Shown one piece after another: positions 1 through 44,146 of a stretch of DNA of 44,146 bases; within the stretch, counting starts at the first letter, position 1; the number at the start of each line of letters is the position of its first letter. Both the position numbers and the translations under genes were made by a program. The DNA lies in the NCBI GenBank assembly GCA_029881215.1, contig JAOUNA010000006.1, positions 1-44,146 on the forward strand, given 5' to 3'. The notes beneath the pieces are model-generated. The model made no database searches and had not been told where the DNA came from. It worked only from the letters and a program-made list of their open reading frames with translations. Source of the DNA: Myxococcales bacterium (GTDB lineage Bacteria > Myxococcota_A > UBA9160 > SMWR01).

Positions 1-68
1 CTGCGGCGCAGGGCGACACCCGCTGCGTGCAGCGCTTCGCGTCGCTCGCGCAGCTCCGCGGGCGTCAC
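1..68 (-). CDS. N-terminal fragment of an unidentified protein, possibly a LuxC-type acyl reductase
   Basis: A GTG at 66-68 (minus strand) overlaps the TGA of the LuxE-like gene as GTGA, and the frame stays open to the window edge. It gives about 22 residues beginning MTPAELRERREALHAAG. The same four-base overlap links the aminotransferase to the LuxE-like gene, so this looks like the third gene of one operon. LuxE-type acyl-protein synthetases act with a LuxC-type acyl reductase, which makes LuxC the first guess. The fragment itself is too short to show any domain, so the identity rests on context only. Confidence 0.4.
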   Translation of the reverse strand, partial: MTPAELRERREALHAAGVALRR

Positions 69-1183
69 GGAAGCTCGCCCGCCAGCATCGCGTCCGCGGC
101 AATCGAGCAGCCCCGCGCCTCGGCACCCGCATCGCGTCCGAGAATCTCGAAGCCGTCGCCGCTGCGCCGCCCCACATCGGCGCTCTGCAGCGCAGCCACG
201 CTGCCCGTGTTGGCGAGATCCACGATGACGACGCTGCCGGCCTGCCCTTCGGGCAGATCGTCTCCCGTGACCGGGTCGACGATGCGCACGCGCGCCCACG
301 GCGGACCGAGCTTGCGCCGCGGCGCGTCCGGCTCGAGCAACACCGAGTCGTAGAACTGACTGCCGAGCTCGGTCATGCCGTACTGGTTCACGATGCGCTG
401 CGGCGGCACGCCGAGCCGTCGCGCGATCCACGCGTACAGTGCGTCGCGCGCCAGCTCTCGCGAGTGGCCCTTGAAACCCCCGGTCTCCATCAGGCGCGAC
501 CCCACCGGCAGTGCGAAGCGCAGCGCGCGCGCCTCGAGCGCCTCGAGCAGATGCACCAGGGCGAAGGCGGTGCCGCACAGGACGCAGGGCGCGCCGCGGG
601 TCTCCGCGTCGCGCAGCCGCTCCAGGACGTGCTCGAGCTGCAGCACCCCGGCGCGCACCACGAACGCGCTGTCCGCGCTCCCGAGCGCGCGCAGCAGCGC
701 GCCGAACATGTGGGACAGCGAGGAGTCCGGCAGCTCCTGCGGCGCCGGCGCCAGGATCGTGAAGTCGACGCGCTCGCCCGCGGCCAGATCCGGAAGCACG
801 TAGCGCGCGAAGGTGGGCAGCAGGGACGCCTCGTAGATCTCGAGCGTGTCGAGGTGCAGCGCGCCGCGCGCAGCGGTCGCGGTGCCACTGGTGCGGAAGA
901 CGTGCTGCGTGCGCCCGAGCGGAAACGAGGCGAGCGCCACCTCCTTGAAGGCGCCGGTCGGCACCGGAGGGATCTCGCGCCACGAGGTCACGCGCTGCGG
1001 CGTTCGGTCGCGCCGCGCGCAGAAGCGCCGGTAGGCGACACAGTGCTCGTACTGGAAGGCGAAGAGATCCAGAGCCAGGGCGTCGAAGCGCGCTTCGTCG
1101 CGGCACCAGCCGGGCTCGCGCATCCAGGCGAGGGCGCGTGCGTCGAGCGCGGCGCGCGCCGGATCGGGACCCGGCGCGCTCAC
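65..1183 (-). CDS. LuxE-like acyl-protein synthetase
   Basis: This 372-residue protein looks like the LuxE/acyl-protein synthetase family, distant members of the adenylate-forming enzymes that activate a carboxylic acid and pass it to a protein thiol. Visible motifs are FRTSGTATAARGA (about residue 95, nucleotide-binding loop), GGFKGHSRE (about 235) and NQYGMTELGSQFYD (about 265, the YGMTE motif). The length matches LuxE (about 370). The start is GTG at 1183, overlapping the aminotransferase stop (GTGA), which indicates translational coupling. LuxE normally works with an acyl reductase (LuxC) to make an aldehyde. No luciferase genes are seen, so bioluminescence is not implied. The substrate cannot be read from the sequence. 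Confidence 0.8.
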   Translation of the reverse strand: MSAPGPDPARAALDARALAWMREPGWCRDEARFDALALDLFAFQYEHCVAYRRFCARRDRTPQRVTSWREIPPVPTGAFKEVALASFPLGRTQHVFRTSGTATAARGALHLDTLEIYEASLLPTFARYVLPDLAAGERVDFTILAPAPQELPDSSLSHMFGALLRALGSADSAFVVRAGVLQLEHVLERLRDAETRGAPCVLCGTAFALVHLLEALEARALRFALPVGSRLMETGGFKGHSRELARDALYAWIARRLGVPPQRIVNQYGMTELGSQFYDSVLLEPDAPRRKLGPPWARVRIVDPVTGDDLPEGQAGSVVIVDLANTGSVAALQSADVGRRSGDGFEILGRDAGAEARGCSIAADAMLAGELP

Positions 1184-2481
1184 GCCAGCACCTCGACGAT
1201 CCCGTCGATCGCGTCGGCCAGGATGCGCGCCTCGATCGTCAGCGGCGGCGTGAGCGAGAGCACGCGTCCGGCGTCGTCACACGGCAAGGCGATGATGCCG
1301 CGCTGCAGCGCGGCGTCGCAGGCCGCGCTCACGCGCTCCGCACTGTCGCACTCCACCCCGATCAACAGCCCGCGCCCGCGCACATCCGTGATGCCGCGAC
1401 GCCCGTCCAGGGCCCGCCGCAGGCGCGCCAGCGATGCGGCCCCGAGCTCCGCGGCGCGCTCCGCGAGCTTTTCCTCGTCGAGCACCGCGATCGATGCGAG
1501 CGCCGCGGCGCAGCCCGGTGGGTGACCGAGAAATGTCTGGGTGTGCAGCGACTCGCCCTCGGAGATCGGCCACGCGTCCATGATCTGCGCGCGCCCGAGG
1601 CACGCGGAGAGCGGCATGCCTGCAGCGAGGCCCTTGCCCACGCACAGCAGGTCGGGAATCACCTGCTCGTGGTCGCAGGCGAACCAGCGCCCCGTGCGGC
1701 CGAAGCCCGTGTAGATCTCGTCCGCGATCATCAGCCAGCCCTGCTCGTCGCACAGCGCGCGCAGCTCCGTCAGGAAGCCCTCCGGCGGGATGCGGTTGCC
1801 GCCGCGTCCCTGGATGGGCTCGACCAGCACCGCTCCGACCGGCGCACCCGCGTCGCGCGCGACGCGGCGCACAGCCTCGGCGTCGCCGTAGCGCGCGAAG
1901 CGCGTGGCGCCGGGCAGGCGCGCGGCAAACGGCTCGCGAAATCGCGCGCTCCAGGTCGCGTCGAGCGCACCCAGCGCCAGACCGTGGTAGGCGCCTTCGA
2001 AGGCGATCACGCCCGCGCGCCCGGTGGCCAGCAGCGTCGTCTTGAGGGCGGTCTCCACCGCGTCGGCGCCCGAGGACGACAGCACCGCACGCGACGCCAC
2101 GCCGCCGGGGTAATGGCGGGCGAGAGCCTCCAACAGCGTCACCTTCACCGCGGCCGGATGGACATCGCCCATGGCGTGCAGCAGCCGATCGGCCTGGTCG
2201 CTGACCGCGTCCACCACGCGCGGGTGGCCGTGGCCGGCGTTGGCAACGCCGAAGCCCGCCGTGAGATCCACGAAGCGGTTCCCATCCACGTCCCAGACGT
2301 TGGCGCCGCTGGCGCGCTCCCAGAAGATGGGGGGCGTCGGCGCGAGGCACGTCACGTTGCGGCTTTCCACGGCTGCCAGGCGCTCGGCGAGCGCACGGGA
2401 GCGCGGCCCCGGCACGGCCGTCAGGAGGGCAGGGGGCTGGCTCGCCGGCAGTGACACGGCGGCAAAGTGTAGCTGTACCAT
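1180..2481 (-). CDS. class III PLP-dependent aminotransferase (GabT/acetylornithine type)
   Basis: The 433-residue fold-type I aminotransferase has the family motifs in order: a glycine-rich cofactor region (SSSGADAVETALK), FEGAYHG, an acidic PLP contact (MIADEIYTGFGRTG), the Schiff-base Lys in VGKGLAAGMPLS (about K283) and THTQTFLGHPPGCAAAL-like C-terminal residues. Members transfer amino groups between omega-amines or aldehydes and keto acids. It is coupled by GTGA to the LuxE-like gene, which suggests it aminates an aldehyde made by LuxE/LuxC; that is inference. A GTG at 2490 is an alternative start. It differs from the separate bioA in this window, which carries the WHPYTAM signature that this one lacks. 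Confidence 0.85.
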   Translation of the reverse strand: MVQLHFAAVSLPASQPPALLTAVPGPRSRALAERLAAVESRNVTCLAPTPPIFWERASGANVWDVDGNRFVDLTAGFGVANAGHGHPRVVDAVSDQADRLLHAMGDVHPAAVKVTLLEALARHYPGGVASRAVLSSSGADAVETALKTTLLATGRAGVIAFEGAYHGLALGALDATWSARFREPFAARLPGATRFARYGDAEAVRRVARDAGAPVGAVLVEPIQGRGGNRIPPEGFLTELRALCDEQGWLMIADEIYTGFGRTGRWFACDHEQVIPDLLCVGKGLAAGMPLSACLGRAQIMDAWPISEGESLHTQTFLGHPPGCAAALASIAVLDEEKLAERAAELGAASLARLRRALDGRRGITDVRGRGLLIGVECDSAERVSAACDAALQRGIIALPCDDAGRVLSLTPPLTIEARILADAIDGIVEVLA

Positions 2482-2537
2482 GCGGAGCACGAGCGGGCGC
2501 CGCCCGCCCGCGCGCTGGCGGCGCCGTGGAGGACCCG

Positions 2538-3035
2538 GTGGAAGAGGAGATCGCGTACGTCGCGCTCGGCTCGAACCTGGGTGCCCGCGAACAGCACCTG
2601 GCGGGCGCGCTGGACGCGCTGCGTGCGGTCGCCGGCGTGCGCGAGCTCGCCGTGTCGTCCGTCTACGAGACGGCGCCCATCGGGCCCGGGGAGCAGGACT
2701 TCTATCTGAACGCCGTGGCGCGCCTCACCACGTCGCTCGCGCCGCGCGCGCTACTCGAGCAGCTCCTCGCCATCGAGGCCACGGCGGGGCGCAGGCGCGG
2801 TCCCGAGCGCAACGCGCCGCGCACGCTGGATCTCGACCTGCTGCTGTACGGCGAGCACGCCATCGACGAGCCGGGGCTCGAGGTGCCGCATCCGCGCATG
2901 TGCGATCGCGGCTTCGTGCTCGAGCCGCTCTGCGAGCTGGCGCCCGATCTCGTGGTGCCCGGTCGGACCGACACGGTGGAGGCGCTGGCGCGGCGCGTCC
3001 GCGACGCGACGTGCGTGCGCCGCCGCGGCCCTTGA
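2538..3035 (+). CDS. folK: 2-amino-4-hydroxy-6-hydroxymethyldihydropteridine pyrophosphokinase
   Basis: FolK transfers pyrophosphate from ATP to 6-hydroxymethyl-dihydropterin in folate synthesis. The 165-residue product matches the usual length (about 160). It shows AYVALGSNLG at the N-terminus, YETAPIGPGEQDFYLNAV, the signature RNAPRTLDLDLLLYG (pterin/ATP and magnesium binding) and VPHPRMCDRGFVLEPL. The GTG at 2538 is chosen because a GGAGG lies 5 nt upstream (2528-2532). GTG at 2526 and an ATG at 2451 are in frame but would add a non-conserved leader overlapping the divergent aminotransferase. The thiamine-binding-protein gene follows 11 nt downstream, so the two are probably co-transcribed. 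Confidence 0.93.
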   Translation: MEEEIAYVALGSNLGAREQHLAGALDALRAVAGVRELAVSSVYETAPIGPGEQDFYLNAVARLTTSLAPRALLEQLLAIEATAGRRRGPERNAPRTLDLDLLLYGEHAIDEPGLEVPHPRMCDRGFVLEPLCELAPDLVVPGRTDTVEALARRVRDATCVRRRGP

Positions 3036-3046
3036 GGAGCATCGCC

Positions 3047-3367
3047 ATGGCCATCGCAGCTGTCAGCATCGCACCCATCGGAGAAGGCATCAGCGTTTCG
3101 CGCTACGTGGCTGCTGCCCTCGTGGTCGCGCGCGATCAGGATCGCGTGCGCTACCGGCTGGACCCGATGTTCACCACGCTCGAAGGCGAGCTGAGCGAGA
3201 TCTTCGCGCTGGTACAGCGCATGCAGGAGGCGGTCTTCGCGGCTGGGGCGCTGCGCGTGAGCACCGTGATCAAGATCGACGAGCGGCGAGATCGCCCGGC
3301 GCGCATGGAGGAGAAGGTGGAGGCGGTGGAGCGGCGCCTGGGTCAGCGCGGGTCTGCCGCGCGCTGA
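3047..3367 (+). CDS. MTH1187-family (DUF77) thiamine-binding protein
   Basis: The 106-residue protein has the MTH1187/YqgV pattern: a short N-terminal strand (AAVSIAPIGEG), ISVSRYVAAAL, YRLDPMFTTLEGE and EIFALVQRMQEAVFAAGALRVSTVIKIDERRD. Characterised members form ferredoxin-like multimers that bind thiamine or HMP-like ligands in the cytoplasm. The start is ATG 3047 with GAGGAG 7 nt upstream. It follows folK closely and is probably co-transcribed with it. Confidence 0.85.
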   Translation: MAIAAVSIAPIGEGISVSRYVAAALVVARDQDRVRYRLDPMFTTLEGELSEIFALVQRMQEAVFAAGALRVSTVIKIDERRDRPARMEEKVEAVERRLGQRGSAAR

Positions 3368-3526
3368 CGCGGCGGCCGGGAACGGCCGCAGGAGCGCTGG
3401 GCGAACGCGTGCGCGTTCTCGCCATGAACTCCTGCGACGCTCATCAAATTCAACATCAAGAAAGTCAAGAATTCTTGGACGCTCCTCAGGATTTCGTTAC
3501 CGTCTCGCGGATAGGACGGCCTGCCG
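3368..3526. promoter_or_regulatory. intergenic region with palindromes ahead of cysH
   Basis: This 159-base gap is less GC-rich than its surroundings in its second half. It contains a hairpin-capable repeat, GAACGCG-TG-CGCGTTC (3403-3418), and a perfect 12-base palindrome, CAAGAATTCTTG (3466-3477). A related imperfect copy, CAAGAAATCTTG, lies inside the cysH reading frame at 3608-3619, with CAAGAAT again at about 3631. A weak promoter-like TTGGAC (3475-3480) overlaps the palindrome. The palindrome could be an operator for a sulfur-responsive regulator; this is inference from position and symmetry only. Confidence 0.35.
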
Positions 3527-4288
3527 GTGTCACCCGAAGCGAAAAAATCCACGGATCCGAGGCTTCTGGAGTTCATCCGGAGCGATGAGCCGGCGGTCCT
3601 GAGTCCGCAAGAAATCTTGACTTGGTCGATCAAGAATTTTCATCCACGGATCGCGCTCTCCTGCTCGTTCGGCGCACCCGAGGGCCTGGTGCTGCTCGAC
3701 ATGATGCACCGCATCGACGAGCGTTCGCGGGTGTTCGTGATCGATACGGGGCGCCTGCCCCAGGCGACCTACGACCTGATCGACCGTGTGCGGGAGCGTT
3801 ACGACAAGCAGATCGAGGTGGTCTTTCCGCGCGCGCAGGACGTGGAGTCGATGGTGCGCGCCAACGGCATGAACCTCTTCTACGAGTCGATCGAGAATCG
3901 CCAGCTCTGCTGCCGCATCCGCAAGGTCGAGCCGTTGAACCGCTACCTGGCAGAGGTGGACGCCTGGGTGTCGGGGCTGCGACGCGATCAGAATGTCACG
4001 CGCGCGACCACGCCGAAGTTGCAGATCGACTACGTCCACGGCGGAATCGTCAAGGTGAATCCGCTCGCGGACTGGACCCGCGAGCAGGTCATGGACTACG
4101 TGGGCGCGCACAACGTCCCCATCAACCGCCTGCACGATCGCGGCTATCCTTCGGTAGGCTGTGATCCGTGCTCCCGCGCCATCGCGAGCGGCGAAGATGC
4201 TCGTGCCGGGCGCTGGTGGTGGGAGCATCCCGAAACGCGGGAGTGCGGGATCCACGTCGAAGAGGAGGAAGCGGGATCCGGAATCTAA
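3527..4288 (+). CDS. cysH: adenylyl-sulfate (APS) reductase, [4Fe-4S] type
   Basis: This 253-residue PAPS-reductase-family enzyme reduces activated sulfate to sulfite in assimilatory sulfur metabolism. It shows the nucleotide-binding CSFGAPEGLVLLDMM (about residue 45), DTGRLPQATYDL, the paired cysteines in QLCCRIRKVEPL and the second pair in YPSVGCDPCSRAI. These four Cys are the [4Fe-4S] ligands that mark APS rather than PAPS reductases. WVSGLRRDQN is the substrate loop, and a C-terminal ECGIH carries the redox-active Cys. The start is GTG 3527. Its 3' end overlaps the start of the next gene. No other sulfate-assimilation genes are visible. Confidence 0.92.
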   Translation: MSPEAKKSTDPRLLEFIRSDEPAVLSPQEILTWSIKNFHPRIALSCSFGAPEGLVLLDMMHRIDERSRVFVIDTGRLPQATYDLIDRVRERYDKQIEVVFPRAQDVESMVRANGMNLFYESIENRQLCCRIRKVEPLNRYLAEVDAWVSGLRRDQNVTRATTPKLQIDYVHGGIVKVNPLADWTREQVMDYVGAHNVPINRLHDRGYPSVGCDPCSRAIASGEDARAGRWWWEHPETRECGIHVEEEEAGSGI

Positions 4289-4818
4289 TCGATCGGCGTG
4301 CCTTTCTGGGGGCGTGTGGCGCTGCCCTCGCGTGGCCGCTCGTGCGCACGGCGTGGGCGGCCGAAGCGACCGGCCCGGCGCCCGGGAGCGCGCTCCCCGC
4401 GGAGACCGTCCGCGCGCTCGAGCGCAGCGGCTTCGTGTACGTATCGCCGCTGCGCGGCGATGGTCGCGAGAGCACCTGCCACGGCGAGGTCTGGTACGCC
4501 TGGCTCGACGGCTCCGTGGTCCTCAACACCGCAACCGACACGTGGAAGGCGCGCAGCCTGAAGCGCGGCCTCGCGCGCGCGCGCATCTGGGTGGGCGACT
4601 ACGGCCCCTGGAAGCGGATGCTGTCGCGCAACGAGGAATTCCGGAAGGGTCCGAGCTTCGACGCCAGAGCCTCGTTCGTGAAGGACGACGCGCTCATCGA
4701 CCGCCTGCTCGACGTCTACGATCGCAAGTATCCGGGCGAGATCGACGCGTGGCGCGGGCGCATGCGCGACGGCTACTTCAGCGGATCTCGAGCCGTCATC
4801 CGCTACACGCCGCTCTAG
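4243..4818 (+). CDS. Tat-exported flavin/F420 split-barrel (PPOX-like) protein
   Basis: The N-terminus has a twin-arginine signal (DRRAFLG, then a hydrophobic stretch ending TAWA before AEATG), so export by Tat is likely. The mature part resembles pyridoxamine-phosphate-oxidase-like split barrels: GFVYVSPLRGDG, EVWYAWLDGSVVLNTATD, WKARSLKRGLARARIWVGD and a C-terminal YDRKYPGEIDAW. A bound flavin or F420 is therefore plausible, with the substrate unknown. GTG 4243 is the nearest standard start; it overlaps cysH by 46 bases. A much better ribosome site (AGGAGG, 4263-4268) precedes only an ATC at 4276, so the true start is unsettled. The TAG stop lies in a CTAG shared with the convergent gene. 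Confidence 0.7.
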   Translation: MRDPRRRGGSGIRNLIDRRAFLGACGAALAWPLVRTAWAAEATGPAPGSALPAETVRALERSGFVYVSPLRGDGRESTCHGEVWYAWLDGSVVLNTATDTWKARSLKRGLARARIWVGDYGPWKRMLSRNEEFRKGPSFDARASFVKDDALIDRLLDVYDRKYPGEIDAWRGRMRDGYFSGSRAVIRYTPL

Positions 4819-5906
4819 GCGCCCGCCTCGCCGCGCCTCGCCGCCTCGCGCACGTAGTTCGCGAGCCGGCCCAGGCGCTCGATCTCCACCTCGACGACGT
4901 CCCCATCGCCAAGCCAGCGCGGGGGCGTGCGGGCGGCTCCCACGCCGGCGGGTGTTCCGGTGAGCACCACATCGCCGGGCTCGAGCGTCATCAGCTGCGA
5001 GGCAAAGGCGATGATCTCGGCCACCGAGAAGCGCATCTCCTTGGTATTGCCCGTCTGGACCACGTCGCCCGAGAGCGACGTGCGGATCGAAAGGTCCTGG
5101 GGATCCGGGATCTCGTCGGCCGTCACCAGCGCGGGACCGAGCGGCGCAAAGGTGTCGCACGATTTGCCGAGGAAGTGCTGGCCGCGCGCATTCTGGTAGT
5201 CGCGAGCGGTGACGTCGTTCGCCACGCAGTAGCCGGCCACGCTGCGCAGCGCATCCCGAACGCGAACGCAGTGTGTCCTGTGCGAGATCACCGCTGCGAG
5301 CTCACCCTCGTAGTCCGCCTGCGAGCACGCGGCCGGAATCACGATGTCGTCCTCGGGCCCGATGACGGCGGTGGGTGCCTTCAGGAAGAGCACCGGCTGC
5401 GGAGCCGCGCTCTGCTCGCCGCGCTCGCTCGCATGCGCGCCGTAGTTTCGCGCCACGCCGAGGATCTTTCCGGGGTGTGGCACCGGCGCGCACAGCCGCA
5501 CTCCTTTGCGCGGCATGATCACCCCCGCCGACGTCAGATCGAGCGCATCGTATCGATCCAGGGAATGCAGGGCGAAGTCGAGCGCCGTGCGCGCCGCATC
5601 CAGGGATCCGGGCAGATGTTGGACGAAGTGGAGCGCGTCGGAAGGCAGCAGGGAATCCGCTTCCGCCTCGGGCGCGCCCGCGTCCTCGGCGGCGAGCTTG
5701 ACGGCGAATGCCCGGTTCAGATCGACCACGGTTCCCGCGTGTGCGCCGGAGGGGAGCAGCGCGCCGAGCCTGCGCGCCCCGCGGCGCGTGGCGTCGAGTG
5801 TTTCGAAGCCGAGCGCTGCGGCCTCCATCGAGCCCGGCCCCGGCCGGCCGTGTCTGGTCGCGTTGCTCCGCGCGGGTTCACGTCGTTCGAAGGTCACGAT
5901 GTGCAT
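4815..5906 (-). CDS. fumarylacetoacetate hydrolase (FAH) family protein
   Basis: This 363-residue protein has a complete FAH-like C-terminal domain: GKILGVARNYGAHASE, QPVLFLKAPTAVIGP, the metal ligands in ADYEGELAAVI and VANDVTARDYQNARG, KSCDTFAPLGPALVT and a closing MTLEPGDVVLTGTPAGVG. Family members cleave C-C bonds or hydrate/isomerise acylpyruvates and related keto acids using Mg2+ or Ca2+. The N-terminal about 110 residues are the usual variable domain. The start is ATG 5906, preceded by GGGAG about 10 nt upstream. It stands alone, convergent with the Tat protein, so its pathway cannot be assigned. Confidence 0.88.
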   Translation of the reverse strand: MHIVTFERREPARSNATRHGRPGPGSMEAAALGFETLDATRRGARRLGALLPSGAHAGTVVDLNRAFAVKLAAEDAGAPEAEADSLLPSDALHFVQHLPGSLDAARTALDFALHSLDRYDALDLTSAGVIMPRKGVRLCAPVPHPGKILGVARNYGAHASERGEQSAAPQPVLFLKAPTAVIGPEDDIVIPAACSQADYEGELAAVISHRTHCVRVRDALRSVAGYCVANDVTARDYQNARGQHFLGKSCDTFAPLGPALVTADEIPDPQDLSIRTSLSGDVVQTGNTKEMRFSVAEIIAFASQLMTLEPGDVVLTGTPAGVGAARTPPRWLGDGDVVEVEIERLGRLANYVREAARRGEAGA

Positions 5907-6112
5907 GAGGTGCTCCCGGCTCCCCGCGTCGCCATGCCTTCCTCCCAGCGTGTGCAATCGCGCTGCACCTCTCCGGCAGCCGCGGTGAAGGCAGCCGGCA
6001 AAGCGCCGCTGCGCACACCGTTGGGACTGATCGCGGGCCACGCGGTGATCAAGATCCGCCCGCGGCCGGTCGATGAAGCCAACGGACCCGGACAGGGTAC
6101 CACGGAGGTGGG

Positions 6113-6445
6113 ATGCGGCCTTCAGCGCGCCTTCGAGATCTGGCGGGCTGGCTCGCGCTGGCGCTCATGGTCGCGCTCGCGTCGCCGGGCGTGACGGCGA
6201 TTCGCGCCGAGAATGGAGAGCGCGCCGCGCTCGAGGCGGGTCCCGCCTGCCAGGTGGATGCGCAGGACGCCGCGATCGTCCCGCACGCCGTGTCCGTGGA
6301 TCTCTCCCGAGCGGCCTCGCAAGCGGCGCAGAGCGGATCCGCCGGGGTCATCCGGCTCGACACCGAGGGCTATCACTACGGGGCGGAGACGCCCGAAGCC
6401 GGGGATCGCGCCTCGATTCGCATCGTCCTGCAGCCGCTACCCTGA
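6113..6445 (+). CDS. small secreted protein of unknown function
   Basis: The 110-residue product starts at ATG 6113 with GGAGG just upstream. A basic N-terminus (MRPSARLRD) is followed by a hydrophobic stretch (about residues 10-27) that looks like a Sec signal peptide. The rest is short and polar, with a single Cys and no recognised domain. It lies on its own ahead of the histidine kinase. I do not recognise a family. Confidence 0.55.
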   Translation: MRPSARLRDLAGWLALALMVALASPGVTAIRAENGERAALEAGPACQVDAQDAAIVPHAVSVDLSRAASQAAQSGSAGVIRLDTEGYHYGAETPEAGDRASIRIVLQPLP

Positions 6446-6506
6446 CACGGCCTCCGCGGCCCGCCGGCGATCCCGGCTGTCCGCGCGTGCAGCGACGCAG
6501 CGCGCT

Positions 6507-6536
6507 TTGACAGCCCCGGGCCCACGACCCTAGCCT
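6507..6536 (+). promoter_or_regulatory. candidate sigma-70 promoter of the histidine kinase gene
   Basis: A perfect -35 hexamer TTGACA (6507-6512) is followed after 18 bases by TAGCCT (6531-6536). The start codon lies 22 nt further on with GGAG upstream. The -10 match is only partial, but the same TAnnnT form recurs at other first genes of this window. Confidence 0.5.
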
Positions 6537-6558
6537 TGCGGGCGGTGCGGAGAACTCC

Positions 6559-9093
6559 ATGAACCGCCCGACCCCTCTGCGTCTGCGCAGCGCAATCGCC
6601 GTCGTCTTCGTGGGCTGGGCGGTCTTCGGGCTCGTGGCGTCGGCGACTCTCTTCTTCGCGCAAGACGCCCGCCCCTGGCATCCCTTCGTCGACACGCAGG
6701 TCGGGGCCCACGCGGTAATCGCGCGCCTCGCGCCGTCCGCACTCGGCAGCGCGGCGCAGGTGGGCGATGTGATTCTCGAGGTGAACGGCGCTCCGTACGG
6801 GGAGGTTCTGCAGCGCGGAAGCGGCTGGCTGCGCGCGGGCGTGCGAAATGCGTACCTGCTCGAGAAGCGCGACGGCAGCCGGGTCGTGGCGGCGCTCGCG
6901 CCGGAGCCCATCGGATGGGCGCTCACGCCGCGCGCCCTGCTGCTGCACGGCATGCTGCTGGCGGTTGCGCTGATCTACCTCGTCACGGGCGGCACCGCCT
7001 GGTGGCTGAAGCCCGAGCGCGCCGAGGGATGGGCGCTGCTGCTCTTCTGCTGCACGATGGCGGTGCAGCTCGCCAGCACGATGCCCAGCGACTTGGCTCC
7101 GTGGGGGTGGCAGCGCGCGGCCATCAATGCGCCCCTGATCGGCGCATCCCTCTTCTACCTGTTCACCACCTATCCCATCGAACCGCATTGGGTCGTGCGC
7201 TACCGGCGCGTCCAGCTCGTTCCCTACGCACTCGCGGCGGGGCTCGTCGCCCTCACGTTCTTCGGGTCCGCTCTCGGATTGCCCCGCGGAGCCGGACTCT
7301 GGATTTCCTACTGCTTCTCCCTGGGCTTGCTGATCGTCTCTCTCGCCGTCGTGGCGGTCGAGCGCTCGGGGCAGGGTGAGGGGCCGTTGCGCGACCGCGC
7401 GAGTCTCGTATTCCTGGCTGCGCTGCTCTCCTTCGCTCCCATCCTGGTGTTGTTCCTGGCCGAGTGGATCTTCCGCACGCCGTATCCCCATCAGATCGGG
7501 TTGCTCTGGACCTTCGTATTCCCCGTTTCCATGGGATACGGAATCGTGCGCCGGCAGCTCTTCGAGATCCGCGTCTTCGCGAAGTCGTCGGCGGCTTACG
7601 GTGCCGCGACGCTGGCGATCACCGGCGTGTTCGCCCTCTCCATCACCGCGGCCGATCTCGTGGTCTCGCGCCTGGATATCAGCTTTCGCTGGTTCCAGCT
7701 CACGTTCCTCTTCTTCGCGATCCTGGCTTTCAATCCGCTTCGCAACCGCCTGCAGGCCTTCGTGGACCGCGTGTTCGATCGGGACCGCGAGGCCTACCGC
7801 GTGGCGGTCCGCGAGATCTCGGAGGCGATGGTCTCGATGCTGTCCCTCTCCGAGATCGCGGATCGGATCCTGATCGCGCTGACGGACACCATGGGCGTCG
7901 ACCTCGCGATGGTCATGCTGCTCGACGAAAACGCCAAGAGCCTGCGGCCCGTGGCCTCGAGAGGCGAGTGGTGGGACGAGGCGCTCGCACTCGAGATCGG
8001 TACGGATCACCCGATCTGGAGGCATCTCTGGATGCGGCGCGAGGACTTGTCTCGCATGGATTTCGACGACGAGCCCGATGTCGAGATCCGCGAGGCCTGT
8101 CGCGACGTCTTCGACACGCTCGAAGTCGAGCTTCTGGTGCCGATCCTCTTCGGCGTCGATCTCCTGGGCGTGATCGCCGTCGGGCGCAAGCTCTCCGGCG
8201 ATCGTCTGGGCTGGGACGATCGCACCCTGCTGCGCACCCTCGCCAATCAGAGCTCGATCGCGATCGAAAACGCCAAGGCCTTCGACCAGATCGCCAAGCT
8301 CAACGAGACGCTCGAGGCGCGCGTCGAAGAGCGCACGGCCGAGCTGCGCGAAGCGCAGGTGCAGCTCTCGCAGGCCGAGAAGATGAAGTCTCTCGGTCAG
8401 CTCGTCGCGGGCGTCGCGCACGAGCTGAACAATCCGATCGGATTCGTGCACGCCAATCTCCAGCTGCTCGACGAATTCGTGAAGAAGCTCCTGGATGCCA
8501 AGGACAACGGCGAGGAGACGGAGAAGATCCGCGAGGCGATCAGCAAGCTGTTGATGCGAAGCCGCGAGGGCACCGAGCGGGTCAAGAAGATCGTGCAGGA
8601 TCTCCGCACCTTCTCGCGCGTGGATCAGGCCGACCTCCAGGACAGCGACCTGAACGAAGAGATCGAGCGGGCGCTCACCCTGATGGAGCCCCGCTTCAAG
8701 AGCGGGGTGAGCGTCGAGCGGGACTTCGGCGCGCTGCCGAGCGTGCGCTGCTATGCGGGGCAGCTGAACCAGGTGTTCCTGAATCTGTTGATGAACGCGA
8801 GCGATGCGATGCAGGGACGGGGAACCATTCGCATCCGCACACGCCGACACGGAGACGGCGTGCGCCTCGAATTCAGCGACGATGGTCCCGGCATCCCGCC
8901 CCAGGTGATCGGTCGCATCTTCGATCCCTTCTTCACGACCAAGCCGGTCGGCGTGGGGACGGGGCTCGGCCTCTCGCTCTCCCACAGCATCATCGAGCGG
9001 CACGGCGGAAAGTTCACCGTGGATTCCGAGGCTGGCGTGGGCACGACTTTCGCGATCGACCTGCCGCTCGACGTTCCTCCCGCGGCGCAGTGA
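6559..9093 (+). CDS. membrane sensor histidine kinase (PDZ-like, multi-TM, GAF, HisKA, HATPase)
   Basis: The 844-residue protein begins with a membrane segment and a PDZ-like periplasmic piece (SAAQVGDVILEVNGAPYGE, about 75-100). About eight hydrophobic segments follow (about residues 125-400), then a GAF-like domain (about 435-575), a coiled coil, and the H-box GVAHELNNPIGF with phospho-acceptor His621. The ATPase domain shows the N-box NQVFLNLLMNASDAMQ, DDGPGIPP, the F-box FDPFFTTKPVG and GTGLGLSLS. This architecture autophosphorylates in response to a membrane or small-molecule signal. No response regulator lies nearby, so it is an orphan kinase. Its position 4.5 kb from the pigment locus gives no evidence that it controls it. 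Confidence 0.9.
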   Translation: MNRPTPLRLRSAIAVVFVGWAVFGLVASATLFFAQDARPWHPFVDTQVGAHAVIARLAPSALGSAAQVGDVILEVNGAPYGEVLQRGSGWLRAGVRNAYLLEKRDGSRVVAALAPEPIGWALTPRALLLHGMLLAVALIYLVTGGTAWWLKPERAEGWALLLFCCTMAVQLASTMPSDLAPWGWQRAAINAPLIGASLFYLFTTYPIEPHWVVRYRRVQLVPYALAAGLVALTFFGSALGLPRGAGLWISYCFSLGLLIVSLAVVAVERSGQGEGPLRDRASLVFLAALLSFAPILVLFLAEWIFRTPYPHQIGLLWTFVFPVSMGYGIVRRQLFEIRVFAKSSAAYGAATLAITGVFALSITAADLVVSRLDISFRWFQLTFLFFAILAFNPLRNRLQAFVDRVFDRDREAYRVAVREISEAMVSMLSLSEIADRILIALTDTMGVDLAMVMLLDENAKSLRPVASRGEWWDEALALEIGTDHPIWRHLWMRREDLSRMDFDDEPDVEIREACRDVFDTLEVELLVPILFGVDLLGVIAVGRKLSGDRLGWDDRTLLRTLANQSSIAIENAKAFDQIAKLNETLEARVEERTAELREAQVQLSQAEKMKSLGQLVAGVAHELNNPIGFVHANLQLLDEFVKKLLDAKDNGEETEKIREAISKLLMRSREGTERVKKIVQDLRTFSRVDQADLQDSDLNEEIERALTLMEPRFKSGVSVERDFGALPSVRCYAGQLNQVFLNLLMNASDAMQGRGTIRIRTRRHGDGVRLEFSDDGPGIPPQVIGRIFDPFFTTKPVGVGTGLGLSLSHSIIERHGGKFTVDSEAGVGTTFAIDLPLDVPPAAQ

Positions 9094-9112
9094 GCCGCTC
9101 GCGCCGATCGGT

Positions 9113-9118
9113 TACCCT
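9113..9118 (+). promoter_or_regulatory. -10-like hexamer TACCCT ahead of bioA
   Basis: TACCCT lies 31 nt before the bioA GTG and leaves room for a normal leader with a GGGGGA ribosome site (about 9135-9140). The same hexamer precedes the DAO-family gene and the second ACP gene. I see no convincing -35. Confidence 0.3.
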
Positions 9119-9149
9119 CGCGCGCCAACGAGAAGGGGGAAGTCTCGCC

Positions 9150-10463
9150 GTGTCGTCCGACCCGCGCGACCGCATCGTAGAGCTCGACAAGCGACGAGTG
9201 TGGCACCCGTACACGGCCATGCAGAGCTACCGGGAGCGCGTCGATCCGCTGGTGGTGGCCGAGGCGCACGGCGCGCGGCTCGTCGACACCCGCGGCCGGA
9301 GCTACATCGACGCAAACGCCTCGTGGTGGAGCTGTGCGCTCGGCCACGGCCATCCGAGACTGATCGAGGCCCTGCGGCGCCAGTCCGAGCGGCTGTGCCA
9401 CACGTCGCTGGCGGGCGTGGCGCACGAAGGTGCCTCCGAGCTGGCCGAAGCCATCTGCCGCGTCGCGCCGAGCGGATTGGAGCACGTCTTCTACAGCGAC
9501 AACGGCTCCACGGCGGTCGAGGTGGCGATGAAGCTCGCGCTGCAATACTGGGCGCAGAACGGACGCCCCGAGCGAAAGCGCTTCGCGGCGCTGCAGGAGG
9601 GCTTTCACGGCGAGACCCTCGGCGTGACCGCGCTGGGAGGGCTCGAAGTCTTCCGTCGCCCCTTCGAAGGCGCGCTGCTGGACGTGTTGCGCGTGGCGCC
9701 TCCGCGCAGTGACGACGCGCTGGATGCGGCCTGTGCGGCGCTCGAACGCACGCTCGCGGAGAGCGGGGACTCGCTGGCCGCACTGGTGATGGAGTCGGTG
9801 GTGCAGGGCGCGGCCGGCATGAAGTTCTATGCCCCCGATTTTCTGCGCGCCGCTCGACAGCTCTGCGACCGCCACGACGTCTTCCTCGTGTGCGACGAGG
9901 TGTTCACGGGGTACGGCCGCACCGGCCCGATGTGGGCCTGCGAGCACGCGGGCATTTCGCCCGACATGCTCTGCTCCGCCAAGGGATTCAGCGCCGGCAT
10001 GTTGCCGATGGCGGCCACGCTCACCACGCGGCGCGTCTTCGAGGGATTTCTCGGCGCGGCGGATCGGGCCTTCTATTACGGGCATACCTTCTGCGGCAAT
10101 CCCCTGGGCGCGGCGGTGGCGCGCGAGGTGCTCGCGGTCTTCGAGGAAGAGCGCGTGCTCGAGGCCGCCAAACCGAAGGCCGAGCGCATCGCGCAGTCTT
10201 TCTCCGAAATGGAAGCGCTGCCCGGCGTCGCGCGGCCGCGTGCCATCGGCATGATCGGTGCGCTCGATCTGGGCGCGAGCGCCGATTACCTCGCGGATGC
10301 GGGTTGGCGTGTCTACGAGGAGGCGCGCGCGCGCGGCGCCTACCTGCGGCCCCTGGGAAACGTGGTCTACGTGGCGCCGCCGCTCAACATCCCCGATGCG
10401 GATCTCGAGGAGCTGCTGGCGATCGTGCGCAGCAGCGTCGAGGTGGCGCTCGCCCCGCGCTGA
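9150..10463 (+). CDS. bioA: adenosylmethionine-8-amino-7-oxononanoate aminotransferase
   Basis: BioA transaminates KAPA to DAPA in biotin synthesis, using S-adenosylmethionine as amino donor. The 437-residue product has the BioA hallmark RRVWHPYTAMQSY near its N-terminus, ASWWSCALGHGHP, FYSDNGSTAVEVAMK, QEGFHGETLG, CDEVFTGYGRTG, the PLP lysine in SAKGFSAGMLPM (K278) and GHTFCGNPLGAAVA. GTG 9150 is chosen because a purine-rich GGGGGA lies about 10 nt upstream and the preceding sequence is non-conserved. Other biotin genes are not in the window. Confidence 0.92.
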   Translation: MSSDPRDRIVELDKRRVWHPYTAMQSYRERVDPLVVAEAHGARLVDTRGRSYIDANASWWSCALGHGHPRLIEALRRQSERLCHTSLAGVAHEGASELAEAICRVAPSGLEHVFYSDNGSTAVEVAMKLALQYWAQNGRPERKRFAALQEGFHGETLGVTALGGLEVFRRPFEGALLDVLRVAPPRSDDALDAACAALERTLAESGDSLAALVMESVVQGAAGMKFYAPDFLRAARQLCDRHDVFLVCDEVFTGYGRTGPMWACEHAGISPDMLCSAKGFSAGMLPMAATLTTRRVFEGFLGAADRAFYYGHTFCGNPLGAAVAREVLAVFEEERVLEAAKPKAERIAQSFSEMEALPGVARPRAIGMIGALDLGASADYLADAGWRVYEEARARGAYLRPLGNVVYVAPPLNIPDADLEELLAIVRSSVEVALAPR

Positions 10464-10466
10464 GCG

Positions 10467-10485
10467 CGCGCCGGGCGCCGGCGCG
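10467..10485. terminator. GC-rich hairpin between convergent genes
   Basis: A perfect 8-bp stem with a GCG loop, CGCGCCGG-GCG-CCGGCGCG, sits 4 nt after the bioA stop and before the stop of the convergent PEGA-like gene. It has no T-run, so it could be an attenuating structure rather than a classic intrinsic terminator. Confidence 0.45.
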
Positions 10486-10523
10486 GCCCGCGAGAGGCGG
10501 GTGCGTCGGCCGCGCCGGAGGCG

Positions 10524-10919
10524 TCAGCGCTGGGTGTCCTCGGGAGGCGGTGCTTCGGGATCGTGCTCGGCCTCGAGCGTGAGCTCGCGATCCACGCCGA
10601 CCCGAACCAGCTCCACGCAGACGTTCTCCGGATGCAAGCGGGTCCTGCCGTCCTCGCCGACACGCGGCTCGAGCACGATCAGCTGCGGCTCGTAGCCGGG
10701 CCCCTTCACGTAGATCTGGTGGGGCTCGTCGATGCGCAGCTCGACCGTGTCGGTGCCCGCGTCGAGCGCCTCGCGATCCACATAGATGGTGACGCGCTCG
10801 GGCACGCAATCGAGGGCGATGCGCTGCTTGGCCGCGCAGGCGAGATGCGGCGCGAGCAGCAGCGCCACCCAGATGCCGGCGCGGATTCTGCGCGCGGCGC
10901 AAGCACGCGGGTGCTGCAC
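10524..10919 (-). CDS. secreted protein with PEGA-like domain
   Basis: The 131-residue product starts at GTG 10919 with a good GGGAGGA ribosome site. A TAGCTT -10-like hexamer (10939-10944) lies 19 nt upstream of the start. A signal peptide (RIRAGIWVALLLAPHLACA) is followed by a beta-rich segment, VTIYVDREALDAGTDTVELR and QIYVKGPGYEPQLIVLEP. This resembles PEGA repeats (VxVDGxxL...PGYEP), which are surface or periplasmic carbohydrate/ligand-associated modules. The C28 context (PHLAC) is only a weak lipobox, so cleavage by signal peptidase I is equally possible. The acidic C-terminal tail is disordered. Its function is unknown. Confidence 0.6.
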   Translation of the reverse strand: MQHPRACAARRIRAGIWVALLLAPHLACAAKQRIALDCVPERVTIYVDREALDAGTDTVELRIDEPHQIYVKGPGYEPQLIVLEPRVGEDGRTRLHPENVCVELVRVGVDRELTLEAEHDPEAPPPEDTQR

Positions 10920-11008
10920 GTAGATCCTCCCGACCGCAAAGCTAGCACGCGCCGCGCGCGAGGCCGCTCGCCACGCGCGGCAGCTCCGCTGCGGCGAAGC
11001 GGCGATGC

Positions 11009-11014
11009 TACCCT
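11009..11014 (+). promoter_or_regulatory. -10-like TACCCT, 8 nt before the DAO-family start
   Basis: TACCCT ends 8 nt before GTG 11023, with no ribosome-binding site between. If it is a -10 element, transcription would begin at or next to the start codon (leaderless). It belongs to a recurring arrangement in this window. Confidence 0.4.
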
Positions 11015-11022
11015 GCTCGATC

Positions 11023-12306
11023 GTGACGGAGCGCGCCAATGTCCTGATCGTCGGCGGTGGCATCATCGGCACGAGCGTCGCGTGGGGCCTGGCGCGGCGC
11101 GGCGTGCCGGACGTCGTGGTGGTCGATCTCGACCTTTCCGGCATCTACGCGTCCTCCGAGCTCAACGCCGGCGGTGCGCGCGCCACCTGGTGGCATCCCG
11201 TCAATATCGACAGCTGCCGGGAAACGCTGCATTTCTTCGGCGCGCACCGCGACGAGTTCGGATTCCGGCAACGCGGCTATCTGTGGCTCTACGCCGACCG
11301 CGACCTCTACGCGCGCGCCCTCGACGTGATGCGGCTGCAGAATGACCGGGGCCTGGGCGTCGAGGCATTGCGCGGCGGAGAACTGAGGGAGCGATTTCCG
11401 CTGATCGACCGCAACCTCGACGAGCTCGTGGGCGCGACGTTCTCGCCATCCGATGGCCTGGTCAACCCAAACGCGGTGCGCCAGTGGTATCGGCGCGAGG
11501 CGGCGGGCATGGGGGTGCGCTTCCGCAACCGCCACTACGTCTCCGGGGTGTCCACGGCGCGCGTCGCGGGATCGGGCGGAGCGCTCCGCCGCGTGGCGGA
11601 CGTCGACGTGATCGAGGTGGCCAAGCAAGGCGTCACGGACGATGCGGGCGTGCTCCGCGAGATCCTCGTGACGCACCACGTTCCGCAGGCGGTGCGCTGC
11701 GGCGAATCGCGCATCGCCTGCGACGTGCTCGTCAACTGCCTGGGCGCCTGGTCGCCGATCTTCTCCTCCAAGATCGGAATTTCCGACGTCACCGAACCGG
11801 TGCGCCGCCAGATCTGTCTGGTCGACGTCCGGGCGCGCGACCTCGCGCCCGACGTCTCGCTCGACGCGCTGGGCATGATCGTCGACGCCTCGGATCTGTA
11901 CTTCCATCCGGAGGGCCCGCACGTGCTCGCGGGATATTCGATCCCCGAAGAATCCCCCGGCTTCGACTTCGACTACGACGGAGAGGAATTCTTCGAGCGG
12001 CACGTGTGGCCGCGCCTCGCGCACCGCTGCAGCAGCTTCGATCGCTGCGCGCACGTGCGGGGTTGGTCGGGCCTGTACGCGGTGACGCCGGATCGGAGCG
12101 GCATTGCGGGCGCCGTCGGCGGATTCTCGAATCTCTTTGAAGCGCACTCCTTCACGGGCCGAGGGGTCATGCAGTCCTACGCGGTGGGTCAGGCGCTGGC
12201 GGAGCTGATCACCGATCACGCCTACGGCGCACTCGACCTCGGTCCGCTCACGCGTCAGCGCTTCGAGGACCCCGGGCGCTGGGTCCGCGAGGAGCTGCAT
12301 ATTTGA
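11023..12306 (+). CDS. FAD-dependent oxidoreductase, DAO (sarcosine oxidase/D-amino acid dehydrogenase) family
   Basis: The 427-residue flavoprotein begins with a Rossmann dinucleotide fold (VLIVGGGIIGTSVAWGLARRG, then an acidic strand end VVDLD). It ends with the DAO-type C-terminal motif GGFSNLFEAHSFTGRGVMQS, where the flavin is closed in. SSELNAGGARATWWHP near residue 45 is the loop that often carries or neighbours the covalent-flavin site. Such enzymes oxidise amino or N-methyl amino acids, or glycerol-3-phosphate-like substrates; the substrate here is unknown. GTG 11023 gives a compact start just before the Rossmann strand; ATG 11005 is an alternative. The 3' end overlaps the convergent SRPBCC gene by 59 bases. 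Confidence 0.85.
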   Translation: MTERANVLIVGGGIIGTSVAWGLARRGVPDVVVVDLDLSGIYASSELNAGGARATWWHPVNIDSCRETLHFFGAHRDEFGFRQRGYLWLYADRDLYARALDVMRLQNDRGLGVEALRGGELRERFPLIDRNLDELVGATFSPSDGLVNPNAVRQWYRREAAGMGVRFRNRHYVSGVSTARVAGSGGALRRVADVDVIEVAKQGVTDDAGVLREILVTHHVPQAVRCGESRIACDVLVNCLGAWSPIFSSKIGISDVTEPVRRQICLVDVRARDLAPDVSLDALGMIVDASDLYFHPEGPHVLAGYSIPEESPGFDFDYDGEEFFERHVWPRLAHRCSSFDRCAHVRGWSGLYAVTPDRSGIAGAVGGFSNLFEAHSFTGRGVMQSYAVGQALAELITDHAYGALDLGPLTRQRFEDPGRWVREELHI

Positions 12307-12805
12307 TGGGGCGTGCGGGGCCGGGATCGGCCGCGCGTCCGCTGGACGGCCGCGCGGCCGTGCCGGTCGGAGATTCGCACCAGCGTTGCAGCGCGCGCAG
12401 CGTCTGGTCGATCAGATCCGCGGCCAGCTTGCGCACGTCGAAGCGGTCGAGCGTTCCGCCCACCACCGGCACCGCATTCGAGGTGGTGAATCGCAGCGAA
12501 ACGTGGGTGCGCTCTGGATCTTCGCCGTCGGAGGTGAGGATGCAGGTCGCGTCGAAACGAAAGAGTCCCAGAGAGACCTCCGAGCGCAGCCGGCTCTCGG
12601 AGATCACCTCCGTGGGTCGGATGCAAAGATCCACCGGAACGGAGCCCAGGCGGAAGCGCCAGTGCGTCGCACGCGCGGAGCCGTTCGTGTCCTGCAGGGC
12701 CAGGAAGCGCTCGTCCCAGCGCAGCATCTCCTGCGGACGGGTCAGCGCGCGCCAGACGCGCTCGCGCGTCGCTCCGATGACCGTAGCCATGGAGACGGTG
12801 ATCAC
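12248..12805 (-). CDS. SRPBCC/START-like domain protein
   Basis: The 185-residue product has the ligand-binding SRPBCC pattern: VIGATRERVWRALTRPQEMLRWDE at the N-terminus, a central beta-sheet region (HWRFRLGSVPVDLCIRPTEV) and a long C-terminal helix (DRFDVRKLAADLIDQTLRALQRW). Members bind hydrophobic ligands or act as cyclases, but no catalytic residues can be assigned. The last about 40 residues are Pro/Ala/Arg-rich and overlap the convergent DAO-family gene. GTG 12805 is the most likely start; ATG 12790 is possible. Confidence 0.7.
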   Translation of the reverse strand: MITVSMATVIGATRERVWRALTRPQEMLRWDERFLALQDTNGSARATHWRFRLGSVPVDLCIRPTEVISESRLRSEVSLGLFRFDATCILTSDGEDPERTHVSLRFTTSNAVPVVGGTLDRFDVRKLAADLIDQTLRALQRWCESPTGTAARPSSGRAADPGPARPIKYAAPRGPSARGPRSADA

Positions 12806-13104
12806 GAGGCTGGGTGCTCCCCCACCACGATCCTGAGCATGGGCGGCAATCGGGGGGTTGGCAACCCGTACACCTCCTCGCGTCGGGCGCGCGAGTCGCC
12901 AGGCGCGTCCGGGCGGGCCGCGGGAGCGTGTCGCCGCGCGCCGATGCGCGCCCCCCGCGGCCGGATCTCCGATCGCCCCGTTCGGGCCCTCGCCGCGCGG
13001 GCGCAGCGCCCGGCCTGCCGGACGTCGAATTCGACTCAGGAGACCGCTGCATTCGCCCGATCCGGGGGGTGCACCGCTCCGGATCCGGCCGGGTACGCGG
13101 GCCG
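12806..13104. other. intergenic region without a recognised gene
   Basis: This is a 299-base divergent gap between the SRPBCC and pilin genes. It is very GC-rich, with a small inverted repeat (GGTTGGCAACC, about 12856-12866). I see no convincing coding frame, RNA gene or strong promoter in it. Confidence 0.5.
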
Positions 13105-13572
13105 GTGCCACGGTTCTGCCTGGCGAGGGTCCATCTGCGCGCGCGCGGCTTCACGCGGGCCGAGTTGGTGATCGTGGTCGGGATCATCGGGCTGCTCGCC
13201 GCCATCGCGATTCCCAGCTTCGTCCGCTACCGGATGCGCGCCACGACCGCCGAGGCGGTCACGAATCTCCAGGCGATCTTCGAAGAGCGAGGCGGTCTAC
13301 TTCGCGGAGTTCGGCGCCTACGTGGGCGTTTCGTCGCCGGTTCCCGCCACCCTTCCGGCACGGCGGAGGCCTCCGCGGATATCGATGCGGACGGCGCGCC
13401 GAGCTTCTTCGCCTACGTATCGCCGGCGCGCGGCCAGCTCACCGGCCTGGATGGCCCGCTCCCGGGCACCTCGTGCGCTGGGACGGGCGTCTTCGACCCG
13501 GCCAGCGGCGCGAAGAACGCGACGCACACCCCGGGGCCGTGTGACGCGGGCTCCGGGAAGATCGAGTTCTGA
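13105..13572 (+). pseudogene. type IV prepilin-like protein with two apparent compensating frameshifts
   Basis: A class III prepilin signature is clear: a basic leader ending in Gly, then FTRAELVIVVGIIGLLAAIAIPSFVRY, with Phe at +1 and the conserved Glu at +5. After TNLQAIFEER (about 13288) the frame reads GGLLRGVRRLRGRF, unlike any pilin. The +1 frame there reads EAVYFAEFGAYVGVSSPVPATLP, exactly what pilins show at this place. Near 13355 the original frame becomes pilin-like again (GTAEASADIDADGAPSFFAYVS) and runs to the stop, with a Cys pair in the C-terminal loop. An extra base near 13288 and a missing base near 13350-13356 would restore one 155-residue pilin. This is either a sequence error pair or a damaged gene. 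The GTG start is tentative. Confidence 0.65.
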
Positions 13573-13586
13573 GCGCACCCCCGTGC

Positions 13587-13602
13587 AGCGGGGCGCCCCG
13601 CT
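13587..13602. terminator. palindromic hairpin between convergent pilin and membrane-protein genes
   Basis: AGCGGGGCGCCCCGCT is a perfect 16-base palindrome in the 28-base gap between two convergent stops, overlapping the stop of the minus-strand gene. It could serve as a bidirectional terminator. It lacks a T-tract. Confidence 0.4.
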
Positions 13603-14320
13603 ACCTGGCGCGGGAGCGCAGCGCGTCGCGGTGGCGCTGGATGTAGTCGAGCGACGCGCGGCCCCGCGCGGTGTTCTCGGCCGGAAAGATCCTCGACCAC
13701 AGGCGATCGAACAGGCCGTCGTGGTAGTAGTAGCGGAACCAGGTCTTGCGCACGAAGAACTCGACCACGGTGATGCCGATCATGCAGGCATAGATCAGGC
13801 CGCCGCTGGTCGCCCGCCACCAATCGGGCAGATCGGCGACCGCCAGCGCCGCAATCATCAGGGCGCTCGCCGCGAAGAAGGCGACCCAGACCCCGGTGAC
13901 CTTGCGGCAATACGAGCGGATGAAGAGAGGGATTGCGGGCACCAGATAGCGCGCGCCGCGCTCGATGAGCGAGTCGGGGGCGCGCAGGCTGGACGCGAAG
14001 ATTCCGGCGAGCGTCAGATAGACGAGCGCCGGCACGAGGCGCAGGTAGATCTGCTCGTTCGTGACCGCCGCGAGCATGAGCAGCACGGGGAAGCCCAGCA
14101 CCGGCGCGGCCTCGAGCGCGACCGCGCGCACCGACGTGCGACCGGGCAGGGCGAGGGAGAGTGCCGCGAGCCCCGCCAGCGCCGAGGCCACCGCGCGCAC
14201 GCCGAAGCGCTCGAGAACGGCATCGAGGACGTACGGGTAGGCAATGATCGCGGTTCCGATCGCGAGGGCGATCCCAGAGACCACCAGCCAGTTGCGCGCG
14301 CGCTCAGCCGAGGGAGGCAT
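13601..14320 (-). CDS. COG4648-like membrane protein of aryl-polyene loci (copy 1)
   Basis: The 239-residue protein has about six hydrophobic segments, followed by the motif FIRSYCRKVTGVWVAFF (about residues 130-147), two more segments, and a basic cytoplasmic tail with FVRKTWFRYYYHDG and FPAENTARGRASLDYI. This is the pattern of the COG4648 predicted membrane protein commonly found in APE gene clusters. Its role there is unproven; support of glycolipid transfer or export at the inner membrane is a guess. It has a clear paralogue at 35313-36044 sharing YCRKVT, VRK.WFR and FPAE.TA. It is the last gene of the minus-strand operon that starts at 20094. Confidence 0.75.
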   Translation of the reverse strand: MPPSAERARNWLVVSGIALAIGTAIIAYPYVLDAVLERFGVRAVASALAGLAALSLALPGRTSVRAVALEAAPVLGFPVLLMLAAVTNEQIYLRLVPALVYLTLAGIFASSLRAPDSLIERGARYLVPAIPLFIRSYCRKVTGVWVAFFAASALMIAALAVADLPDWWRATSGGLIYACMIGITVVEFFVRKTWFRYYYHDGLFDRLWSRIFPAENTARGRASLDYIQRHRDALRSRAR

Positions 14321-14362
14321 CGCACCGCCTCGCAGCCTTGCCCCCGCGCGGCGGTCGAGGGC

Positions 14363-15115
14363 TCACAGCAGGCCGCCGTTCACCGACAGAACCTGAGCCG
14401 TGATGTAGGACGCGCCCTCGGAGAACAGGAAGGAAACGGCGGACGCGACATCCTCGGGTGTCCCGAGCCGGCGCAGGGGCACGCCCGCCGCCAGGGCCGT
14501 GCGATCCGCGCCCTCGAGCATCTCGGTGTCGATCCATCCGGGGGCCACGCAGTTCACCGTGACCTGTCGTTTGGCGAGCTCCAGCGCCAGCGACTTGGTG
14601 GCGGCGATGATGCCCGCTTTGGATGCCGCGTAGTTCACCTGCCCGCGGTTGCCCGTGATTCCGGCCAGCGAAGAGAGGGTCACGATGCGCCCTCCGCTGC
14701 GCAGCCGCAGCATCGGAAGCACGAGCAATCGGAGGACGTTGTAGAAGCCGTCGAGGTTCGTGCGCAGAACCCGATCCCAGGCCTGCTCGGAGAGACCGGG
14801 GAAGGGCCCGTCCTGGTGGATGCCGGCGTTGAGCACCACGCCCCAGTAGGCACCGTGGGCATCGACGTCGGCTCCGATCGCATCCGCGCAGGCCTGGCGA
14901 TCGGCCAGGTCGAAGCTGAGCAGAGAGGCGCGACGTCCGATCGCCGCAACTTCGGCGGCGGTCTCGCCGGCCTCTGCCTTCCCTCGCAGATAGGAGAGCG
15001 CCAGATCGTAGCCATCGCGCGCCAGCGCGATGGCGATGGCGCGCCCGATTCCGCGGCTCGCACCCGTGACGAGCACGCGGCGCGGTGCCGCGCCGGCTTC
15101 CACCTTGCCAGTCAT
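14363..15115 (-). CDS. 3-oxoacyl-ACP reductase (FabG/ApeQ-like SDR)
   Basis: The 250-residue short-chain dehydrogenase has VLVTGASRGIGRAIAIALA (NADPH-binding), NAGIHQDGPF, the catalytic Ser in TLSSLAGITG, Tyr and Lys in NYAASKAG, and a C-terminal VNGGLL as in FabG. It would reduce beta-ketoacyl-ACP intermediates during polyene chain growth, the ApeQ role. The start is ATG 15115, overlapping the dehydratase stop as ATGA, so expression is coupled. The neighbouring genes supply the dehydration step. Confidence 0.9.
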   Translation of the reverse strand: MTGKVEAGAAPRRVLVTGASRGIGRAIAIALARDGYDLALSYLRGKAEAGETAAEVAAIGRRASLLSFDLADRQACADAIGADVDAHGAYWGVVLNAGIHQDGPFPGLSEQAWDRVLRTNLDGFYNVLRLLVLPMLRLRSGGRIVTLSSLAGITGNRGQVNYAASKAGIIAATKSLALELAKRQVTVNCVAPGWIDTEMLEGADRTALAAGVPLRRLGTPEDVASAVSFLFSEGASYITAQVLSVNGGLL

Positions 15116-15570
15116 GACGGCAGCTCCTCGAGCGAATCCCCTGGCGCCACGGTGTAGAGGCTCAGGCGTCCCTGCGCCAGCGTGCGGCCGCTCGCCTCGT
15201 CGCGCACGGCACACTCGAAGAGCACCAGGCCGGACTCGCCCCGCTGGTGCCGCGCGGAGACGCGCAGGCGCTGCCCGGCCGGGAAGCGGTCGACCGCGAG
15301 CCGGAGCCGGCGCGATCCGAGCAGCAGCGCCGCCTCCGGCGCGCGCCAGCCGGCGCGCGCCGCGAGTCCGGCGTGGACCGCGGCGCACTGCGCCATGTAC
15401 TCGAGCGCGACGAACGCGGGCACCGAGCCGTCCGCCCCGCGGAAGAGCCCGCTGCCTTCGAGATCGACCGAGCAGATCGTCTCGGCCGGCGAATGCGTCA
15501 GCACCGCGCCCAGCAGCCGCATGGGACCCTGGTGCGGCGCGAGCGCCGCGACATCCGGAAAGCTGCCCAT
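15112..15570 (-). CDS. ApeP-like hotdog 3-hydroxyacyl-ACP dehydratase
   Basis: The 152-residue hotdog-fold protein resembles the ApeP/COG4706 dehydratases of APE loci: LAPHQGPMRLLGAV near the N-terminus (the conserved His), GSVPAFVALEYMAQCAAVHAGL on the hot-dog helix (with Glu) and RLRLAVDRFPAGQRL. ApeP forms a heterodimer with ApeI in characterised systems. Here the ApeI-like partner is the C-terminal domain of the ligase fusion at 17254-19059. ATG 15570 is chosen because it follows the upstream stop by two bases; an in-frame start further up would overlap that gene. It is coupled to the ketoreductase by ATGA. Confidence 0.82.
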   Translation of the reverse strand: MGSFPDVAALAPHQGPMRLLGAVLTHSPAETICSVDLEGSGLFRGADGSVPAFVALEYMAQCAAVHAGLAARAGWRAPEAALLLGSRRLRLAVDRFPAGQRLRVSARHQRGESGLVLFECAVRDEASGRTLAQGRLSLYTVAPGDSLEELPS

Positions 15571-15572
15571 GG

Positions 15573-16520
15573 CTACGCGTCGTTCTCCCAGAAATCGTAG
15601 AAGTTGAACCACTGCAACGGATGCTCGAGACAGGTGCTTTCGAGCAGGGCGGCGTAGCGCTCGAGCAGCGCGCGCGCGCGCTGCTCCTGCTCGGAGCGCG
15701 GCACGCGTTGCGCCGGAGCGAGAGGCCGGAGAATGGTCTCGTAGCGGGCGTTGCCGCGACGCACGCAGAGCGTGAGGAGAACGGGACAGTCGAGGACGCC
15801 CGCCATCTGGAAGGGCGTCAGGGGGAAACGGGCGCTGCGGCCGAGGAAGGGAGCCTCGGCGTTCCGCGCCGTCTTCCCCGGTGCCGCCCGATCGGCGAGG
15901 ATGACCACGAACTCGCCGCGCTGAATGCAGGAGCGGATTTCGAAGGCGGCGCGCACGGAGGTGGGGTCGATGTCGATGGCGCGCACCTTCGCATCCGGGC
16001 TCAGTGATTCGAAGAACGCATTGATGCGCTCGGCGTTGCCGAAGAATACGACCACGTTGACGACCAGCGCGTATTTCCTGGAGAGGAACCAGAGCATGTC
16101 GATGTTGCCGAGATGCGCGCCGAGCAGGAGCGCCCCGCGTCCGCTGCGCACCAGCTCGAAGATGCGCCCACTTCCGTCGTGCTCCACGTGCATGTTCTCG
16201 AGGGCGCCGCTCCAGATCGAGAAACGGTCGTAGAGGCTCACGGCGAACTCGTGCATGTGGCGCAGCACCGCGCGCGCGTTCGGCTCGCCGCCGAGCGCGG
16301 CGCGCCCAGCCGGCGAGGTGGTGAGCTGCTCGAGATAACGGCGCGATGCGCGCCGCGCGCGCCCATCGCGCAGGAAGAAGTACAGGACCGCCGGCCAGAT
16401 GAGCAGCAGGCCGAAGCGGCGTCCCACCATGCGGTGCAGGCGCGCGCCGAAGCGCAGCGCTTGCATCGTTCCGATCTCGGCCACATCCGCCCAGCGGCCC
16501 GCGCTCATCGTGTGTGCCAT
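15573..16520 (-). CDS. LpxL/HtrB-type lysophospholipid acyltransferase (copy 1)
   Basis: The 315-residue protein has an N-terminal membrane anchor (LLLIWPAVLYFFL), the acyltransferase motif GAHLGNIDML (HX4D) and ILADRAAPGKTARN downstream. It ends with WFNFYDFW, typical of LpxL-like proteins in APE clusters. Family members move an acyl chain from ACP to a membrane-bound lipid or sugar at the inner membrane. It follows the GT2 gene and overlaps it by 16 bases; the two functions are often found together in APE loci and may attach the polyene to a lipid or sugar anchor. ATG 16520 has GGAGG 6 nt upstream and is preferred over ATG 16508. A paralogue lies at 37284-38261. Confidence 0.82.
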   Translation of the reverse strand: MAHTMSAGRWADVAEIGTMQALRFGARLHRMVGRRFGLLLIWPAVLYFFLRDGRARRASRRYLEQLTTSPAGRAALGGEPNARAVLRHMHEFAVSLYDRFSIWSGALENMHVEHDGSGRIFELVRSGRGALLLGAHLGNIDMLWFLSRKYALVVNVVVFFGNAERINAFFESLSPDAKVRAIDIDPTSVRAAFEIRSCIQRGEFVVILADRAAPGKTARNAEAPFLGRSARFPLTPFQMAGVLDCPVLLTLCVRRGNARYETILRPLAPAQRVPRSEQEQRARALLERYAALLESTCLEHPLQWFNFYDFWENDA

Positions 16521-17257
16521 GCGGCGCCTCCGATGCGGCGCGTGAGATGCGCGGCCAGGAGTCCTGGGGCGCCCAGCAGGGCCCGCGCGTAGACGCCGGA
16601 GAGTCTCACGTTGTCGCGCAGCATGTCGAAGTGGGACAGGCCCTCGCTCCGGTAGATCACGCGGGTCGGCACGCTGCGAATCGCGACCCCTCTCCGCTGC
16701 AGGTGGATCACGAGCTCCGGATCGAACTCCATGTGATCCCCCGTCCGCACCGCGTCGAGCAGCGCCACCGCGCTCGCGAGAGGGATCCCGCGAAATCCGC
16801 ACAGCGGATCCACCACGTCGAAGGAGAGCGTGGCGAGCCACACCATGGCCCGGGAGAGCTGGCGCCCGACCAGCCGGCTGCGCGGCGCGGTGGCGTCGAA
16901 GCGCGGCACGCCGAGTACGAGTGCGTCGGGATCGCTCGCGATGGCATCGAGGAAACGCGGCACGTCCGCTGCGTCGTGCTGGCCATCGGCGTCGAGCTGG
17001 ATCGCGTGGCTGAAGCCGCGCTGCGCAGCGAGTCGATAGCCCGTCTTGAGCGCGGCGCCGCGCCCGCCGTTCCTCTCGCGCCGGTGCACGCTGAGCCAGG
17101 GGTACGCGCGCTCCAGAGCGCGCAGCACCGCGCGCGTCTCCGGGCCGGAGCCGTCGTCGATCACGAGGCACGCGAGCTCGAACCGCTCGAGCTCCCGCGC
17201 GACGCCGCCGATCTCGTCCTTGTGCTCGAAGATCGGGATCAGGAGGCACGGATTCAA
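16505..17257 (-). CDS. family 2 glycosyltransferase
   Basis: The 250-residue GT-A enzyme has CLLIPIFEHKDEIGG at the N-terminus, CLVIDDGSG, NGGRGAALKTGYRLA and the metal-binding DADG in QLDADGQHDAADVP. It then has DVVDPLCGFRGIP and a C-terminal hydrophobic/basic end. The pattern resembles dolichol-phosphate-sugar or APE-cluster GT2 proteins. It may glycosylate the anchor or the aryl head group. The start is TTG 17257, overlapping the ligase TGA as TTGA, with GAGGA about 9 nt upstream. No ATG or GTG exists before the first conserved strand, so the TTG start is well supported. Confidence 0.85.
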   Translation of the reverse strand: MNPCLLIPIFEHKDEIGGVARELERFELACLVIDDGSGPETRAVLRALERAYPWLSVHRRERNGGRGAALKTGYRLAAQRGFSHAIQLDADGQHDAADVPRFLDAIASDPDALVLGVPRFDATAPRSRLVGRQLSRAMVWLATLSFDVVDPLCGFRGIPLASAVALLDAVRTGDHMEFDPELVIHLQRRGVAIRSVPTRVIYRSEGLSHFDMLRDNVRLSGVYARALLGAPGLLAAHLTRRIGGAAWHTR

Positions 17258-19059
17258 GGCGTCTCGTCCTCGGGCGGTCCGAGCAGGCAGCGTCCGGACG
17301 CAAAGGTGCGCTCTGCATCCGCGGCGCGGAAGCGCAGGCGCGTGCGGTCGTCGGCGAGCTCGACGCGCAAGTCGAAGCGCTGGCCGGGACGCAGCACGCT
17401 CGGGAACTTGAGCGCTTCGATCGCCCGCACGCGTGGCGCTTCCCCGAGCAGCTCGGCCGCGGCGCTCCGCATCCAGCGCAGCAGCACCACGCCCGGCACG
17501 ATCGGGGTTCCTGCGAAATGTCCCTCCAGATAGGCGAGCTCGTCGGGCACTTCGAGTCTCTGCTCGATGCAGTTCGGAGTGCGCGTCTCGCGTACCGGAA
17601 TCGGATCGCGGACGCGATCGTCGAAGAGCGCGCGCAGCGCGGCGGCCGGCAGCTTTCCCTGGGCATCGCGCGGCAGCTCGTTCACGAAACGCCAGCGGCG
17701 CGGCAGGAGCACGCGGTCGAAATGTCCGGCGAGGCGCTCTGCCAGCGCGGCGCCAACCGTCCTGCGCTCCTGCGCCTCGAGCACCGCGCGCCCCGCTGCG
17801 CTCGGGACGATCACGCCGTGCACCCGTGGCTCCGATCCGTGCTCGAATACCACGAGGGCGGCCTGGTCGACCCACGCGTGCACCTCGAGCTCGCGCTCCA
17901 TGTCCGGCAGGGAGAGTCGCTTGCCCCCGATCTTCACGATGCGATCGGCGCGCCCGAGCAGCAGGAAGCTGCCGTCGGCGCTGCACTCGATGCGGTCGCC
18001 CATGCTGTAGCGTCGGCGGCCGTCGCCCAGGCTCTCGCCCTCGCTCGCGCAGGGCGACGTCACCACGAGGCGCCCGTCCGGCCCGCTCCGTTCGATCTCC
18101 ACGTGCGGGAAGGGGAGCCAGGACTCGCCGTGCGCGCTGCGCTGCCGAACGGCCACGCCGCCCGTCTCGGTGGAGCCGAGAATCTCGTGGGGTGCGAAAC
18201 CGAGCTGTTCGGCGACGCGCTTGGCGGTCTCCGCGTCGAGGGGGCTTCCGGACGAGAACACCGCTCGACAGGTGGCGCGCACGCTGCTGAGCCCCGTTCC
18301 GGCGGCGACGCGCCGCAGGTGCGCGGGCGTGGAGACGAGCGCGCTGGCCGGGCTCTCCGCCATGCGCGGCAGGAGCTCTTGCGGGTGCAGGAGGTTCTCC
18401 GTCGAAAAGGGGCGGCCGCTGGCGAGCGGCCAGAGCAGCCGGAACAGCAAGCCGTAGATGTGCTGGTGCGGGACGGTGGCGAAGATGCGCGCATCCCCTG
18501 GAAGCAGCGCGCCGAAGATCGCCTCGTGCGCGCTGATTTCATCCTCGAGATGGCGCAGCGTCTTCACGGTACCCTTGCGCGCTCCCGTCGTTCCGGAGCT
18601 GTGCAGCTCGACGAGGGGCGCGTCGCGATCCAGCTCCATCCCGGCGTCTCGCGTCGCTTTCCCGCCTCGCGGCGCCAGGGGTACGAGCCGGCGCACCGCG
18701 TCGCAGGGAATCTCCGCATCCAGCAGCGCACCCGTGACTCCAGCGCCGAGCCGCCGCAGCGTCTCGGGTTGTCGATTCGGCGCGAGGATGGCTGTGCCTC
18801 GCGCACGGGCGAGCGCCAGCAGGCTCACCGCGGCGGCGTAGCTGCTCTCGGTGTAGAGCAACCAGCGCCCGCTGCCCGCGTCGGCGAGCGCCGCCGCCAG
18901 CGCCGAGACGCGCTGCGCGAGATCCGCTCGATCGAATGCCGCACCCGCGCCGAAGGCGACGGGCAGCCTTCCCGCCTGCTCACCGGCGTCGAGCGCGCCG
19001 AAGATCCGGACGGGAGCCGCGCGCGTCTTATACGCGGTTCTCTTCGACGAAGGCGGCAA
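17254..19059 (-). CDS. acyl-AMP ligase fused to ApeI-like hotdog dehydratase
   Basis: The 601-residue product joins two APE functions. Residues about 20-480 form an adenylate-forming ligase: LHSSGTTGARKGTVKTLRH (P-loop), GSTETGGVAVRQ, YSMGDRIECSADG, GRADRIVKIGGKRLSL and the C-terminal catalytic Lys in PRDAQGKLPAAAL. It would activate the aryl starter acid for loading on ACP. Residues about 490-595 form a hotdog domain with YLEGHFAGTPIVPGVVLLRWM and KFPSVLRPGQRFDL, the ApeI/FabA-like dehydratase pattern with catalytic His. TTG 19059 lies inside the upstream ACP gene. No ATG or GTG is found in the first part, so the exact start is uncertain. Confidence 0.83.
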   Translation of the reverse strand: MPPSSKRTAYKTRAAPVRIFGALDAGEQAGRLPVAFGAGAAFDRADLAQRVSALAAALADAGSGRWLLYTESSYAAAVSLLALARARGTAILAPNRQPETLRRLGAGVTGALLDAEIPCDAVRRLVPLAPRGGKATRDAGMELDRDAPLVELHSSGTTGARKGTVKTLRHLEDEISAHEAIFGALLPGDARIFATVPHQHIYGLLFRLLWPLASGRPFSTENLLHPQELLPRMAESPASALVSTPAHLRRVAAGTGLSSVRATCRAVFSSGSPLDAETAKRVAEQLGFAPHEILGSTETGGVAVRQRSAHGESWLPFPHVEIERSGPDGRLVVTSPCASEGESLGDGRRRYSMGDRIECSADGSFLLLGRADRIVKIGGKRLSLPDMERELEVHAWVDQAALVVFEHGSEPRVHGVIVPSAAGRAVLEAQERRTVGAALAERLAGHFDRVLLPRRWRFVNELPRDAQGKLPAAALRALFDDRVRDPIPVRETRTPNCIEQRLEVPDELAYLEGHFAGTPIVPGVVLLRWMRSAAAELLGEAPRVRAIEALKFPSVLRPGQRFDLRVELADDRTRLRFRAADAERTFASGRCLLGPPEDETP

Positions 19060-19294
19060 GGTTGCGAACGGATGCGAAGATCCGTTGGTTCATCTCGGGA
19101 TCGTCGCCGATCTTGACTTCGTAACGCTCTTCCAGGGCCATGGCGAGCTCGAGCGCGTCGATCGAGTCGAGCCCCAATCCTTCGACGAAGAGCGCCGCCT
19201 CGGAATCGATCTCGCCGGGCGTGATGTCCTCCAGGGCGAGTGCGTCGATGATCAGCTCTTTCAGCTCTTGTTCGAGTGCTTCGGTCGTGCCCAA
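19028..19294 (-). CDS. acyl carrier protein 1
   Basis: The 88-residue acidic four-helix protein has the phosphopantetheine site GLGLDSIDALEL, with Ser44 as attachment point, and the ACP helix III end (FASVRNLAAFVEENRV). It sits between a PlsC-like acyltransferase gene and the ligase-dehydratase fusion, so it is the likely carrier for starter loading and chain extension. The start is TTG 19294 with a GGAGGGGG stretch 8-15 nt upstream, inside the preceding acyltransferase gene (34-base overlap). Confidence 0.9.
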   Translation of the reverse strand: MGTTEALEQELKELIIDALALEDITPGEIDSEAALFVEGLGLDSIDALELAMALEERYEVKIGDDPEMNQRIFASVRNLAAFVEENRV

Positions 19295-20094
19295 TCTCCG
19301 GCCCCCTCCTCGAGCCCTTTCGAGATCGATTCGCGCAGTTCTGCGCTCAACCTTCGCGCCGCCAGCGGTGAGGAAACTCCGCTCCCCCGGATCGATTGCG
19401 CCGAGATCGGCTCCCGCAGCCGGACCGTAACATGGATCGGATCGTCGGGCAGATCGTACCACTTCCAGCGCTTCCACAGGGCCGGGGGATCGCAGCGGAT
19501 GACGACCGGGAGCACGTCGCACCCGACGCTGAGCGCAATGCGCGCCGCGCCGCGCTGGAACGGACCCAGGCCGCCGACCGGAGAACGGGTTCCCTCCGGA
19601 AAGACCACCAGCGAACGCCCGCTCCGGAGCCGCTCGCTGCACTCCCGAACCAGCTCCGGCCCCGCGTCGCTTCGCACGTAGCCCGCCGCACGAACCAATC
19701 CGCGCAGCACCGCGTTCCTCGCGCGCACCGGATTCACGATGCAGTCGGCCTGGGGCATCAGGGAACACAGGACGACGAAATCGATCAGGCTGGGGTGGTT
19801 GGCGACGACCAGGTGTGGCCCGTTCCGCTGCAGCGGGTCGATGTCGACGAAGCGCACGCGCACGATGCCCGCCGCGGTCACGATGCGCAGATAGAGCTGG
19901 GCCGCGCGGTGCAGGATGCGCTGTGCCTCGAGATCCGCGGCGCCGCCCCGGCGTCGCGCGCCCGAGCCGAGCCAGCGCGACCCGAACAGCAGCGGCAACA
20001 GGCCCAGCGCGAGCGCGCCGAACACCGCCGCGGCGAACGTCGCTCGAGCGATGCGCCAGAGCGCACGGAGGGGGGGTGTCGTTCGCTGGCTCAT
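19261..20094 (-). CDS. PlsC-like 1-acylglycerol-3-phosphate acyltransferase family protein (copy 1)
   Basis: The 277-residue protein has an N-terminal hydrophobic anchor, the acyltransferase motif VANHPSLIDFV (HX4D), the acceptor motif VVFPEGTRSPVG and downstream PVVIRCDPPALWK. PlsC-like proteins are regular members of APE loci, where they are thought to put the finished acyl chain on a lipid or glycerol acceptor. It is the first gene of a minus-strand operon running to 13601. Its start (ATG 20094) is divergent from the ammonia-lyase gene, 69 bases away. A second copy lies at 38497-39276, again just ahead of an ACP gene. Confidence 0.85.
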   Translation of the reverse strand: MSQRTTPPLRALWRIARATFAAAVFGALALGLLPLLFGSRWLGSGARRRGGAADLEAQRILHRAAQLYLRIVTAAGIVRVRFVDIDPLQRNGPHLVVANHPSLIDFVVLCSLMPQADCIVNPVRARNAVLRGLVRAAGYVRSDAGPELVRECSERLRSGRSLVVFPEGTRSPVGGLGPFQRGAARIALSVGCDVLPVVIRCDPPALWKRWKWYDLPDDPIHVTVRLREPISAQSIRGSGVSSPLAARRLSAELRESISKGLEEGAGDWARPKHSNKS

Positions 20095-20118
20095 CCCCGG
20101 GGGACCAAGAATCGCTCC

Positions 20119-20124
20119 ATTCTA
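20119..20124 (-). promoter_or_regulatory. -10-like TAGAAT of the minus-strand pigment operon
   Basis: TAGAAT (5 of 6 consensus matches, minus strand) lies 24 nt before ATG 20094 in the divergent gap. With TAGTAT (20151-20156) on the plus strand it suggests a bidirectional promoter. No -35 is evident. Confidence 0.4.
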
Positions 20125-20150
20125 CCGCAAGCCCGTCTGGAGGACCGGGC

Positions 20151-20156
20151 TAGTAT
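20151..20156 (+). promoter_or_regulatory. -10-like TAGTAT, 7 nt before the ammonia-lyase start
   Basis: TAGTAT ends 7 nt before ATG 20164. The only purine-rich stretch (GGAGGA, about 20140) is too far upstream for a ribosome site and would not be transcribed from this -10. It is a candidate leaderless promoter. Confidence 0.4.
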
Positions 20157-20163
20157 CCGGCCG

Positions 20164-21738
20164 ATGGTGGTCGAAAGCACGCAAGCCGCTGGAGATTCCC
20201 GCGCATGTGAGCCGGTCCACGTGATCGGACTGCGCAGCTTCGCCGTCCCGGACGTGCTCGCGATGGCGCGCGGCGAGGTCCGGGTGGAGCTCTGCGACGA
20301 TCCCGCGTATCGCGCGCGCCTGGCGCGGGGACGCACCGCCGTCGAGCGCGCGCAGCAGATCGGCGACACCGTATACGGCGTCACGACCGGTGTCGGCGCG
20401 TCCAGCCACGTGGTGATTCCGCTCGAGCTGCGCGAGGACCTCGCCGCCAACTTGATGCGCTTCCACGGCTGCGGCACCGGGCGCGCGCTCAGCGAGCTCG
20501 AGTCCGCCGCGGTCGTGGCGGTGCGGCTCGTCTCGCTGGCGCGCGGCTACTCCGGTGTGCGCGAGACGCTCCTGCAGCGCCTCTGCGATCTGCTCAACGC
20601 GCGCCTCCTGCCGCGCATTCCCGAGGAGGGATCCGTCGGCGCGAGCGGCGATCTCACGCCGCTGTCCTATCTCGCCGCACTGCTCGCGGGCGAACGCGAG
20701 GCGACGCTGCGCGGCCGGGAGCTGACGGCGGCGCAGGGTCTCGCCGAGATCGGAGTCGAGGCCCTCGCCCTGGCGCCGAAGGAGAGCCTGGCGCTCATGA
20801 ACGGCACCGCCGTGATGACCGCCATCGCTTGCGTCACCTGGGAGCGCGCCGCGCGCCTCGCGCGCCTCGCCGCGGCCATCACCTCCATCGTCGTCGACGT
20901 GACCCGGGGCAACCGCGGCCACTTCGATGCGCGCATCTTCGAGCTGAAGCCGCATCCCGGCCAGCAGCGCTGCGCGGAGTGGATTCGCGCGGATCTCGAG
21001 CTGGATCCCGGCAGCGAGGCGCCCGCTGCGGCGCGGCTGCAGGATCGCTATTCGCTGCGCTGCGCGCCGCACGTCATCGGCGTGCTCGTGGATGCGCTCG
21101 AGGAGGCGCGCCGCATCCTCGACGTCGAGATCAACAGCGTCAACGACAATCCGCTGGTGGATCCCGATACCGGGGACGTGCTGCACGGGGGCAACTTCTA
21201 TGGCGGCCACGTGTGCTTCGCGATGGACGGGCTCAAGGCATCGCTGGCCAGCGTGGCGGACCTGCTCGATCGGCAGCTCGCCCTGCTGTGCGTGCCCGAG
21301 ACCAGCGCGGGCCTCTCGCCGAATCTCGTGGCGGCGTCGAGTCCGTCCCATCACGGCTTCAAGGCCATGCAGATCAGCGCCTCGGCGCTGACCGCGGAAG
21401 CCCTCAAGCTCACCATGCCCGCGGCTGCGTTCAGCCGCAGCACCGAGTCCCACAACCAGGACAAGGTGAGCATGGGAACCATTGCCGCGCGCGACTGCCG
21501 CAGGGTGGTGGAGCTCACCGAGACGGTTGGATCGATCGCACTGCTGGCCGCGTGCCAGGCGCTGGATCTTCGCGACGGCGGCAGCGGGGCGCGGCGGGCG
21601 CGGGCGCTGCACGAGGCGGTGCGCAAGGCGGCGCCGATGGTCGCCGAGGATCGGCGGCTGGACGGTGACATCGCTCGCGTGCTCGAGATGCTGCGTGGCG
21701 ACGCCCTGCCCCTGGGTTCGTATTCGTCCGCGCGATGA
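20164..21738 (+). CDS. aromatic amino acid ammonia-lyase (HAL/PAL/TAL family)
   Basis: The 524-residue lyase carries the MIO tripeptide Ala160-Ser161-Gly162 in EEGSVGASGDLTPLSYLAALL, the catalytic Tyr71 in VYGVTTGVG, LMNGTAVMTA, LQDRYSLRCAPH, INSVNDNPL, HGGNFYGGH and NQDKVSMGT. The family removes ammonia from His, Phe or Tyr to give a 2-enoic acid. In the pigment context the expected product is cinnamate or p-coumarate, the aryl starter. The substrate-selectivity pair reads Phe100-His101 (RFHGCGTG), unlike Ser-His of histidine or His-Leu of tyrosine lyases, so the substrate is open. A LolA-exporter block follows on the same strand. Confidence 0.9.
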   Translation: MVVESTQAAGDSRACEPVHVIGLRSFAVPDVLAMARGEVRVELCDDPAYRARLARGRTAVERAQQIGDTVYGVTTGVGASSHVVIPLELREDLAANLMRFHGCGTGRALSELESAAVVAVRLVSLARGYSGVRETLLQRLCDLLNARLLPRIPEEGSVGASGDLTPLSYLAALLAGEREATLRGRELTAAQGLAEIGVEALALAPKESLALMNGTAVMTAIACVTWERAARLARLAAAITSIVVDVTRGNRGHFDARIFELKPHPGQQRCAEWIRADLELDPGSEAPAAARLQDRYSLRCAPHVIGVLVDALEEARRILDVEINSVNDNPLVDPDTGDVLHGGNFYGGHVCFAMDGLKASLASVADLLDRQLALLCVPETSAGLSPNLVAASSPSHHGFKAMQISASALTAEALKLTMPAAAFSRSTESHNQDKVSMGTIAARDCRRVVELTETVGSIALLAACQALDLRDGGSGARRARALHEAVRKAAPMVAEDRRLDGDIARVLEMLRGDALPLGSYSSAR

Positions 21739-21805
21739 CACGGCTGCGGGAAACCAGCGTCGATCTCGAGGTCCCCTTCCACGCTGTCGACCTGAGGAGC
21801 ATCGC

Positions 21806-22510
21806 ATGGCGCGGGCACACTTCTCCTGGAAATCCCGCATGAGATCCGCGATCGCCTGTGCGCTTGGTGCGATTCTCTCGAGCAGCGCCCTCTGCGCGCA
21901 GGCGCAGCTGCACGATGCGTCGCGGTCGCTCACGCTCGAGCAGCTGCTGCGCTCGATGGCCACGAGCGCGGGAGTCTCCGCGCAGTTCGAGGAGAGGAAG
22001 GAGCTCGCCCTGCTGAGCGCGCCTCTCGAGAGCCGCGGACGCCTCTATTTCGAGCCTCCGGATCGCTTCGCGCGCTTCACGACCGGGCCCGCGGTCACCG
22101 CGCTGGTGATCGACGGGGAGCGCGTGCACTTTCGCGAGAGCTCGGACGCCGAAGCGCTCGATCTGTCCGGCAATCCCATGACGCGGGCCTTCGTGGAGAA
22201 TTTCATCGCCCTCTGGAGCGGCGACCGAGAGCGCCTCGAGCGCCTCTACGACGTGACGCTGGCCGGCGATCGCGCACGCTGGGAGCTCTCCCTGGCGCCG
22301 CGCGCGGGTCCGCTGGATCGCTTCATCGAGCGCATCACGCTGCGCGGCAGGGAGGCGGCGCTCACGCAGATGATCGTGCGCGAAACGGACGGCGATCGCA
22401 CCGTGACCGAATTCGCCGCCATGCGGCTCGACCGCGCGTTCAGCGCCGACGAACGCCAACAGATCTTCGCGCGGGGCGTGCCCCTCGACGAGCCCGCCGA
22501 GGCGCGGTGA
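21806..22510 (+). CDS. LolA-like outer-membrane lipoprotein carrier
   Basis: The 234-residue periplasmic protein has a Sec signal peptide (basic N-terminus, hydrophobic core, cut near CAQA/QLHD). The LolA-type body shows SLTLEQLLRSMATSAGVSAQFEERKEL, a beta-rich middle (ESRGRLYFEPPDRF) and QMIVRETDGDRTVTEFAAMRLD. APE loci carry a dedicated LolA-like protein thought to carry the hydrophobic product across the periplasm. The start is ATG 21806 with GAGGAG 7 nt upstream. Its stop overlaps the next start as GTGA, coupling it to the exporter. Confidence 0.85.
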   Translation: MARAHFSWKSRMRSAIACALGAILSSSALCAQAQLHDASRSLTLEQLLRSMATSAGVSAQFEERKELALLSAPLESRGRLYFEPPDRFARFTTGPAVTALVIDGERVHFRESSDAEALDLSGNPMTRAFVENFIALWSGDRERLERLYDVTLAGDRARWELSLAPRAGPLDRFIERITLRGREAALTQMIVRETDGDRTVTEFAAMRLDRAFSADERQQIFARGVPLDEPAEAR

Positions 22511-24879
22511 GTCGCCGGAGAGCGCTCGCGCTCGCCGCGGCAGCGGTCGCCATGCTGGTGTACTGCGCGCTGCATCTGCGCGTGGGAACGGATCTGACGC
22601 ACTTCATGCCCGACGGAAGCCGATCCGAGATCGCCGTGATTTCGAGTCGTCTGACCGATTCCCCCTTCACCCGCGCGATGGTGCTCTCGGTCGAGGGGCC
22701 GGATACGCAGGCGGCGGTGGCGGCCGCGTCGCAGCTGGCGGAGCTGCTTCGGGGTCACGCGGAGGTCGCCTGGGTGCGCTCCGCGGTGGGAGAGGCGGAT
22801 CTCGAGGCGCTCTACGCGCTCTACTTTCCCCGGCGCCATTATTTCCTGTCCGACCGGCCCGAGCGCGAGATCCCGGCGCTGCTCTCGGAAGCCTCGCTGC
22901 GGGAAAGCGCGAGCAGGCTGCGCCAGCGGCTCGCGTCGCCTGCCTCGAGCTTCGTCGAGCGACTGGCTGCGGCGGATCCGATCGGTGCCTTCGAGCGCAT
23001 TGCGCGCCGCTTCCGATCCGAGGAGCCCGCGCTGCGCGTGGTGCACGGGCAATTCGTCACGAGCGACGGCCGGCACGCGATCGTTCTGGCCGGAACGCAC
23101 GCCTCGGCATTCGATTCGGGAGCGCAGACGCGCCTGCTCGACGACGTATACGCGGCGTTCGCGGCGCTCGACGCCGAGAGCGGCGGCGCGCTGCGCCTCG
23201 AGATGAGCGGCGCGAACCGCTTCGCGGTCGAAGCAGAGCGCAGCATGAAGCGCGATGTCTACCGCATCGCGGCCTGCTCCTTCATGGGCGTCGCGCTGCT
23301 GTTCTTCGTCTTCGTCGCCTCGCTTCGCGGCTTCCTGGTGGTGTCCGTGCCCCCGCTGGGCGGCATGCTGATCGCGACCACGGCCGGGGTGGCCCTGTTC
23401 GGAAACATCGACGGTCTCACCATGGTGTTCGGCGCCTCGCTGATGGGCATCGCGATCGACTACTCCAATCATCTGCTCATCCATCACGGCCTCGCGCAGC
23501 CCGCGGAGTCACCGCGCGAGACGGTGCGGCGCATCCGCCCGAGCATCACCCTGGGTGCGCTCACCACCATCGCGAGCTTCGCGGGTCTCGCCCTCACGGC
23601 GTTTCCCGCCTTCCGCGAGATGAGCTTCTTCGCCGCTGTCGGCGTGGCGGCGGCTCTCGTGCTGAGCCTCCGCGTGCTGCCCGACCTGGTGGCGACGGTT
23701 CCGCCGCTGCCGCAGCGCACGCGGATCGTGGCGGCGCGCCTCGGCGCGCTCCTGACGCGGATCGGAGCGCTGCCGCGCGCCTTCCTGCTGGCGCCGCTCG
23801 CCGTCGGCGCGCTGGCGGCCCTCGCGCTGCCGCGCCTGGAGTGGTCGGACGACATGTCGCAGCTCACGCGCTTCGATCCCGAGTTCGTGGCCGAAGATCT
23901 GCGCGTTCGCGAGCGCACTTCGAGTCTCGACAACACCCGCTTCGTGCTGGGCCTGGCGCGGGACGGCACGGCGGCCCTCGCCCTGAACGAAGCGATCCAC
24001 GAGCGATTGCAGGGCGCGATCGAATCCGGCGCGCTCGAGGGGCAGCGCTCGCTGCACGGACTGCTCTGGTCCGAAGCGCTGCAGCGGCGCAACGCGGCGG
24101 TGGTCTCCGCGCAGGCGGGGCTCGAAGAGCGAGTCGAAGCCGTGTTCACGAGCGAGGGATTCCGACCCGGCGCATTTCGCGAATTCGAGGCGTTTCTCGC
24201 CGCCGCCCCGGCCGCCGCTCCGCTGCGGCTCGAGGATCTGGCGCAGAGTCCGCTGCGCGATCTGCTGGCGCCCTTCGTGTTTCGGCTCGGCGACGAGATC
24301 GCCGTCGTCACCTATCTGCGCGGGCTGCGCGCGCCCGAAGCGGTGCGCGCGGCGCTCGCGGATCTCGGCGGCGTGCACCTGCTCGACCAGCGGCGCTTCG
24401 TGAACGACATCTACCGCGAATTTCGCGAAACCAGTCTGCGACAGATGCTCGTCGGGGGCGCGCTGGTGCTGCTGCTCCTCGGTCTGCGCTATCGCGCCTG
24501 GAGGCCGGTCGTCGCGGCCTTCTTCCCCTCGGCGCTCGTCGCCCTGATCGTGCTCGCCATGCTCGCGCTCTTCGGCGTGCAGGCCAACCTGCTGCACGTC
24601 ATGAGCCTCGTCATGGTGATGGGCATGGGCGTGGATTACGGCGTATTCCTGGTGGACAGCGCGGGGCATCGGGACACGTTCGGCGCGACGATGCTGAGTC
24701 TGCTGATGTCCTGCCTCACCACCGCCTTCGTCTTCGGCACGCTCGCCTTCTCTTCGCAGCCCGCGCTGCAGGCGATCGGCGTGACCACGGGCGTCGGAAT
24801 CCTGCTCTCCTATCTGCTCGCGCCGGTCACCCTGATCGCGCTCGAGGTCGGGCGGGGTGGGCGTGCGGCGCCCCACTAG
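22507..24879 (+). CDS. MMPL/RND-family exporter of the pigment locus
   Basis: The 790-residue inner-membrane protein has an N-terminal TM segment, a large periplasmic domain (about 30-255), about five TM segments (about 255-420), a second TM and periplasmic domain and a closing TM bundle (about 645-785). MGIAIDYSNHLLIHHG and MVMGMGVDYGVFLVDS are the two copies of the RND proton-path Asp motif (GIDY/GVDY). This matches the COG4258 predicted exporter of APE loci. It would export the aryl polyene lipid, handing it to the LolA-like and lipoprotein partners. The start is GTG 22507. Confidence 0.9.
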   Translation: MSRRRALALAAAAVAMLVYCALHLRVGTDLTHFMPDGSRSEIAVISSRLTDSPFTRAMVLSVEGPDTQAAVAAASQLAELLRGHAEVAWVRSAVGEADLEALYALYFPRRHYFLSDRPEREIPALLSEASLRESASRLRQRLASPASSFVERLAAADPIGAFERIARRFRSEEPALRVVHGQFVTSDGRHAIVLAGTHASAFDSGAQTRLLDDVYAAFAALDAESGGALRLEMSGANRFAVEAERSMKRDVYRIAACSFMGVALLFFVFVASLRGFLVVSVPPLGGMLIATTAGVALFGNIDGLTMVFGASLMGIAIDYSNHLLIHHGLAQPAESPRETVRRIRPSITLGALTTIASFAGLALTAFPAFREMSFFAAVGVAAALVLSLRVLPDLVATVPPLPQRTRIVAARLGALLTRIGALPRAFLLAPLAVGALAALALPRLEWSDDMSQLTRFDPEFVAEDLRVRERTSSLDNTRFVLGLARDGTAALALNEAIHERLQGAIESGALEGQRSLHGLLWSEALQRRNAAVVSAQAGLEERVEAVFTSEGFRPGAFREFEAFLAAAPAAAPLRLEDLAQSPLRDLLAPFVFRLGDEIAVVTYLRGLRAPEAVRAALADLGGVHLLDQRRFVNDIYREFRETSLRQMLVGGALVLLLLGLRYRAWRPVVAAFFPSALVALIVLAMLALFGVQANLLHVMSLVMVMGMGVDYGVFLVDSAGHRDTFGATMLSLLMSCLTTAFVFGTLAFSSQPALQAIGVTTGVGILLSYLLAPVTLIALEVGRGGRAAPH

Positions 24880-25492
24880 GCGCGCTGCGGCGCTGGGCGC
24901 GATCGGGCCCTTGCTGTGGGTCGCCTGCGCGCATCTCGTTCCGGGCACGGGTCGGCTCGCCGAGTGTCCGGGCGCGCTGCGCGCCACGCAGGAGATTCCG
25001 GAGGATCTGCGCCTGGATCAGCGCATGCGGATTCGCGCCAAACGCATCGATGTCTCGATGCGAATCGTCGTCGAGAAGCGGGGCGGGCGCCTGGTCGTGA
25101 TCGGCCTGGACCCGCTCGGCGCGGTGCTGTTCAGCGTGGTCCAGACGGGCGTCGAGGTGGAGATCGAGGCGTTGCCGCGCGCGGTCGCGCCCGTGCCGCC
25201 GCTCAACGTGCTGCGCGATCTGCACCGGGTTCGCTTCCTGAGCGCGGACGTTCCCCCCGACGCCAGCGGCCGTGCGGAGAGCGAGCGCGACGGAACGCGC
25301 ATCACCGAGGAGTGGATCGGCGGCGCGCTGCGGCTGCGGCGCTTCGCGCGGGTGCGGGGCGCGCCGCGCGGCGAGATCGTCGTCGCATTCGGCGCGGCGC
25401 CATCCGGCGGCATCGCGCGGGCGCGGATCGAGAACGGCTGGTGCGGCTACACGGCGCAGATCGACACCTTTGTGGAGGAGTCCCTGCCGTGA
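24857..25492 (+). CDS. DUF3261-like lipoprotein of the export block
   Basis: The 211-residue product starts at GTG 24857, overlapping the exporter gene by 23 bases. A short hydrophobic N-terminus ends in WVACAH, where Cys24 may be lipidated (lipobox imperfect: Trp at -3). The body is beta-rich (RLVVIGLDPLGAVLFSVVQTG, VEVEIEALPR) and resembles DUF3261, the lipoprotein always found next to the LolA and MMPL genes of APE clusters. It probably works in outer-membrane insertion of the product. It is coupled to the next gene by GTGA. Confidence 0.75.
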   Translation: MGVRRPTRRAAALGAIGPLLWVACAHLVPGTGRLAECPGALRATQEIPEDLRLDQRMRIRAKRIDVSMRIVVEKRGGRLVVIGLDPLGAVLFSVVQTGVEVEIEALPRAVAPVPPLNVLRDLHRVRFLSADVPPDASGRAESERDGTRITEEWIGGALRLRRFARVRGAPRGEIVVAFGAAPSGGIARARIENGWCGYTAQIDTFVEESLP

Positions 25493-26007
25493 ACCGGATG
25501 GCCGCGCCCCGCTCGGTGCTCGATCTGGTGATCCGCACCCTCCTGGCGACGCTCTGGTTCGCCTGCGCGTTCTTCCTGCTGATTCCCGCGAGCTTGCTGT
25601 GGCTGGCGGGCGCCGACCTCGTGCCGCCTCCGGGCGCGACGCGCTGGGTGGGCGCGCTGCTGATCGCCGGCGCTCACCTGGCGCTCGTGTTCCCGATCGC
25701 GGCGTTCGTGCAGCGCGGGCGCGGCACCCACGCACCCTTCGATCCGCCGCGGCGGATCGTGCTCGGCGGTCTGTATCGCTGTGTGCGCAATCCGATGTAT
25801 CTGCTGTACGTGGTGATCATGCTGGGCGAAGCCGTCCTGTACCGGTCGCTGCTGCTGCTGGTCTACGCCGGCGCCTTCTGGGGACTGGCGCACGCCTACG
25901 TCGTCGGCCACGAAGAGAAGGCGCTGCGCCGGCGCTTTGGCGCGGGCTACGACGCCTACTGCCGGCGCGTCGGTCGCTGGCTGCCGCGCCTGCGCGGCGG
26001 GCGCTGA
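25489..26007 (+). CDS. ICMT/PEMT-like membrane methyltransferase
   Basis: The 172-residue protein has about four TM segments and the isoprenylcysteine-methyltransferase-like core GGLYRCVRNPMYLLYVVIMLGEA plus VGHEEKALRRRFGAGYDAYCRRVGRWLPR. These are the SAM-binding and active-site motifs of bacterial ICMT/PEMT-like enzymes. It may O-methylate the aryl head group or the carboxyl end of the polyene in the membrane. APE loci usually carry a soluble or membrane methyltransferase, so the role is plausible but inferred. The start is GTG 25489 with GGAGGAG upstream; ATG 25498 is an alternative. Confidence 0.75.
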   Translation: MNRMAAPRSVLDLVIRTLLATLWFACAFFLLIPASLLWLAGADLVPPPGATRWVGALLIAGAHLALVFPIAAFVQRGRGTHAPFDPPRRIVLGGLYRCVRNPMYLLYVVIMLGEAVLYRSLLLLVYAGAFWGLAHAYVVGHEEKALRRRFGAGYDAYCRRVGRWLPRLRGGR

Positions 26008-26014
26008 GTCGCGC

Positions 26015-27463
26015 TCAATCCAGGGGCGCCTCGCTGCGGCGCAGCTTTCCGCTCGAGGTGTGCGGCAGGGCATCCACGGCGATGAACTCGCGGGGGATCT
26101 TGTAGGCGGGCAGGCGTGCGCGGCAGTGCGCGAGCAGGTCGGCACGGCTCGCGGGGTGTGCCGCGTTCTCGGCGACGAACTGCGCCACGGGAATCTGGCC
26201 GAGCTGGGCGTGCGGGCGCGCGGAGACGCGGCTCTCGCGCACCTCCGGGTGGGCGTCGAGCACCGCCTCGACCTCCTCGGCGAAGAACTTCATGCCCGCC
26301 ATGCTGATTCGGTTGCTGCGCCGGCCGGCGAGATGCAGATCCCCGTCCGCATCGAACCAGCCCTGATCGCCGGTGCGGAAGCCATCGGGCTGCAGGATCT
26401 CGCGCGCCGGAAGCCAGGGGTCCAGGTAGGCGTCGAGCATGCCGGGGCCCCGGATGCAGATCTCCCCGGTGTGCTGCGCCGACGTGCAGCCGGAGACGGG
26501 CCGGCCGTCCTCGCCGCGCAGCCACACCTGGTAGTCCGGCAGCGGCCGGCCGAGAGACGCGGGCTTGCGCGCCGCGTGTTCCAGATTGGCGACGGGAAGC
26601 CCCACCTCGATGATGCCGAGCGCCTGCGCCACGGGAGAGCCGAAGCGGCTCGCGAAGCGCTCGGCCACGGCGCTCTGCAGTCCGTCCGCCGTCGAGATGG
26701 CGCGGCGCAGCCCGGGAAGCTGCAGGCCGGACACGTCCTTGGCCAGCAACTGGTAGTGATGCGGAGAGGCGTACAGCAGCGTGGCGCGCTCGCGGCTGGC
26801 GAGCTCGAGGATGGGGCGCGCGAGCCCGCTGGCGGGCAACAGGATCGAGGCGCCCTCGCGCAGATACAGCAGGATGGAGACCACGAAGTGGTGCGCCATC
26901 GGCAGCAGCCACAGCACGCGGTCCTGCGGCCCGATCTCGAGCGCGCGGTTCGCCGCCGTCAGGCGCGCGTCGATGGCAGCGTGGCCGAGCAGCACGCCCT
27001 TGCGCCGATTCGTCGTGCCCGACGTGAAGCGCAGATACGCCGGCTGCAGCGCGCGAAAGCTGCGGTCGCCCGCGCCGTCGACCGCGCCCGCGTCGGGGTA
27101 GGAGTCGAGGCGGAAATTCGGATCGTCCTGCTCGACTCGGTGGTGCAGGCGCGAGCGCCGCACGAGATCGTCGAGCACCGCGCCGCGGTGATCGTCGGGA
27201 ATCGGGGCGAGGCAGGCATCGGCCGCCAGGATGCCCAGAGCCAGCTCGATGAAGCCCCGGCCCTGGCGCGCCTGCAGGCCGCAGCGATCTCCCGCCCGCA
27301 CGCCTTCGGCCGCGAGCCGTTTCGCGTGGGCTTCGAAGCTCGCGACGAGCTCGGCGTAGGACACGGTCCGGGTTCCGCCCCGGCGATCGTCGAGCAGGAG
27401 CGCCGGGTGCGCCGGCCGGCGCGCCGCCTGCGCGCGAATGGCATCGATGACGGTCACGGCCAC
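26015..27463 (-). CDS. acyl/aminoacyl-AMP ligase 2 (adenylate-forming enzyme)
   Basis: This 482-residue adenylate-forming enzyme has RFTSGTTNRRKGVLLGH (P-loop), the core motifs LPMAHHFVVS and QALGIIEVGLP, GEICIRGPGML, FRTGDQGWFDADGDLHLAGR, RISMAGMKFFAEEVE and the catalytic C-terminal Lys in PHTSSGKLRRSE. It is a stand-alone ligase, shorter than the usual 500-550 residues and lacking a fused carrier. It is the last gene of a four-gene minus-strand unit with an ACP, a condensation-like protein and a flavoprotein, so it probably loads that ACP. The substrate is unknown. GTG 27463 has GAGGAG just upstream and overlaps the flavoprotein stop by 10 bases. Confidence 0.85.
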   Translation of the reverse strand: MAVTVIDAIRAQAARRPAHPALLLDDRRGGTRTVSYAELVASFEAHAKRLAAEGVRAGDRCGLQARQGRGFIELALGILAADACLAPIPDDHRGAVLDDLVRRSRLHHRVEQDDPNFRLDSYPDAGAVDGAGDRSFRALQPAYLRFTSGTTNRRKGVLLGHAAIDARLTAANRALEIGPQDRVLWLLPMAHHFVVSILLYLREGASILLPASGLARPILELASRERATLLYASPHHYQLLAKDVSGLQLPGLRRAISTADGLQSAVAERFASRFGSPVAQALGIIEVGLPVANLEHAARKPASLGRPLPDYQVWLRGEDGRPVSGCTSAQHTGEICIRGPGMLDAYLDPWLPAREILQPDGFRTGDQGWFDADGDLHLAGRRSNRISMAGMKFFAEEVEAVLDAHPEVRESRVSARPHAQLGQIPVAQFVAENAAHPASRADLLAHCRARLPAYKIPREFIAVDALPHTSSGKLRRSEAPLD

Positions 27464-28755
27464 GCGCTCTCCTCATCCGTCGCCAGAATGTGGTGCCGCA
27501 CGTCGGCGGCCGCAATCGCGGACAGATCGCTGCAGGCGTCCGCCGCCAGCGCCGCCGCCACCCCCACCGCTTGTCCCGTCGCCAGCGCCGTGCCGATCAC
27601 GCGCAGCGCGCCCAGCGCCGCGTGGCTCGCGGACACGCAGCGGCCCGCCGTGCCGAGTCGCGGGTGGGAGCGGCTCACGAGCGCGCCGAGCGGCACGGAG
27701 CAGGGCCGCTTCGGATACTCGAAGTGCGCGCGCCGGTGATCGCGCCAGAGCTCGATCGGCCAGGTCGAGACCGCCACCTCGTCGTCTCGCACCCGACCGC
27801 CGAGCACATCGTCGCGCTCGAGCGTCGCGATGCCGCGCAGGCGGCGGGTCTCGCGGATGCCGATCCGCTCGGGCCAGGCGAAGACCCGGCTCTGCTCGAA
27901 CGCGGGGCGGTTGTCGCGCAGGAAGGCCGCCACGAGTCGCGCGCTCTGCTTGGCGCGCGCTTCGAGCCGTCTCAGGCACTCCGAGTCGAGTGGGTCGTAG
28001 TCGCTTCCGGGCGGGCGCGGCACGTTGAGCGTGACGTAGACCTCATCCGCGGCCGCGCCGCGCCGCACGAGCACCGACTCGCAGCCCCCCGGCAGCCGCC
28101 CGTCGCGGACCGCGCCCGCCAGCGCCTGCGTGAGTCGCAGCCTGGCGAAGCCGGCGATCGCGCTGGTGTCAACACCGTGCAGCGTGAAGATGTAGGAGGG
28201 CGCCTGCAGCTCTTCAGGCGGCGCCTGCACGACCTCCGCGCCGCCCGCCGCGGCGAGCGCCGCGTCGCCGCTGGCATCGACGACGATGCGTGCTTCGATC
28301 TCGCGCGCGCCGCAGGCAGCGCCCCGCAGCTGCAGCACGTGCGGCGCGGCGCGATCCCGCGCGAGGCTGGCGCCGATCAGCGCGCAACGCGTCCAGAGCG
28401 AGAGGGACGGTGTCGCGGCGCACAGCTCGGCCGCGACCCGCGCGAGGCGCGGCGGGTGCGTGGGAAGCACGAAGACGCGCCCCGCCCGCTCCACGGCGCC
28501 GGCCGCGCCCGCCCGCTGCAGGCGCTCCGCGAAGTGCCGCGGCAGGCCCGGATTCGCGAAGGCGGGCGCGCCCTCGCCCGCGGGTCGGTAGAGCCCGCAG
28601 ATGGTGTGGACACAGGCCTGCGTCGCATTTCCGCCGAGCACGTCGGCGCGCTCGACCAGCAGCGTGCGCGCCCCGCGCCGCGCCGCGGCCACGGCGGCCG
28701 CGATGCCGGCCGAACCTCCGCCCACCACCGCCACGTCGAACCACGTGCGCTGCAT
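27454..28755 (-). CDS. FAD-dependent oxidoreductase (PF12831-like)
   Basis: The 433-residue protein starts with DVAVVGGGSAGIAAAVAAARRGARTLLVER, a dinucleotide fold, then DVLGGNATQACVHTICGLYRP, the FAD_oxidored-type loop. It closes with AGRCVSASHAALGALRVIGTALATGQAVGVAAAL, the flavin-binding C-terminal motif. VDASGDAALAAAGG is the internal second Rossmann contact. Such enzymes catalyse oxidations on varied substrates. It sits 8 bases after the condensation-like gene and overlaps the ligase gene by 10 bases, so it is likely to act on the ACP-bound or transferred substituent. The reaction is unknown. Confidence 0.78.
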   Translation of the reverse strand: MQRTWFDVAVVGGGSAGIAAAVAAARRGARTLLVERADVLGGNATQACVHTICGLYRPAGEGAPAFANPGLPRHFAERLQRAGAAGAVERAGRVFVLPTHPPRLARVAAELCAATPSLSLWTRCALIGASLARDRAAPHVLQLRGAACGAREIEARIVVDASGDAALAAAGGAEVVQAPPEELQAPSYIFTLHGVDTSAIAGFARLRLTQALAGAVRDGRLPGGCESVLVRRGAAADEVYVTLNVPRPPGSDYDPLDSECLRRLEARAKQSARLVAAFLRDNRPAFEQSRVFAWPERIGIRETRRLRGIATLERDDVLGGRVRDDEVAVSTWPIELWRDHRRAHFEYPKRPCSVPLGALVSRSHPRLGTAGRCVSASHAALGALRVIGTALATGQAVGVAAALAADACSDLSAIAAADVRHHILATDEESAWP

Positions 28756-28763
28756 CGCGGCGC

Positions 28764-30110
28764 TCAGGCGAGCAGATCTTCGCGGAGCTGGGCGGCGAAG
28801 ATCTCCCGCTCGCGCTGTGTCAGCACGTCGTCCTGGAAGACGTGCGTCGCGTTGAGGTGTCCCGCGTACAGGCTCATCGCGATGCAGCTCCCCGGAGAGG
28901 GCGGCACCGGTGCAACGTGGAATCCGTTGCGGATTTCGCTGCCGAGGAAGTGATCCAAGCCGTCCAGGAATTCGCCCGTGTAGGCGAAGAAGAACGAACA
29001 CAGCTCACCGCGCAGCGCGGAGCGCGCCAGGTGCGCGTACAGCCGCGTCGGCGCAAACCGCGCGAAATCCATCGCGTACACGCCGTTCTCCACGTGGCCG
29101 CTGCGGATCGCGTCCAGGCGCTGCTGCTTGAGCACGGCGAGCAGGGCGTCGAGCGAGCCCGTTTCGCTGCTCGGGACGTGGAACCACAGCAGCGAGGTGT
29201 GCGTGCGGAAGACGGCCGCGGCGGCACCCTTCGCACGCAGATTGACGGGCAGCGGCACCACGAAGCTGCCCGGATCCACGCCCCGCGCCCGGAAGACGGC
29301 GTGGTGCGCGCGGATCGCCACCGACAGGTAGAAGAGCATCGGCGTCAGGAAGCCCGCCCGGCGCTGCGCGGAGGCGACGATGCGCGCGGTCTCCTGCGTC
29401 GAGAAGGTGTGCACGTCGTAGCGCAGCGACTGGCGCGTGCGGCGCAGCGGTCCGGCCAGCGAGCGCATCGGCGGGTCGCCGAGCGCGCTCACCCAGCGCT
29501 GCCAGCGCGTGGCGCCTTCCCCGCGCTCCCGGAGGCTCCGCTCGGGCCGCTCGGCGGGTGCCAGCTCGTTGGGATCGGGGGTGATCTCCGGCGTGGCCGC
29601 GCCCCGGAAACACGCGTCGAGCCAGCGCACGAAACACTCGCTGCCGGCCCCGTCGAAGAGCAGGTGCGCCCAGCTCGCCGCGAGGTCCGTTCCGGCGGCT
29701 CCGCCGGCGTAGCGCACGATGTCGAAGCGCAGCAGCTCGCCGCGCCGCAGCGAGAGCGGCTGGTTCAGCCGCGCGGCGAAACGCGCCGGCAGCGCGGCGT
29801 CCGGCGCCGGGCTGTCATGCACTGCCACCTCGGGGAGCGGGCGCCGCGCCGCGGCGCGCGTGCAGTACGCGGGCGGCCCCACTCCCAGGCGCCGGCGGAT
29901 GGGCGCGCGCACGATCGGCTGGGCGCGCGCGACCTGCTCCACCAGCTTGGTGAAGATGCCCGCGTCGAAGCCCGGGCCGAGGCGCAGCACCAGCTGGGAG
30001 CTGTGGCTCGATCCGGCGCAGCGGCGGATCTCGTGCTCGAAGGCGCGCAGGAAGCAATCGGCGCCCGTCAGCGGAAGGTGCGCGGGCAACTGGGGCGGAA
30101 CGCCTCGCAA
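28764..30110 (-). CDS. condensation-domain/acyltransferase-like protein (HX3D)
   Basis: The 448-residue protein has the HHxxxD-family motif as ASWAHLLFDGAG, with His149 and Asp153. It also shows features of the two-lobed CAT fold seen in condensation domains and wax-ester-synthase-like transferases: DILRFDIVRY-like first lobe, FVVPLPVNLRAKG and a C-terminal AGHLNATHVFQDDVL. Such enzymes join an ACP-bound acyl or aminoacyl group to an amine or alcohol. The second His of the classic motif is replaced (AH rather than HH). The start is TTG 30110, one base after the ACP stop; no SD is visible, so coupling is expected. Confidence 0.75.
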   Translation of the reverse strand: MRGVPPQLPAHLPLTGADCFLRAFEHEIRRCAGSSHSSQLVLRLGPGFDAGIFTKLVEQVARAQPIVRAPIRRRLGVGPPAYCTRAAARRPLPEVAVHDSPAPDAALPARFAARLNQPLSLRRGELLRFDIVRYAGGAAGTDLAASWAHLLFDGAGSECFVRWLDACFRGAATPEITPDPNELAPAERPERSLRERGEGATRWQRWVSALGDPPMRSLAGPLRRTRQSLRYDVHTFSTQETARIVASAQRRAGFLTPMLFYLSVAIRAHHAVFRARGVDPGSFVVPLPVNLRAKGAAAAVFRTHTSLLWFHVPSSETGSLDALLAVLKQQRLDAIRSGHVENGVYAMDFARFAPTRLYAHLARSALRGELCSFFFAYTGEFLDGLDHFLGSEIRNGFHVAPVPPSPGSCIAMSLYAGHLNATHVFQDDVLTQREREIFAAQLREDLLA

Positions 30111-30111
30111 G

Positions 30112-30372
30112 TTAGGCGCCCGAGAGCTGCTCGTACAGCAGGGCCGCGAGCGCCTCGGCGGATTCGAGGTGTTCGGGTGTGAGCAGGCTCTCGTCCACCC
30201 AGACGCCGGTGCTCTCTTCGATGGAGAGCATGAGCTGCGTCACGGCCAGCGAGTCGAGGCCCGCCTCGAGAAGATTCGAGCGCGCCGTGAAGCTCCCGTC
30301 CACGTCGAGAATCTCGTCGCGGAGCAGCTGGAAGACGCGCTCGGTCAGCGCTTCTCGCGTCGGGATCGACAC
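30112..30372 (-). CDS. acyl/peptidyl carrier protein 2
   Basis: The 86-residue protein has LLEAGLDSLAVTQLMLSIEE, with Ser41 as phosphopantetheine site. The GLDSLAV form with a more hydrophobic helix II is closer to peptidyl or stand-alone carriers than to ACP1 and ACP3 of this locus. It heads a minus-strand unit (ACP2, condensation-like, flavoprotein, ligase 2). GTG 30372 is 7 nt after a TACCCT hexamer with no ribosome site, suggesting a leaderless start. The start is divergent from the halogenase-like gene. Confidence 0.85.
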   Translation of the reverse strand: MSIPTREALTERVFQLLRDEILDVDGSFTARSNLLEAGLDSLAVTQLMLSIEESTGVWVDESLLTPEHLESAEALAALLYEQLSGA

Positions 30373-30379
30373 GCGCAGC

Positions 30380-30385
30380 AGGGTA
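30380..30385 (-). promoter_or_regulatory. -10-like TACCCT, 7 nt before the ACP2 start
   Basis: TACCCT (minus strand) ends 7 nt before GTG 30372. It is the same hexamer as at bioA and the DAO-family gene. Candidate leaderless promoter of the second ligase-ACP unit. Confidence 0.4.
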
Positions 30386-30456
30386 GCAGCCGGCCGCGCG
30401 GGATGGCACATGGAGAGAGTGGCGGAACGGCTGAAGGGGCGGAACATTCTGTGCCC

Positions 30457-31725
30457 ATGACTCCGCAACACGGCGCTTCCCTGGAGCCGCGCGCGCGGCG
30501 CCGCATCGCGGTCCTCGGCGGCGGACCGGCGGGCGCCGGCGCTGCCGCGTTTCTCGCGGGCGCCGGTCTGGACGTGTGCGTCTTCGCGCGCGGCAAGCGT
30601 CCGCCGATCATCGTCGGCGAATCGCTGGTGCCGGCGGTGGTGCCCTATCTGCGCCGGCTCGGCATCGAGGAGGAGGTCGCGGCCTACAGCGTCTGGAAGG
30701 GCGGCGCGACCTTCGTCTTCGATCGCGAGTCGCGGCTCAACATCCGCTTCGACGAGGTGCGTGACGCCAAGACGACCTACTCCTACAACGTGCCGCGGGA
30801 TCGCTTCGACGCGTCGATCCTCGGCGCCGCGCAGCGCTGCGGCGCTCGCGTCGTCGAGCTGACCGCCCGCCTCGAGCGCGACGGCGACTCCGACCGGGTG
30901 CGGCTTTGCGGCGACGCACTCGCCGCGGCGGGCTGGAGCGAGCAGCCCGATCTGGTGATCGACGCGGGCGGGCGGAGTCGCGTGCTCACCCGCCTGCTGG
31001 GCATTCCCCACCTCGAGGGAGACCGCCGCGACACCGCGCTCCACGCCCACTTCGAGGGCATCGAGGTCGAGGTTCCCGGCAACGTGCACACGGATCGGCT
31101 CGAGCACGGCTGGGCCTGGCGCATCCCGCTGCAGGGACGCGTATCGATGGGGCTCGTCGTCGACGGGGACATCCTGCGCAAGTTCGGCGACAGCGCCGAA
31201 GAGCAGATGGATGCATATCTTCGGCACGATGCGGTGATCCGGGATTTCGCGCGCCCGGCGCGCCGCGTCACACCGGTGGTGCGCTACACGAACTACCAGG
31301 CGCGCACGACCCGGGGTGTCGGGGAGAACTGGGCGCTGGTCGGGGACGCCTTCGGATTCGTGGATCCCGTCTTCTCGAGCGGTGCGCTGGTTGCGTTCCA
31401 GAGCGCGGATCTGCTGGCCCGGGCCGTCGTGAGCGGCGATCCCGCCGCACTGGCGCGCTACGAGAAAGAGGTGATGCGCAACCTCGACACCTGGCATCGG
31501 GTGATTCGCTGGTTCTACGACGGCCGCCTGCTCACGCTGTTCCGGGTGGGGCAGTACGTGCGCGAGACCTGGCCCGGCCGGCTGGTGGACTTCCACTTCC
31601 GCAAGCACATGCCCAAGATCTTCACCGGGGAAGACGTGACCAACCGCTACAGCCTCGCGTTGGTGAGCTTCATGGTGAAGCACGGGCTTGCCCGCAACGA
31701 TCCCCGCGCGCTGCAGATCCTCTGA
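30457..31725 (+). CDS. flavin-dependent halogenase-like protein
   Basis: The 422-residue flavoprotein has the FAD-binding GGGPAGAGAAAFLAGAG, VGESLVPAVVPYLRRLGI, and YSVWKGGATFVF with Lys81 at the place of the halogenase catalytic Lys (Lys79 of PrnA). It also has the family signature WxWxIP as Trp219-Ala-Trp221-Arg-Ile-Pro224, and VGDAFGFVDPVFSSGALVAFQSADLL. These features fit the tryptophan-halogenase/phenol-halogenase-like group, which chlorinate or brominate with FADH2 and O2; some relatives are monooxygenases. Brominated xanthomonadins show that aryl polyenes can be halogenated. Its neighbours are a CrtI-like enzyme and the KS pair. No partner flavin reductase is in the window. Confidence 0.75.
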   Translation: MTPQHGASLEPRARRRIAVLGGGPAGAGAAAFLAGAGLDVCVFARGKRPPIIVGESLVPAVVPYLRRLGIEEEVAAYSVWKGGATFVFDRESRLNIRFDEVRDAKTTYSYNVPRDRFDASILGAAQRCGARVVELTARLERDGDSDRVRLCGDALAAAGWSEQPDLVIDAGGRSRVLTRLLGIPHLEGDRRDTALHAHFEGIEVEVPGNVHTDRLEHGWAWRIPLQGRVSMGLVVDGDILRKFGDSAEEQMDAYLRHDAVIRDFARPARRVTPVVRYTNYQARTTRGVGENWALVGDAFGFVDPVFSSGALVAFQSADLLARAVVSGDPAALARYEKEVMRNLDTWHRVIRWFYDGRLLTLFRVGQYVRETWPGRLVDFHFRKHMPKIFTGEDVTNRYSLALVSFMVKHGLARNDPRALQIL

Positions 31726-31743
31726 TGATGCGGTCCGCGCAGC

Positions 31744-31761
31744 CCACCGATGCGTCGGTGG
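31744..31761 (+). promoter_or_regulatory. stem-loop ahead of the CrtI-like gene
   Basis: CCACCGA-TGCG-TCGGTGG is a perfect 7-bp stem with a four-base loop in the 40-base gap after the halogenase-like gene. Its right arm overlaps the only ribosome-site-like GGTGGAG before GTG 31766, so it could reduce translation of the downstream gene. No terminator T-run follows. Confidence 0.35.
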
Positions 31762-31765
31762 AGCC

Positions 31766-33301
31766 GTGAGGTTCCACGCCGAAGCCAAGCGGGATCGCTA
31801 CGACGTCGTCGTCGTCGGAGCGGGTGTCGGTGGACTCACCGCGGCGGCGATTCTGGCCCACGCCGGCCGCAGCGTGCTCCTCGTCGAGCGCCACGACCGC
31901 CTCGGGGGCTACGCGCACGCATTCCGGCGCGGGCGCTACCTCTTCGATTCGGCGGTGCACCTGGTGGGAGGCTGTGAGCCGGGACCCTTCGAGGGGAGCG
32001 GGCTCATCCACCAGCTGCTTTCGATTCTCGGCGTCCGCGACCGCTGCGCCTTCGCGCGCATCGATCCGTGCTACACCGCGGTGTATCCCGGATTGAGCGT
32101 GGAGGCGCCCTGCGACTTCGACGAGTTCCTGCGCGCGTACGCGGAGGAATTTCCGTCGGAGCAGAAGGCCCTGCGCCAGTTCCTCCAGGAGTGTCTCAAC
32201 GTCCGCCAGGAGGCGCGTCGCGCCGCACAGCTGGCGAGCGCCTACGACGTGATGAGCTCGCCGGATCGCTTCCCGACGCTGCTTCGCTATCGGCGCGCGA
32301 CGCTCTCGAACGCGCTCGACGCGCATCTCGCCTCGCCCCGGCTCAAGACGGCGCTGGGCTCCCTGTGGCCCTACGTGGGCCTGCCGCCCTCGCGCGCCTC
32401 GTTCCTCTACTACGCGACGATGCTGATGAGCTACATCGCCGACGGCGCCTACTACTGCCGGGGCAGCTTCCAGCGCTTCGCGGATGCGCTCGGCGAGGCG
32501 CTCACGATGCGCGGGGGAGAAGTGCTGCTGCGCAGCCCGGTGCGCCGGATCCGCGTCGAGCGCGGACGGGTGACGGGCATCGTCCTGGAGAACGGTCAGA
32601 GGATCGACGCGCCCCTGGTGATCTCCAACGCAGATGCGCTGCAGACGATCGAAGAGCTGGTGGGGGAGCACGCCTTTCCGGAGCGTTACATGGCCGGCTT
32701 GCGCAGCCTGAAGCCGTCGCTCTCCGCCTTCGTCACCTACCTGGCGGCGGATCTGCCGCTCCCGAGCGCCATCCGCCACCACGAGACGTTCTTCTTTCCC
32801 TCTCTCGATCACGATGAGGCCTTTCGCGACAGTCGCGCGGGCGCTCCGTCGTGGTTGACGATCACGGTGCCGACCCTGGCCGATCCCGACCTGGCGCCGC
32901 ACGGTGTGCACCTGCTCGTGCTCACCACGCTGGCTCCCCATCGCGTGGAGGGGGGCTGGCGGGCGGACAAGGAGCGCATGACGGCGCGCATGCTGGGGCT
33001 CGCCGAGCGCTACGTCGGGGAGGACCTGGGCGGGCGCAGCCGCCTGATCGAGAGCGGCACCCCGCGGACCATGGAGCGCTACACGCGGAACGCGGAGGGC
33101 GCCATCTACGGCTGGGAGCTCTCGCCGGCGCAGGTTGGCCCGGCGCGACCCGGCCCGCGCACGCCGGTCGAGGGGCTGCGCCTGGTGGGACACTGGACCC
33201 AGCCCGGCGGCGGCATCTACGGCGTGGTTTCTTCGGGAATCCAGACGGCGCGCGGCGTGCTGGATGCGCCCGGCGAGACAGCGCCCTGGGACGCCCTCTA
33301 G
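31766..33301 (+). CDS. CrtI-like (phytoene desaturase/carotenoid isomerase family) FAD oxidoreductase
   Basis: The 511-residue protein begins with DVVVVGAGVGGLTAAAILAHAG and VERHDRLGGYAHAFRRG, the CrtI/CrtO-type dinucleotide region. It ends with the carotenoid-oxidoreductase motif LVGHWTQPGGGIYGVVSSGIQTARGVL. Between them are SWLTITVPTLADPD and long helical regions expected for a hydrophobic polyene pocket. Family members desaturate or isomerise polyenes. Here an action on the aryl-polyene chain is likely but inferred; similar genes occur with other polyene pigment clusters. GTG 31766 is the first start before the Rossmann strand. Confidence 0.85.
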   Translation: MRFHAEAKRDRYDVVVVGAGVGGLTAAAILAHAGRSVLLVERHDRLGGYAHAFRRGRYLFDSAVHLVGGCEPGPFEGSGLIHQLLSILGVRDRCAFARIDPCYTAVYPGLSVEAPCDFDEFLRAYAEEFPSEQKALRQFLQECLNVRQEARRAAQLASAYDVMSSPDRFPTLLRYRRATLSNALDAHLASPRLKTALGSLWPYVGLPPSRASFLYYATMLMSYIADGAYYCRGSFQRFADALGEALTMRGGEVLLRSPVRRIRVERGRVTGIVLENGQRIDAPLVISNADALQTIEELVGEHAFPERYMAGLRSLKPSLSAFVTYLAADLPLPSAIRHHETFFFPSLDHDEAFRDSRAGAPSWLTITVPTLADPDLAPHGVHLLVLTTLAPHRVEGGWRADKERMTARMLGLAERYVGEDLGGRSRLIESGTPRTMERYTRNAEGAIYGWELSPAQVGPARPGPRTPVEGLRLVGHWTQPGGGIYGVVSSGIQTARGVLDAPGETAPWDAL

Positions 33302-33344
33302 TCGCGCAGCGAGCGGCCGCGCGCGCTGCGTTTCGCGATTCGGG

Positions 33345-33350
33345 TATCGT
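33345..33350 (+). promoter_or_regulatory. -10-like TATCGT, 8 nt before the KS1 start
   Basis: TATCGT ends 8 nt before ATG 33359, in the 57-base gap before the ketosynthase gene. No Shine-Dalgarno is present. Candidate leaderless promoter for KS1, the CLF-like gene and the COG4648 paralogue. Confidence 0.4.
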
Positions 33351-33358
33351 ATCGAGCC

Positions 33359-34564
33359 ATGACGATCGCGAGCCCCCGCACTGCCTCCTCGCTCGCGGCG
33401 CTGGGGATGGTCAACGCGCTGGGGCGTGACACCGGCGAGATCTGGCGGCGCCTGCTCGCCGCGGATCAGTCCCACTTCCGCCTGCGAGACGACCTGGTCC
33501 CGGAGCGGCGCCTTTGGATCGGCGAGGTGGAGGGCGAGCTGCCCCGCATTCCGGCGCGCCTGCGCCGCTACGCCTGCCGAAACAATGCGCTCACCCTCGC
33601 GGCACTCGAGCAGATCGAGTCCGTGATCGCAGAGGCGATAGCCGCGGTGGGACGCGACCGGGTGGGCGTCGTGATGGGGACGAGCACGTCCGGCGTGAGC
33701 GACGCCGAGGCCGCGATCCGCCATCGCGAGCGCACCGGACGGCTCGCCGAAGAGTTCGACTACGATCAGCTCGAGTTCGGCGGCGCGGCCGGATTCATCG
33801 CCCATCTCCTCGAGATCGAAGGCCCGGCCTACACGATCTCCACCGCCTGCTCCTCGGGTGCGCGCTCCCTCGCGAGCGCGCGCGAGCTGATCGATCTGGG
33901 GATCTGCGACGCCGTCATCGCGGGTGCGACCGACAGCATCTGCGGACTCACCGCCAACGGCTTCTCGGCGCTGCAGGTGGTCGCGGACGGCATCACGAAT
34001 CCGTGCAGCGCGAACCGGGCCGGGCTGACGCTCGGCGAGGGCTCGGCGATCTTTCTGGTGATGCGCGGCGGTCGCGGCGTGCAGCTGCTCGGCGTGGGCG
34101 AGTCGAGCGAGGCGCACCACATGTCCGCGCCGGATCCCGCCGGCCAGGGGGCGGAGCAGGCGATGAGCGCCGCGCTGCGGGATGCAGACATGGCCGCGTC
34201 GGCGATTGCCTACCTCAATCTGCACGGCACCGGCACCTCGCTCAACGACGTCATGGAGTGCGCCGCCATCGGACGCGTCTTCTCCGCGCTGCCGCCCTGC
34301 AGCTCGACGAAGTCGCTGGTGGGGCACACGCTGGGCGCTGCGGGCGCCATGGAGGCCGGCTTCTGCTGGCTCATGCTGCAGGCGATTTGCGCCGGCGTGA
34401 TGCCGCTGATTCCGCACGCCTACGACGGCGTGCGCGACCCGGAGCTGGTGCCCGTCTCGCTGGTGACGCCGGGGCAACAGTGTCCCGCCGGTCCGGTGAT
34501 GACCAACTCCTTCGGCTTCGGCGGCAACAACTGCACGCTCGTGCTCGCGAGTGCTTCGGCATGA
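33359..34564 (+). CDS. beta-ketoacyl synthase 1 (ApeO-like KS)
   Basis: The 401-residue ketosynthase has all three catalytic residues: Cys164 in STACSSGARSL, His in LHGTGTSLND and His in KSLVGHTLGAAGA. It ends with TNSFGFGGNNCTLVL. It is immediately followed by a shorter KS-like gene without catalytic Cys, overlapping as ATGA. This is the arrangement of the ApeO:ApeC KS-CLF pair in characterised aryl-polyene synthases, which extend the starter with malonyl-ACP units. The two probably form a heterodimer. A third KS at 36025-37260 is FabF/ApeR-like. Confidence 0.92.
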   Translation: MTIASPRTASSLAALGMVNALGRDTGEIWRRLLAADQSHFRLRDDLVPERRLWIGEVEGELPRIPARLRRYACRNNALTLAALEQIESVIAEAIAAVGRDRVGVVMGTSTSGVSDAEAAIRHRERTGRLAEEFDYDQLEFGGAAGFIAHLLEIEGPAYTISTACSSGARSLASARELIDLGICDAVIAGATDSICGLTANGFSALQVVADGITNPCSANRAGLTLGEGSAIFLVMRGGRGVQLLGVGESSEAHHMSAPDPAGQGAEQAMSAALRDADMAASAIAYLNLHGTGTSLNDVMECAAIGRVFSALPPCSSTKSLVGHTLGAAGAMEAGFCWLMLQAICAGVMPLIPHAYDGVRDPELVPVSLVTPGQQCPAGPVMTNSFGFGGNNCTLVLASASA

Positions 34565-35295
34565 GGGCCGCGCGCGTGCGGAGCTGGGCCGCGTGGTCGC
34601 CCGGAATCGAGGACCGCGACGCGTGGCGCGCCTGGTGCGAAGAGCCCAAGGAGCTCGCGCGCGAGGGGCGTCCCGCGGCGAACTTCCTGCCCCCGCTGCT
34701 GCGGCGGCGCTGCAGCGGGCTGGCGCGCATCATGCTCAGCGCCGCCTTCGATTGCTGCGAGCCCGAGGTGCGCGCGCAGGTCGCGACGGTGTTCGCGTCG
34801 CGCCACGGCAACATCAACGAGTCGATCGAGCTGCTCGAGCGGCTGGCGCGCGGCCAGGCGCTCTCGCCCACCCGATTCAGTCACTCGGTGCACAACGCGC
34901 AAGCGGGGCTCTACTCGATCGCGGCGGACAATCGCCAGGCCTCGAGCTCCATCGCAGCCCAGGAGGACACCTTCGGCTCGGGCTGGATCGAGGCGCTCAC
35001 GCTGCTCGCACGGGATCCACGCCGGCCCGTGCTGCTGGTGGTGGGCGACGTTCCCCTGGCGGCGACCTTCGCCGCCCTGGTCGACGAGCCCGAGACGTCG
35101 TACGCGCTGGCGCTGCTGCTCGAGGCGGACGCGCCGGGCGTCGGCGTGCGCATCGCGCTCGAGCACGGCGCGCCGCAGGCGCGACGCCCGCGCTGGCCCG
35201 ACGCGCTCGAGTTCCTGCGCTGGTTCCTCTCGGACGCGCCCCGCCTGTCCCTGGCCTGCGGCCGTCGGCGCTGGGTCTGGGAGCGCACGGCGTAG
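34561..35295 (+). CDS. CLF-like, Cys-lacking ketosynthase-related protein (ApeC-like)
   Basis: The 244-residue protein resembles the truncated KS family PF13723 that pairs with ApeO. It shows VFASRHGNINESIELLERLA, LSPTRFSHSVHNAQAGLYSIAA (the place of the KS active Cys is occupied by Ala/Gln), and FGSGWIEALTLLARDPRRPVLLVVGD. As a chain-length-factor-like subunit it would set or stabilise the polyene length. The start is ATG 34561, overlapping the KS1 stop (ATGA), which supports stoichiometric expression. Confidence 0.85.
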   Translation: MRAARVRSWAAWSPGIEDRDAWRAWCEEPKELAREGRPAANFLPPLLRRRCSGLARIMLSAAFDCCEPEVRAQVATVFASRHGNINESIELLERLARGQALSPTRFSHSVHNAQAGLYSIAADNRQASSSIAAQEDTFGSGWIEALTLLARDPRRPVLLVVGDVPLAATFAALVDEPETSYALALLLEADAPGVGVRIALEHGAPQARRPRWPDALEFLRWFLSDAPRLSLACGRRRWVWERTA

Positions 35296-35312
35296 CCCGG
35301 GCGGCTCACGGC

Positions 35313-36044
35313 ATGCGCCGCTCCGACGTTCCGGCAACGCTGCTCCGCTCCGCGCGCGGCGAGGTGGCTCGGGCGCTGCAGGTCGTCTCCTTTCTCGCCT
35401 ATCCGTTCGTGGTCTACCTGGCCTACGCGCGTCTGGGCACGCGCCGCCTCGCGGTCGCATTGCTCGTCGTGTACGGGCTCGCGCTGCTCGCGCGCATCCG
35501 GAAGCGGCGTGTCGATGCCTGGCGCATCGCCCGCCAGCATCTGGGGCTCGTGCTGCTGATCGCCCTGGCGCTCGCCAGCGGCGAGCGCACGCTGCTGCTG
35601 CTCCTGCCCGTGGTGGTGAGCCTCTATCTGCTCTGGACATTCGCCGCGAGTCTGCGCAACGGGCCGCCGATGATCGAGCGGTTTGCCCGGCTGGTGGAAG
35701 AAGATCTCCCGGAGTTCACGCTGCCCTACTGCCGCAAGGTCACGTGGGTGTGGTGCGGGTTCATGGCCTGCAACGCGGTCGTCGCGGGTGTGCTCGCGGT
35801 GGCTGCGCCGCTCGAGTGGTGGGCGCTCTACACCGGCCTGATCTTCTACCTGCTGATGGGCGCGCTCCTCGGCGGGGAATTCGTCGTGCGCAAGCTGTGG
35901 TTTCGCCACTATCAGGCGGGTGCCGCGGATCGGGCGCTGGCCTGGGCGTTTCCCGCCGAGCGGACCGCGAACGGACGGCGCTCACTCGCCTACCAGGCGG
36001 AGCGCGACGCCCGGCGGGCTGCGGCTAGTCGCTCCAGCGCCTGA
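35313..36044 (+). CDS. COG4648-like membrane protein of aryl-polyene loci (copy 2)
   Basis: The 243-residue protein has about six hydrophobic segments and the same landmarks as copy 1: LPYCRKVTWVWCGFM (about residue 138), GGEFVVRKLWFRHYQAG and WAFPAERTANGRRSLAYQ. It shares only these landmark motifs with copy 1, so they are diverged paralogues rather than a recent duplication. The presence of two copies in one locus is unusual. It overlaps the convergent KS3 gene by 20 bases at its 3' end. Confidence 0.72.
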   Translation: MRRSDVPATLLRSARGEVARALQVVSFLAYPFVVYLAYARLGTRRLAVALLVVYGLALLARIRKRRVDAWRIARQHLGLVLLIALALASGERTLLLLLPVVVSLYLLWTFAASLRNGPPMIERFARLVEEDLPEFTLPYCRKVTWVWCGFMACNAVVAGVLAVAAPLEWWALYTGLIFYLLMGALLGGEFVVRKLWFRHYQAGAADRALAWAFPAERTANGRRSLAYQAERDARRAAASRSSA

Positions 36045-37260
36045 ACACCAGCGAGGTGTTCACGCCGCCGAAGGCGAAGTTGTTGCTCATCACGATCTCG
36101 GCGTCGACCGCGCGCGGGGCTCCGCGCACGTAGTCGAGCGGGGCGCAGCGCGGGTCGAGGTCGTCCAGATTGAGCGTCGGAGCCACCCAGCCCTCGCCGA
36201 TCATCTCGAGGCTCATCCAGGCCTCCAGCGCGCCGCAGGCGCCGAGCGTGTGCCCCAGGTGGCCCTTCAACGAGCTGAACGGCACGCGCCCGCCGAACAC
36301 GGCGAAGGTGGCGCTGCTCTCCGCGATGTCGCCGATCACCGTCGCCGTGCCGTGCGCGTTCACGTAGCCGATCTCGTCCGCGCCGACGCCGGCATCGGCG
36401 AGCGCCAGGCGCATCGCCTCCTGCATGGTGTCGGGATGCGGGTTGGTCATGTGCCGCCCGTCGCAGTTGGTGCCGTAGCCGAGCACCTCCGCGCGGATGC
36501 GGGCGCCCCGGCTGCGGGCGTGTTCGAGCGCCTCGAGCACCAGACACCCCGCGCCCTCTCCCACGACGAGGCCGTCTCGGGCCGCATCGAAGGGGCGCGG
36601 CGTGCGCGTCGGCTCGTCGTTGCGCGTGGTGGCGGAGAAGAGGATGTCGAAGACGGCCGCGTCCATTTCGTGCAGCTCCTCCGCGCCTCCGGTCAGCATC
36701 ACGTCTTGTTGGCCGAACTTGATCGCCTCGTAGCCGAATCCGATGCCCTGGCTGCCCGACGTGCAGGCCGTGCACGTCGGGACGATGCGCCCCCGCGTGC
36801 CGATCAGGTTGGCGATGTTCGACGCGCAGGTGTGGCTCATGATCTGCAGGTAGTCGTTTGCGCCGATGCCGCGCAGCGTGCGCTCGATGAACAGCCGGCG
36901 CGCGTAGACGGCGATGGCGGGCGGGCTGCCGGAGCTGGATCCGTAGCTGACCCCCGCGCGGCCCGAAGCGATCACCGCGTGGTCGCGCAGCCCCGCGTCC
37001 TCGAGCGCCAGCTCGGCCGCGCGCGCCGCCATCAGCGAGACGCGCCCCATGGTGCGCGTCTTCTTGCGAGGCCAGCTCTCCGGAGTCGCGAAATCCGCGA
37101 CGCGAGCGCCGAGCTTCGTCTCCAGATCCTCGATGTCCTCCCATTCCGGCACGCGCGCCACCCCCGAGCGGCCCGACTGCAGGGCGTCGCGCACGTGCTT
37201 CCAATCCTGGCCGATGGGGGAGAGGCCAGCCATGCCGGTGATCACGACTCGTCGCGTCAT
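36025..37260 (-). CDS. beta-ketoacyl synthase 3 (FabF/ApeR-like)
   Basis: The 411-residue KS starts VVITGMAGLSPIGQDW and has Cys166 in CTACTSGSQGIGFGYEAI, His303 in NAHGTATVIGD and His337 in KGHLGHTLGACGALEAW. It ends with SNNFAFGGVNTSLVF. This is a complete FabF-like ketosynthase, equivalent to ApeR, which acts as a homodimer. It is the last gene of a minus-strand unit with PlsC 2, ACP3 and LpxL-like 2. The start is ATG 37260. Confidence 0.92.
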   Translation of the reverse strand: MTRRVVITGMAGLSPIGQDWKHVRDALQSGRSGVARVPEWEDIEDLETKLGARVADFATPESWPRKKTRTMGRVSLMAARAAELALEDAGLRDHAVIASGRAGVSYGSSSGSPPAIAVYARRLFIERTLRGIGANDYLQIMSHTCASNIANLIGTRGRIVPTCTACTSGSQGIGFGYEAIKFGQQDVMLTGGAEELHEMDAAVFDILFSATTRNDEPTRTPRPFDAARDGLVVGEGAGCLVLEALEHARSRGARIRAEVLGYGTNCDGRHMTNPHPDTMQEAMRLALADAGVGADEIGYVNAHGTATVIGDIAESSATFAVFGGRVPFSSLKGHLGHTLGACGALEAWMSLEMIGEGWVAPTLNLDDLDPRCAPLDYVRGAPRAVDAEIVMSNNFAFGGVNTSLVFRRWSD

Positions 37261-37283
37261 CTCGTTCCCATTTCAAAGGGAGC

Positions 37284-38261
37284 TCAGGAAGAAGCCTCAT
37301 CTCCCCAGTAGTCGAAGAAATTGAACCACTGGTAGGGATACTTCATGCAGTAATGTTCGAGGCGCTGCGCGTAGGCTGTCAACAGCTCGGATGCGATCTT
37401 CTCGCGTTCCTCCGGCCCGACGGCGGTGCCGTCCGTGAGCAGCTCGGTGAACACGTCGTAGTGCCCCGGTCCGGTGCGACACGCCAACATCAGTAGCACG
37501 GGACAGGCCAGCAGACTCGCCAGGAGGAACGGCGCGCGGGGCAGCTCGACCGTTCCCCCGAGAAAGGGGACGCGGCTGGTGCGGCCTCGGTCGTCCGGAT
37601 CGACCCGATCGGAGAGGATGGACACCAGCTCGCCGCGCCGCACGCACTCGCGAATGCGGAACGTGCTCCAGATGGACTGCGAATCGCTCTCGATGACGTG
37701 CAGCTCGACGTCGGGAGAGAGCTCGCGAAAGATCGTGTTGATGCGCTGGGCGTGCTCCGTGAACATGAGCGCGTGCACGATCCGATGCTGGCGCTCGGCG
37801 AGGAGCCGCAGGGCGTCGAAGCTGCCGAGGTGCGCTCCCAGCACGATGCCCCCGCGCCCTTCCGCGGCGAGCCGGTCGCAGATCTCGTTTCCCTCCACCG
37901 CGTACGCGAAGTCCTGCGTGCGCTCCGCCCAGATCGCCAGGCGATCGAGAATCGAGAGTCCGAAGGCGCGGTAGTGGAGGAAGCTGGCCCACAGGCCCGG
38001 GCGGCGTCCGAGAGCGGCGCGGCCCGCGGGCGTCGCGTCCACGCGTCGCAGGTAGGCGAGGGAGGCGCGCCGCCCGGGGCGATCGGTGAAGAAGAAGTAC
38101 GCCACGATGGCGTGGACGAGCACGACGCCCACCGGGCGTCCGAGGCTGCGGTAGCACCACACCGTGAAGCGCATGCCCCACATGGAGCCCCGCTCGGCGA
38201 TGCGGCTCCAGCGCTTCTGGCGGGATGCTTGGCCCTGCGTCGCGTCCCTAGAGGCGCTCAT
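37284..38261 (-). CDS. LpxL/HtrB-type acyltransferase (copy 2)
   Basis: The 325-residue protein has an N-terminal membrane anchor (VGVVLVHAIVAYFFF), the acyltransferase motif GAHLGSFDALRL (HX4D), ILSDRVDPDDRGRTSR and the terminal PYQWFNFFDYWGD. This ending and the HX4D context match copy 1 (15573-16520). It would transfer an acyl chain, perhaps the aryl polyene or a fatty acyl, to a lipid acceptor in the inner membrane. The start ATG 38261 lies within the ACP3 gene (14-base overlap), so translation is coupled. Confidence 0.8.
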   Translation of the reverse strand: MSASRDATQGQASRQKRWSRIAERGSMWGMRFTVWCYRSLGRPVGVVLVHAIVAYFFFTDRPGRRASLAYLRRVDATPAGRAALGRRPGLWASFLHYRAFGLSILDRLAIWAERTQDFAYAVEGNEICDRLAAEGRGGIVLGAHLGSFDALRLLAERQHRIVHALMFTEHAQRINTIFRELSPDVELHVIESDSQSIWSTFRIRECVRRGELVSILSDRVDPDDRGRTSRVPFLGGTVELPRAPFLLASLLACPVLLMLACRTGPGHYDVFTELLTDGTAVGPEEREKIASELLTAYAQRLEHYCMKYPYQWFNFFDYWGDEASS

Positions 38262-38490
38262 GCACGAAGTCGACGATGTCCTGGATCGTCTCGATCGCCT
38301 TCAGATCCTCTTCCTTGAAGGACAGGCCGGTCTTCTCCTCGAGGCGTATGGACAGGTCGATCGCATCGACGGAGTCGAGATCGAGGTCGTCGACGAGTCG
38401 AGCGTCCGGACGCAGGAATTCTTCGCGGATCTGAAACTGCTGCTTCAGGACGTCCGCCACCCAGTCGAAGATTTCGTTCGCCGCGTGCAT
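38248..38490 (-). CDS. acyl carrier protein 3
   Basis: The 80-residue acidic ACP has LVDDLDLDSVDAIDLSIRLEEK with Ser40 as the attachment site, close to primary-metabolism ACP style. It lies between the PlsC 2 and LpxL 2 genes, repeating the PlsC-ACP order of the first half of the locus. It probably carries the growing polyene or the acyl donor for the transferases. The start is ATG 38490, 6 bases after the PlsC stop. Confidence 0.9.
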   Translation of the reverse strand: MHAANEIFDWVADVLKQQFQIREEFLRPDARLVDDLDLDSVDAIDLSIRLEEKTGLSFKEEDLKAIETIQDIVDFVHERL

Positions 38491-38496
38491 GAATGA

Positions 38497-39276
38497 TCAG
38501 ACGCTCAGAGTTTGCAGTGTTTTCGCGTAGAAGTCACGCAGGGCCCGGGTGACATCGCGGGCGGCGCTGGCACGGGGCTCGCGGTCTCCGACCAGCGAGC
38601 GCGGGTCGAGGACCTCGCCGACCTCGATGCTGAAGCGGAGCTTTTCGTCCGGAACGTCGTACCACTTCTGACCGCGCATCAGCGACGCCGGCTCGCAACG
38701 GATCACGACGGGGAGAATGGGCGCCTGGCTGCTGAGGGCGACGTGTGCCGCGCCGCGCCGGAAGGTTCCCAGCTGTCCCTTCGGGGAGCGCGTACCTTCG
38801 GGAAATAGCAGCACGCGGCGGCCCTGCTGCAGTCGCTCCGCGCAGGCTGCGAGCACGTCCTCACCGAGGTCGTTGGGGATGTAGCCGGCCGACGTCACCA
38901 CGCCGCGCATGAACGGGTTCGACCAGGCCTCCCGCTTCACGACGCAATCGAGCTGGGGCATCAGGCTTCCGAGCATCACGACGTCGAGCAGCGTGGGGTG
39001 GTTGGCCACGATCAGGCGCGCGCTCGGCGCGCGGAGCCGCTCCGCGCCGTGCACGGAGAGTTCGACGAGCCCGAGCAGCTTCATGAAGCGAACGAAGGCG
39101 CGAAACGTCCAGTGCACCAGGCGCTGCACGCGGAACTCTCCCACGCGCGGGTCGCTGGAGCAGCGCTTCGCGGCGGGGTACACGCTGAGTCCGAGGGCAA
39201 CGCCCAGCAGACCGAACAGCGCAAACGCGGCGCCGGTTCCGACGATGCGCCCCCAGCGAGACACGCGTCTCCGCAT
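38497..39276 (-). CDS. PlsC-like acyltransferase (copy 2)
   Basis: The protein has an N-terminal hydrophobic segment (IVGTGAAFALFGLLGVALGL), the acyltransferase motif IVANHPTLLDVVML (HX4D), LLFPEGTRSPKG and LPVVIRCEPASLM, as in copy 1. It is 260 residues long from ATG 39276. ATG 39294 is in frame but lies upstream of the TACGAT hexamer that ends 8 nt before 39276, so 39276 is preferred. It opens the minus-strand unit PlsC 2, ACP3, LpxL 2, KS3 and is divergent from the aldo/keto reductase. Confidence 0.82.
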   Translation of the reverse strand: MRRRVSRWGRIVGTGAAFALFGLLGVALGLSVYPAAKRCSSDPRVGEFRVQRLVHWTFRAFVRFMKLLGLVELSVHGAERLRAPSARLIVANHPTLLDVVMLGSLMPQLDCVVKREAWSNPFMRGVVTSAGYIPNDLGEDVLAACAERLQQGRRVLLFPEGTRSPKGQLGTFRRGAAHVALSSQAPILPVVIRCEPASLMRGQKWYDVPDEKLRFSIEVGEVLDPRSLVGDREPRASAARDVTRALRDFYAKTLQTLSV

Positions 39277-39284
39277 GAGGGGGC

Positions 39285-39290
39285 ATCGTA
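39285..39290 (-). promoter_or_regulatory. -10-like TACGAT, 8 nt before the PlsC 2 start
   Basis: TACGAT (minus strand; 4 of 6 consensus matches) ends 8 nt before ATG 39276. No Shine-Dalgarno lies between. Candidate leaderless promoter of the minus-strand unit. Confidence 0.4.
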
Positions 39291-39349
39291 CCATGGCCCG
39301 GGTCGCGCACCGGGGGCGCCCGCGCAGGCGCGCCGACCGCATGCGCCGC

Positions 39350-39355
39350 TAGGCT
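39350..39355 (+). promoter_or_regulatory. -10-like TAGGCT ahead of the aldo/keto reductase
   Basis: TAGGCT lies 31 nt before GTG 39387, leaving space for the clear GGGAGGGA ribosome site. It is the same form as at the antiporter gene. Confidence 0.3.
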
Positions 39356-39386
39356 CTCGCGCAGGCCAGGCAGGGGAGGGAGCGGT

Positions 39387-40607
39387 GTGAGCGAGCGAAG
39401 CGGCATCGATCGGCGGGAGTTTCTCAAGCGCGGTGCGATCGCAGGCGTCGGCATCGGACTGGCGCCGCTCGGCGCGGGCGCCGCGGCGGAGCCGCCCGGC
39501 GTGCGCCGCCGCGTGCGCCTGGGGCGCACGGAGCTGCGCATCCCGGACATCGGCTTCGGCAGCAGCCGACTGGACGGGGACGAGGACCTGGTGCGCCACG
39601 CGCTCGAGCGCGGCGTCACCTACTTCGACACCGCTGAGAGCTACACGGACGGCCGCTCCGAGAGTACGCTGGGACGCGCCCTGAAGGGCGTGCGCGACCG
39701 CGTGACCCTCGCGAGCAAGGTGGAGGCCGGCGCGGACGACGGCCGCGAGAAGCTGATGCAGGCGCTCGAGGGCAGCTTGCGCCGGCTGCAGACAGATCAC
39801 ATCGATGTGTACTTCAACCACGCCGTGAACGACGTGGCGCGACTCGAGAACCCCGAGTGGCCCGAGTTCGCCTCGCGCGCCCGGGAGCAGGGCAAGATCC
39901 GCTTCACCGGCGTCTCGGGACACGGCGGGCGCCTCGGGAAGTGCCTCGAGGTCGCCATCGATCGCGACCTCGCCGACGTGCTGCTCGTCGCGCACAACTT
40001 CGGGCAGGATCCGGCGTTCTACGAGCGGTTCACCGCGGCCTTCGATTTCGTCGCGATCCAACCCGATCTGCCGCGCCTGATGGCGAAGGCGAAGGAGAAG
40101 GACATCGGGGTCATTGCGATGAAGACGCTGCGCGGAGCGCGCCTGAACGACATGCGGCCCTATGAGAAGGACGGCGCCACATTCGCCCAGGCCGCGCTTC
40201 GCTGGACGCTGTCCAGCGCGCACGTGGACGCGCTCGTCATCAGCATGACCAGTGCGGAGCTGGTGGACGAGGTCCTGGGCGCTTCGGGCAGCGGTGCGCC
40301 GACGCGGGAAGATCTCGCGCTGCTGGCGCGCTACGAGCAGCGCAACGGATCGGTCCAATGCCGTTACGGCTGCAGCGGATGTGCTGGCGCGTGTCCCGAC
40401 GGCGTGCCGATCGCCGAGGTACTGCGCACGCAGATGTATGCCCGCGACTACGAGGATCTGGCCTTCGCCCGGCGGGAGTACGCGCGACTCGATCGCAGCG
40501 CCTCGCCGTGCGTGGCGTGCGCGCATCGCAGCTGCGCGGGCGCGTGCCCGCACGGCCTGGGAATCGCCGACCTGACGGGATCCGCGCACGCGCTGCTGGC
40601 CGGCTAG
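39387..40607 (+). CDS. Tat-exported aldo/keto reductase with C-terminal Fe-S cysteines
   Basis: A twin-arginine signal (DRREFLKRG then a hydrophobic stretch to LGAGAAAE) precedes an aldo/keto reductase barrel with VTYFDTAESYTDGRSE, ASKVEAG, HIDVYFNHAVND and GVIAMKTLRG. The C-terminus has two Cys groups, CRYGCSGCAGACPDGVPI and CVACAHRSCAGACPHG, resembling ferredoxin-type [4Fe-4S] sites found in this AKR subfamily. Export with a bound cofactor would explain the Tat signal. The 406-residue length is usual for the subfamily. Start GTG 39387 with GGGAGGGA upstream. Its substrate is unknown. Confidence 0.85.
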   Translation: MSERSGIDRREFLKRGAIAGVGIGLAPLGAGAAAEPPGVRRRVRLGRTELRIPDIGFGSSRLDGDEDLVRHALERGVTYFDTAESYTDGRSESTLGRALKGVRDRVTLASKVEAGADDGREKLMQALEGSLRRLQTDHIDVYFNHAVNDVARLENPEWPEFASRAREQGKIRFTGVSGHGGRLGKCLEVAIDRDLADVLLVAHNFGQDPAFYERFTAAFDFVAIQPDLPRLMAKAKEKDIGVIAMKTLRGARLNDMRPYEKDGATFAQAALRWTLSSAHVDALVISMTSAELVDEVLGASGSGAPTREDLALLARYEQRNGSVQCRYGCSGCAGACPDGVPIAEVLRTQMYARDYEDLAFARREYARLDRSASPCVACAHRSCAGACPHGLGIADLTGSAHALLAG

Positions 40608-40628
40608 CGCGGTGTGCGAGGGGGGCGC

Positions 40629-42173
40629 ATGAACGGGGCCGAGAGTCTGCTTCGGACCGCCGCGGCCGCCGGCCTCGAAGTCTGCTTCGCCAATCCGGGC
40701 ACCACCGAGATGCCCCTGGTCGTGGCCCTCGACGCGGCGCCGCAGCTGCGGGCGGTGCTCGGCCTGTTCGAGGGGGTATGCACCGGCGCGGCCGACGGAT
40801 ACGGGCGCATGGCGGGACGGCCCGCGCTCACCCTGCTGCACTGCGGTCCGGGGTTCGCGAACGGGATCGCGAATCTGCACAATGCGCGGCGCGCGCGCAC
40901 GCCCGTGGTGAACCTGATCGGCGACCACGCGACCTGGCACGCCGCAGCCGACGCGCCCCTCGCTTCGGACATCGAGTCGCTGGCGCGTCCGGTCTCGGGC
41001 TGGCTGCGCAGGGCGTCGAGTGGCAGCCGGCTGGCCTCGGATGGGGCACACGCGATCCGGGCCGCGTGCACGCCGCCCGGCCAGGTCGCGAGCCTGATCG
41101 TGCCGCACGACATCCAGTGGTGCGACGCGGCGCAGGCGGCGGAGCCGCTCGCGCCGCCCGAGGCGCCTCGCTGCGACGGGACGGCGATCGCGGCAGCGGT
41201 CACGGCGCTGCGCGCTGAGGGTCGCGCCGCGTTGCTGCTCGGCGGCGCAGCCCTCGCAGACGTCGGTCTGCGCGCGGCCGGCCGCATCGCGCGGGCCACG
41301 CGCTGTACACTGATTCACGACACATTCGTGGCGCGGCTCGAGCGCGGCAGCGGTCTGCCCCGCGTCGAGCGACTGCCTTACTTCCCCGAGCAGGCGCGCG
41401 AGCTGTTGGGCGGCTTCCAGCGCCTGATTCTGGTGGGTGCGCGCGATCCGGTGGCGTTCTTCGGTTATCGAGACCAGCCGAGCCGCCTGGCACCGCCGAC
41501 GCTCGCAGTGCTCGAGCTCGCCTCCGCGGAGTCGGACGGGGTCGCTGCGCTCGAGGCGCTGGCGGAAGATCTCGGCGCGCGCGAGGCCTGGGCCGACGAG
41601 GATCCGGGGAAGCGCCCCGATCGGCCGAGCGGCGCGCTGAGTGTCGGCAGCCTGGGGCAGGCACTCGCGGCGCTCCAGGGCGAGGGCGCCATCGTGGTGG
41701 ACGAGGCCGCCACGAGCGGGATCGCGTACCACGCCCACGCGCGTCACGCGCCCCGGCACACGGTGCTCGGCCTCACGGGCGGCGCCATCGGTCAGGGCTT
41801 GCCGTGCGCTGTGGGCGCGGCGATCGCGTGTCCGCAGCGCAAGGTGATCGCGCTGCAGGCGGATGGCGGTGCGATGTACACGCTGCAGTCGCTGTGGACC
41901 GCGGCTCGCGAAGGGCTCGACATCGTCGCCGTGATCTGCGCGAATCGCGCCTACCGAATCCTGCAGGTGGAGCTGGCGCGCGCCGGCGTGAGCGCGCCCG
42001 GTCCCAAGGCCGCGGCGCTCACCGCGCTCGATTCCCCGGCACTCGACTGGGTGGCGCTCGCGCGCGGCATGGGACTTCCCGGGGTGCGCACGGAGACGGC
42101 GGATGCCTTTGCGGCCGCGCTCGAGCGCGCGTTGGCGGAGCCGGGTCCGGTGCTGATCGAGGCCGTGCTGTAG
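40629..42173 (+). CDS. thiamine-diphosphate-dependent enzyme (acetolactate synthase/benzoylformate decarboxylase type)
   Basis: The 514-residue protein has the three-domain TPP-enzyme plan: NPGTTEMPLVVAL and the catalytic Glu in LGLFEGVCTGAADGYGRMAG at the N-terminus, a central domain, and the TPP/Mg motif ADGGAMYTLQSLW...NRAYRIL near the end. Members catalyse decarboxylation or carboligation of 2-keto acids. No small regulatory subunit (IlvH) follows, so a canonical branched-chain role is unlikely. ATG 40629 has GAGGGGGG just upstream. The substrate is not evident. Confidence 0.85.
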   Translation: MNGAESLLRTAAAAGLEVCFANPGTTEMPLVVALDAAPQLRAVLGLFEGVCTGAADGYGRMAGRPALTLLHCGPGFANGIANLHNARRARTPVVNLIGDHATWHAAADAPLASDIESLARPVSGWLRRASSGSRLASDGAHAIRAACTPPGQVASLIVPHDIQWCDAAQAAEPLAPPEAPRCDGTAIAAAVTALRAEGRAALLLGGAALADVGLRAAGRIARATRCTLIHDTFVARLERGSGLPRVERLPYFPEQARELLGGFQRLILVGARDPVAFFGYRDQPSRLAPPTLAVLELASAESDGVAALEALAEDLGAREAWADEDPGKRPDRPSGALSVGSLGQALAALQGEGAIVVDEAATSGIAYHAHARHAPRHTVLGLTGGAIGQGLPCAVGAAIACPQRKVIALQADGGAMYTLQSLWTAAREGLDIVAVICANRAYRILQVELARAGVSAPGPKAAALTALDSPALDWVALARGMGLPGVRTETADAFAAALERALAEPGPVLIEAVL

Positions 42174-42178
42174 GCGCC

Positions 42179-43246
42179 CTACGCGCTCGGATCGCGCGCT
42201 GCGTGCGGCAACGCATCGCGCGTGAGCACGCGCTCGAGATCCCAGGCGATCTGCTCCAGCGCGCAGCGCGCCGCGGGAACGGCGCCGCCGAGCGCGCTGA
42301 AACCGTGACACAGCGCTTCGCAGCAGCGATGCGCAACGGGGACGCCCGCGCCGCGCAGGCGGCTGGCGTATTCGGCAGCTTCGTCGCAGAGTGGATCGAA
42401 GCCCGCCGCCACGATCAGGGCGGGAGGCAGCGCCGAGAGGTCGGGAGCCAGCAGCGGCCAGGCGCGCGGATCGTCCCGTTCGGCGTCGCTGCCCAGATAG
42501 TGGGCGAGACACCAGCGCACGTCTTCGCGTGTCAGCGGTGCTGCATCGCCGAAGTCCCGGTACGATGCGCCGTCCGCGCAGGCGATCAGCCAGGGGTACA
42601 CGAGCAGCTGGAGGCGGGGCAGTGAATGGCCGCGCCGCACGGCTTGCTGGCAGATCGCCGCGGCCAGCGTTGCGCCCGCTCCGTCCCCGCCCACCAGAAT
42701 CCGCTGCGCGTCGCCGCCGATCTCTCCGGCGTGTTCGCGCGCCCACGCGAACGCGGCGTACGCGTCATCGTGCGCGGCGGGGAAGCGATGCTCCGGTGCC
42801 AGGCGGTAGCCGACGGAAGCGACGACACAGCGCGCGGTTTCGGCCAGGAGCGTGCAGAACGCTTCACACAGGTCGAGATCGCCGACCACGAAGCCACCCT
42901 GATGGAAGTAGAGCAGCAGCGGGCGCGGCCCGTCGAGGTGGGGCGGGCGATACGCGCGCAGCGGAATCACGCCCGCGGCCCCCGGGATGCCCCGCTGCTC
43001 GCGCTCGATGCTCGCTCGCGGTGGCCCCGCGAGCGCTGCTGCGGCGGCGCGCACACGATCCCGCGCGGCGGCCGGCGTGAGCGCGTGGAGCGGCGGCTCG
43101 GCCGCGCGCCGCGCGAGCAGCGCGAGCCTCGCATCGAGCGTCCGCCCGCGGCGCTGCGGCGGGGTGGCTTCCGACCCGAGCCGTAGCCAGGCGTCTGGAG
43201 CGCGAGCCAGCGAACGCGCGGCCCAGCGCTGAAGGATCTTCAGCAT
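42179..43246 (-). CDS. HSL-family alpha/beta hydrolase with Gly replacing the nucleophile
   Basis: The 355-residue protein is a hormone-sensitive-lipase-type alpha/beta hydrolase: oxyanion motif YFHQGGFVVGD (normally HGGG), SVGYRLAPEHRFPAAHDD, the elbow LVGGDGAGATLAA (normally GDSAG), DPLCDEA and CHGFSAL for Asp and His. Gly189 stands where the nucleophilic Ser should be (codon GGA at 42680-42682, minus strand), so it may be inactive as an esterase. The N-terminal cap (about residues 1-100) is Arg/Ala-rich. Start ATG 43246. Divergent from the antiporter gene. Confidence 0.82.
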   Translation of the reverse strand: MLKILQRWAARSLARAPDAWLRLGSEATPPQRRGRTLDARLALLARRAAEPPLHALTPAAARDRVRAAAAALAGPPRASIEREQRGIPGAAGVIPLRAYRPPHLDGPRPLLLYFHQGGFVVGDLDLCEAFCTLLAETARCVVASVGYRLAPEHRFPAAHDDAYAAFAWAREHAGEIGGDAQRILVGGDGAGATLAAAICQQAVRRGHSLPRLQLLVYPWLIACADGASYRDFGDAAPLTREDVRWCLAHYLGSDAERDDPRAWPLLAPDLSALPPALIVAAGFDPLCDEAAEYASRLRGAGVPVAHRCCEALCHGFSALGGAVPAARCALEQIAWDLERVLTRDALPHAARDPSA

Positions 43247-43317
43247 GGGAGGCGAGCCTGCCCGCTCGCGCAGCCGGGCACAAGTCGCAGCATGGCGCCG
43301 ATGCGTGCCGGTCGATG

Positions 43318-43323
43318 TAGGCT
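43318..43323 (+). promoter_or_regulatory. -10-like TAGGCT, 10 nt before the antiporter start
   Basis: TAGGCT ends 10 nt before ATG 43334 with no Shine-Dalgarno (CCCCTCC lies between). Candidate leaderless promoter in the 87-base divergent gap. Confidence 0.35.
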
Positions 43324-43333
43324 CCCCTCCGAC

Positions 43334-44146
43334 ATGCCGGCCCAACCCGCTTTCACCCTGGTGTTGGCCCTGGCGGTGGGCATCCTGGCCCAGGCGCTGG
43401 CTCGGCATCTGCGCGTGCCCGGCATCGTGCTGCTGCTTCTCGCCGGGGTCATGCTGGGGCCCGACGGTGTCGGGTGGATCACACCGCACTCGCTGGGCGA
43501 CGGTCTGCTCGCGATCGTGCATCTCGCGGTCGCGGTGATCCTGTTCGAGGGAGGTCTGAACCTCGAAATCTCCCGGCTGCGTCGGGCGCAGGCGCCGATC
43601 CGACGCCTCGTGACGCTCGGCGCCGCCGTCACCATGCTCGGCGCTGCGCTCGCCGTGCACGCGGTCTACGCCGTGAGCTTCCTCCAGGCGCTGCTCTTCG
43701 GCAGCCTCGTCGTGGTGACCGGGCCGACGGTGATTGGCCCGCTGGTGCAGGAGCTGCGCCTGCGGCAGCGCGTCGCGACGGTGCTCGAGGCCGAGGGTGT
43801 GCTGATCGATCCGGTCGGGGCGATCGTCGCCGTGCTGATGCTCGAACTCACCCTGGCCCCCGGCAGCGCCTCGTTCTCGGGTGAGGCCGTCGAGCTGCTG
43901 CTGCGCCTCGGCTTTGGCGCCTGCGCCGGGATCCTGGCCGGCTTCGCGATCGCCTTCCTGCTGCGCCTGCGCCACGTCGTGCCGGAGGGACACGAGAACA
44001 TCTTCGTGCTGGCGATGGTACTGCTGCTCTTCCAGGGCTGCGATGAAGTCGTGTCGGAGAGCGGCATCCTGGCGGTCGTCGTGGCCGGCGTCGTCGTGGG
44101 AAATCTGCGCACGCACGTCGACCGCGACCTGCGCGAGTTCAAGGAT
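43334..44146 (+). CDS. CPA1-type cation/proton antiporter (N-terminal part, runs off the window)
   Basis: An open frame from ATG 43334 reaches the window edge (271 codons). It has about eight TM segments, with VPGIVLLLLAGVMLGP, ILFEGGLNLEI, the ion-site region EAEGVLIDPVGAIVAV (an Asp in the place of the ND motif) and FVLAMVLLLFQGCDEVVSESGILAVVVAGVVVGN. This is the pattern of NhaP-like Na+/H+ or K+/H+ antiporters of the inner membrane. The C-terminal domain, often TrkA-like, would lie outside the window. Confidence 0.85.
   Translation, partial: MPAQPAFTLVLALAVGILAQALARHLRVPGIVLLLLAGVMLGPDGVGWITPHSLGDGLLAIVHLAVAVILFEGGLNLEISRLRRAQAPIRRLVTLGAAVTMLGAALAVHAVYAVSFLQALLFGSLVVVTGPTVIGPLVQELRLRQRVATVLEAEGVLIDPVGAIVAVLMLELTLAPGSASFSGEAVELLLRLGFGACAGILAGFAIAFLLRLRHVVPEGHENIFVLAMVLLLFQGCDEVVSESGILAVVVAGVVVGNLRTHVDRDLREFKD

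Follow-up and report, generated by a model that had tools for sequence, protein, structure and literature searches.

Described systems closest to the locus

The wobble modification queuosine is widespread. The described route to its base converts 7-carboxy-7-deazaguanine (CDG) to preQ0 and then to preQ1 through QueC, a PP-loop nitrile synthase (acid to nitrile), and QueF, a T-fold nitrile reductase (nitrile to amine). The operon analysed here, which encodes a class III aminotransferase (AT), a LuxE-like synthetase and a LuxC-like reductase, probably represents a nitrile-free preQ1 synthesis module that takes CDG through an aldehyde to the amine and bypasses both QueC and QueF. The two routes would share the start (CDG), the end (preQ1) and FolE, QueD/QueE, Tgt and QueA; in contrast, the trio would work without a nitrile intermediate, using an ANL synthetase, a thioester reductase and an aminotransferase unrelated to QueC and QueF.

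Other described systems resemble the trio in part. The LuxC-LuxE bioluminescence reductase (7xc6) shares both families, the adjacency of their genes and an aligned reductase cysteine, but the trio proteins score far below the luminous equivalog cut-offs, carry Glu233 in the synthetase and are linked to AT. PaaK-type aryl-acid adenylating enzymes share the synthetase fold, among them phenazine EhpF (3hgv/3l2k), which probably activates a heteroaromatic acid so that it can be reduced to an aldehyde; the LuxE-like protein differs from these enzymes in its low identity (12–16%) and its operon partners. ArgB-ArgC-ArgD and LysZ-LysY-LysJ also run from acid through aldehyde to amine with a class III aminotransferase as the last enzyme. 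However, those systems make an acid phosphate with an unrelated kinase and reductase, and the trio AT falls below the argD and LysJ cut-offs.

Organization of the operon

The window, the whole 44,146-nucleotide stretch analysed, is one contig (C115) of a genome fragmented into 375 contigs, and its end truncates the third gene. The three genes lie on the minus strand in the order aminotransferase (2490/2481–1180), LuxE-like (1183–65) and third gene (68–1), joined by two GTGA overlaps. Both overlaps are present in the sequence, bearing out an earlier note on this DNA that had described three coupled genes. AT has three candidate starts, ATG 2481, GTG 2490 or GTG 2457.

1180..2490, minus: class III PLP aminotransferase (PF00202), candidate enzyme for 7-formyl-7-deazaguanine to preQ1
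1633..1635, minus: codon of the predicted PLP lysine of AT (Lys286, numbered from GTG 2490), from the alignment of loci
1180..1183, minus: GTGA overlap of the AT stop (TGA) and LuxE-like start (GTG), reading GCGTGAGC
65..1183, minus: LuxE-like (PaaK-type ANL) synthetase, 372 aa (PF04443), candidate for CDG adenylation and thioester holding
485..487, minus: codon of LuxE Glu233 in METGGFKG, from alignment; luminous LuxE of 7xc6 has IITGGGWK there
107..109, minus: codon of LuxE Cys359 in the motif RGCS near the C-terminus, candidate acyl-carrying cysteine, from alignments
65..68, minus: GTGA overlap of the LuxE-like stop (TGA) and third-gene start (GTG), reading CCGTGACG
1..68, minus: LuxC-like reductase by N-terminal likeness, first 22 codons, truncated at the contig end; relatives have LuxC here

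The same window also contains a pigment-type locus with aromatic amino acid lyase, halogenase-like and ketosynthase genes.

Family assignment and predicted catalytic residues

AT scores 338.9 bits against PF00202 (cut-off 30.5), placing it in the class III aminotransferase family, and its predicted PLP lysine is kept in all 92 alignable copies among the 105 loci examined. It stays below the curated cut-off of each of the best 25 of 69 matched NCBIfam models (top score 318.9 bits versus 639), reaching none of those for GabT, ArgD, BioA, LysJ and other amino-acid aminotransferases. Within this set of models, AT shows no clear orthology to an amino-acid enzyme already known; the earlier note had named such orthology as counting against its proposal of an acid-to-aldehyde-to-amine chain.

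The LuxE-like protein matches PF04443 over residues 13–362 (68.9 bits, cut-off 24.9), while its score on the luminous LuxE equivalog NF052244 is 53.3 bits versus 550. Searching with its sequence returns 7xc6 as the sole match. The AF2 model (pLDDT 87.7) has PaaK1 and PaaK2 as its top PDB fold matches (Z 26.5–25.3), with EhpF at Z 21.8; by fold this model is close to PaaK and aryl-acid adenylating enzymes, its best matches being small- and aryl-acid ligases, and luminous LuxE (7xc6) is absent among the 50 fold matches listed. Position 359 is cysteine in all 104 alignable copies from the 105 loci and invariant in LuxE alignment A2 (14 rows, with L074 left out). The alignment with 7xc6 stops at residue 338, before this cysteine, which may be the counterpart of the LuxE acyl cysteine. 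Glu233 is also invariant among the 14 aligned rows of A2 and is a candidate guanine-edge contact.

The 22 in-frame codons of the third gene (VTPAELRERREALHAAGVALRR) resemble the LuxC N-termini of relatives, the closest being that of L050 (VSPETLRKRREALRAAGEVLRR), and 37 of 136 loci, a count in which some genomes are represented more than once, score above at least 99% of shuffles. Relatives' copies belong to PF05893 (141.7 bits in L040 and 216.8 bits in L110, cut-off 21), and LuxC is located in 100 of the 105 loci, as the earlier note had guessed for the third gene. The predicted catalytic cysteine, within DQRGCVS of L110 and aligned with DQQACFS of 7xc6_A, occurs in all 97 alignable copies from these loci, and the score on the luminous LuxC equivalog NF052251 is 56.1 bits versus 750. 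Because the third gene did not prove unrelated to LuxC, nor AT a known enzyme, the acid-aldehyde-amine logic stands.

Conservation and genomic context

Across the window's class, and in much of the phylum, the trio is nearly universal. A LuxE homologue is found in 90 of 97 related genomes, and the genome search for the three-gene order suggested in the earlier note recovers AT-LuxE-LuxC in 85 of the 86 loci (among 105) with all three genes placed, always on one strand; the remaining locus has LuxE-LuxC-AT. The operon is therefore not a chance arrangement, given the frequency of the homologue among relatives and the constant order across loci. Conserved surroundings comprise folK and cysH, with SUF genes on the opposite side. 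LuxE-LuxC pairs lacking an adjacent AT occur in several lineages, including Gemmatimonadetes loci. A luciferase-like gene (PF00296; L088, 292–1332; cluster in 15 loci) was considered as a hint of aldehyde supply for light and set aside, being several genes off and inconstant. The genes 3' of LuxC in Omnitrophota (GH57-type, YchF, aldolase and DnaJ) give no pathway clue.

Genes of queuosine synthesis adjoin the trio in 3 of the 105 loci, the window itself having none beside it. Two Verrucomicrobia MAGs (L101 and L102) carry queE directly before AT-luxE-luxC, and a Bacillota MAG (L108) carries queD-queE-luxE-luxC-AT on one strand. The QueD of L108 scores above its equivalog cut-off (101 versus 89.25), and the QueE of L102 above that of TIGR04349 (303.7 versus 300); the L108 QueE falls below the latter (265). 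FolE and QueD-like genes are adjacent in L112 and L114. Strong QueF is found in none of the nine trio genomes outside Myxococcota, and neither QueF nor QueC was found in the L108 genome. QueC-like genes of 100–113 bits are present in four of these nine, among them the two Verrucomicrobia in which queE precedes the trio; the single such gene tested scores 71.7 against the QueC equivalog cut-off of 150.3.

Exclusion of QueF and near-exclusion of QueC

Across 377 Myxococcota genomes, the trio and QueF are mutually exclusive, and the trio and QueC nearly so. Strong LuxE (E ≤ 1e-45) occurs in 290 genomes and strong QueF (at least 76 bits) in 47, with no genome holding both (Fisher p = 4e-36); QueC occurs in 6 of the 290 strong-LuxE genomes (G004, G013, G038, G158, G208 and G224) versus 53 of the 87 others (Fisher p = 2e-34), and QueF counted per family in 0/44 versus 12/17 (p = 3.6e-9), the Fisher p-values overstating independence because the genomes are related. 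The strong and weak cuts were chosen after the scores were known, and the tallies were counted by hand. Without these cuts, QueF (E ≤ 1e-8) is found in 12 of 299 LuxE-positive versus 47 of 78 LuxE-negative genomes, and QueC in 9 of 299 versus 50 of 78. Nine strong-LuxE genomes from two families (f22 and f24) hold a QueF-like gene of 55–64 bits. Four of the 12 weak QueF-like genes were read, two of them from strong-LuxE genomes, and all four lack the cysteine of the G091 QueF.

Among the 97 relatives, Tgt is present in 97, QueA in 85 and a QueE-type gene (at least 50 bits) in 89, including 85 of the 90 that are LuxE-positive. QueC (at least 70 bits) occurs in 5 and QueF (at least 100 bits) in 1, a genome without LuxE. 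The weak QueF matches in this set (71 of 72, at 21–32 bits and over profile positions 1–61 only) are taken as FolE, a reading checked for four genomes: the FolE of G000 scores 258.4 against the TIGR00063 cut-off of 181.6, and the three others are 73–76% identical to it. Weak QueC matches (20–32 bits, short, mostly long frames) are taken as other PP-loop ATPases; that of G095 resembles LarE by its motifs.

Proposed route and alternative explanations

In the proposed route, FolE, QueD and QueE would convert GTP to CDG as usual. The LuxE-like enzyme would adenylate the CDG carboxylate with ATP and keep the acyl group on Cys359 as a thioester, from which it would pass to the LuxC-like enzyme's own cysteine for NADPH reduction to 7-formyl-7-deazaguanine. 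AT would convert this aldehyde to 7-aminomethyl-7-deazaguanine (preQ1), which Tgt would insert into tRNA for maturation by QueA towards queuosine. Transamination of the vinylogous aldehyde may be uphill without the pull of Tgt. No report of a LuxE or LuxC role in queuosine synthesis was found in searches of the open-licence literature.

An end product along the lines of the earlier note, a fatty or aryl amine serving as a lipid or pigment building block, draws on the known role of LuxE and LuxC in fatty-acid reduction and on the pigment-type locus within the window. The acid-aldehyde-amine chain itself is supported, but the fatty or aryl amine and its use as a pigment amine acceptor are rejected on neighbourhood, distribution and que-gene pattern: the class-wide neighbours are folK, cysH and SUF genes with no lipid or pigment genes, both luminous equivalog scores are far below cut-off, the best fold matches of the LuxE-like model are small- and aryl-acid ligases, and this product leaves the queE/queD operons and the exclusion of QueF and QueC without explanation. 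We regard it as very unlikely.

It is very unlikely that these organisms salvage preQ1 from their surroundings, that the trio is an operon passed down vertically with no connection to it, and that the exclusion reflects a coincidence of phylogeny. Tgt and QueA without QueC and QueF are indeed the pattern assigned to preQ1 salvage in part of PMC5372724, and the kinship of the genomes inflates the statistics. Yet pure salvagers lack QueE according to the same portion of that source, against its frequency in LuxE-positive relatives noted above; salvage also fits poorly with the adjacent FolE and QueD-like genes of L112 and L114 and with the queE/queD genes adjoining the trio in two other phyla. 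The most doubtful of the readings weighed retains the CDG chemistry and directs the aldehyde or amine to another 7-deazaguanine product, such as a DNA modification or secondary metabolite. LuxE-LuxC pairs without AT and the QueC-like genes in some trio genomes are in its favour, but the near-universal trio alongside Tgt and QueA, and the loss of QueF, suit housekeeping preQ1 better.

With preQ1 as the preferred product, most Myxococcota and a scattering of Verrucomicrobia, Gemmatimonadetes, Omnitrophota and Bacillota probably make the queuosine base through 7-formyl-7-deazaguanine, a previously unknown metabolite, using luciferase-operon-type enzymes and a transaminase with no nitrile chemistry, which would mean that they are now misread as preQ1 salvagers or as lacking queuosine. 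Genome-based maker and salvager calls depend on QueC and QueF, according to a portion of PMC11130926. If the route is correct, most sampled Myxococcota (the 290 of 377 with strong LuxE) would move from salvager or unknown to maker, uncharacterised LuxE-LuxC-aminotransferase operons would gain a function, a base aldehyde would be added as an intermediate, and two unusual enzymes would have undergone a clean non-orthologous displacement.

Queuosine genes in the window's genome

QueC and QueF were not found in the window's genome, nor was QueA in this assembly, which is 88.96% complete. FolE, a QueE-like protein and Tgt are present, the QueE-like protein scoring below every curated cut-off. Tgt scores higher as bacterial Tgt (417 bits) than as eukaryotic QTRT1 (328 bits) and retains Cys158 and Val233, residues whose roles are taken from part of PMC3660597.

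The aminotransferase-LuxE-LuxC operon

The operon occupies one end of the contig and comprises three genes on the minus strand:

Start at 2490 or 2481, end at 1180, minus strand: class III aminotransferase (AT; Pfam Aminotran_3, 338.9 bits)
1183-65, minus strand: LuxE-like synthetase (Pfam LuxE, 68.9 bits)
68-1, minus strand: third gene, first 22 codons, with a LuxC-like N-terminus, cut by the contig end

The minus-strand sequence bears out the proposal in the earlier note that two GTGA overlaps couple these genes. The third gene is incomplete because the window is a single contig of a draft genome (375 contigs, 3.43 Mb, 88.96% completeness) and the gene crosses the contig end. Its 22 codons resemble the LuxC N-termini of relatives, and the genes following luxE in loci L040 and L110 match PF05893 (LuxC) at 141.7 and 216.8 bits, respectively (cut-off 21). 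On the other side of the operon lie genes for FolK, CysH, and a fumarylacetoacetate-hydrolase-like protein.

Comparison of 105 loci (the window locus, 80 from one genome-contig scan, four others, and 20 further) detected LuxE in 105, LuxC in 100, and AT in 92. Loci without LuxC include the window, where the gene is cut, and L076; those without AT include the Gemmatimonadetes-type L104, L105, and L110 and several from Myxococcota. All three sites align in 86 loci, on the same strand throughout and in the order AT-LuxE-LuxC in 85. The predicted lysine of AT (92/92 alignable copies), Cys359 of LuxE (104/104), and cysteine of LuxC (97/97) are invariant, with the cysteine of solved LuxC aligning with that of the L110 LuxC.

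Many class members carry folK, cysH, and a GAF histidine kinase upstream of the operon. Many also have, downstream of luxC, genes for an Rrf2-type regulator and for SUF iron-sulphur proteins (L088, L042, L040, and others), the Rrf2-type cluster being counted in 33 loci. Another class III aminotransferase, sharing 26-28% identity with the operon's AT, is positioned ~2.7 kb upstream in L042, L044, L046, and L048.

Judged by curated cut-offs, the set groups with neither luminescence nor amino-acid enzymes: scores against the luminous equivalogs are far below cut-off for the LuxE-like protein (53.3 bits, cut-off 550) and LuxC (56.1 bits, cut-off 750), and AT reaches the NCBIfam cut-off of none of the best 25 of 69 matched families. 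The set would resemble ArgB-ArgC-ArgD in logic and LuxE-LuxC in chemistry, yet by these cut-offs falls outside the luminous families. In fold, the AF2-modelled LuxE-like protein (pLDDT 87.7) has its nearest matches among PaaK phenylacetate-CoA ligases (Z 26.5 to 25.3; rmsd 2.9 to 3.1 over ~300 residues) and small- and aryl-acid ligases, including EhpF of phenazine synthesis (Z 21.8); this predicted likeness is no proof of substrate.

Queuosine genes beside the operon

The substrate clue comes from neighboring genes. In two Verrucomicrobia loci, L101 and L102, a QueE gene lies directly upstream of AT-luxE-luxC, the L102 QueE exceeding the TIGR04349 cut-off (303.7 vs 300). In the Bacillota locus L108, five genes share one strand:

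6668-7165: queD, passing the equivalog cut-off (101 vs 89.25)
7169-7819: queE, below cut-off (265 vs 300)
7917-9041: luxE, same strand as queD-queE
Ending at 10471: luxC, same strand as queD-queE
10475-11809: AT of another class III branch, ~33% identical to the other operon ATs

QueE produces 7-carboxy-7-deazaguanine (CDG), a carboxylic acid whose aminomethyl counterpart is the queuosine base precursor preQ1, and the established route between them runs through QueC, then QueF, via the nitrile preQ0 (PMC5372724). LuxE, LuxC, and an aminotransferase are the equipment needed for this conversion without the nitrile, and we consider it likely that the three enzymes make preQ1 from CDG.

Among 97 genomes (the window's own, its family, order, and class, and seven from the rest of the phylum), LuxE is present in 90, Tgt in 97, QueA in 85, and QueE-type matches of at least 50 bits in 89 (hand count). 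QueA was not found in the window's genome (88.96% complete). QueC reaches at least 70 bits in five genomes (G091, G096, and the LuxE-positive G004, G013, and G038), and QueF exceeds 100 bits in G091 alone, a genome without LuxE. The remaining 71 QueF matches are weak (21-32 bits), and those inspected (the window's genome, L112, L113, and L114) are FolE. A QueD-like fragment adjoins FolE in the window's genome; paired PTPS/QueD-like genes adjoin folE in L112 (1929-2743, minus strand) and L114 (1938-2847, minus strand).

The QueE-like protein of the window's genome scores below every curated QueE cut-off (best 67.1 bits), but the PDB proteins most closely related to it are QueE (E 9e-12 to 1e-7). 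The Tgt of this genome matches bacterial Tgt at 417 bits versus 328 for eukaryotic QTRT1, and keeps the motif-mapped equivalents of Cys158 and Val233 (Z. mobilis Tgt numbering), named as preQ1 determinants in PMC3660597. Two Tgt genes occur in many class genomes, one adjoining queA and the other elsewhere. In G041 and G095 (L241-L244), the DEC-type motif has its Cys in both copies; the Val of GG.SVGE is present in three of the four copies and replaced by Leu in the queA-linked G041 copy.

Exclusion of LuxE with QueF and near-exclusion with QueC

Across 377 Myxococcota genomes, the LuxE model matches 299 at E<=1e-15, of which nine are weak (E>1e-45) and 290 strong; QueF (E<=1e-8) is found in 59, 47 strong (at least 76 bits) and 12 at 55-64 bits, and QueC (E<=1e-10) in 59, the strong/weak cuts having been chosen after the scores were seen. 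Strong LuxE and strong QueF never occur together (0/377), strong QueF being confined to genomes that lack strong LuxE (47/87), and QueC occurs in 6/290 strong-LuxE genomes versus 53/87 others (Fisher p 4e-36 for QueF and 2e-34 for QueC, values that the relatedness of the genomes forbids reading literally). By family, strong QueF is found in 0/44 LuxE families versus 12/17 others (Fisher p 3.6e-9, with the same relatedness caveat). Without those cuts, LuxE-positive and LuxE-negative genomes carry QueF in 12/299 versus 47/78 and QueC in 9/299 versus 50/78.

The 12 QueF-like genes at 55-64 bits are all in families f22 and f24. The four read (G122, G172, G179, and G230) have EFTF.GV in place of the EFTCVCP of G091 QueF, whose Cys we take to be the residue attacking the nitrile; that cysteine is therefore absent from these four proteins. 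These QueF-like proteins of f22 and f24 (those read being L232, L233, L234, and L245) are ~200 aa long, and most of the genomes with them also have LuxE. G158, a LuxE-bearing genome, has two queC genes grouped with one queE-like and one queD-like gene (L235, 6743-10406), possibly a 7-deazaguanine DNA modification set.

Outside the phylum, nine genomes carry the three genes (two Verrucomicrobia, two Omnitrophota, UBP4, two Gemmatimonadetes, one Bacillota, and one labelled Gammaproteobacteria). QueF scores at best 26.4 bits across the nine, and QueC was not found in five. The Verrucomicrobia and Omnitrophota genomes (L158-L161) have a divergent QueC-like gene (100-113 bits to PF06508); the one tested of the four, from L160, scores 71.7 against the QueC equivalog, well below the cut-off of 150.3. 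They are the chief difficulty for the preQ1 reading.

Proposed route from CDG to preQ1

Taking the operon, its partners, the exclusion pattern, the conserved predicted residues, and the predicted fold as the observations, we propose that the LuxE-like enzyme would convert CDG and ATP to CDG-AMP, with the acyl group passing to its Cys359 and then to the LuxC cysteine. LuxC would release 7-formyl-7-deazaguanine by NADPH reduction, and AT would transaminate this aldehyde to preQ1; loci without an adjoining AT would need a different cellular transaminase. Glu233 of the LuxE-like protein, invariant among the aligned operon copies and replaced by another residue in solved luminous LuxE, is a candidate residue for recognition of the substrate's guanine edge. 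Such a route would be a novel variation on queuosine synthesis; we found no report of a LuxE/LuxC/aminotransferase route to queuosine and no paper on 7-formyl-7-deazaguanine in the open-licence literature.

The earlier note had guessed that the third gene is LuxC, in an acid-to-aldehyde-to-amine route possibly supplying an amine acceptor to the pigment-type locus. The identity, through the profile scores of relatives, and the acid-to-amine logic stand; the purpose does not, on the evidence so far. The pigment-type locus spans 19396-34564 of the window:

19396-21738, plus strand: aromatic amino acid lyase
22507-24879, plus strand: MMPL transporter
24916-26007, plus strand: methyltransferase
29719-31725, plus strand: tryptophan-halogenase-like FAD enzyme
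31688-33301, plus strand: amine-oxidase-like FAD enzyme
33359-34564, plus strand: ketosynthase

Follow-up and report, generated by a model that had tools for sequence, protein, structure and literature searches.

A candidate two-part aryl-polyene lipid cluster in an uncultured member of the Myxococcota

The window (the whole 44,146-nucleotide stretch of DNA that was analysed, from a metagenome-assembled genome of an uncultured bacterium) contains an aryl-polyene (APE) cluster of exactly 26 genes, which extends from position 13601 to 39264. Clusters of this type produce yellow pigments of the membrane. An earlier note had proposed about 26 adjacent genes at this locus, with a full APE-like core and several additional enzymes, and that description of the gene content is borne out. 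Every core part it named is there, including an aromatic ammonia-lyase, a ketosynthase (KS) and chain-length factor (CLF), a second KS, a ketoreductase (KR), two dehydratases, three acyl carrier proteins (ACP) and two AMP-ligases. The same is true of the transfer/export genes (GT2, two LpxL-like, two PlsC-like, LolA, MMPL, DUF3261 and two COG4648/ApeG-like) and of the extras, that is, a halogenase-like and a CrtI-like protein, a ligase-ACP-condensation set and the duplicate transferases, while no transcription factor was found within the cluster, as had also been claimed. The genes at 25489-26007 (a PEMT/ICMT-like methyltransferase) and 27454-28755 (an FAD oxidoreductase of family PF12831) are the two that the note had left without a name. 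The entire locus is syntenic with one relative (G024), almost all of it with another (G012) and parts of it with further relatives. Since G024 preserves the complete gene order and both ends, the cluster is not a chance assembly. AKR/TPP genes at 39387-42173 lie outside the cluster and were not found adjoining it in relatives.

Assignment of the core to the APE class is well supported by sequence comparison. E. coli CFT073 has 18 ape proteins, of which 14 have homologues in the window by BLAST and ApeN by Pfam only; ApeA, ApeB and an intact ApeK were not found there. The hallmark set is present, namely a KS paired with a PF13723 CLF, KR, ApeI/ApeP dehydratases, ACPs and an ApeH-type ligase. 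On the minus strand lie an ApeQ/FabG2-type KR (14363-15115; 54% to E. coli ApeQ by blastp, FabG family above cut-off), a free ApeP-type dehydratase (15112-15570; PF22817 56 bits, 34% to ApeP), the starter AMP-ligase with an ApeI-type hotdog dehydratase fused at its C-terminus (17254-19059; PF00501 and PF22818, 30% to ApeH and 31% to ApeI), an ApeE-like ACP (19028-19294; PF00550, 47% to ApeE), an ApeR-like initiating KS (36025-37245; PRK09116 614 bits, above cut-off, 53% to ApeR) and an ApeF-like ACP (38248-38490; PRK05350 above cut-off, 42.5% to ApeF). On the plus strand are the ApeO-like elongating KS (33359-34564; PRK09185 above cut-off, 41% to ApeO), the ApeC-like CLF (34576-35295; PF13723 199.9 bits, 30% to ApeC, 1.6e-23) and the ammonia-lyase (20221-21738; PF00221 515 bits), the proposed source of a cinnamate/coumarate starter. 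The latter, which scores under the HutH and FlxA cut-offs, is the sole PF00221 protein found in the genome, and its RFH and HNQDKVSMG motifs, which we take not to be of the histidine type, are kept among relatives. A strict search recovered an orthologue in 19 of the 21 genomes of the order that carry the module described below, and the gene is truncated in G027.

Genes for coupling to lipid and for export (ApeD, ApeJ, ApeG, ApeL, ApeM and ApeN, the last by Pfam only) are present as well, partly in duplicate. Minus-strand genes encode a family 2 glycosyltransferase corresponding to the GT half of ApeJ (16505-17257; PF00535, 42% to the ApeJ N-terminal part), two LpxL-like acyltransferases with PF03279, the first of which represents the acyltransferase half of ApeJ (15573-16520 and 37284-38183; 29% and 32%, respectively, to the ApeJ C-terminal part), and two ApeD-like PlsC-type acyltransferases with PF01553 (19261-20025 and 38497-39264; 36% and 39% to ApeD). 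One COG4648/ApeG-like membrane protein is on the minus strand (13601-14320; no Pfam match, blastp to E. coli ApeG 1e-7) and the other on the plus strand (35313-36044; 42% to ApeG, 7e-17). A run of four plus-strand genes encodes the LolA-like carrier ApeL (21806-22510; PF19574/PF03548, 27% to ApeL), whose real start is perhaps the ATG at 21839, the MMPL/RND exporter ApeM (22507-24879; PF03176, 27-32% to ApeM), the DUF3261 LolB-like protein ApeN (24857-25492; PF11659) and the PEMT/ICMT-like membrane methyltransferase (25489-26007; PF04191), which was found in many relatives.

The extras are no random assembly, for six of them form a compact conserved module, in which genes for an ACP, a stand-alone condensation-fold enzyme, a flavoprotein oxidoreductase and an AMP-ligase, all on the minus strand, are divergent from plus-strand halogenase-like and CrtI-like genes. 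The second AMP-ligase (26015-27463; PF00501/PF13193) has almost invariant pocket segments, HHFVVSILLYL and GIIEVGLP, in 27 sequences. The PF12831 FAD-dependent oxidoreductase (27454-28755; 262 bits, model pLDDT 94.3) found no close solved relative, nor one of known function, in the top 50 of a fold search (TM at most about 0.54), which gave no indication of its substrate. The condensation-fold enzyme (28764-30089; model pLDDT 91.7) matched nothing in Pfam or in a sequence search of the PDB, and its model was placed by Foldseek in the C-domain superfamily, with AzeD at the top (8s6l; E=3e-20, TM 0.74). Its predicted structure combines the two-lobed CAT-like fold with the HxxxDG motif that mark this superfamily (C domains, PapA-like proteins and AzeD), and H142, D146 and G147 are invariant in 25 sequences. 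Because the best fold match, AzeD, is titled a dehydratase, the enzyme may form no bond at all. The third ACP (30112-30372) carries an EAGLDSL phosphopantetheine motif kept in 28 sequences. The flavin-dependent halogenase-like enzyme (30451-31725; PF04820 95 bits) displays the motifs of such halogenases, with Lys83 and WxWxIP (W221xW223xI225P226) invariant in 24 sequences; Lys83 is presumably the active-site lysine, going by its position in known enzymes and not by superposition. Proteins with this fold can also be monooxygenases. Its PDB relatives are 8zop ('Halogenase'), CmlS, ChlB4 and 3nix. Finally, the CrtI-family flavin desaturase/isomerase-like enzyme (31766-33301; PDB CrtI 4dgk, 9e-26) scores under the crtI_fam cut-off (TIGR02734, 179.5 vs 238.1 bits) and is, judging by these scores, a relative of CrtI phytoene desaturase and not a curated member.

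We read the locus, with a probability of roughly 0.55, as a two-part aryl-polyene lipid cluster in which an APE core is joined by a module that builds and attaches a second, possibly halogenated, unit. In the core, (i) the ammonia-lyase would supply a cinnamate- or coumarate-type starter, (ii) the ligase-ApeI fusion would load it onto an ACP, (iii) the ApeR-like KS would initiate and the ApeO/ApeC-like KS:CLF pair elongate the chain, (iv) the KR and the two hotdog dehydratases would introduce the conjugated double bonds, (v) GT2, LpxL- and PlsC-type transferases would couple the polyene acid to lipid and (vi) the MMPL, LolA, DUF3261 and COG4648 proteins would carry the polyene lipid to the outer membrane. 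As for the module, whose chemistry we infer from protein families and folds, (i) the second ligase would charge the third ACP with a carboxylic acid that is unlikely to be an alpha-amino acid, (ii) the PF12831 flavoprotein would oxidise the ACP-bound acid, (iii) the halogenase-like enzyme may halogenate this unit or the aryl head, (iv) the condensation-fold enzyme would transfer the unit to the polyene or its lipid via an ester or amide bond and (v) the CrtI-like enzyme might desaturate or isomerise the polyene. The most likely product would thus be an outer-membrane aryl-polyene lipid bearing a second unit that is carrier-bound, oxidised, possibly halogenated and coupled by the condensation-like enzyme.

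The module could instead act on the polyene itself. In that case aryl-polyene acid, once released, would be re-activated by the second ligase and loaded on the third ACP, modified there by the flavoenzymes and passed by the condensation-like enzyme to a lipid/alcohol acceptor, which would partly replace ApeK-dependent release. The fate of ApeK gives this idea some substance. The earlier note had reported no separate hotdog thioesterase in the ApeK role, and indeed no free one was found in the cluster; what stands in need of revision is that the gene was lost, since a decayed remnant with an internal deletion occupies the interval from lyase to lolA at about 21735-21858 on the plus strand and also covers the stop of the former gene and the start of the latter. 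Its N-terminus matches the ApeK HMM (1.9e-5 over 21 N-terminal positions), and its C-terminal TLLLEIPHEIRDRL, in a different frame, resembles relatives when compared by eye. No ApeK was found between lyase and lolA in G024, G073 and G074 either, deletion of apeK in E. coli leads to accumulation of unattached APE acids (PMC8253772), and the module is linked to APE and not to other pathways. Since E. coli apeK mutants still produce APE acids, ApeK is not regarded as essential to the class. However, ApeK accompanies the module in five carriers (G012, G031, G027, L062 and G079), and the GT2/LpxL/PlsC transferases remain available for attachment, which makes action on the polyene itself unlikely.

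The distribution of the module bears on a less probable alternative, an ordinary xanthomonadin-/flexirubin-like APE cluster that six genes of an unrelated pathway adjoin by accident. Clusters of the xanthomonadin type do include halogenases (PMC3691225, PMC3949708), those for flexirubin include ammonia-lyases (PMC3992019), and the module is away from the APE core in L059, L060 and L069; in the first two it neighbours unrelated amidohydrolase and DNA-glycosylase genes, with the CLF elsewhere in the genome, in some accompanied by an APE core. Yet of the 21 carriers among 80 genomes from the window's order, every one has the CLF, against 19/59 non-carriers (Fisher p=1.3e-8); two further carriers come from the same class, and of the remaining eight, one of them titled Candidatus Binatia, six have the CLF too. 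In most carriers of the order the module is interleaved with the core. Divergence of the five module proteins compared is correlated between them and with that of the lyase and KS (Mantel r 0.47-0.87, 0/2000 permutations, uncorrected for the species tree). Module content varies a little: in G043 a strict search found no second ligase, although genes for the condensation enzyme, the ACP and the halogenase-like and CrtI-like proteins are kept, and G018 and G159 are missing the adjacent halogenase-like gene. Distant condensation homologues (26%) occur in G250 without a surrounding module. The earlier note could match the extras to no described product, and literature searches turned up no described APE with halogenase and ammonia-lyase, or halogenase and condensation domain, but the extras are not unique to the window, as six of them are a module common to about 30 genomes and tied to APE. 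A flexirubin-type pigment with dialkylresorcinol as second unit, which an ammonia-lyase start and polyene core would suit, is highly improbable, as no DarA/DarB-like protein is encoded among the 26 genes and the lyase (309 bits, FlxA cut-off 700) and KR (256, FlxB cut-off 340) score far under the flexirubin models.

The separable six-gene module is a defined addition to APE chemistry in uncultured lineages. The product of the two-part cluster that we favour would be an aryl-polyene lipid that is conjugated and possibly halogenated, and it would form a separate class next to APE lipids, xanthomonadins and flexirubins. More tentatively, and with the odds somewhat against it, this might be a third aryl-polyene conjugate architecture, in which a portable six-gene module builds a carrier-bound, oxidised, halogenated acyl/aryl unit that a stand-alone condensation-fold enzyme joins to the polyene, in uncultured Myxococcota (UBA9160 order) and other lineages including the Candidatus Binatia record. 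Binatota genomes have reportedly been interpreted so far as carotenoid-making; the module offers a further candidate source of pigmentation, and a further role for CrtI-like genes, in such lineages.

How does the locus compare with known pigment clusters? With E. coli CFT073 (apeA-R; PMC8253772) it shares KS/CLF/KS, KR, two dehydratases, ligase, two ACPs, GT/acyltransferases, ApeG, LolA, MMPL and DUF3261, but it lacks ApeA and an ApeB class methyltransferase, its ApeK is broken, and it has an ammonia-lyase start, a ligase-ApeI fusion, GT and acyltransferase as separate genes, duplicated acyltransferases and ApeG, and the module. Flexirubin clusters (Chitinophaga pinensis/Flavobacterium johnsoniae; PMC3992019, PMC5932025) likewise begin from an ammonia-lyase and assemble the polyene by a type II system, and differ from the window's cluster in having DarA/DarB. 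Xanthomonadin (Xanthomonas) and arcuflavin (Azoarcus; PMC3949708) clusters combine an APE core with a halogenase-like gene as here, but obtain hydroxybenzoate via a chorismatase (XanB2/ArcB), whereas the window has the ammonia-lyase and no XanB2-type chorismatase (3-hydroxybenzoate) among its 26 cluster genes; arcuflavin adds a dialkylresorcinol where the window adds the condensation-enzyme module. Celluxanthene (cex) of Clostridium thermocellum (PMC12144888) also couples an aryl polyene to a second building block, but by an iterative type I PKS and with a tetronate, an architecture not common to the window. The halogenase (xanthomonadin-type) and the ammonia-lyase (flexirubin-type) are already known separately; it is the ACP-condensation-FAD oxidoreductase-ligase-halogenase-CrtI set that is new.

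Between 13601 and 39264 of the window, which has a G+C content of 71% and stems from a metagenome-assembled genome of 3.43 Mb in 375 contigs, codon-usage gene calling and profile searches yield 26 genes, bearing out the earlier note's count of about 26. When the ape proteins of E. coli CFT073, taken from the public record, were compared with those of the window, matches were obtained for ApeR, ApeO, ApeC, ApeQ, ApeP, ApeI, ApeH, ApeJ, ApeG, ApeE, ApeF, ApeD, ApeL and ApeM but not for ApeA, ApeB and ApeK, while a DUF3261 protein is the ApeN counterpart by Pfam. Unlike in E. coli, the starter ligase (17254-19059) carries ApeI as its C-terminal domain, and ApeJ is split into a GT2 gene and an LpxL-like gene. 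The ApeO-like ketosynthase (33359) adjoins an ApeC-like chain-length factor (34576), which is the arrangement expected from the KS:CLF pair described for aryl polyenes (APE) (PMC8253772). Homology thus argues strongly for an outer-membrane aryl-polyene lipid as the predicted product. As for the surroundings, a short ORF (13105-13572) whose N-terminus resembles that of a pilin (GFTRAELVIVVGIIGLLAAIAIP) lies immediately before the cluster end. Directly after the cluster come an aldo/keto reductase, whose 4Fe-4S match is weak, and a TPP enzyme (39387-42173); neither turned up next to the cluster in the relatives that were examined. Also outside the cluster, a LuxE-type acyl-protein synthetase adjoins a class III aminotransferase at 65-2490.

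The starter would be provided by an ammonia-lyase (20221-21738), the sole PF00221 protein found in the genome, which falls short of the histidine ammonia-lyase models, at 410-416 bits where their cut-offs exceed 520, and of the FlxA model, at 309 against 700. Its selectivity segment, RFH, and second motif, HNQDKVSMG, occur in nearly all relatives. NQD marks the Tyr/Phe rather than the His type of lyase, and the substrate is likely phenylalanine or tyrosine. For flexirubin clusters, a tyrosine ammonia-lyase has been reported as the equivalent enzyme (PMC3992019).

The earlier note had also seen no separate hotdog thioesterase (ApeK), which holds for an intact gene but overlooks a decayed remnant at 21735-21858, made up of the first residues of ApeK (HMM 1.9e-5) and, in a different frame, the last ones. 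The internal deletion between them may be genuine or stem from a collapse in the assembly. An ApeK homologue lies between the lyase and lolA genes in genomes G012, G031, G027, G083 (locus L062) and G079, and further module-bearing loci have ApeK by homology; none is found at that place in G024, G073 and G074.

The module itself, delineated by mapping all window proteins onto 27 loci from a scan of genome contigs (one titled Candidatus Binatia), is a compact unit on one strand – third ACP (30112-30372), condensation-fold enzyme (28764-30089), PF12831 flavoprotein (27454-28755) and second AMP-ligase (26015-27463) – with halogenase-like (30451-31725) and CrtI-like (31766-33301) genes on the opposite strand. 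The condensation-like enzyme was found in 21 of the 80 genomes from the order (very probably UBA9160), spread over 14 of 44 genera, and in two more from the class. One other of 379 genomes sampled across the phylum yielded it too, though with no more than distant homologues (26%). A PF13723 chain-length factor is present in all 21 carriers of the order versus 19 of the 59 other genomes (Fisher 1.3e-8), and in most members the module lies within or beside the APE core. At three loci, it adjoins unrelated genes, which fix its limits on that side: an amidohydrolase and an HhH-GPD DNA glycosylase in L059 and L060, an HhH-GPD gene in L069. The chain-length factor of these genomes is elsewhere, as is a fuller core in some. 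The module-free APE clusters (G011, G060, G048 and G021) contain ApeK and an ApeI-like gene that stands alone, with no ammonia-lyase beside them. There are real exceptions to the pattern: in G043 the second ligase has no strict match, the halogenase-like gene is missing from its adjacent place in G018 and G159, and no lyase was found in G018. In G079 the gene for the condensation enzyme is broken in two (L087, 12959-14216), and in L066 (1298-5285) it lies about 4 kb from the oxidoreductase, possibly through decay or assembly error.

Although Pfam gives no hit for the condensation enzyme, its AlphaFold2 model (pLDDT 91.7) matches C-domain structures, with H142, D146 and G147 invariant in 25 sequences. 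The top structural hit, AzeD from Pseudomonas aeruginosa, bears the title dehydratase, and bond formation is therefore a default role rather than a certainty. The second ligase carries a LLPMAHHFVVSILLYL segment that hardly varies. Aligned by eye, this segment lacks the aspartate found at the corresponding position of amino-acid adenylation domains, which makes an alpha-amino acid an improbable substrate. For the PF12831 flavoprotein, a fold search gave no close functional relative. The flavin-halogenase lysine and WxWxIP are found in 24 of 24 sequences of the halogenase-like enzyme, whose nearest relatives are 8zop 'Halogenase', CmlS, ChlB4 and a Cytophaga flavoprotein. Together, these enzymes could load, oxidise and halogenate a second unit, then attach it; the CrtI-like enzyme might conceivably act on the polyene.

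Other halogenase-like genes were seen. One type, Halo3, which in relatives keeps the lysine and WxWxIP and is flanked by the KR and COG4648 genes of the APE core, is on another contig of the window's genome (C53, 1240-2450; L085), and a second, Halo2, is beside the chain-length factor in G024, G012, G031 and G018. On the 9-kb contig C371 of G250, in which no APE core was found, a 26% condensation homologue adjoins a Halo3-like sequence (45-48%) near a secretin gene (L121, 3284-5860).

In the literature searched (MIBiG and antiSMASH were outside its scope), no description was found of an APE cluster combining a halogenase with an ammonia-lyase or with a condensation domain. Separately, two of these are already known with APE: halogenases in xanthomonadin and arcuflavin (PMC3691225, PMC3949708), and an ammonia-lyase in flexirubin (PMC3992019).

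Follow-up and report, generated by a model that had tools for sequence, protein, structure and literature searches.

A carrier protein-acyltransferase-flavoprotein-ligase cassette in a Myxococcales aryl-polyene gene cluster: a candidate tailoring module

What does a second adenylating ligase, with a carrier protein, a condensation-like acyltransferase and a flavoprotein beside it, do inside an aryl-polyene (APE) gene cluster? The question is raised by a 44,146-nucleotide stretch of DNA from a Myxococcales bacterium (GCA_029881215.1, JAOUNA010000006.1, positions 1-44146), referred to here as the window. The first-pass annotation, made from the sequence alone, described a four-gene minus-strand operon with the potential to activate an acid, tether it, oxidise it and transfer it to an acceptor, and we found all four genes, with the active-site residues it named, where it had placed them. 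The first, cACP (30112-30372, minus strand, GTG start), encodes a stand-alone acyl carrier protein of 86 amino acids with the phosphopantetheine serine, Ser41, in the motif GLDSL. It is followed on the same strand by cC (28764-30110), encoding a free-standing 448-amino-acid acyltransferase with an HX3DG motif (AHLLFDG; His149 and Asp153); by cFAD (27454-28755), encoding a 433-amino-acid FAD-dependent oxidoreductase with an invariant Cys53 after the FAD-binding segment; and by cLIG (26015-27463), encoding a stand-alone adenylating ligase of 482 amino acids with recognisable A4 (LPMAHHFVVS), A5 (QALGIIEVG) and A10 (Lys473) motifs. The junctions are operon-like: the cC reading frame opens 1 nt past the cACP stop, cFAD starts 8 nt past the cC stop, and cLIG overlaps the cFAD stop codon. 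Across 23 genomes, orthologues of the four genes are 47-68% identical at the amino-acid level and have invariant catalytic residues, and hence these are real genes rather than chance open reading frames of a GC-rich window. cACP itself matches PF00550 (Pfam, 1.2e-6), with a conserved GLDSL region and a serine that is invariant in 25 aligned homologues. One element of the original description was dropped: a TACCCT read as the cassette's own promoter lies only 7 nt before the cACP start codon, and a search of positions 29900-30900 found no sigma-70-like site.

The surroundings are those of an APE cluster. Pfam matches over positions 13601-38490 include a KS/CLF pair, KR, ApeP/ApeI dehydratases, an ACP, a starter ligase and LolA/MMPL export functions. 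Among these are an AMP-ligase fused to an ApeI-like dehydratase (17254-19059, minus strand, start approximate; PF00501 3.9e-19, ApeI-like 4e-6), which is the probable polyene-starter ligase; an aromatic amino acid ammonia-lyase (20227-21738, plus strand, start approximate; PF00221 5e-154), probably supplying the starter; LolA-like and MMPL transporter genes of the export set (21839-24879, plus strand); and a ketosynthase block at 33359-37245 (KS at 33359-34564 and ketoacyl-synt_2 at 34576-35295, both plus strand; KS at 36025-37245, minus strand). Two LpxL-like acyltransferases, a PlsC-like protein and two further ACPs are also present, as LpxL-like and PlsC-like acyltransferases and further ACPs are in cassette-free APE clusters. 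Just outside the cluster, at 39387-42173 (plus strand), lie genes for an aldo-keto reductase with a C-terminal 4Fe-4S-like domain and then a thiamine diphosphate enzyme.

The E. coli (apeA-R; PMC8253772) and Xenorhabdus APE clusters share with the window the KS, KR, ApeP/ApeI dehydratases, ACPs and starter ligase, as well as acyltransferases and LolA-like and MMPL/RND-type export genes, but the published E. coli list (PMC8253772) contains no condensation-like enzyme, FAD oxidoreductase, second ligase or halogenase. Flexirubin and arcuflavin biosynthesis come closer, with a lyase-derived aryl starter (flexirubin), a halogenase (arcuflavin) and, according to the main text of the two reports, a polyene acid joined by an ester to a second unit (PMC3992019, PMC3949708). 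That unit, however, is a dialkylresorcinol made by DarA/DarB, and the same main text describes no ACP-C-FAD-ligase operon. Neither DarA/DarB nor a KASIII-like gene was found among the window genes, and our literature search for an APE cluster with a condensation domain and a halogenase found none. The view that the cassette is an unusual addition to an APE cluster is therefore borne out by comparison with the published E. coli gene list and the main-text accounts of flexirubin and arcuflavin: the cluster is of a known kind, and what is new is an undescribed, putatively tailoring, module within it.

Comparison of related clusters bears on whether this module could supply the polyene with its aryl starter or head group instead of adding a second group. 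The ammonia-lyase nearby and the 4CL/aryl-acid-like A4 motif of cLIG point that way, as does flexirubin, which according to the main text of PMC3992019 begins from tyrosine via FlxA and FlxY, the counterparts of the window's lyase and fusion ligase. Yet both the lyase and the ligase-ApeI fusion are present in lyase-type APE clusters that have no cassette (L134-L139), the lyase is missing from one cassette-bearing genome (G002, which also lacks an adjacent halogenase), and a starter needs no HX3D transferase. This reading, already weakened, is thus very improbable. Since the lyase and fusion ligase occur in cassette-free clusters, they would serve the polyene starter, with cLIG as an additional, second ligase; for the same reason we rejected the lyase as a cassette-specific gene. 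In type I APE clusters (10 clear genomes) a separate starter ligase sits beside the KS and there is no lyase, halogenase, CrtI-like gene or cassette, so that fusion of ligase to ApeI marks the lyase type. Cassette-bearing clusters add the ACP-C-FAD-LIG set, a divergent halogenase gene and a CrtI-like gene. In two more genomes that have the KS but no cC (G019, G020), the contigs were too short for a type to be assigned. The window lyase has an ASG MIO triad and, at the selectivity position, an F-H pair (NLMRFHGCG), a motif compatible with either Phe or Tyr.

We then asked what kind of enzyme cC is. Searched by sequence against Pfam, NCBIfam, PHROGs and PDB, the window protein gave no match, and its identification consequently needed an orthologue scan and a structure. 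The AlphaFold model from a 19-orthologue alignment (pLDDT 90, pTM 0.91) has the CAT fold, the feature singled out beforehand as the one whose lack would count against a condensation-like enzyme. Its best Foldseek matches are AzeD (TM 0.72), C and Cy domains and the TRI3 O-acetyltransferase, with E values down to 4e-20, and NRPS epimerisation domains are also among its solved structural neighbours. His149 and Asp153 are invariant in the 19 orthologues, and homologues in another family have the motif HHALLDA or HHALMDA. The proposed family search against HMMs gave a divided answer: 12 of the 19 orthologues match PF00668 (Condensation; best 1.4e-7) and two match PapA_C, but the window protein matches neither. 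The WS/DGAT models PF03007 and PF06974 matched neither the window cC nor any orthologue in the alignment. Distant WS/DGAT-like proteins of the same phylum nevertheless align to cC over 424 columns with 99.9% probability as a profile match, at about 22-26% identity; one of them (L128), alone among the distant kin, is above cut-off for both WS/DGAT models. cC resembles WS/DGAT and PapA enzymes in its HX3D acyltransferase fold and differs from them in its low identity and in sharing an operon with a ligase, an ACP and a flavoprotein. From this kinship, an ester product would be no less likely than an amide.

The ligase matches AMP-binding (PF00501, 1.4e-48) and AMP-binding_C (PF13193, 9.5e-17) in Pfam and retains the P-loop, A7, A8 and A10 motifs; the ligase motifs are conserved both here and in the homologues from another family of the phylum. 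Its core A5 motif contains an unusual, invariant GIIE. In an alignment to LgrA, the invariant His192 stands where amino-acid A domains have Asp235. Without this amino-acid-binding residue, NRPS-type amino acid activation is disfavoured, and cLIG probably adenylates a plain carboxylic acid rather than an alpha-amino acid. The oxidoreductase matches PF12831 (1.2e-77, Pfam), its Cys53 is invariant in an alignment of 21 homologues, and its AlphaFold model is confident (pLDDT 94.8). Foldseek returned only generic flavoprotein matches for this model (TM about 0.4-0.5), with no close solved or characterised relative, and for this reason we assign cFAD no reaction.

Two plus-strand genes next to the cassette extend the unit. 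The first, HAL (30457-31725), is divergent from cACP. Its best solved matches are halogenases, including ChlB4, CmlS, PltA and Mpy16-type enzymes, and its catalytic lysine and WxWRIPL motif are kept in 21/21 and 20/20 readable orthologues, respectively. HAL is therefore a predicted flavin-dependent halogenase of the CmlS/PltA group, whose members among its solved neighbours act on carrier-tethered substrates. The second (31766-33301) encodes a CrtI-like (phytoene desaturase/amine oxidase) flavoprotein, with a match to PF01593 (2.8e-27, Pfam) and phytoene dehydrogenase as best solved match (9e-26); this gene adjoins the cassette in most loci, unlinked ones included. Because HAL and the CrtI-like flavoprotein travel with the four core genes, the conserved unit usually comprises six. 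The first-pass annotation read the four genes as one unit, and they do stay together and are tied to APE clusters, but it missed these two partners. In four relatives (L044, L045, L046 and L049), a second halogenase-like flavoprotein, 46-51% identical to HAL and absent from the window, lies by the ketosynthases at 3.6, 0.2, 0.4 and 4.6 kb, respectively.

A ligase, a carrier, a flavin oxidase and a flavin halogenase also act together on a carrier-bound acyl group in pyoluteorin biosynthesis (PltF-PltL-PltE-PltA). PltF, however, activates proline and is of the Asp235 type, and PltE has an acyl-CoA dehydrogenase fold, in contrast to the Asp235-less cLIG and the PF12831 protein cFAD. The nearest working precedent is OaaA/OaaACP/OaaC of Coprococcus eutactus, which make fatty acid amides with a separate adenylating enzyme, an ACP and a CAT-fold condensation enzyme, the acid being placed on the ACP and then transferred by C (PMC13142362). 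The Oaa system differs in having no flavoproteins, halogenase or polyene cluster, and OaaC belongs to the Condensation family, while the window cC on its own matches no Pfam model.

The reading we prefer, with a probability of roughly 0.55, is that the four genes form the centre of a module, most often of six genes, that tailors the APE by acylation. In the simplest reading of its steps, an acyl group would be loaded, modified while tethered, and transferred by cC. cLIG would adenylate a carboxylic acid other than an alpha-amino acid and load it onto Ser41 of cACP; cFAD would oxidise the acyl group there, and HAL and the CrtI-like protein may halogenate and/or desaturate it. His149 of cC would then deprotonate a hydroxyl or amine of the acceptor, and acyl transfer would yield an ester or amide. 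The acceptor would most likely be the aryl polyene or its glycolipid anchor, in which case a second acyl group would be present on the finished pigment. Conservation of the motifs for each chemical step favours the tailoring module. More tentatively, and with somewhat less than even odds, we suggest that APE lipids bearing a second acyl group, which may be halogenated and oxidised, are made through a free-standing NRPS-like module of ligase, ACP, CAT transferase and three flavoproteins. If so, they would be a class of APE conjugates distinct from dialkylresorcinol esters and plain APE glycolipids, and a minimal NRPS-like A-ACP-C set would have been co-opted by an uncultured lineage for decorating an otherwise unrelated pathway. 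A ligase-ACP-transferase-flavoprotein module confined to APE genomes leads one to expect a specific shift in pigment mass and provides a short list of candidate enzymes.

That the cassette acts on the APE product is suggested by co-occurrence and linkage. We searched 91 genomes of the class, presumably GTDB UBA9160; all are draft assemblies (the named ones MAGs), and absences may therefore be assembly gaps. A wider genome scan with two peptide patterns gave named relatives among uncultured Deltaproteobacteria, Myxococcota and similar MAGs, isolate UBA9160 being one of them; there may be further kin beyond the phylum. Orthologues of cC occur in 23 of the 91 genomes, every one of which has the APE ketosynthase family PF13723. 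The window KS has orthologues in 35 of the 91, including all 23 with cC; the hypergeometric probability of this by chance is about 4e-13, a figure that ignores genome relatedness. cFAD is found in 22 of the 23 cC genomes and in 0 of the other 68, and cLIG in 22 of the 23 and, as a fragment, in one further genome, 74% complete, that has the APE KS (G019). In 18 of the 23 the cassette and APE genes share a contig or face each other across a contig break, and cC protein distances correlate with those of APE genes and cassette partners (r 0.40-0.71). Finding the four genes together in polyene-free genomes had been named as the case that would point to an unrelated pathway; no such case was found among the 23 class genomes or in two genomes of another family, all of which are PF13723-positive.

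Not every copy is linked. Five islands (L060, L061, L062, L070 and G089, the last without an adjacent HAL) hold the cassette with its partners apart from APE genes within the stretch examined, and in G013 and G089 APE genes are present elsewhere in the genome. A dedicated tailoring set need not be away from its cluster, so the islands at G089, L060, L061 and L070 count against our reading, and together with L062 they favour a cassette that makes a separate metabolite, such as a halogenated acyl amide or ester, sharing only regulation or ecology with the pigment; the Oaa set is a free-standing A-ACP-C system that does yield a stand-alone product. We consider this alternative quite unlikely, given co-occurrence with APE ketosynthases in 23/23 and 2/2 genomes, no cassette in the non-APE genomes tested, and linkage in 18 of 23. 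The L060 contig, labelled Candidatus Binatia, has 47-68% identity over all six genes, which would reflect lateral transfer or else a MAG that is mislabelled or mixed.

A partial copy raises another possibility. In G043, cLIG and cFAD have been lost from a cassette that still has cACP, cC, HAL and the CrtI-like gene; either this copy is decaying or loading can sometimes do without cLIG. It would fit a scheme in which cC is a terminal polyene transferase, the finished polyene passing to cACP and being moved by cC to an anchor or head alcohol, with cLIG re-activating free polyene acid and HAL and the CrtI-like protein editing the polyene. The position of cACP within the APE operon in two genomes (G069, G070), the action of CrtI-like enzymes on polyenes and the esterification of long acyl chains by PapA and WS/DGAT kin all agree with this scheme. 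The LpxL-like and PlsC-like acyltransferases and two further ACPs already in the cluster, as in cassette-free ones, argue against it, and we regard it as unlikely, if a little less so than a separate metabolite.

Returning to the tailoring module, the four genes also occur, 27-45% identical and again in the order ACP-C-FAD-LIG, in two genomes from another family of the phylum (G106, G215). The G106 C gene runs over two contig ends with a sequence in common, and its neighbours encode a glycosyltransferase, a PlsC-like protein and an APE-type ACP. PF13723 ketosynthases are present in both of these genomes and absent from three others of the phylum that have only distant C-like proteins. Neither copy has adjacent halogenase or CrtI-like genes, which, like the want of a close characterised relative for cFAD, counts against the tailoring module. 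The shared order in these two genomes is the best indication that the ancestral unit would be the core of four genes and not all six.

Distant relatives of cC occur in other contexts. A different C-ACP-ligase trio with PapA_C and Condensation matches (L133:4405-7528), in a genome without an APE ketosynthase, possibly belongs to an acyl amide or ester pathway. Two WS/DGAT-like relatives of cC are found in a single genome, one beside a halogenase-like flavoprotein (L128:2690-5872) and the other beside a B12 radical SAM protein (L129:2427-5116).
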